Program-made: the position numbers and the translations under genes
The notes under the pieces: generated by a model
Seen by the model: only the letters and a program-made list of their open reading frames with translations
What the model was told of the DNA's origin: nothing
The model's database searches: none
Assembly (NCBI GenBank): GCA_963855995.1
Contig: OY979725.1
Span: forward strand, 6,954,118 to 7,018,117
DNA length: 64,000 bases
Reading direction: 5' to 3'
From: Muricea muricata
Lineage: Eukaryota > Cnidaria > Anthozoa > Malacalcyonacea > Plexauridae
Shown here: positions 1-64,000 of the stretch, piece by piece
How positions within the stretch are numbered: position 1 is the stretch's first letter
Layout: each line of letters begins with the position of its first letter

Positions 1-6
1 CGCCCT

Positions 7-2123
7 AACTATCGAAATGAGCGGAACAACGTGTTGAAATGGGAAACCTAAAACTTTCTGTGCAAGTGAAAAAAATGAGCTTAGAATCATCAAAATTGCG
101 TTTTCAGCGTTCTCGAGGCGATTTGAGCGCAAAAAAACTGCCTAAATCGATAACGGCCACGTTTTAGAGCTTAAAATGATGTTTCGAAGGTTAAACACAA
201 AACCTAAACGACAGCTACTAAATCAAAATTTCTGATCTTACCATGTCGGATATCATGTTTGCGGCGCTCTAACTATCGAAATGAGCGGAACAACGTGTTG
301 AAATGGGAAACCTAAAACTTTCTGTGCAAGTGAAAAAAATGAGCTTAGAATCATCAAAATCGCGTTTTGAGCGTTCTCGAAGCGATTTGAGCGACAAAAA
401 ACTGTCTAAATCGATAACGGAAACGTTTTAGAGCTTAAAATGATTTTTTTAAGGTTAAACACAAGACCTAAAGGACAGCTACTAAATAGAAATTTCTGAT
501 TTAAACCATGTCGGACATCATGTTTGCGGCGCTCTAACTATAGAAAAGAGCGGAACAACGTGTTGAAATGAGAAACCTAAAACTTTCTTTTCAAGTGAAA
601 ACAAATGAGCTTAGAATCATCAAAATTGCGTTTTAAGCGTTCTCGAAGCGACTTGAGCGCAAAAAAACTGTCTAAATCGACAACGGCAACGTTTTAGAGC
701 TTAAAATGATGTTTTGAGAGCTATACTTAAGACCTAAAGGGCAGCTACTAAACCGAAATTTCTGATCTTACAATGTCGAATATCATGTTTGCGGCGCTAT
801 AACTATGGAAATCAGCGGAACAACGTGTTGAAATGGGAAACCTAAAACTTTCTTTGCAAGTGAAAAAAATGAGCTTGGAATCATCAGAATCGCGTTTTAA
901 GCGTTCTCGAAGCGATTTTAGCGCAAAAAAAGCCGTCTAAATCGATAACGGCAACGTTTTAGAGGTTAAAATGATGTTTTGAGAGCTATACTTAAGACCT
1001 AAAGGGCAGCTACTAAACCGAAATTTCTGATCTTACAATGTCGGATATCATGTTTGCGGCGCTATAACTATGGAAATCAGCGGAACAACGTGTTGAAATG
1101 GGAAACCTAAAACTTTCTTTGCAAGTGAAAAAAATGAGCTTGGAATCATCAGAATCGCGTTTTAAGCGTTCTCGAAGCGATTTTAGCGCAAAAAAAGCCG
1201 TCTAAATCGATAACGGCAACGTTTTAAAGGTTAAAATGACGTTTTGAGAGCTAGACTTAAGACCTAAAGGGCAGCTACTAAACTGAAATTTCTGATCTTA
1301 TAATGTCGGATATCATGTTTGTGGCGCTATAACTATCGATATGAGCGGAACAACGTGTTGAAATGGGAAACCTAAAACTTTCTGTGCAAGTGAAAAAAAT
1401 GAGCTTAGAATCATCAAAATTGCGTTTTCAGCGTTCTCGAAGCGATTTGAGCGCAAAAAAACTGTCTAAATCGATAACGGCAACGTTTTGGAGCTTAAAA
1501 TGATGTTTTGAGGGCTAAAATTAAACCTAAAGGGCTGCTACTAAACCGAAATTTCTGATCTTACAATGTCGGATATCATGTTTGTGGCGCTATAACTATC
1601 GAAATGAGCGGAACAACGTGTTTAAATGAGAAACCTAAAACTTTCTTTGAGAGTGAAAAAAAATGAGCTTAGAATCATCAAAATTGCGTTTTAAGCGTTC
1701 TCGAAGCGACTTGAGCGCAAAAAAGCTGTCTAAATCGACAACGGCAACGTTTTAGAGCTCAAAATTATTTTTTGAAGGTTAAACACAAGACCTAAAGGAT
1801 AGCTACTAAATCGAAATTTCTGATCTTGCCATGTCGGATCTCATGTTTTCGGCGCTCTAACTATCGAAATGAGCGGAACAACGTGTTGAAATGAGAAACC
1901 TAAAACTTTCTTTGCAAGTGAAAACAAATGAGTTTAGAATCATCAAAATCGCGTTTTAAGCGTTGTCGAAGCGATTTGAGCGCAAAAAAGCTGCCTAAAT
2001 CGATAACGGCAACGTTTCAGAGCTTAAAATGATGTTTTGAGAGCTAAACTTATGACCTAAAGGGCAGCTACTAAACCGAAATTTCTGATCTTACCATGTC
2101 GGATATCATGTTTGCGGCGCCCT
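7..2123 (+). repeat. 8-mer higher-order repeat unit (A-B2-G-H-H-I-E-F)
   Basis: Eight successive monomers begin at 7, 271, 536, 801, 1066, 1331, 1594 and 1859, and the next A class begins at 2124, giving a 2,117-bp unit. A is recognised by entry through GCGCCCTAACT, GGCCACG and GTTTCGAAGG. B2 has GAGCGACAAAAAACTG and GATTTTTTTAAGG. G has CTTTTCAAGTGAAAAC. H has ACTATGGAAATCAGCGG and GGAATCATCAG. I has ACTATCGATATGAG and GTTTTGGAGC. E has GTGTTTAAATGAG and TCGACAACGG. F has GCGTTGTCGAAG and AACGTTTCAGAGC. The third monomer (536-800) is a hybrid: it starts G-like, then carries the E-like GACTTGAGCGC and TCGACAACGG. The same class order with small changes recurs elsewhere, for example around 13206-21240. 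Confidence 0.85.
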
Positions 2124-3686
2124 AACTATCGAAATGAGCGGAACAACGTGTTGAAATGGGAAACCTAAAACTTTCTGTGCAAGTGAAAAAAATGAGCTTA
2201 GAATCATCAAAATTGCGTTTTCAGCGTTCTCGAAGCGATTTGAGCGCAAAAAACTGCCTAAATCGATAACGGCCACGTTTTAGAGCTTAAAATGATGTTT
2301 CGAAGGTTAAACACAAGACCTAAAGGACAGCTACTAAATCAAAATTTCTGATCTTACCATGTCGGATATTATGTTTGCGGCGCTCTAACTATCGAAATGA
2401 GCGGAACAACGTGTTGAAATGGGAAACCTAAAACTTTCTGTGCAAGTGAAAAAAATGAGCTTAGAATCATCAAAATCGCGTTTTGAGCGTTCTCGAAGCG
2501 ATTTGAGCGCAAAAAAACTGTCTAAATCGATAACGGCAACGTTTTAGAGCTTAAAATGATGTTTTGAGAGCTAAACTTAAGACCTAAAGGGCAGCTACTA
2601 AACCGAAATTTCTGATCTTACAATGCCGGATATCATGTTTGCGGCGCTATAACTATGGAAATGAGCAGAACAACGTGTTGAAATGGGAAACCTAAAACTT
2701 TCTTTGCAAGTGAAAAACATGAGCTTGGAATCATCAGAATCGCGTTTTAAGCGTTCTCGAAGCGATTTTAGCGCAAAAAAAAGCCGTCTAAATCGATAAC
2801 GGCAACATTTTAGAGCTTAAAATGATGTTTTGAGAGCTAAATTTAAGACCTAAAGGGCAGCTACTAAACCGAAATTTCTGATCTTACCATGTCGGATATC
2901 ATGTTTGCGGCGCTCTAACTATCGAAATGAGCGGAACAACGTGTTGAAATGAGAAACCTAGAACTTTCGTTGCAAGTGAAAAAAATGAGCTTAGAATCAT
3001 CAAAATTGCGTTTTCAGCGTTCTCGAAGCGATTTGAGCGCAAAAAAACTGTCTAAATCGATAACGGCAACGTTTTGGAGCTTAAAATGATGTTTTGAGGG
3101 CTAAAATTAAACCTAAAGGGCTGCTACTAAACCGAAATTTCTGATCTTACAATGTCGGATATCATGTTTGTGGCGCTATAACTATCGAAATGAGCGGAAC
3201 AACGTGTTTAAATGAGAAACCTAAAACTGTCTTTGAGAGTGAAAAAAAAGGAGCTTAGAATCATCAAAATTGCGTTTTAAGCGTTCTCGAAGCGACTTGA
3301 CCGCAAAAAAGCTGTCTAAATCGACAACGGCAACGTTTTAGAGCTCAAAATTATTTTTTGAAGGTTAAACACAAGACCTAAAGGAAAGCTACTAAATCGA
3401 AATTTCTGATCTTGCCATGTCGGATCTCATGTTTTCGGCGCTCTAACTATCGAAATGAGCGGAACAACGTGTTGAAATGAGAAACCTAAAACTTTCTTTG
3501 CAAGTGAAAACAAATGAGTTTAGCGTTGTCGAAGCGATTTGAGCGAAAAAAAGCTGCCTAAATCGATAACGGCAACGTTTCAGAGCTTAAAATGATGTTT
3601 TGAGAGCTAAACTTATGACCTAAAGGGCAGCTACTAAACCGAATATTCTGATCTTACCATGTCGGATATCATGTTTGCGGCGCCCT
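2124..3686 (+). repeat. 6-mer higher-order repeat unit (A-B1-C-D-E-F)
   Basis: Monomers run A 2124-2386, B1 2387-2650, C 2651-2916, D 2917-3179, E 3180-3444 and F 3445-3686. B1 ends in CAATGCCGGATATC. C starts ACTATGGAAATGAGCAG and has GGCAACATTTTAG. D has GAGAAACCTAGAAC and GTTTTGGAGC. E here has AACTGTCTTTGAGAG and GACTTGACCGC. This F copy lacks 23 bp, so the unit is 1,563 bp rather than about 1,586 bp. The same six-class order recurs around 21411, 23789, 30374 and inside the 6,845-bp duplication, so it is a genuine unit and not a chance order. Confidence 0.85.
3445..3686 (+). repeat. F-class monomer with 23-bp deletion (copy 1)
   Basis: The F monomer is 242 bp instead of 265 bp. GAGTTTAG is followed directly by CGTTGTCGAAG, losing the segment that normally carries AATCATCAAAATCGCG. 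The same deletion recurs at 25110-25351, 31695-31936 and 38540-38781, so it is a lineage marker copied by duplication and not a sequencing error. Confidence 0.9.
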
Positions 3687-4744
3687 AACTATCGAAATGA
3701 GCGGAACAACGTGTTGAAATGGGAAACCTAAAACTTTCTGTGCAAGTGAAAAAAATGAGCTTAGAGTCATCAAAATTGCGTTTTCAGCGTTCTCGAAGCG
3801 ATTTGAGCGCAAAAAAACTGCCTAAATCGATAACGGCCACGTTTTAGAGCTTAAAATGATGTTTCGAAGGTTAAACACAAGACCTAAACGACAGCTACTA
3901 AATCAAAATTTCTGATCTTACCATGTCGGATATCATGTTTGCGGCGCTCTAACTATCGAAATGAGCGGAACAACGTGTTGAAATGGGAAACCTAAAACTT
4001 TCTGTGCAAGTGAAAAAAATGAGCTTAGAATCATCAAAATCGCGTTTTGAGCGTTCTCGAAGCGATTTGAGCGACAAAAAACTGTCTAAATCGATAACGG
4101 ACACGTTTTGGAGCTTAAAATGATGTTTTGAGGGCTAAAATTAAACCTAAAGGGCAGCTACTAAACCGAAATTTCTGATCTTACAATGTCGGATATCATG
4201 TTTGTGGCGCTATAACTATCGAAATGAGCGGAACAACGTGTTTAAATGAGAAACCTAAAACTTTCTTTGAGAGTGAAAAAAAAATGAGCTTAGAATCATC
4301 AAAATTGCGTTTTAAGCGTTCTCGAAGCGACTTGAGCGCAAAAAAGCTGTCTAAATCGACAACGGCAACGTTTTAGAGCTCAAAATTATTTTTTGAAGGT
4401 TAAACACAAGACCTAAAGGATAGCTACTAAATCGAAATTTCTGATCTTGCCATGTCGGATCTCATGTTTTCGGCGCTCTAACTATCAAAATGAGCGGAAC
4501 AACGTGTTGAAATGAGAAACCTAAAAATTTCTTTGCAAGTGAAAACAAATGAGTTTAGAATCATCAAAATCGCGTTTTAAGTGTTGTCGAAGCGATTTGA
4601 GCGCAAAAAAGCTGCCTAAATCGATAACGGCAACGTTTCAGAGCTTAAAATGATGTTTTGAGAGCTAAACTTATGACCTAAAGGGCAGCTACTAAACCGA
4701 AATTTCTGATCTTACCATGTCGGATATCATGTTTGCGGCGCCCT
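3687..4744 (+). repeat. Shortened HOR (4 monomers) with B2-to-D switch
   Basis: Only four monomers separate the A starts at 3687 and 4745. The second starts as B2 (GAGCGACAAAAAACTG near 4069) and after TCGATAACGGACACG takes D/I-class features (GTTTTGGAGC, GAGGGCTAAAATTAAACC), then passes to E and F. This fits an unequal exchange or gene conversion that joined two classes inside a monomer and removed the intervening ones. Confidence 0.7.
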
Positions 4745-7700
4745 AACTATCGAAATGAGCGGAACAACGTGTTGAAATGGGAAACCTAAAACTTTCTGTG
4801 CAAGTGAAAAAAATGAGCTTGGAATCATCAGAATCGCGTTTTAAGCGTTCTCGAAGCGATTTTAGCGCAAAAAAAGCCGTCTAAATCGATAACGGCAACG
4901 TTTTAGAGGTTAAAATGATGTTTTGAGAGCTAGACTTAAGACCTAAAGGGCAGCTACTAAACTGAAATTTCTGATCTTACAATGTCGGATATCATGTTTG
5001 TGGCGCTATAACTATCGAAATGAGCGGAACAACGTGTTGAAATGAGAAACCTAAAACTTTCTGTGCAAGTGAAAAAAATGAGCTTAGAATCATCAAAATC
5101 GCGTTTTGAGCGTTCTCGAAGCGATTTGAGCGACAAAAAACTGTCTAAATCAATAACGGCAACGTTTTAGAGCTTAAAATGATGTTTTGCAGGTTAAACA
5201 CAAGACCGAAAGGACAGCTACTAAATAGAAATTTCTGATTTTACCATGTCGGATATCATGTTTTCGGCGCTCTAACTATCGAAATGAGCGGAACAACGTG
5301 TTGAAATGAGAAACCTAAAACTTTCTTTTCAAGTGAAAACAAATGAGCTTAGAAACATCAAAATCGCGTTTTGAGCGCTCTCGAAGCCATTTGAGCGCAA
5401 AAAAACTGTCTAAATCGATAACGGCAACGTTTTAGAGCTTAAAATGATGTTTTGAGAGCTAAACTATAGACCTAAAGGGCAGCTACTAAACCAAAATTTC
5501 TGATCTTACAATGTCGGATATCATGTTTGCGGCGCTATAACTATGGAAATGAGCAGAACAACGTGTTGAAATGGGAAACCTAAATTTTTCTTTGCAAGTG
5601 AAAAAAATGAGCTTGGAATCATCAGAATCGCGTTTTAAGCGTTCTCGAAGCGATTTTAGCGCAAAAAAAAGCCGTCTAAATCGATAACGGCAACATTTTA
5701 GAGCTTAAAATGATGTTTTGAGAGCTAAATTTAAGACCTAAAGGGCAGCTACTAAACCGAAATTTCTGATCTTACCATGTCGGATATCATGTTTGCGGCG
5801 CTCTAACTATCGAAATGAGCGGAACAACGTGTTGAAATGAGAAACCTAGAATTTTTTTTGCAAGTGAAAAAAATGAGCTTAGAATCATCAAAATCGCGTT
5901 TTAAGCGTTCTCGAAGCGATTTGAGTGCAAAAAGCTGCCTAAATCGATAACGGCCACGTTTTAGAGCTTAAAATGATGTTTCGAAGGTTAAACACAAGAC
6001 CTAAAGGACAGCTACTAAATCAAAATTTCTGATCTTACCATGTCGGATATCATGTTTGCGGCGCTCTAACTATCGAAATGAGCGGAACAACGTGTTGAAA
6101 TGGGAAACCTAAAACTTTCTCTGCAAGTGAAAAAAATGAGCTTAGAATCATCAAAATCGCGTTTTGAGCGTTCTCGAAGCGATTTGAGCGACAAAAAACT
6201 GTCTAAATCGATAACGGAAACGTTTTAGAGCTTAAAATGATTTTTTTAAGGTTAAACACAAGACCTAAAGGACAGCTACTAAATAGAAATTTCTGATTTA
6301 AACCATGTCGGATATCATGTTTGCGGCGCTCTAACTATCGAAATGAGCGGAACAACGTGTTGAAATGAGAAACCTAAAACTTTCTTTTCAAGTGAAAACA
6401 AATGAGCTTAGAATCATCAAAATCGCGTTTTGAGCGTTCTCGAAGCCATTTGAGCGCAAAAAAACTGTCTAAATCGATAACGGCAACGTTTTAGAGCTTA
6501 AAATGATGTTTTGAGAGCTATACTTAAGACCTAAAGGGCAGCTACTAAACCGAAATTTCTGATATTACAATGTCGGATATCATGTTTGCGGCGCTATAAC
6601 TATGGAAATCAGCGGAACAACGTGTTGAAATGGGAAACCTAAAACTTTCTTTGCAAGTGAAAAAAATGAGCTTGGAATCATCAGAATCGCGTTTTAAGCG
6701 TTCTCGAAGCGATTTTAGCGCAAAAAAAGCCGTCTAAATCGATAACGGCAACGTTTTAGAGGTTAAAATGATGTTTTGAGAGCTAGACTTAAGACCTAAA
6801 GGGCAGCTACTAAACTGAAATTTCTGATCTTATAATGTCGAATATCATGTTTGTGGCGCTATAACTATCGAAATGAGCGGAACAACGTGTTGAAATGAGA
6901 AACCTAAAACTTTCTGTGCAAGTGAAAAAAATGAGCTGAGAATCATCAAAATCGCGTTTCCAGTGTTCTGGAAGCGATTTGAGCGCAAAAAAACGGTCTA
7001 AATCGACAACGGCAACGTTTTAGAGCTCAAAATTATTTTTTGAAGGTTAAACACAAGACCTAAAGGATAGCTACTAAATCGAAATTTCTGATCTTGCCAT
7101 GTCGGATCTCATGTTTTCGGCGCTCTAACTATCGAAATGAGCGGAACAACGTGTTGAAATGAGAAACCTAAAACTTTCTTTGCAAGTGAAAACAAATGAG
7201 TTTAGAATCATCAAAATCGCGTTTTAAGCGTTGTCGAAGCGATTTGAGCGCAAAAAAGCTGCCTAAATCGATAACGGCAACGTTTCAGAGCTTAAAATGA
7301 TGTTTTGAGAGCTAAACTTATGACCTAAAGGGCAACTACTAAACCGAAATTTCTGATCTTACCATGTCGGATATCATGTTTGCGGCGCCCTAACTATCGA
7401 AATGAGCGGAACAACGTGTTGAAATGGGAAACCTAAAACTTTCTGTGCAAGTGAAAAAAATGAGCTTAGAATCATCAAAATTGCGTTTTCAGCGTTCTCG
7501 AAGCGATTTGAGCGCAAAAAGACTGCCTAAATCGATAACGGCCACGTTTTAGAGCTTAAAATGATGTTTCGAAGGTTAAACACAAGACCTAAAGGACAGC
7601 TACTAAATAGAAATTTCTGATCTTACCATGTCGGATATCATGTTTGCGGCGCTCTAACTATCGAAATGAGCGGAACAACGTGTTGAAATGGGAAACCTAA

Positions 7701-8448
7701 AACTTTCTGTGCAAGTGAAAAAAATGAGCTTAGAATCATCAAAATCGCGTTTTGAGCGTTCTCGAAGCGATTTGAGCGCAAAAAAACTGTCTAAATCGAT
7801 AACGGAAACGTTTTAGAGCTTAAAATGATTTTTTGCAGGTTAAACACAAGACCTAAAGGACGGCTACTAAATAGAAATTTCTGATTTTACCATGTCGGAT
7901 ATCATGTTTGCGGCGCTCTAACTATCGAAATGAGCGGAACAACGTGTTGAAATGAGCAACCTAAAACTTTCTTTTCAAGTGAAAACAAATGAGCTTAGAA
8001 TCATCAAAATCGCGTTTTGAGCGCTCTCGAAGCCATTTGAGCGCAAAAAACTGTCTAAATCGATAACGGCAACGTTTTAGAGCTTAAAATGATGTTTTGA
8101 GAGCTATCCTTAAGACCTAAAGGGCTTCTACTAAACCGAAATTTCTGATGTTACAATGTCGGATATCATGTTTGCGGCGCTATAACTATGGAAATCAGCG
8201 GAACAACGTGTTGAAATGGGAAACCTAAAACTTTCTTTGCAAGTGAAAAAAATGAGCTTGGAATCATCAGAATCGCGTTTTAAGCGTTCTCGAAGCGATT
8301 TTAGCGCAAAAAAAGCCGTCTAAATCGATAACGGCAACGTTTTAGAGGTTAAAATGATGTTTTGAGGGCTGGACTTAAGACCTAAAGGGCAGCTACTAAA
8401 CTGAAATTTCTGATCTTACAATGTCGGATATCATGTTTGTGGCGCTAT

Positions 8449-11400
8449 AACTATCGAAATCAGCGGAACAACGTGTTGAAATGGGAAACCTAAAACTTTC
8501 TGTGCAAGTGAAAAAAATGAGCTTAGAATCATCAAAATTGCGTTTTCAGCGTTCTCGAAGCGATTTGAGCGCAAAAAACTGCCTAAATCGATAACGGCCA
8601 CGTTTTAGAGCTTAAAATGATGTTTCGAAGGTAAAACACAAGACCTAAAGGACAGCTACTAAATCAAAATTTCTGATCTTACCATGTCGGATATCATGTT
8701 TGCGGCGTTCTAACTATCGAAATGAGCGGAACAACGTGTTGAAATGGGAAACCTAAAACTTTCTGTGCAAGTGAAAACAAATGAGCTTAGAATCATCAAA
8801 ATCGCGTTTTGAGCGTTCTCGAAGCCGTTTGAGCGCAAAAAAACTGTCTAAATCGATAACGGCAACGTTTTAGAGCTTAAAATGATGTTTTGAGAGCTAT
8901 ACTTAAGACCTAAAGGGCAGCTACTAAACGGAAATTTCTGATCTTACAATGTCGGATATCATGTTTGCGGCGCTATAACTATGGAAATCAGCGGAACAAC
9001 GTGTTGAAATGGGAAACCTAAAACTTTCTTTGCAAGTGAAAAAAATGAGCTTGGAATCATCAGAATCGCGTTTTAAGCGTTCTCGAAGCGATTTTAGCGC
9101 AAAAAAAGCCGTCTAAATCGATAACGGCAACGTTTTAGAGGTTAAAATGATGTTTTGAGAGCTAGACTTAAGACCTAAAGGGCAGCTACTAAACTGAAAT
9201 TTCTGATCTTATAATGTCGAATATCATGTTTGTGGCGCTATAACTATCGAAATGAGCGGAACAACGTGTTGAAATGAGAAACCTAAAACTTTCTGTGCAA
9301 GTGAAAAAAATGAGCTTAGAATCATCAAAATCGCGTTTCCAGTGTTCTGGAAGCGATTTGAGCGCAAAAAAACGGTCTAAATCGATAACGGCAACGTTTT
9401 GGAGCTTAAAATGATGTTTTGAGGGCTAAAATTAAACCTAAAGGGCAGCTACTAAACCGAAATTTCTGATCTTACAATGTCGGATATCATGTTTGTGGCG
9501 CTATAACTATCGAAATGAGCGGAACAACGTGTTTAAATGAGAAACCTAAAACTTTCTTTGAGAGTGAAAAAAAATGAGCTTAGAATCATCAAAATTGCGT
9601 TTTAAGCGTTCTCGAAGCGACTTGAGCGCAAAAAAGCTGTCTAAATCGACAACGGCAACGTTTTAGAGCTCAAAATTATTTTTTGAAGGTTAAACACAAG
9701 ACCTAAAGGATAGCTACTATATCGAAATTTCTGATCTTGCCATGTCGGATCTCATGTTTTCGGCGCTCTAACTATCGAAATGAGCGGAACAACGTGTTGA
9801 AATGAGAAACCTAAAACTTTCTTTGCAAGTGAAAACAAATGAGTTTAGAATCATCAAAATCGCGTTTTAAGCGTTGTCGAAGCGATTTGAGCGCAAAAAA
9901 GCTGCCTAAATCGATAACGGCAACGTTTCAGAGCTTAAAATGATGTTTTGAGAGCTAAACTTATGACCTAAAGGGCAGCTACTAAACCGAAATTTCTGAT
10001 CTTACCATGTCGGATATCATGTTTGCGGCGCCCTAACTATCGAAATGAGCGGAACAACGTGTTGAAATTTGAAACCTAAAACTTTCTGTGCAAGTGAAAA
10101 AAATGAGCTTAGAATCATCAAAATTGCGTTTTCAGCGTTCTCGAAGCGATTTGAGCGCAAAAAACTGCCTAAATCGATAACGGCCACGTTTTAGAGCTTA
10201 AAATGATGTTTCGAAGGTAAAACACAAGACCTAAAGGACAGCTACTAAATCAAAATTTCTGATCTTACCATGTCGGATATCATGTTTGCGGCGTTCTAAC
10301 TATCGAAATGAGCGGAACAACGTGTTGAAATGGGAAACCTAAAACTTTCTGTGCAAGTGAAAACAAATGAGCTTAGAATCATCAAAATCGCGTTTTGAGC
10401 GTTCTCGAAGCCGTTTGAGCGCAAAAAAACTGTCTAAATCGATAACGGCAACGTTTTAGAGCTTAAAATGATGTTTTGAGAGCTATACTTAAGACCTAAA
10501 GGGCAGCTACTAAACGGAAATTTCTGATCTTACAATGTCGGATATCATGTTTGCGGCGCTATAACTATGGAAATCAGCGGAACAACGTGTTGAAATGGGA
10601 AACCTAAAACTTTCTTTGCAAGTGAAAAAAATGAGCTTGGAATCATCAGAATCGCGTTTTAAGCGTTCTCGAAGCGATTTTAGCGCAAAAAAAGCCGTCT
10701 AAATCGATAACGGCAACGTTTTAGAGGTTAAAATGATGTTTTGAGAGCTAGACTTAAGACCTAAAGGGCAGCTACTAAACTGAAATTTCTGATCTTATAA
10801 TGTCGAATATCATGTTTGTGGCGCTATAACTATCGAAATGAGCGGAACAACGTGTTGAAATGAGAAACCTAAAACTTTCTGTGCAAGTGAAAAAAATGAG
10901 CTTAGAATCATCAAAATCGCGTTTCCAGTGTTCTGGAAGCGATTTGAGCGCAAAAAAACGGTCTAAATCGATAACGGCAACGTTTTGGAGCTTAAAATGA
11001 TGTTTTGAGGGCTAAAATTAAACCTAAAGGGCAGCTACTAAACCGAAATTTCTGATCTTACAATGTCGGATATCATGTTTGTAGCGCTATAACTATCGAA
11101 ATGAGCGGAACAACGTGTTTAAATGAGAAACCTAAAACTTTCTTTGAGAGTGAAAAAAAATGAGCTTAGAATCATCAAAATTGCGTTTTAAGCGTTCTCG
11201 AAGCGACTTGAGCGCAAAAAAGCTGTCTAAATCGACAACGGCAACGTTTTAGAGCTCAAAATTATTTTTTGAAGGTTAAACACAAGACCTAAAGGATAGC
11301 TACTAAATCGAAATTTCTGATCTTGCCATGTCGGATCTCATGTTTTCGGCGCTCTAACTATCGAAATGAGCGGAACAACGTGTTGAAATGAGAAACCTAA

Positions 11401-11620
11401 AACTTTCTTTGCAAGTGAAAACAAATGAGTTTAGAATCATCAAAATCGCGTTTTAAGCGTTGTCGAAGCGATTTGAGCGCAAAAAAGCTGCCTAAATCGA
11501 TAACGGCAACGTTTCAGAGCTTAAAATGATGTTTTGAGAGCTAAACTTATGACCTAAAGGGCAGCTACTAAACCGAAATTTCTGATCTTACCATGTCGGA
11601 TATCATGTTTGCGGCGCCCT
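8449..11620 (+). repeat. Tandem pair of 1,586-bp six-monomer units
   Basis: Unit one spans 8449-10034 and unit two 10035-11620; similarity continues into a partial third to about 11940. The rare junction GCGTTCTAACT occurs at 8706, 10293 and 11879, spacing 1,587 and 1,586 bp. Other shared markers are GAAGGTAAAACAC in the A monomer, GAAGCCGTTTGAG, AAACGGAAATTTC, and the palindromic TTCCAGTGTTCTGGAA box at 9337 and 10923. The class order is A, a B/G hybrid, H, J, E, F. This is a recent local duplication of one HOR unit. Confidence 0.85.
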
Positions 11621-13205
11621 AACTATCGAAATGAGCGGAACAACGTGTTGAAATGGGAAACCTAAAACTTTCTGTGCAAGTGAAAAAAATGAGCTTAGAA
11701 TCATCAAAATTGCGTTTTCAGCGTTCTCGAAGCGATTTGAGCGCAAAAAACTGCCTAAATCGATAACGGCCACGTTTTAGAGCTTAAAATGATGTTTCGA
11801 AGGTAAAACACAAGACCTAAAGGACAGCTACTAAATCAAAATTTCTGATCTTACCATGTCGGATATCATGTTTGCGGCGTTCTAACTATCGAAATGAGCG
11901 GAACAACGTGTTGAAATGGGAAACCTAAAACTTTCTGTGCAAGTGAAAAAAATGAGCTTAGAATCATCAAAATCGCGTTTTGAGCGTTCTCGAAGCGATT
12001 TGAGCGCAAAAAAACTGTCTAAATCGATAACGGCAACGTTTTAGAGCTTAAAATGATGTTTTGAGAGCTAAACTTAAGACCTAAAGGGCAGCTACTAAAC
12101 CGAAATTTCTGATCTTACAATGCCGGATATCATGTTTGCGGCGCTATAACTATGGAAATGAGCAGAACAACGTGTTGAAATGGGAAACCTAAAACTTTCT
12201 TTGCAAGTGAAAAAAATGAGCTTGGAATCATCAGAATCGCGTTTTAAGCGTTCTCGAAGCGATTTTAGCGCAAAAAAAAGCCGTCTAAATCGATAACGGC
12301 AACATTTTAGAGCTTAAAATGATGTTTTGAGAGCTAAATTTAAGACCTAAAGGGCAGCTACTAAACCGAAATTTCTGATCTTACCATGTCGGATATCATG
12401 TTTTCGGCGCTCTAACTATCGAAATGAGCGGAAACACGTGTTGAAATGAGAAACCTAGAACTTTCTTTGCAAGTGAAAAAAATGAGCTTAGAATCATCAA
12501 AATTGCGTTTTCAGCGTTCTCGAAGCGATTTGAGCGCAAAAAAACTGTCTAAATCGATAACGGCAACGTTTTGGAGCTTAAAATGATGTTTTGAGGGCTA
12601 AAATTAAACCTAAAGGGCAGCTACTAAACCGAAATTTCTGATCTTGCAATGTCGGATATCATGTTTGTGGCGCTATAACTATCGAAATGAGCGGAACAAC
12701 GTGTTTAAATGAGAAACCTAAAACTGTCTTTGAGAGTGAAAAAAAAGGAGCTTAGAATCATCAAAATTGCGTTTTAAGCGTTCTCGAAGCGATTTGACCG
12801 CAAAAAGCTGTCTAAATCGACAACGGCAACGTTTTAGAGCTCAAAATTATTTTTTGAAGGTTAAACACAAGACCTAAAGGATAGCTACTAAATCGAAATT
12901 TCTGATCTTGCCATGTCGGATCTCATGTTTTCGGCGCTTTAACTATCGAAATGAGCGGAACATTGTGTTGAAATGAGAAACCTAAAACTTTCTTTGCAAG
13001 TGAAAACAAGTGAGTTTAGAATCATCAAAATCGCGTTTTAAGCGTTGTCGAAGCGATTTGAGCGAAAAAAAGCTGCCTAAATCGATAACGGCAACGTTTC
13101 AGAGCTTAAAATGATGTTTTGAGAGCTAAACTTATGACCTAAAGGGCAGCTACTAAACCGAAATTTCTGATCTTACAATGTCGGATATCATGTTTGCGGC
13201 GCTAT

Positions 13206-16200
13206 AACTATGGAAATCAGCGGAACAACGTGTTGAAATGGGAAACCTAAAACTTTCTTTGCAAGTGAAAAAAATGAGCTTGGAATCATCAGAATCGCGT
13301 TTTAAGCGTTCTCGAAGCGATTTTAGCGCAAAAAAAGCCGTCTAAATCGATAACGGCAACGTTTTAGAGGTTAAAATGATGTTTTGAGAGCTATATTTAA
13401 GACCTAAAGGGCAGCTACTAAACCGAAATTTCTGATCTTACAATGTCGGATATCATGTTTGCGGCGCTATAACTATGGAAATCAGCGGAACAACGTGTTG
13501 AAATGGGAAACCTAAAACTTTCTTTGCAAGTGAAAAAAATGAGCTTGGAATCATCAGAATCGCGTTTTAAGCGTTCTCGAAGCGATTTTAGCGCAAAAAA
13601 AGCCGTCTAAATCGATAACGGCAACGTTTTAGAGGTTAAAATGATGTTTTGAGAGCTAGACTTAAGACCTAAAGGGCAGCTACTAAACTGAAATTTCTGA
13701 TCTTATAATGTCGGATATCATGTTTGTGGCGCTATAACTATCGATATGAGCGGAACAACGTGTTGAAATGGGAAACCTAAAACTTTCTGTGCAAGTGAAA
13801 AAAATGAGCTTAGAATCATCAAAATTGCGTTTTCAGCGTTCTCGAAGCGATTTGAGCGCAAAAAAACTGTCTAAATCGATAACGGCAACGTTTTGGAGCT
13901 TAAAATGATGTTTTGAGGGCTAAAATTAAACCTAAAGGGCTGCTACTAAACCGAAATTTCTGATCTTACAATGTCGGATATCATGTTTGTGGCGCTATAA
14001 CTATCGAAATGAGCGGAACAACGTGTTTAAATGAGAAACCTAAAACTTTCTTTGAGAGTGAAAAAAAATGAGCTTAGAATCATCAAAATTGCGTTTTAAG
14101 CGTTCTCGAAGCGACTTGAGCGCAAAAAAGCTGTCTAAATCGACAACGGCAACGTTTTAGAGCTCAAAATTATTTTTTGAAGGTTAAACACAAGACCTAA
14201 AGGATAGCTACTAAATCGAAATTTCTGATCTTGCCATGTCGGATCTCATGTTTTCGGCGCTCTAACTATCGAAATGAGCGGAACAACGTGTTGAAATGAG
14301 AAACCTAAAACTTTCTTTGCAAGTGAAAACAAATGAGTTTAGAATCATCAAAATCGCGTTTTAAGCGTTCTCGAAGCGATTTGAGCGAAAAAAAACTGTC
14401 TAAATCGATAACGGAAACGTTTTAGAGCTTAAAATGATTTTTTTAAGGTTAAACACAAGACCTAAAGGACAGCTACTAAATAGAAATTTCTGATTTAAAC
14501 CATGTCGGACATCATGTTTGCGGCGCTCTAACTATCGAAATTAGCGGAACAACGTGTTGAAATGAGAAACCTAAAACTTTCTTTTCAAGTGAAAACAAAT
14601 GAGCTTAGAATCATCAAAATCGCGTTTTGAGCGTTCTCGAAGCCATTTGAGCGCAAAAAAACTGTCTAAATCGATAACGGCAACGTTTTAGAGCTTAAAA
14701 TGATGTTTTGAGAGCTATACTTAAGACCTAAAGGGCAGCTACTAAACCGAAATTTCTGATCTTACAATGTCGCATATCATGTTTGCGGCGCTATAACTAT
14801 GGAAATCAGCGGAACAACGTGTTGAAATGGGAAACCTAAAACTTTCTTTGCAAGTGAAAAAAATGAGCTTGGAATCATCAGAATCGCGTTTTAAGCGTTC
14901 TCGAAGCGATTTTAGCGCAAAAAAAGCCGTCTAAATCCATAACGGCAACGTTTTAGAGGTTAAAATGATGTTTTGAGAGCTAGACTTAAGACCTAAAGGG
15001 CAGCTACTAAACTGAAATTTCTGATCTTATAATGTCGAATATCATGTTTGTGGCGCTATAACTATCGAAATGAGCGGAACAACGTGTTGAAATGGGAAAC
15101 CTAAAACATTCTGTGCAAGTGAAAAAAATGAGCTTAGAATCATCAAAATTGCGTTTTAAGCGTTCTCGAAGCGACTTGAGCGCAAAAAAGCTGTCTAAAT
15201 CGACAACGGCAACGTTTTAGAGCTTAAAATGATGTTTTGAGAGCTATACTTAAGACCTAAAGGGCAGCTACTAAACCGAAATTTCTGATCTTACAATGTC
15301 GGATATCATGTTTGCGGCGCTATAACTATGGAAATCAGCGGAACAACGTGTTGAAATGGGAAACCTAAAACTTTCTTTGCAAGTGAAAAAAATGAGCTTG
15401 GAATCATCAGAATCGCGTTTTAAGCGTTCTCGAAGCGATTTTAGCGCAAAAAAAGCCGTCTAAATCGATAACGGCAACGTTTTAGAGGTTAAAATGATGT
15501 TTTGAGAGCTATACTTAAGACCTAAAGGGCAGCTACTAAACCGAAATTTCTGATCTTACAATGTCGGATATCATGTTTGCGGCGCTATAACTATGGAAAT
15601 CAGCGGAACAACGTGTTGAAATGGGAAACCTAAAACTTTCTTTGCAAGTGAAAAAAATGAGCTTGGAATCATCAGAATCGCGTTTTAAGCGTTCTCGAAG
15701 CGATTTTAGCGCAAAAAAAGCCGTCTAAATCGATAACGGCAACGTTTTAGAGGTTAAAATGATGTTTTGAGAGCTAGACTTAAGACCTAAAGGGCAGCTA
15801 CTAAACTGAAATTTCTGATCTTATAATGTCGGATATCATGTTTGTGGCGCTATAACTATCGATATGAGCGGAACAACGTGTTGAAATGGGAAACCTAAAA
15901 CTTTCTGTGCAAGTGAAAAAAATGAGCTTAGAATCATCAAAATTGCGTTTTCGGCGTTCTCGAAGCGATTTGAGCGCAAAAAAACTGTCTAAATCGATAA
16001 CGGCAACGTTTTGGAGCTTAAAATGATGTTTTGAGGGCTGAAATTAAACCTAAAGGGCTGCTACTAAACCGAAATTTCTGATCTTACAATGTCGGATATC
16101 ATGTTTGTGGCGCTATAACTATCGAAATGAGCGGAACAACGTGTTTAAATGAGAAACCTAAAACTTTCTTTGAGAGTGAAAAAAAATGAGCTTAGAATCA

Positions 16201-19200
16201 TCAAAATTGCGTTTTAAGCGTTCTCGAAGCGACTTGAGCGCAAAAAAGCTGTCTAAATCGACAACGGCAACGTTTTAGAGCTCAAAATTATTTTTTGAAG
16301 GTTAAACACAAGACCTAAAGGATAGCTACTAAATCGAAATTTCTGATCTTGCCATGTCGGATCTCATGTTTTCGGCGCTCTAACTATCGAAATGAGCGGA
16401 ACAACGTGTTGAAATGAGAAACCTAAAACTTTCTTTGCAAGTGAAAACAAATGAGTTTAGAATCATCAAAATCGCGTTTTAAGCGTTCTCGAAGCGATTT
16501 GAGCGCAAAAAAACTGTCTAAATCGATAACGGCAACGTTTTAGAGCCTAAAATGATGTTTTGAGAGCTATACTTAAGACCTAAAGGGCAGCTACTAAACC
16601 GAAATTTCTGATCTTACAATGTCGGATATCATGTTTGCGGCGCTATAACTATGGAAATCAGCGGAACAACGTGTTGAAATGGGAAACCTAAAACTTTCTT
16701 TGCAAGTGAAAAAAATGAGCTTGGAATCATCAGAATCGCGTTTTAAGCGTTCTCGAAGCGATTTTAGCGCAAAAAAAGCCGTCTAAATCCATAACGGCAA
16801 CGTTTTAGAGGTTAAAATGATGTTTTGAGAGCTAGACTTAAGACCTAAAGGGCAGCTACTAAACTGAAATTTCTGATCTTATAATGTCGAATATCATGTT
16901 TGTGGCGCTATAACTATCGAAATGAGCGGAACAACGTGTTGAAATGGGAAACCTAAAACATTCTGTGCAAGTGAAAAAAATGAGCTTAGAATCATCAAAA
17001 TTGCGTTTTAAGCGTTCTCGAAGCGACTTGAGCGCAAAAAAGCTGTCTAAATCGACAACGGCAACGTTTTAGAGCTTAAAATGATGTTTTGAGAGCTATA
17101 CTTAAGACCTAAAGGGCAGCTACTAAACCGAAATTTCTGATCTTACAATGTCGGATATCATGTTTGCGGCGCTATAACTATGGAAATCAGCGGAACAACG
17201 TGTTGAAATGGGAAACCTAAAACTTTCTTTGCAAGTGAAAAAAATGAGCTTGGAATCATCAGAATCGCGTTTTAAGCGTTCTCGAAGCGATTTTAGCGCA
17301 AAAAAAGGCGTCTAAATCGATAACGGCAACGTTTTAGAGGTTAAAATGATGTTTTGAGAGCTATACTTAAGACCTAAAGGGCAGCTACTAAACCGAAATT
17401 TCTGATCTTACAATGTCGGATATCATGTTTGCGGCGCTATAACTATGGAAATCAGCGGAACAACGTGTTGAAATGGGAAACCTAAAACTTTCTTTGCAAG
17501 TGAAAAAAATGAGCTTGGAATCATCAGAATCGCGTTTTAAGCGTTCTCGAAGCGATTTTAGCGCAAAAAAAGCCGTCTAAATCCATAACGGCAACGTTTT
17601 AGAGGTTAAAATGATGTTTTGAGAGCTAGACTTAAGACCTAAAGGGCAGCTACTAAACTGAAATTTCTGATCTTATAATGTCGAATATCATGTTTGTGGC
17701 GCTATAACTATCGAAATGAGCGGAACAACGTGTTGAAATGGGAAACCTAAAACATTCTGTGCAAGTGAAAAAAATGAGCTTAGAATCATCAAAATTGCGT
17801 TTTAAGCGTTCTCGAAGCGACTTGAGCGCAAAAAAGCTGTCTAAATCGACAACGGCAACGTTTTAGAGCTTAAAATGATGTTTTGAGAGCTATACTTAAG
17901 ACCTAAAGGGCAGCTACTAAACCGAAATTTCTGATCTTACAATGTCGGATATCATGTTTGCGGCGCTATAACTATGGAAATCAGCGGAACAACGTGTTGA
18001 AATGGGAAACCTAAAACTTTCTTTGCAAGTGAAAAAAATGAGCTTGGAATCATCAGAATCGCGTTTTAAGCGTTCTCGAAGCGATTTTAGCGCAAAAAAA
18101 GGCGTCTAAATCGATAACGGCAACGTTTTAGAGGTTAAAATGATGTTTTGAGAGCTATACTTAAGACCTAAAGGGCAGCTACTAAACCGAAATTTCTGAT
18201 CTTACAATGTCGGATATCATGTTTGCGGCGCTATAACTATGGAAATCAGCGGAACAACGTGTTGAAATGGGAAACCTAAAACTTTCTTTGCAAGTGAAAA
18301 AAATGAGCTTGGAATCATCAGAATCGCGTTTTAAGCGTTCTCGAAGCGATTTTAGCGCAAAAAAAGCCGTCTAAATCGATAACGGCAACGTTTTAGAGGT
18401 TAAAATGATGTTTTGAGAGCTAGACTTAAGACCTAAAGGGCAGCTACTAAACTGAAATTTCTGATCTTATAATGTCGGATATCATGTTTGTGGCGCTATA
18501 ACTATCGATATGAGCGGAACAACGTGTTGAAATGGGAAACCTAAAACTTTCTGTGCAAGTGAAAAAAATGAGCTTAGAATCATCAAAATTGCGTTTTCAG
18601 CGTTCTCGAAGCGATTTGAGCGCAAAAAAACTGTCTAAATCGATAACGGCAACGTTTTGGAGCTTAAAATGATGTTTTGAGGGCTAAAATTAAACCTAAA
18701 GGGCTGCTACTAAACCGAAATTTCTGATCTTACAATGTCGGATATCATGTTTGTGGCGCTATAACTATCGAAATGAGCGGAACAACGTGTTTAAATGAGA
18801 AACCTAAAACTTTCTTTGAGAGTGAAAAAAAATGAGCTTAGAATCATCAAAATTGCGTTTTAAGCGTTCTCGAAGCGACTTGAGCGCAAAAAAGCTGTCT
18901 AAATCGACAACGGCAACGTTTTAGAGCTCAAAATTATTTTTTGAAGGTTAAACACAAGACCTAAAGGATAGCTACTAAATCGAAATTTCTGATCTTGCCA
19001 TGTCGGATCTCATGTTTTCGGCGCTCTAACTATCGAAATGAGCGGAACAACGTGTTGAAATGAGAAACCTAAAACTTTCTTTGCAAGTGAAAACAAATGA
19101 GTTTAGAATCATCAAAATCGCGTTTTAAGCGTTCTCGAAGCGATTTGAGCGAAAAAAAACTGTCTAAATCGATAACGGAAACGTTTTAGAGCTTAAAATG

Positions 19201-21240
19201 ATTTTTTTAAGGTTAAACACAAGACCTAAAGGACAGCTACTAAATAGAAATTTCTGATTTAAACCATGTCGGACATCATGTTTGCGGCGCTCTAACTATC
19301 GAAATTAGCGGAACAACGTGTTGAAATGAGAAACCTAAAACTTTCTTTTCAAGTGAAAACAAATGAGCTTAGAATCATCAAAATCGCGTTTTGAGCGTTC
19401 TCGAAGCCATTTGAGCGCAAAAAAACTGTCTAAATCGATAACGGCAACGTTTTAGAGCTTAAAATGATGTTTTGAGAGCTATACTTAAGACCTAAAGGGC
19501 AGCTACTAAACCGAAATTTCTGATCTTACAATGTCGGATATCATGTTTGCGGCGCTATAACTATGGAAATCAGCGGAACAACGTGTTGAAATGGGAAACC
19601 TAAAACTTTCTTTGCAAGTGAAAAAAATGAGCTTGGAATCATCAGAATCGCGTTTTAAGCGTTCTCGAAGCGATTTTAGCGCAAAAAAAGCCGTCTAAAT
19701 CCATAACGGCAACGTTTTAGAGGTTAAAATGATGTTTTGAGAGCTAGACTTAAGACCTAAAGGGCAGCTACTAAACTGAAATTTCTGATCTTATAATGTC
19801 GAATATCATGTTTGTGGCGCTATAACTATCGAAATGAGCGGAACAACGTGTTGAAATGGGAAACCTAAAACATTCTGTGCAAGTGAAAAAAATGAGCTTA
19901 GAATCATCAAAATTGCGTTTTAAGCGTTCTCGAAGCGACTTGAGCGCAAAAAAGCTGTCTAAATCGACAACGGCAACGTTTTAGAGCTTAAAATGATGTT
20001 TTGAGAGCTATACTTAAGACCTAAAGGGCAGCTACTAAACCGAAATTTCTGATCTTACAATGTCGGATATCATGTTTGCGGCGCTATAACTATGGAAATC
20101 AGCGGAACAACGTGTTGAAATGGGAAACCTAAAACTTTCTTTGCAAGTGAAAAAAATGAGCTTGGAATCATCAGAATCGCATTTTAAGCGTTCTCGAAGC
20201 GATTTTAGCGCAAAAAAAGCCGTCTAAATCGATAACGGCAACGTTTTAGAGGTTAAAATGATGTTTTGAGAGCTATACTTAAGACCTAAAGGGCAGCTAC
20301 TAAACCGAAATTTCTGATCTTACAATGTCGGATATCATGTTTGCGGCGCTATAACTATGGAAATCAGCGGAACAACGTGTTGAAATGGGAAACCTAAAAC
20401 TTTCTTTGCAAGTGAAAAAAATGAGCTTGGAATCATCAGAATCGCGTTTTAAGCGTTCTCGAAGCGATTTTAGCGCAAAAAAAGCCGTCTAAATCGATAA
20501 CGGCAACGTTTTAGAGGTTAAAATGATGTTTTGAGAGCTAGACTTAAGACCTAAAGGGCAGCTACTAAACTGAAATTTCTGATCTTATAATGTCGGATAT
20601 CATGTTTGTGGCGCTATAACTATCGATATGAGCGGAACAACGTGTTGAAATGGGAAACCTAAAACTTTCTGTGCAAGTGAAAAAAATGAGCTTAGAATCA
20701 TCAAAATTGCGTTTTCAGCGTTCTCGAAGCGATTTGAGCGCAAAAAAACTGTCTAAATCGATAACGGCAACGTTTTGGAGCTTAAAATGATGTTTTGAGG
20801 GCTAAAATTAAACCTAAAGGGCTGCTACTAAACCGAAATTTCTGATCTTACAATGTCGGATATCATGTTTGTGGCGCTATAACTATCGAAATGAGCGGAA
20901 CAACGTGTTTAAATGAGAAACCTAAAACTTTCTTTGAGAGTGAAAAAAAATGAGCTTAGAATCATCAAAATTGCGTTTTAAGCGTTCTCGAAGCGACTTG
21001 AGCGCAAAAAAGCTGTCTAAATCGACAACGGCAACGTTTTAGAGCTCAAAATTATTTTTTGAAGGTTAAACACAAGACCTAAAGGATAGCTACTAAATCG
21101 AAATTTCTGATCTTGCCATGTCGGATCTCATGTTTTCGGCGCTCTAACTATCGAAATGAGCGGAACAACGTGTTGAAATGAGAAACCTAAAACTTTCTTT
21201 GCAAGTGAAAACAAATGAGTTTAGAATCATCAAAATCGCG
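13206..21240 (+). repeat. 4,764-bp (18-monomer) tandem duplication, about 1.7 copies
   Basis: Copy one is 13206-17969 and copy two starts at 17970, matching to about 21240. Rare markers are exactly 4,764 bp apart: GAGCGAAAAAAAACTG at 14383 and 19147, GAAATTAGCGG at 14541 and 19305 (counted from TTAGCGG), CTAAATCCATAACGG at 14931 and 19695, and GATATGAG at 13743/18507 and 15861/20625. Copy two ends where an F monomer switches from GCGTTCTCG to GCGTTGTCG near 21241. Inside copy one lies a smaller three-monomer step: AAAAAAGGCGTC recurs 793 bp apart near 17309 and 18102. Confidence 0.85.
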
Positions 21241-24200
21241 TTTTAAGCGTTGTCGAAGCGATTTGAGCGCAAAAAAGCTGCCTAAATCGATAACGGCAAC
21301 GTTTCAGAGCTTAAAATGATGTTTTGAGAGCTAAACTTATGACCTAAAGGGCTGCTACTAAACCGAAATTTCTGATCTTACCATGTCGGATATCATGTTT
21401 GCGGCGCCCTAACTATCGAAATGAGCGGAACAACGTGTTGAAATGGGAAACCTAAAACTTTCTGTGCAAGTGAAAAAAATGAGCTTAGAATCATCAAAAT
21501 TGCGTTTTCAGCGTTCTCGAAGCGATTTGAGCGCAAAAAACTGCCTAAATCGATAACGGCCACGTTTTAGAGCTTAAAATGATGTTTCGAAGGTTAAACA
21601 CAAGACCTAAAGGACAGCTACTAAATCAAAATTTCTGATCTTACCATGTCGGATATCATGTTTGCGGCGCTCTAACTATCGAAATGAGCGGAACAACGTG
21701 TTGAAATGGGAAACCTAAAACTTTCTGTGCAAGTGAAAAAAATGAGCTTAGAATCATCAAAATCGCGTTTTGAGCGTTCTCGAAGCGATTTGAGCGCAAA
21801 AAAACTGTCTAAATCGATAACGGCAACGTTTTAGAGCTTAAAATGATGTTTTGAGAGCTAAACTTAAGACCTAAAGGGCAGCTACTAAACCGAAATTTCT
21901 GATCTTACAATGCCGGATATCATGTTTGCGGCGCTATAACTATGGAAATGAGCAGAACAACGTGTTGAAATGGGAAACCTAAAACTTTCTTTGCAAGTGA
22001 AAAAAATGAGCTTGGAATCATCAGAATCGCGTTTTAAGCGTTCTCGAAGCGATTTTAGCGCAAAAAAGCCGTCTAAATCCATAACGGCAACGTTTTAGAG
22101 GTTAAAATGATGTTTTGAGAGCTAGACTTAAGACCTAAAGGGCAGCTACTAAACTGAAATTTCTGATCTTATAATGTCGAATATCATGTTTGTGGCGCTA
22201 TAACTATCGAAATGAGCGGAACAACGTGTTGAAATGGGAAACCTAAAACATTCCGTGCAAGTGAAAAAAATGAGCTTAGAATCATCAAAATTGCGTTTTA
22301 AGCGTTCTCGAAGCGACTTGAGCGCAAAAAAGCTGTCTAAATCGACAACGGCAACGTTTTAGAGCTTAAAATGATGTTTTGAGAGCTATACTTAAGACCT
22401 AAAGGGCAGCTACTAAACCGAAATTTCTGATCTTACAATGTCGGATATCATGTTTGCGGCGCTATAACTATCGAAATGAGCGGAACAACGTGTTGAAATG
22501 GGAAACCTAAAACTTTCTTTGCAAGTGAAAAAAATGAGCTTGGAATCATCAGAATCGCGTTTTAAGCGTTCTCGAAGCGATTTTAGCGCAAAAAAAGCCG
22601 TCTAAATCGATAACGGCAACGTTTTAGAGGTTAAAATGATGTTTTGAGAGCTATACTTAAGACCTAAAGGGCAGCTACTAAACCGAAATTTCTGATCTTA
22701 CAATGTCGGATATCATGTTTGCGGCGCTATAACTATGGAAATCAGCGGAACAACGTGTTGAAATGGGAAACCTAAAACTTTCTTTGCAAGTGAAAAAAAT
22801 GAGCTTGGAATCATCAGAATCGCGTTTTAAGCGTTCTCGAAGCGATTTTAGCGCAAAAAAAGCCGTCTAAATCGATAACGGCAAAGTTTTAGAGGTTAAA
22901 ATGATGTTTTGAGAGCTAGACTTAAGACCAAAAGGGCAGCTACTAAACTGAAATTTCTGATCTTATAATGTCGGATATCATGTTTGTGGCGCTATAACTA
23001 TCGATATGAGCGGAACAACGTGTTGAAATGGGAAACCTAAAACTTTCTGTGCAAGTGAAAAAAATGAGCTTAGAATCATCAAAATTGTGTTTTCAGCGTT
23101 CTCGAAGCGATTTGAGCGCAAAAAAACTGTCTAAATCGATAACGGCAACGTTTTGGAGCTTAAAATGATGTTTTGAGGGCTAAAATTAAACCTAAAGGGC
23201 TGCTACTAAACCGAAATTTCTGATCTTACAATGTCGGATATCATGTTTGTGGCGCTATAACTATCGAAATGAGCGGAACAACGTGTTTAAATGAGAAACC
23301 TAAAACTTTCTTTGAGAGTGAAAAAAAATGAGCTTAGAATCATCAAAATTGCGTTTTAAGCGTTCTCGAAGCGACTTGAGCGCAAAAAAGCTGTCTAAAT
23401 CGACAACGGCAACGTTTTAGAGCTCAAAATTATTTTTTGAAGGTTAAACACAAGACCTAAAGGATAGCTACTAAATCGAAATTTCTGATCTTGCCATGTC
23501 GGATCTCATGTTTTCGGCGCTCTAACTATCGAAATGAGCGGAACAACGTGTTGAAATGAGAAACCTAAAACTTTCTTTGCAAGTGAAAACAAATGAGTTT
23601 AGAATCATCAAAATCGCGTTTTAAGCGTTGTCGAAGCGATTTAAGCGCAAAAAAGCTGCCTAAATCGATAACGGCAACGTTTCAGAGCTTAAAATGATGT
23701 TTTGAGAGCTAAACTTATGACCTAAAGGGCAGCTACTAAACCGAAATTTCTGATCTTACCATGTCGGATATCATGTTTGCGGCGCCCTAACTATCGAAAT
23801 GAGCGGAACAACGTGTTGAAATGGGAAACCTAAAACTTTCTGTGCAAGTGAAAAAAATGAGCTTAGAATCATCAAAATTGCGTTTTCAGCGTTCTCGAAG
23901 CGATTTGAGCGCAAAAAACTGCCTAAATCGATAACGGCCACGTTTTAGAGCTTAAAATGATGTTTCGAAGGTTAAACACAAGACCTAAAGGACAGCTACT
24001 AAATCAAAATTTCTGATCTTACCATGTCGGATATCATGTTTGCGGCGCTCTAACTATCGAAATGAGCGGAACAACGTGTTGAAATGGGAAACCTAAAACT
24101 TTCTGTGCAAGTGAAAAAAATGAGCTTAGAATCATCAAAATCGCGTTTTGAGCGTTCTCGAAGCGATTTGAGCGCAAAAAAACTGTCTAAATCGATAACG

Positions 24201-25109
24201 GCAACGTTTTAGAGGTTAAAATGATGTTTTGAGAGCTATACTTAAGACCTAAAGGGCAGCTACTAAACCGAAATTTCTGATCTTACAATGCCGGATATCA
24301 TGTTTGCGGCGCTATAACTATGGAAATGAGCAGAACAACGTGTTGAAATGGGAAACCTAAAACTTTCTTTGCAAGTGAAAAAAATGAGCTTGGAATCATC
24401 AGAATCGCGTTTTAAGCGTTCTCGAAGCGATTTTAGCGCAAAAAAAAGCCGTCTAAATCGATAACGGCAACATTTTAGAGCTTAAAATGATGTTTTGAGA
24501 GCTAAATTTAAGACCTAAAGGGCAGCTACTAAACCGAAATTTCTGATCTTACCATGTCGGATATCATGTTTGCGGCGCTCTAACTATCGAAATGAGCGGA
24601 ACAACGTGTTGAAATGAGAAACCTAGAACTTTCTTTGCAAGTGAAAAAAATGAGCTTAGAATAATCAAAATTGCGTTTTCAGCGTTCTCGAAGCGATTTG
24701 AGCGCAAAAAAACTGTCTAAATCGATAACGGCAACGTTTTGGAGCTTAAAATGATGTTTTGAGGGCTAAAATTAAACCTAAAGGGTAGCTACTAAACCGA
24801 AATTTCTGATCTTACAATGTCGGATATCATGTTTGTGGCGCTATAACTAACGAAATGAGCGGAACAACGTGTTTAAATGAGAAACCTAAAACTGTCTTTG
24901 AGAGTGAAAAAAAAGGAGCTTAGAATCATCAAAATTGCGTTTTAAGCGTTCTCGAAGCGACTTGACCGCAAAAAAGCTGTCTAAATCGACAACGGCAACG
25001 TTTTAGAGCTCAAAATTATTTTTTGAAGGTTAAACACAAGACCTAAAGGATAGCTACTAAATCGAAATTTCTGATCTTGCCATGTCGGATCTCATGTTTT
25101 CGGCGCTCT

Positions 25110-25351
25110 AACTATCGAAATGAGCGGAACAACGTGTTGAAATGAGAAACCTAAAACTTTCTTTGCAAGTGAAAACAAATGAGTTTAGCGTTGTCGAAGC
25201 GATTTGAGCGAAAAAAAGCTGCCTAAATCGATAACGGCAACGTTTCAGAGCTTAAAATGATGTTTTGAGAGCTAAACTTATGACCTAAAGGGCAGCTACT
25301 AAACCGAATATTCTGATCTTACCATGTCGGATATCATGTTTGCGGCGCCCT
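25110..25351 (+). repeat. F-class monomer with 23-bp deletion (copy 2)
   Basis: This 242-bp monomer has the same GAGTTTAG/CGTTGTCG deletion junction (25181) as 3516. It is preceded by A-B1-C-D-E from 23789, the same context as copy 1, which supports common descent of the whole 6-mer block. Confidence 0.9.
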
Positions 25352-28300
25352 AACTATCGAATTGAGCGGAACAACGTGTTGAAATGGGAAACCTAAAACT
25401 TTCTGTGCAAGTGAAAAAAATGAGCTTAGAATCATCAAAATTGCGTTTTCAGCGTTCTCGAAGCGATTTGAGCGAAAAAAAACTGCCTAAATCGATAACG
25501 GCCACGTTTTAGAGCTTAAAATGATGTTTCGAAGGTTAAACACAAGACCTAAACGACAGCTACTAAATCAAAATTTCTGATCTTACCATGTCGGATATCA
25601 TGTTTGCGGCGCTCTAACTATCGAAATGAGCGGAACAACGTGTTGAAATGGGAAACCTAAAACTTTCTGTGCAAGTGAAAAAAATGAGCTTAGAATCATC
25701 AAAATCGCGTTTTGAGCGTTCTCGAAGCGATTTGAGCGACAAAAAACTGTCTAAATCGATAACGGAAACGTTTTAGAGCTTAAAATGATTTTTTTAAGGT
25801 TAAACACAAGACCTAAAGACAGCTACTAAATAGAAATTTCTGATTTAAACCATGTCGGACATCATGTTTGCGGCGCTCTAACTATCGAAATGAGCGGAAC
25901 AACGTGTTGAAATGAGAAACCTAAAACTTTCTTTTCAAGTGAAAACAAATGAGTTTAGAATCATCAAAATCGCGTTTTGAGATTTCTCGAAGCCATTTGA
26001 GCGCAAAAAAACTGTCTAAATCGATAACGGCAACGTTTTAGAGCTTAAAATGATGTTTTGAGAGCTATACTTAAGACCTAAAGGGCAGCTACTAAACCGA
26101 AATTTCTGATCTTACAATGTCGGATATCATGTTTGCGGCGCTATAACTATGGAAATCAGCGGAACAACGTGTTGAAATGGGAAACCTAAAACTTTCTTTG
26201 CAAGTGAAAAAAATGAGCTTGGAATCATCAGAATCGCGTTTTAAGCGTTCTCGAAGCGATTTTAGCGCAAAAAAAGCCGTCTAAATCCATAACGGCAACG
26301 TTTTAGAGGTTAAAATGATGTTTTGAGAGCTAGACTTAAGACCTAAAGGGCAGCTACTAAACTGAAATTTCTGATCTTATAATGTCGAATATCATGTTTG
26401 TGGCGCTATAACTATCGAAATGAGCGGAACAACGTGTTGAAATGGGAAACCTAAAACATTCTGTGCAAGTGAAAAAAATGAGCTTAGAATCATCAAAATC
26501 GCGTTTCCAGTGTTCTGGAAGCGATTTGAGCGCAAAAAAACTGTCTAAATCGATAACGGCAACGTTTTGGAGCTTAAAATGATGTTTTGAGGGCTAAAAT
26601 TAAACCTAAAGGGCAGCTACTAAACCGAAATTTCTGATCTTACAATGTCGGATATCATGTTTGTGGCGCTATAACTATCGAAATGAGCGGAACAACGTGT
26701 TTAAATGAGAAACCTAAAACTTTCTTTGCAAGTGAAAACAAATGAGTTTAGAATCATCAAAATCGCGTTTTAAGCGTTGTCGAAGCGATTTGAGCGCAAA
26801 AAAGCTGCCTAAATCGATAACGGCAACGTTTCAGAGCTTAAAATGATGTTTTGAGAGCTAAACTTATGACCTAAAGGGCAGCTACTAAACCGAAATTTCT
26901 GATCTTACCATGTCGGATATCATGTTTGCGGCGCCCTAACTATCGAAATGAGCGGAACAACGTGTTGAAATGGGAAACCTAAAACTTTCTGTGCAAGTGA
27001 AAAAAATGAGCTTGGAATCATCAAAATTGCGTTTTCAGCGTTCTCGAAGCGATTTGAGCGCAAAAAACTGCCTAAATCGATAACGGCCACGTTTTAGAGC
27101 TTAAAATGATGTTTCGAAGGTTAAACACAAGACCTAAAGGACAGCTACTAAATCAAAATTTCTGATCTTACCATGTCGGATATCATGTTTGCGGCGCCCT
27201 AACTATCGAAATGAGCGGAACAACGTGTTGAAATGGGAAACCTAAAACTTTCTGTGCAAGTGAAAAAAATGAGCTTAGAATCATCAAAATCGCGTTTTGA
27301 GCGTTCTCGAAGCGATTTGAGCGCAAAAAAACTGTCTAAATCGATAACGGCAACGTTTTAGAGCTTAAAATGATGTTTTGAGAGCTAAACTTAAGACCTA
27401 AAGGGCAGCTACTAAACCGAAATTTCTGATCTTACAATGCCGGATATCATGTTTGCGGCGCTATAACTATGGAAATGAGCAGAACAACGTGTTGAAATGG
27501 GAAACCTAAAACTTTCTTTGCAAGTGAAAAAAATGAGCTTGGAATCATCAGAATCGCGTTTTAAGCGTTCTCGAAGCGATTTTAGCGCAAAAAAAGCCGT
27601 TAAATCGATAACGGCAACATTTTAGAGCTTAAAATGATGTTTTGAGAGCTAAATTTAAGACCTAAAGGGCAGCTACTAAACCGAAAATTCTGATCTTACA
27701 ATGTCGGATATCATGTTTGTGGCGCTATAACTATCGAAATGAGCGGAACAACGTGTTTAAATGAGAAACCTAAAACTGTCTTTGAGAGTGAAAAAAAAGG
27801 AGCTTAGAATCATCAAAATTGCGTTTTAAGCGTTCTCGAAGCGACTTGACCGCAAAAAAGCTGTCTAAATCGACAACGGCAACGTTTTAGAGCTCAAAAT
27901 TATTTTTGAAGGTTAAACACAAGACCTAAAGGATAGCTACTAAATCGAAATTTCTGATCTTGCCATGTCGGATCTCATGTTTTCGGCGCTCTAACTATCG
28001 AAATGAGCGGAACAACGTGTGGAAATGAGAAACCTAAAACTTTCTTTGCAAGTGAAAACAAGTGAGTTTAGAATCATCAAAATCGCGTTTTAAGCGTTGT
28101 CGAAGCGATTTGAGCGAAAAAAAGCTGCCTAAATCGATAACGGCAACGTTTCAGAGCTTAAAATGATGTTTTGAGAGCTAAACTTATGACCTAAAGGGCA
28201 GCTACTAAACCGAATATTCTGATCTTACCATGTCGGATATCATGTTTGCGGCGCCCTAACTATCGAAATGAGCGGAACAACGTGTTGAAATGGGAAACCT

Positions 28301-30636
28301 AAAACTTTCTGTGTAAGTGAAAAATATGAGCTTAGAATCATCAAAATTGCGTTTTCAGCGTTCTCGAAGCGATTTGAGCGCAAAAAAACTGCCTAAATCG
28401 ATAACGGCCACGTTTTAGAGCTTAAAATGATGTTTCGAAGGTTAAACACAAGACCTAAACGACAGCTACTAAATCAAAATTTCTGATCTTACCATGTCGG
28501 ATATCATGTTTGCGGCGCTCTAACTATCGAAATGAGCGGAACAACGTGTTGAAATGGGAAACCTAAAACTTTCTGTGCAAGTGAAAAAAATGAGCTTAGA
28601 ATCATCAAAATCGCGTTTTGAGCGTTCTCGAAGCGATTTGAGCGACAAAAAACTGTCTAAATCGATAACGGAAACGTTTTAGAGCTTAAAATGATTTTTT
28701 TAAGGTTAAACACAAGACCTAAAGGACAGCTACTAAATAGAAATTTCTGATTTAAACCATGTCGGACATCATGTTTGCGGCGCTCTAACTATCGAAATTA
28801 GCGGAACAACGTGTTGAAATGAGAAACCTAAAACTTTCTTTTCAAGTGAAAACAAATGAGCTTAGAATCATCAAAATCGCGTTTTGAGCGTTCTCGAAGC
28901 CATTTGAGCGCAAAAAAATGTCTAAATCGATAACGGCAACGTTTTAGAGCTTAAAATGATGTTTTGAGAGCTATACTTAAGACCTAAAGGGCAGCTACTA
29001 AACCGAAATTTCTGATCTTACAATGTCGGATATCATGTTTGTGGCGCTATAACTATCGAAATGAGCGGAACAACGTGTTTAAATGAGAAACCTAAAACTT
29101 TCTTTGAGAGTGAAAAAAAATGAGCTTAGAATCATCAAAATTGCGTTTTAAGCGTTCTCGAAGCGACTTGAGCGCAAAAAAGCTGTCTAAATCGACAACG
29201 GCAACGTTTTAGAGCTCAAAATTATTTTTTGAAGGTTAAACACAAGAGCTAAAGGATAGCTACTAAATCGAAATTTCTGATCTTGCCATGTCGGATCTCA
29301 TGTTTTCGGCGCTCTAACTATCGAAAGGAGCGGAACAACGTGTTGAAATGAGAAACCTAAAACTTTCTTTGCAAGTGAAAACAAATGAGTTTAGAATCAT
29401 CAAAATCGCGTTTTAAGCGTTGTCGAAGCGATTTGAGCGCAAAAAAGCTGCCTAAATCGATAACGGCAACGTTTCAGAGCTTAAAATGATGTTTTGAGAG
29501 CTAAACTTATGACCTAAAGGGCAGCTACTAAACCGAAATTTCTGATCTTACCATGTCGGATATCATGTTTGCGGCGCCCTAACTATCGAAATGAGCGGAA
29601 CAACGTGTTGAAATGGGAAACCTAAAACTTTCTGTGCAAGTGAAAAAAATGAGCTTAGAATCATCAAAATTGCGTTTTCAGCGTTCTCGAAGCGATTTGA
29701 GCGCAAAAAAACTGTCTAAATCGATAACGGCAACGTTTTGGAGCTTAAAATGATGTTTTGAGGGCTAAAATTAAACCTAAAGGGCTGCTACTAAACCGAA
29801 ATTTCTGATCTTACAATGTCGGATATCATGTTTGTGGCGCTATAACTATCGAAATGAGCGGAACAACGTGTTTAAATGAGAAACCTAAAACTTTCTTTGA
29901 GAGTGAAAAAAAATGAGCTTAGAATCATCAAAATTGCGTTGTAAGCGTTCTCGAAGCGACTTGAGCGCAAAAAAGCTGTCTAAATCGACAACGGCAACGT
30001 TTTAGAGCTCAAAATTATTTTTTGAAGGTTAAACACAAGACCTAAAGGATAGCTACTAAATCGAAATTTCTGATCTTGCCATGTCGGATCTCATGTTTTC
30101 GGCGCTCTAACTATCGAAATGAGCGGAACAACGTGTTGAAATGAGAAACCTAAAACTTTCTTTGCAAGTGAAAACAAATGAGTTTAGAATCATCAAAGTC
30201 GCGTTTTAAGCGTTGTCGAAGCGATTTGAGCGCAAAAAAGCTGCCTAAATCGATAACGGCAACGTTTCAGAGCTTAAAATGATGTTTTGAGAGCTAAACT
30301 TATGACCTAAAGGGCAGCTACTAAACCGAAATTTCTGATCTTACCATGTCGGATATCATGTTTGCGGCGCCCTAACTATCGAAATGAGCGGAACAACGTG
30401 TTGAAATGGGAAACCTAAAACTTTCTGTGCAAGTGAAAAAAATGAGCTTAGAATCATCAAAATTGCGTTTTCAGCGTTCTCGAAGCGATTTGAGCGCAAA
30501 AAACTGCCTAAATCGATAACGGCCACGTTTTAGAGCTTAAAATGATGTTTCGAAGGTTAAACACAAGACCTAAAGGACAGCTACTAAATCAAAATTTCTG
30601 ATCTTACCATGTCGGATATCATGTTTGCGGCGCTCT

Positions 30637-33600
30637 AACTATCGAAATGAGCGGAACAACGTGTTGAAATGGGAAACCTAAAACTTTCTGTGCAAGTGAA
30701 AAAAATGAGCTTAGAATCATCAAAATCGCGTTTTGAGCGTTCTCGAAACGATTTGAGCGCAAAAAAACTGTCTAAATCGATAACGGCAACGTTTTAGAGC
30801 TTAAAATGATGTTTTGAGAGCTAAACTTAAGACCTAAAGGGCAGCTACTAAACCGAAATTTCTGATCTTACAATGCCGGATATCATGTTTGCGGCGCTAT
30901 AACTATGGAAATGAGCAGAACAACGTGTTGAAATGGGAAACCTAAAACTTTCTTTGCAAGTGAAAAAAATGAGCTTGGAATCATCAGAATCGCGTTTTAA
31001 GCGTTCTCGAAGCGATTTTAGCGCAAAAAAAAGCCGTCTAAATCGATAACGGCAACATTTTAGAGCTTAAAATGATGTTTTGAGAGCTAAATTTAAGACC
31101 TAAAGGGCAGCTACTAAACCGAAATTTCTGATCTTACCATGTCGGATATCATGTTTGCGGCGCTCTAACTATCGAAATGAGCGGAACAACGTGTTGAAAT
31201 GAGAAACCTAGAACTTTCTTTGCAAGTGAAAAAAATGAGCTTAGAATCATCAAAATTGCGTTTTCAGCGTTCTCGAAGCGATTTGAGCGCAAAAAAACTG
31301 TCTAAATCGATAACGGCAACGTTTTGGAGCTTAAAATGATGTTTTGAGGGCTAAAATTAAACCTAAAGGGCAGCTACTAAACCGAAATTTCTGATCTTAC
31401 AATGTCGGATATCATGTTTGTGGCGCTATAACTATCGAAATGAGCGGAACAACGTGTTTAAATGAGAAACCTAAAACTGTCTTTGAGAGTGAAAAAAAAG
31501 GAGCTTAGAATCATCAAAATTGCGTTTTAAGCGTTCTCGAAGCGACTTGACCGCAAAAAAGCTGTCTAAATCGACAACGGCAACGTTTTAGAGCTCAAAA
31601 TTATTTTTTGAAGGTTAAACACAAGACCTAAAGGATAGCTACTAAATCGAAATTTCTGATCTTGCCATGTCGGATCTCATGTTTTCGGCGCTCTAACTAT
31701 CGAAATGAGCAGAACAACGTGTTGAAATGAGAAACCTAAAACTTTCTTTGCAAGTGAAAACAAATGAGTTTAGCGTTGTCGAAGCGATTTGAGCGAAAAA
31801 AAGCTGCCTAAATCGATAACGGCAACGTTTCAGAGCTTAAAATGATGTTTTGAGAGCTAAACTTATGACCTAAAGGGCAGCTACTAAACCGAATATTCTG
31901 ATCTTACCATGTCGGATATCATGTTTGCGGCGCCCTAACTATCGAAATGAGCGGAACAACGTGTTGAAATGGGAAACCTAAAACTTTCTGTGCAAGTGAA
32001 AAAAATGAGCTTAGAATCATCAAAATTGCGTTTTCAGCGTTCTCGAAGCGATTTGAGCGCAAAAAAACTGCCTAAATCGATAACGGCCACGTTTTAGAGC
32101 TTAAAATGATGTTTCGAAGGTTAAACACAAGACCTAAACGACAGCTACTAAATCAAAATTTCTGATCTTACCATGTCGGATATCATGTTTGCGGCGCTCT
32201 AACTATCGAAATGAGCGGAACAACGTGTTGAAATGGGAAACCTAAAACTTTCTGTGCAAGTGAAAAAAATGAGCTTAGAATCATCAAAATCGCGTTTTGA
32301 GCGTTCTCGAAGCCATTTGAGCGCAAAAAAACTCTAAATCGATAACGGCAACGTTTTAAAGCTTAAAATGATGTTTTGAGAGCTATACATAAGACCTAAA
32401 GGGCAGCTACTAAACCGAAATTTCTGATCTTACAATGTCGGGTATCATGTTTGCGGCGCTATAACTATGGAAATCAGCGGAACAACGTGTTGAAATGGGA
32501 AACCTAAAACTTTCTTTGCAAGTGAAAAAAATGAGCTTGGAATCATCAGAATCGCGTTTTAAGCGTTCTCGAAGCGATTTTAGCGCAAAAAAAGCCGTCT
32601 AAATCCATAACGGCAACGTTTTAGAGGTTAAAATGATGTTTTGAGAGCTAGACTTAAGACCTAAAGGGCAGCTACTAAACTGAAATTTCTGATCTTATAA
32701 TGTCGAATATCATGTTTGTGGCGCTATAACTATCGAAATGAGCGGAACAACGTGTTGAAATGGGAAACCTAAAACATTCTGTGCAAGTGAAAAAAATGAG
32801 CTTAGAATCATCAAAATCGCGTTTCCAGTGTTCTGGAAGCGATTTGAGCGCAAAAAAGCTGTCTAAATCGATAACGGCAACGTTTTGGAGCTTAAAATGA
32901 TGTTTTGAGGGCTAAAATTAAACCTAAAGGGCAGCTACTAAACCGAAATTTCTGATCTTACAATGTCGGATATCATGTTTGTGGCGCTATAACTATCGAA
33001 ATGAGCGGAACAACGTGTTTAAATTAGAAACCTAAAACTTTCTTTGAGAGTGAAAAAAAATGAGCTGAGAATCATCAAAATTGCGTTTTAAGCGTTCTCG
33101 AAGCGACTTGAGCGCAAAAAAGCTGTCTAAATCGACAACGGCAACGTTTTAGAGCTCAAAATTATTTTTTGAAGGTTAAACACAACACCTAAAGGATAGC
33201 TACTAAATCGAAATTTCTGATCTTGCCATGTCGGATCTCATGTTTTCGGCGCTCTAACTATTGAAATGAGCGGAACAACGTGTTGAAATGAGAAACCTAA
33301 AACTTTCTTTGCAAGTGAAAACAAATGAGTTTAGAATCATCAAAATCGCGTTTTAAGCGTTGTCGAAGCGATTTGAGCGCAAAAAAGCTGCCTAAATCGA
33401 TAACGGCAACGTTTCAGAGCTTAAAATGATGTTTTGAGAGCTAAACTTATGACCTAAAGGGCAGCTACTAAACCGAAATTTCTGATCTTACCATGTCGGA
33501 TATCATGTTTGCGGCGCCCTAACTATCGAAATGAGCGGAACAACGTGTTGAAATGGGAAACCTAAAACTTTCTGTGCAAGTGAAAAAAATGAGCTTAGAA

Positions 33601-36600
33601 TCATCAAAATTGCGTTTTCAGCGTTCTCGAAGCGATTTGAGCGCAAAAAACTGCCTAAATCGATAACGGCCACGTTTTAGAGCTTAAAATGATGTTTCGA
33701 AGGTTAAACACAAGACCTAAAGGACAGCTACTAAATCAAAATTTCTGATCTTACCATGTCGGATATCATGTTTGCGGCGCCCTAACTATCGAAATGAGCG
33801 GAACAACGTGTTGAAATGGGAAACCTAAAACTTTCTGTGCAAGTGAAAAAAATGAGCTTAGAATCATCAAAATCGCGTTTTGAGCGTTCTCGAAGCGATT
33901 TGAGCGCAAAAAAACTGTCTAAATCGATAACGGCAACGTTTTAGAGCTTAAAATGATGTTTTGAGAGCTAAACTTAAGACCTAAAGGGCAGCTACTAAAC
34001 CGAAATTTCTGATCTTACAATGCCGGATATCATGTTTGCGGCGCTATAACTATGGAAATGAGCAGAACAACGTGTTGAAATGGGAAACCTAAAACTTTCT
34101 TTGCAAGTGAAAAAAATGAGCTTGGAATCATCAGAATCGCGTTTTAAGCGTTCTCGAAGCGATTTTAGCGCAAAAAAAAGCCGTTAAATTGATAACGGCA
34201 ACATTTTAGAGCTTAAAATGATGTTTTGAGAGCTAAATTTAAGACCTAAAGGGCAGCTACTAAACCGAAATTTCTGATCTTACCATGTCGGATATCATGT
34301 TTGCGGCGCTCTAACTATCGAAATAAGCGGAACAACGTGTTGAAATGAGAAACCTAGAACTTTCTTTGCAAGTAAAAAAAATGAGCTTAGAATCATCAAA
34401 ATTGCGTTTTCAGCGTTCTCGAAGCGATTTGAGCGCAAAAAAACTGTCTAAATCGATAACGGCAACGTTTTGGAGCTTAAAATGATGTTTTGAGGGCTAA
34501 AATTAAACCTAAAAGGCAGCTACTAAACCGAAATTTCTGATCTTACAATGTCGGATATCATGTTTGTGGCGCTATAACTATCGAAATGAGCGGAACAACG
34601 TGTTTAAATGAGAAACCTAAAACTGTCTTTGAGAGTGAAAAAAAAGGAGCTTAGAATCATCAAAATTGCGTTTTAAGCGTTCTCGAAGCGACTTGACCGC
34701 AAAAAAGCTGTCTAAATCGACAACGGCAACGTTTTAGAGCTCAAAATTATTTTTTGAAGGTTAAACACAAGACCTAAAGGATAGCTACTAAATCGAAATT
34801 TCTGATCTTGCCATGTCGGATCTCATGTTTTTGGCGCTCTAACTACCGAAATGAGCGGAACAACGTGTTGAAATGAGAAACCTAAAACTTTCTGTGCAAG
34901 TGAAAAAAATGAGCTTAGAATCATCAAAATCGCGTTTCCAGTGTTCTGGAAGCGATTTGAGCGCAAAAAAACGGTCTAAATCGATAACGGCAACGTTTTG
35001 GAGCTTAAAATGATGTTTTGAGGGCTAAAATTAAACCTAAAGGGCAGCTACTAAACCGAAATTTCTGATCTTACAATGTCGGATATCATGTTTGTGGCGC
35101 TATAACTATCGAAATGAGCGGAACAACGTGTTTAAATGAGAAACCTAAAACTTTCTTTGAGAGTGAAAAAAAATGAGCTTAGAATCATCAAAATTGCGTT
35201 TTAAGCGTTCTCGAAGCGACTTGAGCGCAAAAAAGCTGTCTAAATCGACAACGGCAACGTTTTAGAGCTCAAAATTATTTTTTGAAGGTTAAACACAAGA
35301 CCTAAAGGATAGCTACTAAATCGAAATTTCTGATCTTGCCATGTCGGATCTCATGTTTTCGGCGCTCTAACTATTGAAATGAGCGGAACAACGTGTTGAA
35401 ATGAGAAACCTAAAACTTTCTTTGCAAGTGAAAACAAATGAGTTTAGAATCATCAAAATCGCGTTTTAAGCGTTGTCGAAGCGATTTGAGCGCAAAAAAG
35501 CTGCCTAAATCGATAACGGCAACGTTTCAGAGCTTAAAATGATGTTTTGAGAGCTAAACTTATGACCTAAAGGGCAGCTACTAAACCGAAATTTCTGATC
35601 TTACCATGTCGGATATCATGTTTGCGGCGCCCTAACTATCGAAATGAGCGGAACAACGTGTTGAAATGGGAAACCTAAAACTTTCTGTGCAAGTGAAAAA
35701 AATGAGCTTAGAATCATCAAAATTGCGTTTTCAGCGTTCTCGAAGCGATTTGAGCGCAAAAAACTGCCTAAATCGATAACGGCCACGTTTTAGAGCTTAA
35801 AATGATGTTTCGAAGGTTAAACACAAGACCTAAAGGACAGCTACTAAATCAAAATTTCTGATCTTACCATGTCGGATATCATGTTTGCGGCGCCCTAACT
35901 ATCGAAATGAGCGGAACAACGTGTTGAAATGGGAAACCTAAAACTTTCTGTGCAAGTGAAAAAAATGAGCTTAGAATCATCAAAATCGCGTTTTGAGCGT
36001 TCTCGAAGCGATTTGAGCGCAAAAAAACTGTCTAAATCGATAACGGCAACGTTTTAGAGCTTAAAATGATGTTTTGAGAGCTAAACTTAAGACCTAAAGG
36101 GCAGCTACTAAACCGAAATTTCTGATCTTACAATGCCGGATATCATGTTTGCGGCGCTATAACTATGGAAATGAGCAGAACAACGTGTTGAAATGGGAAA
36201 CCTAAAACTTTCTTTGCAAGTGAAAAAAATGAGCTTGGAATCATCAGAATCGCGTTTTAAGCGTTCTCGAAGCGATTTTAGCCAAAAAAAAGCCGTTAAA
36301 TTGATAACGGCAACATTTTAGAGCTTAAAATGATGTTTTGAGAGCTAAATTTAAGACCTAAAGGGCAGCTACTAAACCGAAATTTCTGATCTTACCATGT
36401 CGGATATCATGTTTGCGGCGCTCTAACTATCGAAATGAGCGGAACAACGTGTTGAAATGAGAAACCTAGAACTTTCTTTGCAAGTGAAAAAAATGAGCTT
36501 AGAATCATCAAAATTGCGTTTTCAGCGTTCTCGAAGCGATTTGAGCGCAAAAAAACTGTCGAAATCGATAACGGCCACGTTTTGGAGCTTAAAATGATGT

Positions 36601-37481
36601 TTTGAGGGCTAAAATTAAACCTAAAAGGCAGCTACTAAACCGAAATTTCTGATCTTACAATGTCGGATATCATGTTTGTGGCGCTATAACTATCGAAATG
36701 AGCGGAACAACGTGTTTAAATGAGAAACCTAAAACTGTCTTTGAGAGTGAAAAAAAAGGAGCTTAGAATCATCAAAATTGCGTTTTAAGCGTTCTCGAAG
36801 CGACTTGACCGCAAAAAAGCTGTCTAAATCGACAACGGCAACGTTTTAGAGCTCAAAATTATTTTTTGAAGGTTAAACACAAGACCTAAAGGATAGCTAC
36901 TAAATCGAAATTTCTGATCTTGCCATGTCGGATCTCATGTTTTCGGCGCTCTAACTACCGAAATGAGCGGAACAACGTGTTGAAATGAGAAACCTAAAAC
37001 TTTCTTTGCAAGTGAAAACAAATGAGTTTAGAATCATCAAAATCGCGTTTTAAGCGTTGTCGAAGCGATTTGAGCGCAAAAAAGCTGCCTAAATCGATAA
37101 CGGCCACGTTTTAGAGCTTAAAATGATGTTTTGAGAGCTAAACTTATGACCTAAAGGGCAGCTACTAAACCGAATATTCTGATCTTACCATGTCGGATAT
37201 CATGTTTGCGGCGCCCTAACTATCGAAATGAGCGGAACAACGTGTTGAAATGGGAAACCTAAAACTTTCTGTGCAAGTGAAAAAAATGAGCTTAGAATCA
37301 TCAAAATTGCGTTTTCAGCGTTCTCGAAGCGATTTGAGCGCAAAAAAACTGCCTAAATCGATAACGGCCACGTTTTAGAGCTTAAAATGATGTTTCGAAG
37401 GTTAAACACAAGACCTAAACGACAGCTACTAAATCAAAATTTCTGATCTTACCATGTCGGATATCATGTTTGCGGCACTCT
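30637..37481 (+). repeat. 6,845-bp segmental tandem duplication, copy 1
   Basis: The unit starts at the monomer beginning 30637 and ends where copy 2 begins at 37482. Private variants are all repeated at exactly +6,845 bp: CTCGAAACGATTTG (30741), GAGCAGAAC before an F monomer (31711), the 23-bp deletion (31766), AAAACTCTAAATCG (32331), CCGTTAAATTGATAACGG (34181), GAAATAAGCGG (34321), TGTTTTTGGCGC (34831), TTAGCCAAAAAAAAGCC (36281), ACTACCGAAATG (near 36955) and GCGGCACTC (37476). Inside the unit an eight-monomer block is itself repeated at 2,113 bp: palindromic boxes at 32823 and 34936, paired A monomers at 33521/33784 and 35634/35897. Confidence 0.92.
31695..31936 (+). repeat. F-class monomer with 23-bp deletion (copy 3)
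   Basis: This 242-bp monomer has its deletion junction at 31766 and also carries GAGCAGAAC, seen otherwise in F context only in its duplicate at 38540. Confidence 0.9.
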
Positions 37482-40400
37482 AACTATCGAAATGAGCGGA
37501 ACAACGTGTTGAAATGGGAAACCTAAAACTTTCTGTGCAAGTGAAAAAAATGAGCTTAGAATCATCAAAATCGCGTTTTGAGCGTTCTCGAAACGATTTG
37601 AGCGCAAAAAAACTGTCTAAATCGATAACGGCAACGTTTTAGAGCTTAAAATGATGTTTTGAGAGCTAAACTTAAGACCTAAAGGGCAGCTACTAAACCG
37701 AAATTTCTGATCTTACAATGCCGGATATCATGTTTGCGGCGCTATAACTATGGAAATGAGCAGAACAACGTGTTGAAATGGGAAACCTAAAACTTTCTTT
37801 GCAAGTGAAAAAAATGAGCTTGGAATCATCAGAATCGCGTTTTAAGCGTTCTCGAAGCGATTTTAGCGCAAAAAAAAGCCGTCTAAATCGATAACGGCAA
37901 CATTTTAGAGCTTAAAATGATGTTTTGAGAGCTAAATTTAAGACCTAAAGGGCAGCTACTAAACCGAAATTTCTGATCTTACCATGTCGGATATCATGTT
38001 TGCGGCGCTCTAACTATCGAAATGAGCGGAACAACGTGTTGAAATGAGAAACCTAGAACTTTCTTTGCAAGTGAAAAAAATGAGCTTAGAATCATCAAAA
38101 TTGCGTTTTCAGCGTTCTCGAAGCGATTTGAGCGCAAAAAAACTGTCTAAATCGATAACGGCAACGTTTTGGAGCTTAAAATGATGTTTTGAGGGCTAAA
38201 ATTAAACCTAAAGGGCAGCTACTAAACCGAAATTTCTGATCTTACAATGTCGGATATCATGTTTGTGGCGCTATAACTATCGAAATGAGCGGAACAACGT
38301 GTTTAAATGAGAAACCTAAAACTGTCTTTGAGAGTGAAAAAAAAGGAGCTTAGAATCATCAAAATTGCGTTTTAAGCGTTTTCGAAGCGACTTGACCGCA
38401 AAAAAGCTGTCTAAATCGACAACGGCAACGTTTTAGAGCTCAAAATTATTTTTTGAAGGTTAAACACAAGACCTAAAGGATAGCTACTAAATCGAAATTT
38501 CTGATCTTGCCATGTCGGATCTCATGTTTTCGGCGCTCTAACTATCGAAATGAGCAGAACAACGTGTTGAAATGAGAAACCTAAAACTTTCTTTGCAAGT
38601 GAAAACAAATGAGTTTAGCGTTGTCGAAGCGATTTGAGCGAAAAAAAGCTGCCTAAATCGATAACGGCAACGTTTCAGAGCTTAAAATGATGTTTTGAGA
38701 GCTAAACTTATGACCTAAAGGGCAGCTACTAAACCGAATATTCTGATCTTACCATGTCGGATATCATGTTTGCGGCGCCCTAACTATCGAAATGAGCGGA
38801 ACAACGTGTTGAAATGGGAAACCTAAAACTTTCTGTGCAAGTGAAAAAAATGAGCTTAGAATCATCAAAATTGCGTTTTCAGCGTTCTCGAAGCGATTTG
38901 AGCGCAAAAAAACTGCCTAAATCGATAACGGCCACGTTTTAGAGCTTAAAATGATGTTTCGAAGGTTAAACACAAGACCTAAACGACAGCTACTAAATCA
39001 AAATTTCTGATCTTACCATGTCGGATATCATGTTTGCGGCGCTCTAACTATCGAAATGAGCGGAACAACGTGTTGAAATGGGAAACCTAAAACTTTCTGT
39101 GCAAGTGAAAAAAATGAGCTTAGAATCATCAAAATCGCGTTTTGAGCGTTCTCGAAGCCATTTGAGCGCAAAAAAACTCTAAATCGATAACGGCAACGTT
39201 TTAAAGCTTAAAATGATGTTTTGAGAGCTATACATAAGACCTAAAGGGCAGCTACTAAACCGAAATTTCTGATCTTACAATGTCGGGTATCATGTTTGCG
39301 GCGCTATAACTATGGAAATCAGCGGAACAACGTGTTGAAATGGGAAACCTAAAACTTTCTTTGCAAGTGAAAAAAATGAGCTTGGAATCATCAGAATCGC
39401 GTTTTAAGCGTTCTCGAAGCGATTTTAGCGCAAAAAAAGCCGTCTAAATCCATAACGGCAACGTTTTAGAGGTTAAAATGATGTTTTGAGAGCTAGACTT
39501 AAGACCTAAAGGGCAGCTACTAAACTGAAATTTCTGATCTTATAATGTCGAATATCATGTTTGTGGCGCTATAACTATCGAAATGAGCGGAACAACGTGT
39601 TGAAATGGGAAACCTAAAACATTCTGTGCAAGTGAAAAAAATGAGCTTAGAATCATCAAAATCGCGTTTCCAGTGTTCTGGAAGCGATTTGAGCGCAAAA
39701 AAGCTGTCTAAATCGATAACGGCAACGTTTTGGAGCTTAAAATGATGTTTTGAGGGCTAAAATTAAACCTAAAGGGCAGCTACTAAACCGAAATTTCTGA
39801 TCTTACAATGTCGGATATCATGTTTGTGGCGCTATAACTATCGAAATGAGCGGAACAACGTGTTTAAATTAGAAACCTAAAACTTTCTTTGAGAGTGAAA
39901 AAAAATGAGCTTAGAATCATCAAAATTGCGTTTTAAGCGTTCTCGAAGCGACTTGAGCGCAAAAAAGCTGTCTAAATCGACAACGGCAACGTTTTAGAGC
40001 TCAAAATTATTTTTTGAAGGTTAAACACAACACCTAAAGGATAGCTACTAAATCGAAATTTCTGATCTTGCCATGTCGGATCTCATGTTTTCGGCGCTCT
40101 AACTATTGAAATGAGCGGAACAACGTGTTGAAATGAGAAACCTAAAACTTTCTTTGCAAGTGAAAACAAATGAGTTTAGAATCATCAAAATCGCGTTTTA
40201 AGCGTTGTCGAAGCGATTTGAGCGCAAAAAAGCTGCCTAAATCGATAACGGCAACGTTTCAGAGCTTAAAATGATGTTTTGAGAGCTAAACTTATGACCT
40301 AAAGGGCAGCTACTAAACCGAAATTTCTGATCTTACCATGTCGGATATCATGTTTGCGGCGCCCTAACTATCGAAATGAGCGGAACAACGTGTTGAAATG

Positions 40401-43400
40401 GGAAACCTAAAACTTTCTGTGCAAGTGAAAAAAATGAGCTTAGAATCATCAAAATTGCGTTTTCAGCGTTCTCGAAGCGATTTGAGCGCAAAAAACTGCC
40501 TAAATCGATAACGGCCACGTTTTAGAGCTTAAAATGATGTTTCGAAGGTTAAACACAAGACCTAAAGGACAGCTACTAAATCAAAATTTCTGATCTTACC
40601 ATGTCGGATATCATGTTTGCGGCGCCCTAACTATCGAAATGAGCGGAACAACGTGTTGAAATGGGAAACCTAAAACTTTCTGTGCAAGTGAAAAAAATGA
40701 GCTTAGAATCATCAAAATCGCGTTTTGAGCGTTCTCGAAGCGATTTGAGCGCAAAAAAACTGTCTAAATCGATAACGGCAACGTTTTAGAGCTTAAAATG
40801 ATGTTTTGAGAGCTAAACTTAAGACCTAAAGGGCAGCTACTAAACCGAAATTTCTGATCTTACAATGCCGGATATCATGTTTGCGGCGCTATAACTATGG
40901 AAATGAGCAGAACAACGTGTTGAAATGGGAAACCTAAAACTTTCTTTGCAAGTGAAAAAAATGAGCTTGGAATCATCAGAATCGCGTTTTAAGCGTTCTC
41001 GAAGCGATTTTAGCGCAAAAAAAAGCCGTTAAATTGATAACGGCAACATTTTAGAGCTTAAAATGATGTTTTGAGAGCTAAATTTAAGACCTAAAGGGCA
41101 GCTACTAAACCGAAATTTCTGATCTTACCATGTCGGATATCATGTTTGCGGCGCTCTAACTATCGAAATAAGCGGAACAACGTGTTGAAATGAGAAACCT
41201 AGAACTTTCTTTGCAAGTAAAAAAAATGAGCTTAGAATCATCAAAATTGCGTTTTCAGCGTTCTCGAAGCGATTTGAGCGCAAAAAAACTGTCTAAATCG
41301 ATAACGGCAACGTTTTGGAGCTTAAAATGATGTTTTGAGGGCTAAAATTAAACCTAAAAGGCAGCTACTAAACCGAAATTTCTGATCTTACAATGTCGGA
41401 TATCATGTTTGTGGCGCTATAACTATCGAAATGAGCGGAACAACGTGTTTAAATGAGAAACCTAAAACTGTCTTTGAGAGTGAAAAAAAAGGAGCTTAGA
41501 ATCATCAAAATTGCGTTTTAAGCGTTCTCGAAGCGACTTGACCGCAAAAAAGCTGTCTAAATCGACAACGGCAACGTTTTAGAGCTCAAAATTATTTTTT
41601 GAAGGTTAAACACAAGACCTAAAGGATAGCTACTAAATCGAAATTTCTGATCTTGCCATGTCGGATCTCATGTTTTTGGCGCTCTAACTACCGAAATGAG
41701 CGGAACAACGTGTTGAAATGAGAAACCTAAAACTTTCTGTGCAAGTGAAAAAAATGAGCTTAGAATCATCAAAATCGCGTTTCCAGTGTTCTGGAAGCGA
41801 TTTGAGCGCAAAAAAACGGTCTAAATCGATAACGGCAACGTTTTGGAGCTTAAAATGATGTTTTGAGGGCTAAAATTAAACCTAAAGGGCAGCTACTAAA
41901 CCGAAATTTCTGATCTTACAATGTCGGATATCATGTTTGTGGCGCTATAACTATCGAAATGAGCGGAACAACGTGTTTAAATGAGAAACCTAAAACTTTC
42001 TTTGAGAGTGAAAAAAAATGAGCTTAGAATCATCAAAATTGCGTTTTAAGCGTTCTCGAAGCGACTTGAGCGCAAAAAAGCTGTCTAAATCGACAACGGC
42101 AACGTTTTAGAGCTCAAAATTATTTTTTGAAGGTTAAACACAAGACCTAAAGGATAGCTACTAAATCGAAATTTCTGATCTTGCCATGTCGGATCTCATG
42201 TTTTCGGCGCTCTAACTATTGAAATGAGCGGAACAACGTGTTGAAATGAGAAACCTAAAACTTTCTTTGCAAGTGAAAACAAATGAGTTTAGAATCATCA
42301 AAATCGCGTTTTAAGCGTTGTCGAAGCGATTTGAGCGCAAAAAAGCTGCCTAAATCGATAACGGCAACGTTTCAGAGCTTAAAATGATGTTTTGAGAGCT
42401 AAACTTATGACCTAAAGGGCAGCTACTAAACCGAAATTTCTGATCTTACCATGTCGGATATCATGTTTGCGGCGCCCTAACTATCGAAATGAGCGGAACA
42501 ACGTGTTGAAATGGGAAACCTAAAACTTTCTGTGCAAGTGAAAAAAATGAGCTTAGAATCATCAAAATTGCGTTTTCAGCGTTCTCGAAGCGATTTGAGC
42601 GCAAAAAACTGCCTAAATCGATAACGGCCACGTTTTAGAGCTTAAAATGATGTTTCGAAGGTTAAACACAAGACCTAAAGGACAGCTACTAAATCAAAAT
42701 TTCTGATCTTACCATGTCGGATATCATGTTTGCGGCGCCCTAACTATCGAAATGAGCGGAACAACGTGTTGAAATGGGAAACCTAAAACTTTCTGTGCAA
42801 GTGAAAAAAATGAGCTTAGAATCATCAAAATCGCGTTTTGAGCGTTCTCGAAGCGATTTGAGCGCAAAAAAACTGTCTAAATCGATAACGGCAACGTTTT
42901 AGAGCTTAAAATGATGTTTTGAGAGCTAAACTTAAGACCTAAAGGGCAGCTACTAAACCGAAATTTCTGATCTTACAATGCCGGATATCATGTTTGCGGC
43001 GCTATAACTATGGAAATGAGCAGAACAACGTGTTGAAATGGGAAACCTAAAACTTTCTTTGCAAGTGAAAAAAATGAGCTTGGAATCATCAGAATCGCGT
43101 TTTAAGCGTTCTCGAAGCGATTTTAGCCAAAAAAAAGCCGTTAAATTGATAACGGCAACATTTTAGAGCTTAAAATGATGTTTTGAGAGCTAAATTTAAG
43201 ACCTAAAGGGCAGCTACTAAACCGAAATTTCTGATCTTACCATGTCGGATATCATGTTTGCGGCGCTCTAACTATCGAAATGAGCGGAACAACGTGTTGA
43301 AATGAGAAACCTAGAACTTTCTTTGCAAGTGAAAAAAATGAGCTTAGAATCATCAAAATTGCGTTTTCAGCGTTCTCGAAGCGATTTGAGCGCAAAAAAA

Positions 43401-44326
43401 CTTTCTAAATCGATAACGGCCACGTTTTGGAGCTTAAAATGATGTTTTGAGGGCTAAAATTAAACCTAAAAGGCAGCTACTAAACCGAAATTTCTGATCT
43501 TACAATGTCGGATATCATGTTTGTGGCGCTATAACTATCGAAATGAGCGGAACAACGTGTTTAAATGAGAAACCTAAAACTGTCTTTGAGAGTGAAAAAA
43601 ATGGAGCTTAGAATCATCAAAATTGCGTTTTAAGCGTTCTCGAAGCGACTTGACCGCAAAAAAGCTGTCTAAATCGACAACGGCAACGTTTTAGAGCTCA
43701 AAATTATTTTTTGAAGGTTAAACACAAGACCTAAAGGATAGCTACTAAATCGAAATTTCTGATCTTGCCATGTCGGATCTCATGTTTTCGGCGCTCTAAC
43801 TACCGAAATGAGCGGAACAACGTGTTGAAATGAGAAACCTAAAACTTTCTTTGCAAGTGAAAACAAATGAGTTTAGAATCATCAAAATCGCGTTTTAAGC
43901 GTTGTCGAAGCGATTTGAGCGAAAAAAAGCTGCCTAAATCGATAACGGCAACGTTTCAGAGCTTAAAATGATGTTTTGAGAGCTAAACTTATGACCTAAA
44001 GGGCAGCTACTAAACCGAATATTCTGATCTTACCATGTCGGATATCATGTTTGCGGCGCCCTAACTATCGAAATGAGCGGAACAACGTGTTGAAATGGGA
44101 AACCTAAAACTTTCTGTGCAAGTGAAAAAAATGAGCTTAGAATCATCAAAATTGCGTTTTCAGCGTTCTCGAAGCGATTTGAGCGCAAAAAAACTGCCTA
44201 AATCGATAACGGCCACGTTTTAGAGCTTAAAATGATGTTTCGAAGGTTAAACACAAGACCTAAACGACAGCTACTAAATCAAAATTTCTGATCTTACCAT
44301 GTCGGATATCATGTTTGCGGCACTCT
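37482..44326 (+). repeat. 6,845-bp segmental tandem duplication, copy 2
   Basis: It follows copy 1 directly and repeats its private variants in the same order at +6,845 bp, ending at GCGGCACTC (44321). Few differences were seen. Copy 1 has ACTGTCGAAATCG near 36556 where copy 2 has ACTTTCTAAATCG near 43401. Copy 1 has GGCCACGTTTTAG in an F monomer near 37105 where copy 2 keeps GGCAACGTTTCAG. Copy 1 has GAGCTGAG near 33062 where copy 2 has GAGCTTAG. The near identity indicates a recent unequal crossover or replication-based duplication, with some later point change or gene conversion. Confidence 0.92.
38540..38781 (+). repeat. F-class monomer with 23-bp deletion (copy 4)
   Basis: The deletion junction is at 38611, exactly 6,845 bp after copy 3. 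This is the duplicate generated by the segmental tandem duplication. Confidence 0.9.
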
Positions 44327-47234
44327 AACTATCGAAATGAGCGGAACAACGTGTTGAAATGGGAAACCTAAAACTTTCTGTGCAAGTGAAAAAAATCAGC
44401 TTAGAATCATCAAAATCGCGTTTTGAGCGTTCTCGAAGCGATTTGAGCGACCAAAAACTGTCTAAATCGATAACGGAAACGTTTTAGAGCTTGAAATGAT
44501 TTTTTTAAGGTTAAACACAAGACCTAAAGGACAGCTACTAAATAGAAATTTCTGATTTAAACCATGTCGGACATCATGTTTGCGGCGCTCTAACTATCGA
44601 AATGAGCGGAACAACGTGTTGAAATGAGAAACCTTAAACTTTCTTTTCAAGTGAAAACAAATGAGCTTAGAATCATCAAAATCGCGTTTTGAGCGTTCTC
44701 GAAGCCATTTGAGCGCAAAAAAACTGTCTAAATCGATAACGGCAACGTTTTAGAGCTTAAAATGATGTTTTGAGAGCTATACTTAAGACCTAAAGGGCAG
44801 CTACTAAACCGAAATTTCTGATCTTACAATGTCGGATATCATGTTTGCGGCGCTATAACTATGGAAATCAGCGGAACAACGTGTTGAAATGGGAAACCTA
44901 ACACTTTCTGTGCAAGTGAAAAAAATGAGCTTAGAATCATCAAAATTGCGTTTTCAGCGTTCTCGAAGCGATTTGAGCGCAAAAAACTGCCTAAATCGAT
45001 AACGGCCACGTTTTAGAGCTTAAAATGATGTTTCGAAGGTTAAACACAAGACCTAAAGGACAGCTACTAAATCAAAATTTCTGATCTTACCATGTCGGAT
45101 ATCATGTTTGCGGCGCTCTAACTATCGAAATGAGCGGATGAACGTGTTGAAATGGGAAACCTAAAACTTTCTGTGCAAGTGAAAAAAATGAGCTTAGAAT
45201 CATCAAAATCGCGTTTTGAGCGTTCTCGAAGCGATTTGAGCGCAAAAAAACTGTCTAAATCGATAACGGCAACGTTTTAGAGCTTAAAATGATGTTTTGA
45301 GAGCTAAACTTAAGACCTAAAGGGCAGCTACTAAACCGAAATTTCTGATCTTACAATGCCGGATATCATGTTTGCGGCGCTATAACTATGGAAATGAGCA
45401 GAACAACGTGTTGAAATGGGAAACCTAAAACTTTCTTTGCAAGTGAAAAAAATGAGCTTGGAATCATCAGAATCGCGTTTTAAGCGTTCTCGAAGCGATT
45501 TTAGCGCAAAAAAAAGCCGTCTAAATCGATAACGGCAACATTTTAGAGCTTAAAATGATGTTTTGAGAGCTAAATTTAAGACCTAAAGGGCAGCTACTAA
45601 ACCGAAATTTCTGATCTTACCATGTCGGATATCATGTTTGCGGCGCTCTAACTATCGAAATGAGCGGAACAACGTGTTGAAATGAGAAACCTAGAACTTT
45701 CTTTGCAAGTGAAAAAAATGAGCTTAGAATCATCAAAATTGCGTTTTCAGCGTTCTCGAAGCGATTTGAGCGCAAAAAAACTGTCTAAATCGATAACGGC
45801 AACGTTTTAGAGCTTAAAATGATGTTTTGAGAGCTAAACTTAAGACCTAAAGGGCAGCTACTAAACCGAAATTTCTGATCTTACAATGCCGGATATCATG
45901 TTTGCGGCGCTATAACTATGGAAATGAGCAGAACAACGTGTTGAAATGGGAAACCTAAAACTTTCTTTGCAAGTGAAAAAAATGAGCTTGGAATCATCAG
46001 AATCGCGTTTTAAGCGTTCTCGAAGCGATTTTAGCCAAAAAAAAGCCGTTAAATTGATAACGGCAACATTTTAGAGCTTAAAATGATGTTTTGAGAGCTA
46101 AATTTAAGACCTAAAGGGCAGCTACTAAACCGAAATTTCTGATCTTACCATGTCGGATATCATGTTTGTGGCGCTCTAACTATCGAAATGAGCGGAACAA
46201 CGTGTTGAAATGAGAAACCTAGAACTTTCTTTGCAAGTGAAAAAAATGAGCTTAGAATCATCAAAATTGCGTTTTCAGCGTTCTCGAAGCGATTTGAGCG
46301 CAAAAAAACTGTCTAAATCGATAACGGCCACGTTTTGGAGCTTAAAATGATGTTTTGAGGGCTAAAATTAAACCTAAAAGGCAGCTACTAAACCGAAATT
46401 TCTGATCTTACAATGTCGGATATCATGTTTGTGGCGCTATAACTATCGAAATGAGCGGAACAACGTGTTTAAATGAGAAACCTAAAACTGTCTTTGAGAG
46501 TGAAAAAAAAGGAGCTTAGAATCATCAAAATTGCGTTTTAAGCGTTCTCGAAGCGACTTGACCGCAAAAAAGCTGTCTAAATCGACAACGGCAACGTTTT
46601 AGAGCTCAAAATTATTTTTTGAAGGTTAAACACAAGACCTAAAGGATAGCTACTAAATCGAAATTTCTGATCTTGCCATGTCGGATCTCATGTTTTCGGC
46701 GCTCTAACTACCGAAATGAGCGGAACAACGTGTTGAAATGAGAAACCTAAAACTTTCTTTGCAAGTGAAAACAAATGAGTTTAGAATCATCAAAATCGCG
46801 TTTTAAGCGTTGTCGAAGCGATTTGAGCGAAAAAAAGCTGCCTAAATCGATAACGGCAACGTTTCAGAGCTTAAAATGATGTTTTGAGAGCTAAACTTAT
46901 GACCTAAAGGGCAGCTACTAAACCGAATATTCTGATCTTACCATGTCGGATATCATGTTTGCGGCGCCCTAACTATCGAAATGAGCGGAACAACGTGTTG
47001 AAATGGGAAACCTAAAACTTTCTGTGCAAGTGAAAAAAATGAGCTTAGAATCATCAAAATTGCGTTTTCAGCGTTCTCGAAGCGATTTGAGCGCAAAAAA
47101 ACTGCCTAAATCGATAACGGCCACGTTTTAGAGCTTAAAATGATGTTTCGAAGGTTAAACACAAGACCTAAACGACAGCTACTAAATCAAAATTTCTGAT
47201 CTTACCATGTCGGATATCATGTTTGCGGCACTCT
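44327..47234 (+). repeat. 2,908-bp (11-monomer) repeat, copy 1
   Basis: The segment from the GCGGCACTC junction at 44321 to the next at 47229 is repeated in its first part downstream. Shared rare variants are AAAAAATCAGCTTAG, GCTTGAAATGATTTTTTT, and CCTAACACTTTCTG at 44901 and 47809 (2,908 bp apart). It consists of a three-monomer block (44327-45119: B2, G and an H/A hybrid) followed by B1-C-D and B1-C-D-E-F-A monomers. Confidence 0.8.
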
Positions 47235-48820
47235 AACTATCGAAATGAGCGGAACAACGTGTTGAAATGGGAAACCTAAAACTTTCTGTGCAAGTGAAAA
47301 AAATCAGCTTAGAATCATCAAAATCGCGTTTTGAGCGTTCTCGAAGCGATTTGAGCGACAAAAAACTGTCTAAATCGATAACGGAAACGTTTTAGAGCTT
47401 GAAATGATTTTTTTAAGGTTAAACACAAGACCTAAAGGACAGCTACTAAATAGAAATTTCTGATTTAAACCATGTCGGACATCATGTTTGCGGCGCTCTA
47501 ACTATCGAAATGAGCGGAACAACGTGTTGAAATGAGAAACCTAAAACTTTCTTTTCAAGTGAAAACAAATGAGCTTAGAATCATCAAAATCGCGTTTTGA
47601 GCGTTCTCGAAGCCATTTGAGCGCAAAAAAACTGTCTAAATCGATAACGGCAACGTTTTAGAGCTTAAAATGATGTTTTGAGAGCTATACTTAAGACCTA
47701 AAGGGCAGCTACTAAACCGAAATTTCTGATCTTACAATGTCGGATATCATGTTTGCGGCGCTATAACTATGGAAATCAGCGGAACAACGTGTTGAAATGG
47801 GAAACCTAACACTTTCTGTGCAAGTGAAAAAAATGAGCTTAGAATCATCAAAATTGCGTTTTCAGCGTTCTCGAAGCGATTTGAGCGCAAAAAACTGCCT
47901 AAATCGATAACGGCCACGTTTTAGAGCTTAAAATGATGTTTCGAAGGTTAAACACAAGACCTAAAGGACAGCTACTAAATCAAAATTTCTGATCTTACCA
48001 TGTCGGATATCATGTTTGCGGCGCTCTAACTATCGAAATGAGCGGAACAACGTGTTGAAATGGGAAACCTAAAACTTTCTGTGCAAGTGAAAAAAATCAG
48101 CTTAGAATCATCAAAATCGCGTTTTGAGCGTTCTCGAAGCGATTTGAGCGACAAAAAACTGTCTAAATCGATAACGGAAACGTTTTAGAGCTTGAAATGA
48201 TTTTTTTAAGGTTAAACACAAGACCTAAAGGACAGCTACTAAATAGAAATTTCTGATTTAAACCATGTCGGACATCATGTTTGCGGCGCTCTAACTATCG
48301 AAATGAGCGGAACAACGTGTTGAAATGAGAAACCTAAAACTTTCTTTTCAAGTGAAAACAAATGAGCTTAGAATCATCAAAATCGCGTTTTGAGCGTTCT
48401 CGAAGCCATTTGAGCGCAAAAAAACTGTCTAAATCGATAACGGCAACGTTTTAGAGCTTAAAATGATGTTTTGAGAGCTATACTTAAGACCTAAAGGGCA
48501 GCTACTAAACCGAAATTTCTGATCTTACAATGTCGGATATCATGTTTGCGGCGCTATAACTATGGAAATCAGCGGAACAACGTGTTGAAATGGGAAACCT
48601 AACACTTTCTGTGCAAGTGAAAAAAATGAGCTTAGAATCATCAAAATTGCGTTTTCAGCGTTCTCGAAGCGATTTGAGCGCAAAAAACTGCCTAAATCGA
48701 TAACGGCCACGTTTTAGAGCTTAAAATGATGTTTCGAAGGTTAAACACAAGACCTAAAGGACAGCTACTAAATCAAAATTTCTGATCTTACCATGTCGGA
48801 TATCATGTTTGCGGCGCTCT
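47235..48820 (+). repeat. Two tandem copies of a 793-bp three-monomer block
   Basis: Copies are 47235-48027 and 48028-48820; an ancestral copy lies at 44327-45119. Each has B2 (with AAAAAATCAGC), G (CTTTTCAAGTGAAAAC), and a hybrid starting as H (ACTATGGAAATCAGCGG), then CCTAACACTTTCTGTG, then A-class GGCCACG and GTTTCGAAGG. The hybrid's CCTAACAC variant is at 44901, 47809 and 48602. This is the smallest recently amplified unit in the array. Confidence 0.85.
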
Positions 48821-51800
48821 AACTATCGAAATGAGCGGAACAACGTGTTGAAATGGGAAACCTAAAACTTTCTGTGCAAGTGAAAAAAATGAGCTTAGAA
48901 TCATCAAAATCGCGTTTTGAGCGTTCTCGAAGCGATTTGAGCGCAAAAAAACTGTCTAAATCGATAACGGCAACGTTTTAGAGCTTAAAATGATGTTTTG
49001 AGAGCTAAACTTAAGACCTAAAGGGCAGCTACTAAACCGAAATTTCTGATCTTACAATGCCGGATATCATGTTTGCGGCGCTATAACTATGGAAATGAGC
49101 AGAACAACGTGTTGAAATGGGAAACCTAAAACTTTCTTTGCAAGTGAAAAAAATGAGCTTGGAATCATCAGAATCGCGTTTTAAGCGTTCTCGAAGCGAT
49201 TTTAGCGCAAAAAAAAGCCGTCTAAATCGATAACGGCAACATTTTAGAGCTTAAAATGATGTTTTGAGAGCTAAATTTAAGACCTAAAGGGCAGCTACTA
49301 AACCGAAATTTCTGATCTTACCATGTCGGATATCATGTTTGCGGCGCTCTAACTATCGAAATGAGCGGAACAACGTGTTGAAATGAGAAACCTAGAACTT
49401 TCTTTGCAAGTGAAAAAAATGAGCTTAGAATCATCAAAATTGCGTTTTCAGCGTTCTCGAAGCGATTTGAGCGCAAAAAAACTGTCTAAATCGATAACGG
49501 CAACGTTTTAGAGCTTAAAATGATGTTTTGAGAGCTAAACTTAAGACCTAAAGGGCAGCTACTAAACCGAAATTTCTGATCTTACCATGTCGGATATCAT
49601 GTTTGCGGCGCTCTAACTATCGAAATGAGCGGAACAACGTGTTGAAATGGGAAACCTAAAACTTTCTGTGCAAGTGAAAAAAATGAGCTTAGAATCATCA
49701 AAATCGCGTTTTGAGCGTTCTCGAAGCGATTTGAGCGACAAAAAACTGTCTAAATCGATAACGGAAACGTTTTAGAGCTTAAAATGATTTTTTTAAGGTT
49801 AAACACAAGACCTAAAGGATAGCTACTAAATCGAAATTTCTGATCTTGCCATGTCGGATCTCATGTTTTCGGCGCTCTAACTATCGAAATGAGCGGAACA
49901 ACGTGTTGAAATGAGAAACCTAAAACTTTCTTTGCAAGTGAAAACAAATGAGTTTAGAATCATCAAAATCGCGTTTTAAGCGTTGTCGAAGCGATTTGAG
50001 CGCAAAAAAGCTGCCTAACTCGATAACGGCAACGTTTCAGAGCTTAAAATGATGTTTTGAGAGCTAAACTTAAGACCTAAAGGGCAGCTACTAAACCGAA
50101 ATTTCTGATCTTACCATGTCGGATATCATGTTTGCGGCGCCCTAACTATCAAAATGACCGGAACAACGTGTTGAAATGGGAAACCTAAAACTTTCTGTCC
50201 AAGTGAAAAAAATGAGCTTAGAATCATCAAAATGCGTTTTCAGCGTTCTCGAAGCGATTTGAGCGCAAAAAAACTGCCTAAATCGATAACGGCCACGTTT
50301 TAGAGCTTAAAATGATGTTTCGAAGGTTAAACACAAGACCTAAAGGACAGCTACTAAATCAAAATTTCTGATCTTACCATGTCGGATATCATGTTTGCGG
50401 CGCTCTAACTATCGAAATGAGCGGAACAACGTGTTGAAATAGGAAACCTAAAACTTTCTGTGCAAGCGAAAAAAATGAGCTTAGAATCATCAAAATCGCG
50501 TTTTGAGCGTTCTCGAAGCGATTTGAGCGACAAAAAACTGTCTAAATCGATAACGGAAACGTTTTAGAGCTTAAAATGATTTTTTTAAGGTTAAACACAA
50601 GACCTAAAGGACAGCTACTAAATAGAAATTTCTGATTTTACCATGTCGGATATCATGTTTGCGGCGCTCTAACTATCGAAATGAGCGGAACAACGTGTTG
50701 AAATGGGAAACCTAAAACTTTCTCTGCAAGTGAAAAAAATGAGCTTAGAATCATCAAAATCGCGTTTTGAGCGTTCTCGAAGCGATTTGAGCGCAAAAAA
50801 ACTGTCTAAATCGATAACGGAAACGTTTTAGAGCTTAAAATGATTTTTTGCAGGTTAAACACAAGACCTAAAGGACAGCTACTAAATAGAAATTTCTGAT
50901 TTTACCATGTCGGATATCATGTTTGCGGCGCTCTAACTATCGAAATGAGCGGAACAACGTGTTGAAATGAGCAACCTAAAACTTTCTTTTCAAGTGAAAA
51001 CAAATGAGCTTAGAATCATCAAAATCGCGTTTTGAGCGTTCTCGAAGCCATTTGAGCGCAAAAAACTGTCTAAATCGATAACGGCAACGTTTTAGAGCTT
51101 AAAATGATGTTTTGAGAGCTTTACTTAAGACCTAAAGGGCAGCTACTAAACCGAAATTTCTGATCTTACAATGTCGGATATCATGTTTGCGGCGCTATAA
51201 CTATGGAAATCAGCGGAACAACGTGTTGAAATGGGAAACCTAAAACTTTCTTTGCAAGTGAAAAAAATGAGCTTGGAATCATCAGAATCGCGTTTTAAGC
51301 GTTCTTGAAGCGATTTTAGCGCAAAAAAAGCCGTCTAAATCGATAACGGCAACGTTTTAGAGGTTAAAATGATGTTTTGAGAGCTAGACTTAAGACCTAA
51401 AGGGCAGCTACTAAACTGAAGTTTCTGATCTTATAATGTCGAATATCATGTTTGTGGCGCTATAACTATCGAAATGAGCGGAAAAACGTGTTGAAATGAG
51501 AAACCTAAAACTTTCTGTGCAAGTGAAAAAAATGAGCTTAGAATCATCAAAATCGCGTTTCCAGTGTTCTGGAAGCGATTTGAGCGCAAAAAAACTGTCT
51601 AAATCGATAACGGCAACGTTTTGGAGCTTAAAATGATGTTTTGAGGGCTAAAATTAAACCTAAAGGGCAGCTACTAAACCGAAATTTCTGATCTTACAAT
51701 GTCGGATATCATGTTTGTGGCGCTATAACTATCGAAATGAGCGGAACAACGTGTTTAAATGAGAAACCTAAAACTTTCTTTGAGAGTGAAAAAAAATAAA

Positions 51801-54800
51801 CTTAGAATCATCAAAATTGCGTTTTAAGCGTTCTCGAAGCGACTTGAGCGCAAAAAAGCTGTCTAAATCGACAACGGCAACGTTTTAGAGCTCAAAATTA
51901 TTTTTTGAAGGTTAAACACAAGACCTAAAGGATAGCTACTAAATCGAAATTTCTGATCTTGCCATGTCGGATCTCATGTTTTAGGCGCTCTAACTATCGA
52001 AATGAGCGGAACAACGTGTTGAAATGAGAAACCTAAAACTTTCTTTGCAAGTGAAAACAAATGAGTTTAGAATCATCAAAATCGCGTTTTAAGCGTTGTC
52101 GAAGCGATTTGAGCGCAAAAAAGCTGCCTAAATCGATAACGGCAACGTTTCAGAGCTTAAAATGATGTTTTGAGGGCTAAACTTATGACCTAAAGGGCAG
52201 CTACTAAACCGAAATTTCTGATCTTACCATGTCGGATATCATGTTTGCGGCGCCCTAACTATCGAAATGAGCGGAACAACGTGTTGAAATGGGAAACCTA
52301 AAACTTTCTGTGCAAGTGAAAAAAATGAGCTTAGAATCATCAAAATTGCGTTTTCAGCGTTCTCGAAGCGATTTGAGCGCAAAAAAACTGCCTAAATCGA
52401 TAACGGCCACGTTTTAGAGCTTAAAATGATGTTTCGAAGGTTAAACACAAGACCTAAAGGACAGCTACTAAATCAAAATTTCTGATCTTACCATGTCGGA
52501 TATCATGTTTGCGGCGCTCTAACTATCGAAATGAGCGGAACAACGTGTTGAAATGGGAAACCTAAAACTTTCTGTGCAAGTGAAAAAAATCAGCTTAGAA
52601 TCATCAAAATCGCGTTTTGAGCGTTCTCGAAGCAATTTGAGCGCAAAAAACTGTCTAAATCGATAACGGAAACGTTTTAGAGCTTAAAATGATTTTTTGC
52701 AGGTTAAACACAAGACCTAAAGGACAGCTACTAAATAGAAATTTCTGATTTTACCATGTCGGATATCATGTTTGCGGCGCTCTAACTATCGAAATGAGCG
52801 GAACAACGTGTTGAAATGAGCAACCTAAAACTTTCTTTTCAAGTGAAAACAAATGAGCTTAGAATCATCAAAATCGCGTTTTGAGCGCTCTCGAAGCCAT
52901 TTGAGCGCAAAAAACTGTCTAAATCGATAACGGCAACGTTTTAGAGCTTAAAATGATGTTTTGAGAGCTATCCTTACGACCTAAAGGGCAGCTACTAAAC
53001 CGAAATTTCTGATCTTACAATGTCGGATATCATGTTTGCGGCGCTATAACTATGGAAATCAGCGGAACAACGTGTTGAAATGGGAAACCTAAAACTTTCT
53101 TTGCAAGTGAAAAAAATGAGCTTGGAATCATCAGAATCGCGTTTTAAGCGTTCTCGAAGCGATTTTAGCGCAAAAAAAGCCGTCTAAATCGATAACGGCA
53201 ACGTTTTAGAGGTTAAAATGATGTTTTGAGAGCTAGACTTAAGACCTAAAGGGCAGCTACTAAACTGAAATTTCTGATCTTACAATGTCGGATATCATGT
53301 TTGTGGCGCTATAACTATCGAAATGAGCGGAACAACGTGTTGAAATGAGAAACCTAAAACTTTCTGTGCAAGTGAAAAAAATGAGCTTAGAATCATCAAA
53401 ATCGCGTTTTGAGCGTTCTCGAAGCGATTTGAGCGCAAAAAAACTGTCTAAATCAATAACGGCAACGTTTTAGAGCTTAAAATGATGTTTTGCAGGTTAA
53501 ACACAAGACCGAAAGGACAGCTACTAAATAGAAATTTCTGATTTTACCATGTCGGATATCATGTTTTCGGCGCTCTAACTAACGAAATGAGCGGAACAAC
53601 GTGTTGAAATGAGAAACCTAAAACTTTCTTTTTCAAGTGAAAACAAATGAGCTTAGAATCATCAAAATCGCGTTTTGAGCGTTCTCGAAGCCATTTGAGC
53701 GCAAAAAAACTGTCTAAATCGATAACGGCAACGTTTTAGAGCTTAAAATGATGTTTTGAGAGCTAAACTATAGACCTAAAGGGCAGCTACTAAACCGAAA
53801 TTTCTGATCTTACAATGTCGGATATCATGTTTGCGGCGCTATAACTATGGAAATGAGGAGAACAACGTGTTGAAATGGGAAACCTAAAACTTTCTTTGCA
53901 AGTGAAAAAAATGAGCTTGGAATCATCAGAATCGCGTTTTAAGCGTTCTCGAAGCGATTTTAGCGCAAAAAAAAGCCGTCTAAATCGAAAACGGCAACAT
54001 TTTAGAGCTTAAAATGATGTTTTGAGAGCTAAATTTAAGACCTAAAGGGCAGCTACTAAACCGAAATTTCTGATCTTACCATGTCGGATATCATGTTTGC
54101 GGCGCTCTAACAATGGAAATGAGCGGAACAACGTGTTGAAATGAGAAACCTAGAACTTTCTTTGCAAGCGAAAAAAATGAGCTTAGAATCATCAAAATCG
54201 CGTTTTAAGCGTTCTCGAAGCGATTTGAGTGCAAAAAGCTGCCTAAGTCGATGACGGCAACGTTTCAGAGCTTAAAATGATGTTTTGAGAGCTAAACTTA
54301 AGACCTAAAGGGCAGCTACTAAACCGAAATTTCTGATCTTACCATGTCGGATATCATGTTTGCGGCGCCCTAACTATCAAAATGACCGGAACAACGTGTT
54401 GAAATGGGAAACCTAAAACTTTCTGTGCAAGTGAAAAAAATGAGCTTAGAATCATCAAAATTGCGTTTTCAGCGTTCTCGAAGCGATTTGAGCGCAAAAA
54501 AACTGCCTAAATCGATAACGGCCACGTTTTAGAGCTTAAAATGATGTTTCGAAGGTTAAACACAAGACCTAAAGGACAGCTACTAAATCAAAATTTCTGA
54601 TCTTACCATGTCGGATATCATGTTTGCGGCGCTCTAACTATCGAAATGAGCGGAACAACGTGTTGAAATGGGAAACCTAAAACTTTCTCTGCAAGTGAAA
54701 AAAATGAGCTTAGAATCATCAAAATCGCGTTTTGAGCGTTCTCGAAGCGATTTGAGCGACAAAAAACTGTCTAAATCGATAACGGAAACGTTTTAGAGCT

Positions 54801-57800
54801 TAAAATGATTTTTTTAAGGTTAAACACAAGACCTAAAGGACAGCTACTAAATAGAAATTTCTGATTTAAACCATGTCGGATATCATGTTTGCGGCGCTCT
54901 AACTATCGAAATGAGCGGAACAACGTGTTGAAATGAGAAACCTAAAACTTTCTTTTCAAGTGAAAACAAATGAGCTTAGAATCATCAAAATCGCGTTTTG
55001 AGCGTTCTCGAAGCGATTTGAGCGACAAAAAACTGTCTAAATCGATAACGGAAACGTTTTAGAGCTTAAAATGATTTTTTTAAGGTTAAACACAAGACCT
55101 AAAGGACAGCTACTAAATACAAATTTCTGATTTAAACCATGTCGGATATCATGTTTGCGGCGCTCTAACTATCGAAATGAGCGGAACAACGTGTTGAAAT
55201 GGGAAACCTAAAACTTTCTCTGCAAGTGAACAAAATGAGCTTAGAATCATCAGAATCGCGTTTTAAGCGTTCTCGAAGCGATTTTAGCGCAAAAAAGCCG
55301 TCTAAATCGATAACGGCAACGTTTTAGAGGTTAAAATGATGTTTTGAGAGCTAGACTTAAGACCTAAAGGGCAGCTACTAAACTGAAATTTCTGATCTTA
55401 CAATGTCGGATATCATGTTTGTGGCGCTATAACTATCGAAATGAGCGGAACAACGTGTTGAAATGAGAAACCTAAAACTTTCTGTGCAAGTGAAAAAAAT
55501 GAGCTTAGAATCATCAAAATCGCGTTTTGAGCGTTCTCGAAGCGATTTGAGCGCAAAAAAACTGTCTAAATCAATAACGGCAACGTTTTAGAGCTTAAAA
55601 TGATGTTTTGCAGGTTAAACACAAGACCGAAAGGACAGCTACTAAATAGAAATTTCTGATTTTACCATGTCGGATATCATGTTTTCGGCGCTCTAACTAT
55701 CGAAATGAGCGGAACAACGTGTTGAAATGAGAAACCTAAAACTTTCTTTTTCAAGTGAAAACAAATGAGCTTAGAATCATCAAAATCGCGTTTTGAGCGT
55801 TCTCGAAGCCATTTGAGCGCAAAAAAACTGTCTAAATCGATAACGGCAACGTTTTAGAGCTTAAAATGATGTTTTGAGAGCTAAACTGTAGACCTAAAGG
55901 GCAGCTACTAAACCGAAATTTCTGATCTTACAATGTCGGATATCATGTTTGCGGCGCTATAACTATGGAAATGAGGAGAACAACGTGTTGAAATGGGAAA
56001 CCTAAAACTTTCTTTGCAAGTGAAAAAAATGAGCTTGGAATCATCAGAATCGCGTTTTAAGCGTTCTGGAAGCGATTTTAGCGCAAAAAAAAGCCGTCTA
56101 AATCGAAAACGGCAACATTTTAGAGCTTAAAATGATGTTTTGAGAGCTAAATTTAAGACCTAAAGGGCAGCTACTAAACTGAAATTTCTGATCTTACCAT
56201 GTCGGATATCATGTTTGCGGCGCCCTAACTATCAAAATGACCGGAACAACGTGTTGAAATGAGAAACCTAGAACTTTCTTTGCAAGTGAAAAAAATGAGC
56301 TTAGAATCATCAAAATCGCGTTTTAAGCGTTCTCGAAGCGATTTGAGTGCAAAAAAACTGCCTAAATCGATAACGGCCACGTTTTAGAGCTTAAAATGAT
56401 GTTTCGAAGGTTAAACACAAGACCTAAAGGACAGCTACTAAATCAAAATTTCTGATCTTACCATGTCGGATATCATGTTTGCGGCGCTCTAACTATCGAA
56501 ATGAGCGGAACAACGTGTTGAAATGGGAAACCTAAAACTTTCTCTGCAAGTGAAAAAAATGAGCTTAGAATCATCAAAATCGCGTTTTGAGCGTTCTCGA
56601 AGCGATTTGAGCGACAAAAAACTGTCTAAATCGATAACGGAAACGTTTTAGAGCTTAAAATGATTTTTTTAAGGTTAAACACAAGACCTAAAGGACAGCT
56701 ACTAAATAGAAATTTCTGATTTAAACCATGTCGGATATCATGTTTGCGGCGCTCTAACTATCGAAATGAGCGGAACAACGTGTTGAAATGAGAAACCTAA
56801 AACTTTCTTTTGAAGTGAAAACAAATGAGCTTAGAATCATCAAAATCGCGTTTTGAGCGTTCTCGAAGCGATTTGAGCGACAAAAAACTGTCTAAATCGA
56901 TAACGGAAACGTTTTAGAGCTTAAAATGATTTTTTTAAGGTTAAACACAAGACCTAAAGGACAGCTACTAAATAGAAATTTCTGATTTAAACCATGTCGG
57001 ATATCATGTTTGCGGCGCTCTAACTATCGAAATGAGCGGAACAACGTGTTGAAATGGGAAACCTAAAACTTTCTCTGCAAGTGAACAAAATGAGCTTAGA
57101 ATCATCAAAATCGCGTTTTGAGCGTTCTCGAAGCGATTTGAGCGACAAAAAACTGTCTAAATCGATAACGGAAACGTTTTAGAGCTTAAAATGATTTTTT
57201 TAAGGTTAAACACAAGACCTAAAGGACAGCTACTAAATAGAAATTTCTGATTTAAACCATGTCGGATATCATGTTTGCGGCGCTCTAACTATCGAAATGA
57301 GCGGAACAACGTGTTGAAATGAGAAACCTAAAACTTTCTTTTCAAGTGAAAACAAATGAGCTTAGAATCATCAAAATCGCGTTTTGAGCGTTCTCGAAGC
57401 CTTTTGAGCGCAAAAAAACTGTCTAAATCGATAACGGCAACGTTTTAGAGCTTAAAATGATGTTTTGAGAGCTATACTTAAGACCTAAAGGGCAGCTACT
57501 AAACCGAAATTTCTGATCTTACAATGTCGGATATCATGTTTGCGGCGCTATAACTATGGAAATCAGCGGAACAACGTGTTGAAATGGGAAACCTAAAACT
57601 TTCTTTGCAAGTGAAAAAAATGAGCTTGGAATCATCAGAATCGCGTTTTAAGCGTTCTCGAAGCGATTTTAGCGCAAAAAAAGCCGTCTAAATCGATAAC
57701 GGCAACGTTTTAGAGGTTAAAATGATGTTTTGAGAGCTAGACTTAAGACCTAAAGGGCAGCTACTAAACTGAAATTTCTGATCTTATAATGTCGAATATC

Positions 57801-57816
57801 ATGTTTGTGGCGCTAT

Positions 57817-58079
57817 AACTATCGAAATGAGCGGAACAACGTGTTGAAATGAGAAACCTAAAACTTTCTGTGCAAGTGAAAAAAATGAGCTTAGAATCAT
57901 CAAAATCGCGTTTCCAGTGTTCTGGAAGCGATTTGAGCGCAAAAAAACGGTCTAAATCGATAACGGCAACGTTTTGGAGCTTAAAATGATGTTTTGAGGG
58001 CTAAAATTAAACCTAAAGGGCAGCTACTAAACCGAAATTTCTGATCTTACAATGTCGGATATCATGTTTGTGGCGCTAT
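57817..58079 (+). repeat. J-class monomer with palindromic TTCCAG/CTGGAA box (last of ten)
   Basis: In this 263-bp monomer the usual GTTTTCAGCGTTCTCGAAG segment is replaced by one containing TTCCAG-TGTT-CTGGAA (57912-57927), a perfect 6-bp stem with a 4-base loop. The same box was found starting at 6958, 9337, 10923, 26505, 32823, 34936, 39668, 41781, 51559 and 57912, each time in a monomer leading to an E monomer. The class is minor but recurrent; whether a protein recognises the dyad is unknown. Confidence 0.85.
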
Positions 58080-58609
58080 AACTATCGAAATGAGCGGAAC
58101 AACGTGTTTAAATGAGAAACCTAAAACTTTCTTTGAGAGTGAAAAAAAATGAGCTTAGAATCATCAAAATTGCGTTTTAAGCGTTCTCGAAGCGACTTGA
58201 GCGCAAAAAAGCTGTCTAAATCGACAACGGCAACGTTTTAGAGCTCAAAATTATTTTTTGAAGGTTAAACACAAGACCTAAAGGATAGCTACTAAATCGA
58301 AATTTCTGATCTTGCCATGTCGGATCTCATGTTTTCGGCGCTCTAACTATCGAAATGAGCGGAACAACGTGTTGAAATGAGAAACCTAAAACTTTCTTTG
58401 CAAGTGAAAACAAATGAGTTTAGAATCATCAAAATCGCGTTTTAAGCGTTGTCGAAGCGATTTGAGCGCAAAAAAGCTGCCTAAATCGATAACGGCAACG
58501 TTTCAGAGCTTAAAATGATGTTTTGAGAGCTGAACTTATGACCTAAAGGGCAGCTACTAAACCGAAATTTCTGATCTTACCATGTCGGATATCATGTTTG
58601 CGGCGCCCT

Positions 58610-58679
58610 AACTATCGAAATGAGCGGAACAACGTGTTGAAATGGGAAACCTAAAACTTTCTGTGTAAGTGAAAAAAAT
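58610..58679 (+). repeat. Final truncated satellite monomer
   Basis: An A-class monomer enters through GCGCCCTAACT and matches other A copies for 70 bp, except CTGTGTAAG where most have CTGTGCAAG. It then stops inside the A-run: satellite would continue GAGCTTAG, but the sequence here turns to CAATAGTGG. There is no gradual decay before the break, so the right end of the array is sharp. Confidence 0.9.
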
Positions 58680-59205
58680 CAATAGTGGTCTCTACGTCCT
58701 CAAACGCCTACGGGATCTTGTGGATGTGGAAACCCTATTAGCAGTTTATAAAACGTTAATCCAGCCGCATTTTGATTACTGCTTTCAAGTGCGGTGTTGT
58801 CTTGGGACTACTCTTCAAAACAAATTACAAAGATTACAAAACAGAGCAGTACGTATAATTACAAAGCGAGGCTATGAATATAGATCAGCCGATATTTTAA
58901 ATGAGCTAGGTTTACCTGTCCTTGATGTCAGAAGGAACAATCAACTTTGCATAACACTGTATCAAGTTAGAAATAGCTTGGCACCGCAATATTTAACCGA
59001 TCTCTTTTGTAAAACTAGTTCAATACACGATTAAAATACTAGATTTGCTCAAGATGCCTTAGCACTCCCAAAACCAAATTCAAATTCACTGAAAAAATCG
59101 ATTTCCTATAGAGGGGCAGTTGCCTGGAATAATTTGCCACACGATTTTAAAAAAATTGATTCTTTACTTACATTTAAAAGATCAATATCTGTAAGTAATG
59201 CGTAG
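58680..59205 (+). pseudogene. Reverse transcriptase C-terminal fragment, interrupted by a stop
   Basis: The frame gives the post-catalytic C-terminal region of a non-LTR retrotransposon ORF2: GLYVLKRLRDLVDVETLL, then YKTLIQPHFDYC, KLQRLQNRAVRIIT, and RSADILNELGLPVLDVRR. These are typical of CR1/L2/Jockey-type proteins, where I..PHFDYC is normally followed by a Val-Trp pair; here it is Val-Arg, probably decay. A TAA at 59032-59034 interrupts the frame. The same frame then continues for about 56 codons, including YRGAVAWNNLP, which is also typical of this tail, and ends at TAG 59203-59205. The first codons read from 58669 are satellite-derived, so there is no genuine start. The fragment lacks all catalytic residues and cannot act as a reverse transcriptase. 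Confidence 0.85.
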
Positions 59206-59425
59206 AGTTGAATGAATTGAACCACATTTCACCTATTATATATTTTTGTCCTTATTGCATGTATATACTTTATATTGTTATCCTCTTTTATATGATCTTT
59301 ATTGTGTATTATTATATAATTTATCATAATTGTATTGTTAAAACTGTGTGCACGGCCTATTGGAAGATCACTTGTTGTAAATATCTTTTTATGTGAAATA
59401 GTCCCGTGGGTAAATATTTAATAAA
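59206..59425 (+). other. 3' untranslated region of the retrotransposon
   Basis: This AT-rich stretch runs from the end of the RT frame to the polyadenylation signal AATAAA at 59420-59425. A 62-codon open frame at 59208-59396 is hydrophobic, low in complexity and matches nothing I recognise; AT-rich composition explains it. Confidence 0.6.
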
Positions 59426-59448
59426 GTTCAAAGTTCAAAAGTTCAAAG
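59426..59448 (+). repeat. Terminal GTTCAAA microrepeat of the retrotransposon
   Basis: Directly after AATAAA come three slightly varied GTTCAAA units (7-8 bp period). Short 3'-terminal tandem repeats are a hallmark of CR1/L2-like elements and are used in priming, so I take this as the element's 3' end. Confidence 0.65.
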
Positions 59449-59736
59449 ATGTAAACATGTACGAGCACTGATCTATATTTTTACTTACCTAGTTCGTTTT
59501 TGCGAATATGTGGGAGGCCTCTGTCTGTCAAACACAATTAAATGTTCCGATTTGACACCTCCACGAGTAGAGTGCAGTTATTATTGTGTTTCTGTTTTGG
59601 ACCACTGCTGCTGGTATGAAATCACTCCAGTTAATTTTGATATATTTAACAAAATATTCGTATTATCGCATAGATATTATTGATTATTATTATATTAATA
59701 TTTTTAAATAAATTATCATTTTATTAATGAAGTATA
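59449..59736. other. AT-rich spacer, nothing recognised
   Basis: This is the unique-looking flank between the retrotransposon and the foldback element. The second half (59640-59736) is almost pure A/T. No open frame, RNA gene or repeat is supported. ACTTACCT at 59483 resembles a U1 snRNA 5' end, but no U1 structure follows. Confidence 0.6.
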
Positions 59737-59745
59737 TAAAATTAT
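59737..59745. repeat. Left target-site duplication TAAAATTAT
   Basis: A 9-bp direct repeat immediately outside the left inverted terminus, identical to 60473-60481. Confidence 0.8.
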
Positions 59746-59873
59746 GAGATTGACTACCTCACGGGCGTTCTTTGTGGGTGACGTCAATATTGTTGGCATG
59801 CGGTTGTTCATACAAATTCGTTATTTCTTCGTAATTCGTATTGGGATTGCAAAACGGTGTCACAGTGATATGG

Positions 59874-59982
59874 GTACCCTCGTGTTTTGTGTATCCCCAT
59901 ACTCATATCATTAGCTTGGACTTAGACATAAGCGTACTGTTTTGCTGCATTAAACTTTACTAGCAAAAGGTATTATATTTAA
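59874..59982. other. 109-bp segment present only in the left arm of the foldback
   Basis: The left middle arm ends in GATATGG and the left inner arm starts GACTATTC; on the right the corresponding arms are contiguous. The 109 bp are therefore an insertion on the left or a deletion on the right. No inverted ends or target duplication are obvious. Confidence 0.6.
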
Positions 59983-60130
59983 GACTATTCTCACTCACTG
60001 GGACTGTATCTACTTCACCAAATTTAGCAAGAGCGCGAGACCGAAGGGCGAGTAATGATTGTCGCGCTACGCGCTCCCTCTTTAACTAAATTTGGTGAAG
60101 TAGATACAGTCCCAGTGAGTGAGAATAGTC
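59983..60130. repeat. Central perfect 44-bp inverted repeat (hairpin core)
   Basis: The arms 59983-60026 and 60087-60130 are exact reverse complements around a 60-bp loop. The loop is GC-rich and self-complementary in part (GAGCGCGA against TCGCGCT and GCGCTC). An open frame crossing the right arm (60055-60264) is a by-product of the palindrome and not a gene. Confidence 0.9.
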
Positions 60131-60216
60131 CATATCACTGTGACACCGTTTTGCAATCCCAATACGACAGCCGATCCGCACGTTGTATCCCAATACGATT
60201 ATTGGTGACAACGTTT

Positions 60217-60245
60217 AACAATTCCAATAACTTATTGGAATTGTT
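60217..60245. repeat. Perfect 14-bp hairpin inside the nested element
   Basis: AACAATTCCAATAA is followed by one base and its exact reverse complement. A weaker pairing, ATCCCAATAA (60305) with TTATTGGGAT (60333), surrounds the end of the telomere-like tract. Confidence 0.85.
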
Positions 60246-60263
60246 ATTCATGCATACGAAATG

Positions 60264-60302
60264 AACCCTAACCCAAACCCCTACCCTAACCCTAATCCTA
60301 AC
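60264..60302 (+). repeat. Degenerate telomere-like (CCCTAA)n tract
   Basis: Thirty-nine bases made of CCCTAA, CCCAAA, CCCCTA, CCCTAA and CCTAAT-type units, i.e. the C-rich strand of TTAGGG telomere repeats with substitutions. TTAGGG is the telomere repeat of most animals outside arthropods and nematodes. The tract lies inside a transposable element, so it is not a chromosome end. Confidence 0.75.
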
Positions 60303-60472
60303 AATCCCAATAATTTATTGGATACAATTATGTTATTGGGATACAACGTTCGGATCGAGTGAATACGAACATGCTACGATTATTTACGAAGAAATAAAGA
60401 ATTTGTATGAACAACTGCATGCCAAAAATATTGACGTCACCCACAAAGAACGCCCGTGAGGTAGTCAATCCC

Positions 60473-60481
60473 TAAAATTAT
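60473..60481. repeat. Right target-site duplication TAAAATTAT
   Basis: Identical to the 9 bp left of the foldback element, confirming the element boundaries at 59746 and 60472. Confidence 0.8.
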
Positions 60482-61140
60482 ATCAGTAGACACATTAATC
60501 ATTATTTCATCATTACTCTTTTACAGTCCCTTAGATTGATGAATGGAAAATGATGGCATGTGTAGTTTGGCATAATCATTTACTAAAGAAACGCAGGGTA
60601 AACCAGATTTGTTGTGTGACATTTTTCAATGTAAAAGACATAATAAAAATGGTTGATTGGGCAAGAATGTTTGTGTGTTTTGATTTATTTAGTTAGCGCA
60701 TTGAATAAAAAGATTAATAACGGAATTGGTTGCCCAACTCCGGATATATATTCACTATTCACGTCGGGAGCAAGTCCAAAAACGTTGAAAACATAGTGGA
60801 TAATTTTCCTTGGTAAACGAAAGAAAAGGCTTTCTTGTCAAATAGGCTGGAACATCTGAAAAAATGCGAATTTTGACGTATGTTCTTTGCAAAAATGCTT
60901 TGAAACGCTCAAAAAATTTCTGAAGTCAAGAGTGGAGGCAATTTTGGCCCGAAGCTTTACAGATTTACATAAATTGTTACAGAACGAGGGCTGGTACTAA
61001 GTGTTGAGAAAGTGGCTGGGAAACCAAAGTTAGAAATTTAAGGTTAGAAATAGATAAAATGACGTTACAATTATTTCTTGAAACTACTCACAGTTTTAAC
61101 ACACATTCTCTGACTAGATTTTCTTATTCATCAAACGAGC
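60482..61140. other. Single-copy-looking DNA, nothing recognised
   Basis: Mixed AT-rich sequence without a supported gene, RNA or repeat. Reading frames in all directions are short and broken by stops. It may contain old transposon debris, but nothing is recognisable by eye. Confidence 0.5.
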
Positions 61141-62080
61141 TTTCAACTAGCTACCACTCTCATGGCGTGATGAACACATGGGATTTTCGTTGAGTGAACG
61201 GCAAGTCGAGATTTTGCTGTAATATGAATTTATATTTTGAATAGACAATAAAATCTTGAAATATTTGCAGCAGGTTAAAGAAATGAATGTCGCTGTAGCT
61301 GAATGTAGCAGGAAGTGATTAGCGATTGCATATTTTGCTATAACAAGCATGGCATGCATATTGTTTAAGAAGCGGCGGTTTAAAATTAATGTCAGAAGTT
61401 GGTAAATGTTTTTATTATTCATACATAATTTGTGATTAATGTTTTGATTGGGAAAGACATACCATAATTTGTCGCCTTTTCCATGAGATAATAGCTTTTA
61501 AGCTTTTAAGTAACATAAACTCTAAGGGAATTCTAATTGACCGCCCTTACGTGTAGTGCTACAGGCACACATTACACGGGTCGTATCCTGTCTTCCATGT
61601 AGTTTATAGGCGAAACTGCAGGTTTGTCGTTTAATATGCTTGGCTATTTTTCGCCATAACACTTTCAAATATATGTTGTATTTCGGACATTTGAGGTCCA
61701 ATTCTTTCTGGAGGCCGACATTTCGTCATTACAATGAAATATGCAATTTAACGCAAAACACGACGCCTGCATACTCAGGTGTTCAATCCACCGGCTATAA
61801 CAAAATATAGGCATATAATGCTGATCCCGGTCAAGCCTATTTGCAAGTGTTTACGTTGGAGCTACTGGGACCAAGACAAGCAAGCCAGACCGTTTGTCCA
61901 TTTAAATGTTTTACTAAAAACTCCATTCCAAAGAAAGATCTCGTCTCGCTAAGCAGACCAGCCCGGTTCACCCTACAAAAAGCAACTCAAAGGCCCAAAA
62001 AGATTGTTTTGAACGCGTTCCAAACTAAATCGGGATATTCCAAACTATTTTTTTTTCAGCAAAATTTGGGAAAAAAACGT
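61141..62080. other. Single-copy-looking DNA with two doubtful open frames
   Basis: Two open frames occur. One is a 91-codon frame on the minus strand (61422-61147), hydrophobic and rich in Asn, Ile and Ser. The other is a 112-codon frame on the plus strand (61841-62179), basic and lysine-rich, with no domain I recognise. Neither has homology-like motifs, a Kozak-like context of note or introns that could be argued for, and both lengths are what AT-rich DNA gives by chance. A weak inverted repeat, CGTGTA (61550) with TACACG (61573), is also present. No gene is called. Confidence 0.5.
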
Positions 62081-62106
62081 GAAATTGCGGAGGGTCCGCA
62101 AATTTC
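62081..62106. repeat. Short imperfect hairpin (GAAATTGCGGA / TCCGCAAATTTC)
   Basis: Two arms of 11 and 12 bp pair around GGG with one bulged base. Just after it, GCAAATTTCGCTAAAAA resembles the GCAATATTTCGCTAAAAA segment of the 155-bp satellite that begins about 280 bp downstream, so this may be a decayed outlier of that repeat. Confidence 0.5.
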
Positions 62107-62387
62107 GCTAAAAAAGGCTATATGTGCGGAGATATCAGACAAAAATACCATTTTCCAAAAAAACATGAAATTTTATTGAAAAATTGCACATTAAATGATT
62201 CATTATTACATAAATTACACATGCTTAGTTGTCATATACATTTAAAATATTGTACCATTAAAATACTACACAAGTAAACTATATACAATATAATAAAATA
62301 TTAAAGCCTTCGTAAAAAGAAAAGTCAAATTAACTGAGTCTTCTATAATTTTAAAATATTCAACAATATCTGACTACCTAAAAACAC
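62107..62387. other. AT-rich spacer before the second satellite
   Basis: Strongly A/T-rich, low-complexity sequence with no supported gene or repeat. Confidence 0.55.
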
Positions 62388-62746
62388 CAACTGCCAAATT
62401 ATCGAATTTACGATTGTTTTTCTCGGGTAGATAAAAGACTCAGAACTTCGAACTGTCTATAATACTCATTCCACAATATTTCGCTAAAAACGCAAATCGT
62501 GATCATAGAGGGCTCACTCAGAATTTCCGACCTTTTGTAAACCAGTGTGTCCAAATTATCAAATTTACGATTGCTTTTCTTTGGTATATAGAAGGGTCAG
62601 AATTTCTGAGCCCTATATTATACTAATTCCGCAATATTTAGCTAAAAGCGTAAAACTATTTCTTAGAGGGTTCAGAATTTCTGACCCTTTGTAAACCAGC
62701 GTGTCCAAATTATTAAATTTAGAATTTCTGAACCTTCTATAAAGCT
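62388..62746 (+). repeat. Diverged edge monomers of the 155-bp array, one shortened
   Basis: The first copies differ clearly from the core. They have TTACGATTGTTTTTCTCGG or TTACGATTGCTTTTCTTTGG where later monomers have TTAGAATTGGTATCTTCGG, and CCACAATATT or GCAATATTTAGC in place of GCAATATTTCGC. The monomer ending at 62746 is only about 122 bp: it jumps from TTTAGAA straight to TTTCTGAACC, a 33-bp loss between AGAATT direct repeats. Edge decay is expected where unequal exchange no longer homogenises copies. Confidence 0.8.
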
Positions 62747-62943
62747 CATTCCGCAATATTTCGCTAAAAACGTAAAAAGGTTATCATAGAAAATTCAGAA
62801 TTTCTGTCCCTTTGTAAACCAGTGTGTCAAAATTATTAAATTTAGAATTGGTATCTTCGGTGAGATAGAAGGGTCAGAATTTCTGAACCTTCTATAAAGC
62901 TCATTCCGCAATATTTTGCTAAAAACGTAAAAAGGTAATCATA

Positions 62944-62965
62944 GAGGGTTCAGAATTTCTGACCC
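62944..62965. repeat. First dyad of the 155-bp monomer (representative)
   Basis: AGGGTTCAGAA and TTCTGACCCT form arms around a central T with one bulged base. It recurs once per monomer, for example near 63104, 63258, 63413 and 63568. Confidence 0.75.
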
Positions 62966-63022
62966 TTTGTAAACCAGCGTGTCCAAATTATTAAATTTAG
63001 AATTGGTATCTTCGGTGAGATA

Positions 63023-63045
63023 GAAGGGTCAGAATTTCTGAACCT
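63023..63045. repeat. Second dyad of the 155-bp monomer (representative)
   Basis: AAGGGTCAGAA and TTCTGAACCTT pair around a central T with one mismatch. It reads as the reverse complement of the first dyad, with matching flanks (TCTAT against ATAGA), so each monomer holds an internal inverted duplication of about 28 bp. Confidence 0.75.
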
Positions 63046-64000
63046 TCCATAAAGCACATTCCGCAATATTTCGCTAAAAACGTAAAAAGGTAATCATAGA
63101 GGGTTCAGAATTTCTGACACTTTGTAAACCAGCGTGTCCAAATTATTAAATTTAGAATTGGTATCTTCGGTAAGATAGAAGGGTCAGAATTTCTGAACCT
63201 TCTATAAAGCTCATTCCGCAATATTTCGCGAAAAACGTAAAAAGGTTATCATAGAGGGTTCAGAATTTCTGACTCTTTGTAAACCAGTGTGTCCGAATTA
63301 TCAAATTTTAAATTGGTATTTTCGGTAAGATAGAAGGGTCAGAATTTCTGAACCTTCTATAAAGCACATTTCGCAATATTTTGCTAAAAACGTTAAAAGG
63401 TTATCATAGAGGGTTCAGAATTTCTGACCCTTTATAACCCAGTGTGTCCAAATTATTAAATTTAGAATTGGTATCTTCGGTAAGATAGAAGGGTCAGAAT
63501 TTTTGAACCTTCTATAAAGCTCATTCCGCAATATTTCGCTAAAAACGTAAAAAGGTTATCATAGAAGGTTCAGAATTTCTGACCCTTTGTAAACCAGTGT
63601 GTCAAAATTATTAAATTTAGAATTGGTATCTTCGGTGAGATAGAAGGGTCAGAATTTCTGAACCTTCTATAAAGCTCATTCCGCAATATTTCGCTAAAAA
63701 CGTAAAAAGGTTATCATAGAGGGTTCAGAATTTCTGACGCTTTAATTTGTAAACCAGCGTGTCCAAATTATTAAATTTAGAATTGGTATCTTCGGTATGA
63801 TAGAAGGGTCAGAATTTCTGAACCTTCTATAAAGCTCATTCCGCAATATTTCGCTAAAAACGTAAAAAGGTTATCATAGAAGGTTCAGAATTTCTGACCC
63901 TTTGTAAACCAGTGTGTCAAAATTATTAAATTTAGAATTGGTATCTTCGGTGAGATAGAAGGGTCAGAATTTCTGAACCTTCTATAAAGCTCATTCCGCA

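What the first reader, a model, noticed from the sequence alone, without database searches (positions are those of the whole stretch)
1..58679. A 58.7-kb satellite with layered higher-order repeats and no interruption
About 221 monomers of about 265 bp fall into roughly ten classes that recur in fixed order (6-mer and 8-mer units), with larger duplications on top. All point the same way and no transposon was seen in nearly 59 kb. Multi-layer HOR organisation is best known from primate alpha satellite. In an animal that looks non-vertebrate it makes this a candidate centromeric or pericentromeric array. The link to a centromere is inference.
Basis: partly seen in the sequence, partly recalled or inferred. 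Interest (0 to 1): 0.7.

Follow-up and report, generated by a model that had tools for sequence, protein, structure and literature searches.

The report
Coral centromere-like satellite, mirrored
The array in the window is the inner edge of a roughly three-megabase block of repeats in the middle of a chromosome of what looks like a soft coral; the block is built as a giant mirror image, four other chromosomes seem to show the same, and it is a strong but unproven centromere candidate.

Summary
Confirmed: window 1-58679 is an unbroken head-to-tail 264/265-bp satellite, 222 whole monomers in about ten classes, with real multi-layer higher-order repeats (199 matching runs of 3 or more monomers; at most 20 in 200 shuffles). 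The order is a mosaic, not one fixed n-mer. The array is the inner end of a block at about 5.6-8.5 Mb of a 13.9-Mb contig (C10), with insertions outside the window. Host: a 453-Mb genome with 16 chromosome-size contigs, probably an octocoral. The family has 54,824 counted monomers and was seen on all 16 contigs (C1: one hit).

Not visible from the window: the block is a mirror. In the C10 loci tested, 658 of 658 monomers left of a switch at 7.081 Mb are plus strand and 128 of 128 right of it minus strand, and the switch was read through without a gap. Sparse sampling shows plus-left/minus-right on C3, C6, C7 and C16 too; C5 does not fit; ten contigs were seen on one strand only. This resembles the 'macro-dyad symmetries' reported in 2026 for Tribolium, but megabase-sized and in a probable cnidarian. 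Centromere function is inferred, not tested.

The parts
1..58679 (+). 264/265-bp satellite array with mosaic higher-order repeats (222 whole monomers, ~10 classes); inner end of a + strand array that continues left outside the window to about C10:6676145
   Evidence: TRF; monomers, classes and shuffles; extension left
29594..44339 (+). largest higher-order layer: a 26-monomer (6.84-kb) unit present 2.15 times in tandem (monomers 112-167); the 30-monomer match has mean identity 99.65%
8462..12160 (+). 6-monomer HOR (BACEDF) 2.33 copies in tandem, monomers 32-45 (end approximate)
32741..36960 (+). 8-monomer HOR (EDFBAHED) two tandem copies, monomers 124-139 (end approximate); again at 39586 (monomers 150-165)
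58680..59450 (+). 3' part of a non-LTR retrotransposon (open frame 58669-59034, TTCAAAG-like tail) that forms the inner border of the left array; classification by eye and recall, no Pfam match
59739..60479 (.). nested terminal-inverted-repeat element (96-nt arms 93% complementary, inner hairpin 59983-60130), possible 9-bp target duplication TAAAATTAT read by eye
62394..64000 (+). start of a different 155-bp satellite, continuing to about C10:7021085 outside the window

Best explanation
The window holds the inner end of the left arm of the (peri)centromeric satellite domain of chromosome C10 of an animal that is probably an octocoral. The types descend from a ~108-bp unit: a 323-bp trimer (outer left arm of C10 and 12 of the other 15 contigs), and 264/265-bp forms that lack the same roughly 58 bp (264: outer right arm and the switch zone; 265: the HOR form nearest the centre on both arms). 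Duplication of blocks of a few to 26 monomers by unequal exchange makes the mosaic HORs (pattern shown, process inferred). The arms of C10 are mirror images about a switch at C10:~7,080,975, beside a 68-kb TE-rich stretch (shown). The same monomer classes and variants are on both arms of C10 and C16 (shown), so either the HOR block was duplicated in inverse orientation or the arms keep exchanging sequence as palindrome arms do (inferred). The domain most likely carries the centromere (inferred), with the kinetochore on the HOR arms or the TE-rich stretch (speculative).
For: C10 from left to right: 323-type 5.6-6.655 Mb (+); 265 HOR 6.676-7.0128 (+); no family 7.0128-7.0807; 264-type stub of 239 bp (+); (GAT)n; 264-type 743 bp (-); 265 HOR (-) from 7,081,754; 264-type (-) further out, hits to 8.525 Mb. 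194,000 contiguous bases C10:6894118-7088117 with 0 non-ACGT; in the C10 loci tested 658 +/0 - left and 0 +/128 - right of the switch. Right-arm locus L151: 37 of 37 monomers have a left-arm partner at 97% or more, in the left arm's class order: 7 of 31 7-mers found, 0 of 31 in reversed order. Genome count 28,035 + and 26,789 -, reversed control 0 and 0. Family seen on 16 of 16 chromosome-size contigs. 323 = 3 x 108: circular self-identity 0.489 at shift 108, maximum of 500 shuffles 0.365; 265 and 264 lack the same segments of 323.
Against: No functional evidence. No exact CENP-B box and no excess of short dyads (6-bp arms 0, shuffle mean 0.95; 5-bp arms 1, shuffle mean 4.0). Off-centre hits: C2 61.8 Mb (1), C5 4.98 Mb (1), C14 12.858-12.880 Mb at the contig end (10). 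The outer arms differ (323 left, 264 right). An age layering is not clean: the outer 323 array (L145) is more homogeneous (mean 0.954, 28 of 435 pairs at 99% or more) than the inner HOR loci L137 (0.917, 21 of 666) and L151 (0.915, 24 of 666); only the outer 264 sample (0.913, 1 of 231) and the far end of the 265 array, L144 (0.901, 2 of 666), look more decayed. Only 16 of 27 monomers next to the switch (L150) and 22 of 39 of L144 have a 97% partner in the contiguous left array. C5 does not fit the mirror; ten contigs were seen on one strand only.
Confidence: 0.67

Rival explanations
1. Ordinary heterochromatic satellite block: HORs and strand switches come from unequal crossing over plus inversions, with no link to centromere function.
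For: HORs can arise neutrally; insertions in the arrays; no CENP-B box; off-centre sites; C5 mixed; strand inversions inside human alpha-satellite arrays are known (recalled), so a switch alone proves nothing.
Against: Seen on 16 of 16 chromosome-size contigs, mainly between about 30% and 63% of their length; strands cleanly separated among the hits seen on five contigs; copies shared by both arms.
Confidence: 0.23
2. The mirror on C3, C6, C7 and C16 is a scaffolding artefact: repeat contigs joined in wrong orientation.
For: Their switch points were not read; the intervals left are about 265 kb (C3), 143 kb (C6), 117 kb (C7) and 50 kb (C16). Five contig starts read GC 0.0 (C1, C3, C5, C8, C12), presumably N, so gaps exist. 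C5 shows the opposite sense at 10.88-10.90 Mb.
Against: C10 is read through without N for 194 kb including the switch; on C16 the same rare variants are on both arms; misjoins should give diverging as often as converging cases, and five of six converge, which is suggestive only (one-sided 7/64).
Confidence: 0.12
3. The TE-rich stretch, not the satellite, is the kinetochore site, as in Drosophila centromere islands (recalled); the satellites are flanking heterochromatin.
For: On C10 a 68-kb stretch next to the switch holds TE-type frames: 7 of 10 frames searched (of 32 listed) match Pfam TE-type families (Peptidase_A17, Integrase_H2C2, DDE_3, DUF4371, RVT_3; two RVT_1 matches below the curated cut-off).
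Against: The stretch lies on one side of the switch, with + monomers beyond it; switch zones of other chromosomes were not read.
Confidence: 0.25

Closest known systems
Macro-dyad symmetries of Tribolium (peri)centromeric satellites (PMC13081366: outline, abstract, passages and first part of the Discussion seen)
   Same: Abundant satellites from a ~110-bp unit, on all chromosomes, sub-arrays in opposite orientation about defined inversion sites; the authors propose a role in centromere chromatin.
   Different: There a few to tens of kb (longest 75 kb) and many arrays; here arms of about 1.4 Mb each about one switch on C10. The authors say such symmetries were documented only in Tribolium. Different phylum; sequences not compared here.
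Primate alpha-satellite higher-order repeats (recalled; papers seen only in listings)
   Same: Monomer classes, multi-monomer HORs, larger duplications on top, chromosome-specific variants.
   Different: 171-bp monomer with CENP-B boxes in primates; here 264/265 bp, no exact CENP-B box, mosaic order, mirror arms. Inversions do occur in alpha-satellite arrays (recalled).
Drosophila centromere TE islands within satellite (recalled, nothing read)
   Same: A TE-rich stretch beside satellite blocks.
   Different: CenH3 binding not tested here; the flanking satellite is one HOR family in mirror arms.

Membership tests
Higher-order-repeat satellite | Diverged monomer classes recur in order; copies of multi-monomer units much more alike than neighbours | tested here: met
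   Adjacent monomers 0.908; 30-monomer match 0.9965; shuffles
Higher-order-repeat satellite | Chromosome-specific variants | tested here: met
   (full list): 39 of 45 hits on C10; 67 of the 100 listed of 103 on C16; the 100 listed of 1607 are all on C10; the rest were not seen. Searches also listed only 100 (of 1085 and 528)
Macro-dyad satellite symmetry | Long arrays of one satellite in opposite orientation meeting at an inversion site | tested here: met
   C10: 658 +/0 - and 0 +/128 - about a switch read without gap
Macro-dyad satellite symmetry | Recurs across the genome | tested here: inconclusive
   Plus-left/minus-right on C3, C6, C7, C10, C16; C5 does not fit; C1, C2, C4, C8, C9, C11-C15 seen on one strand only
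Functional centromere | CenH3/CENP-A nucleosomes | not testable with these tools
   No ChIP data
Functional centromere | One main block per chromosome | tested here: inconclusive
   Seen on 16 of 16 contigs, but sparse sampling, capped lists, off-centre hits on C2, C5, C14, and one hit only on C1
Alpha satellite (primate) | CENP-B box in monomers | tested here: not met
   0 exact boxes on either strand of 1-58679; best 6 of 9 core positions in the consensus, no better than 300 shuffles (motif recalled)
Octocorallia (host) | mtMutS gene in the mitochondrial genome | not tested
COX1 and COX2 lie on opposite strands of a 19,292-bp contig and COX1 has no TGA; likeness to octocoral COX1 is recalled

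The most novel reading that the evidence does not exclude
Every chromosome of this octocoral carries a single megabase-scale mirror (macro-dyad) of one satellite family, plus strand left and minus strand right, whose arms are kept alike by inter-arm exchange, and the mirror rather than the sequence marks the centromere. With Tribolium this would make mirror symmetry a recurrent, sequence-independent feature of animal centromeres.
Probability: 0.28. Interest if true: 0.88.

Novelty: new variant of a known kind. Interest (0 to 1): 0.73.

Why it matters
What makes DNA centromere-competent is open. The Tribolium authors propose that large mirror symmetry may matter more than sequence and knew of it only in one beetle genus. 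A much larger case in a probable cnidarian gives an independent lineage in which to test the idea by CenH3 mapping, and shows alpha-satellite-like HOR layering far from primates. None of the listings of my ten literature searches showed such a satellite in an octocoral, but only 75 and 78 named octocorals, and most subscription papers are not held.

Tried and rejected
Contamination or phage origin: no match of window 1-8000 in phages. A 19-mer gave 0 viral-contig hits and 13 bacterial loci with one hit each, taken as chance and not examined further; a 14-mer gave 120 or more viral stretches (capped scan), as expected of so short a word, not examined. RNA families: none at gathering score. LINE frame: none of 24 candidate stretches confirmed in viral contigs, no Pfam match even at E 10. 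CENP-B box and short dyads: not in excess. A gapped test for the 108-bp sub-repeat was uninformative (shuffles equalled the signal) and was replaced by an ungapped circular one. The first whole-genome DNA search could not be scored. TE stretch as the exact centre of symmetry: dropped, because + monomers lie on its far side. Simple 'older layers outside': not upheld for the 323 array. An ascidian host was considered from the chromosome number and dropped after reading COX1.
Full report
The observation. Window 1-58679 is one uninterrupted array of 264/265-bp monomers, all in + orientation. The 222 whole monomers fall into ten classes at a 5% cut. Neighbours are as different as random pairs (0.908 against 0.913), yet monomers 6, 8, 12, 14, 18, 20 and 26 positions apart are more alike. 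The array has 199 matching runs of three or more monomers; 200 shuffles of monomer order gave at most 20. The longest is a 30-monomer match at 99.65%.

Where it is. The window is C10:6954118-7018117 of a 453,007,491-base assembly in 74 contigs. C10 is 13,900,795 bases, so the window lies at its middle. Sixteen contigs are of chromosome size (C1 124.2 Mb, C2 71.7, C3 60.7, C4 19.2 down to C16 11.6; C17 is 36 kb). COX1 on C74 (19,292 bases) has no TGA codon and lies opposite COX2; I recall these features and the sequence as octocoral-like. The published Gorgonia ventalina assembly has 16 pseudomolecules with a similar size pattern (79.8, 39.8, 33.1, then 19.0 Mb; passages seen). mtMutS was not checked, so 'probably an octocoral' is inference.

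The domain. Probes along C10 show no family match at the contig start, 1.0, 2.0, 3.0, 4.0, 4.7 and 5.2 Mb, nor at 8.8, 9.5, 10.5, 12.0 Mb and the contig end; matches run from 5.6 to 8.4 Mb and pattern hits reach 8.525 Mb. From left to right: a 323-bp type (5.6-6.655 Mb, +); the 265-bp HOR type (first listed exact hit 6,676,145, end 7,012,796, +) with insertions at 6,852,470 and 6,889,697-6,892,910; 68 kb without the family, holding the LINE fragment, the TIR element and the 155-bp satellite seen in the window, then TE-type frames; a 239-bp + stub of 264 type, a (GAT)n tract and 743 bp of 264 type in - orientation (7,080,722-7,081,730); the 265 type in - orientation from 7,081,754, found to the 7.258-Mb probe, with no family at 7.218 and 7.308 Mb; and a 264 type in - orientation further out. 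At 7.518 Mb one probe was again 93% like the window type, and at 7.358 Mb only 198 of 1000 bases matched, so the right arm is patchy.

The mirror. The 194,000 bases C10:6894118-7088117 were read contiguously with no ambiguous base. In the C10 loci tested, the 25-base family word (up to 3 mismatches) occurs 658 times on + and never on - left of 7,080,975, and 128 times on - and never on + to the right (loci without a family match were not included). All 37 monomers of right-arm locus L151 have a left-arm partner at 97% or better, in the same class order once reverse-complemented. Of the 27 L150 monomers, nearest the switch, 16 do; the innermost are 264 type. L151 also repeats itself at 5,555 bp (21 monomers) with 99.93% identity.

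Genome-wide. The 25-base word is found 28,035 times on + and 26,789 on -, none in the reversed control; at 264-323 bp each that is about 3-4% of the assembly. Listings show only the first 100 places, so I sampled with base variants of the word (fully listed only in 49 and 120) and short probes. Both strands were seen on six contigs. Five are plus left and minus right: C3 (+ 29.64-30.12, - 30.39-30.57 Mb), C6 (+ 5.13-6.50, - 6.64-6.82), C7 (+ 7.46-7.66, - 7.78-8.75), C10, and C16 (+ 5.13-5.35, - 5.40-5.86, 35 + then 32 - listed hits without mixing, both arms carrying the same rare variants). C5 does not fit (- at 10.882, + at 10.90 and 11.75-11.79, + at 4.98). Five of six is not significant for the sense of the mirror on its own (one-sided 7/64). 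Ten contigs were seen on one strand only: C2, C4, C8, C9, C13, C14 (+, several hits), C15 (+, one probe), C1 (-, one hit), C11 (-, five probes), C12 (-, one probe). They may be one-way or half sampled. Probes without the family: C4 at 9.0, 9.5, 10.0; C8 6.5; C9 6.5, 7.5; C11 6.0, 6.5; C12 6.7, 7.4; C13 6.5, 8.0; C16 5.0, 6.0, 6.5 Mb. C11, C12 and C15 were probed only near mid-contig, so their position is no independent evidence.

History. The 323-bp monomer is a trimer of a ~108-bp unit. The 264 and 265 types lack the same segments of it, about 26 and 32 bp, so they probably share an ancestor that lost them. The 323 type is seen on 12 other contigs: by best match of probes on C11, C12, C13, C15, C16 and by hit spacing, read by eye, on C2, C3, C4, C5, C6, C7, C14; C9 has 264/266-bp spacing; C1 and C8 were not typed. 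In the outer right array of C10, 11 of 32 intervals between sampled variants are 3,032 bp and 6 are 3,160-3,161 bp (about 12 monomers), a further HOR. A simple rule of young inside and old outside is not upheld: the outer 323 array is internally the most homogeneous sample (mean 0.954), while the 264 sample and the far end of the 265 array are more decayed.

Mechanism. Duplication of blocks of a few to 26 monomers is the direct reading of the mosaic. Sharing of classes across the mirror needs either an inverted duplication after the HOR arose or continuing exchange between arms; the 264-type monomers at the switch itself hint that the inversion predates the HOR and favour exchange. Centromere function is inferred from position, size, presence on all 16 contigs and contig-specific variants.

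Comparison. The nearest report is Tribolium madens (PMC13081366; outline, abstract, passages, first part of the Discussion). It says macro-dyad symmetries of satellite arrays were documented exclusively in Tribolium and gives 75 kb as the longest. A search for the term found that paper and one that holds it only in its reference list. In Acropora, LINE-rich regions were associated with presumed centromeres (PMC11577847, passages).

Changes on re-check.

Noticed in passing
window 59739-60479: TIR element with a second hairpin (59983-60130) and telomere-like AACCCT repeats (60264-60302) nested inside it; possible 9-bp target duplication.
   Followed up: partly
window 62394-64000, on to about C10:7021085: A separate 155-bp satellite with a palindromic motif around AGAATTTCT.
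   Followed up: no
L174 and L193 (both ends of C10): A 354/355-bp tandem repeat stands at both contig ends (similar consensus by eye), so C10 may reach both subtelomeres; a CCCTAA array is at the start of C6 (L197).
   Followed up: no
L255, C1:38414782-38416095: Probable nuclear copy of mitochondrial COX1 with COX2 beside it, one in-frame stop, close to the C74 sequence.
   Followed up: no
C14:12857915-12879922: Ten family hits within 25 kb of the end of contig C14, far from its hits at 5.1-5.7 Mb: a second site or a scaffolding error.
   Followed up: no
L180, L217, L200: Short-period tandem arrays (11, 9 and 9/36 bp) at C10 5.2 Mb, C11 6.5 Mb and the start of C9; the first two lie near the satellite domains.
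   Followed up: no
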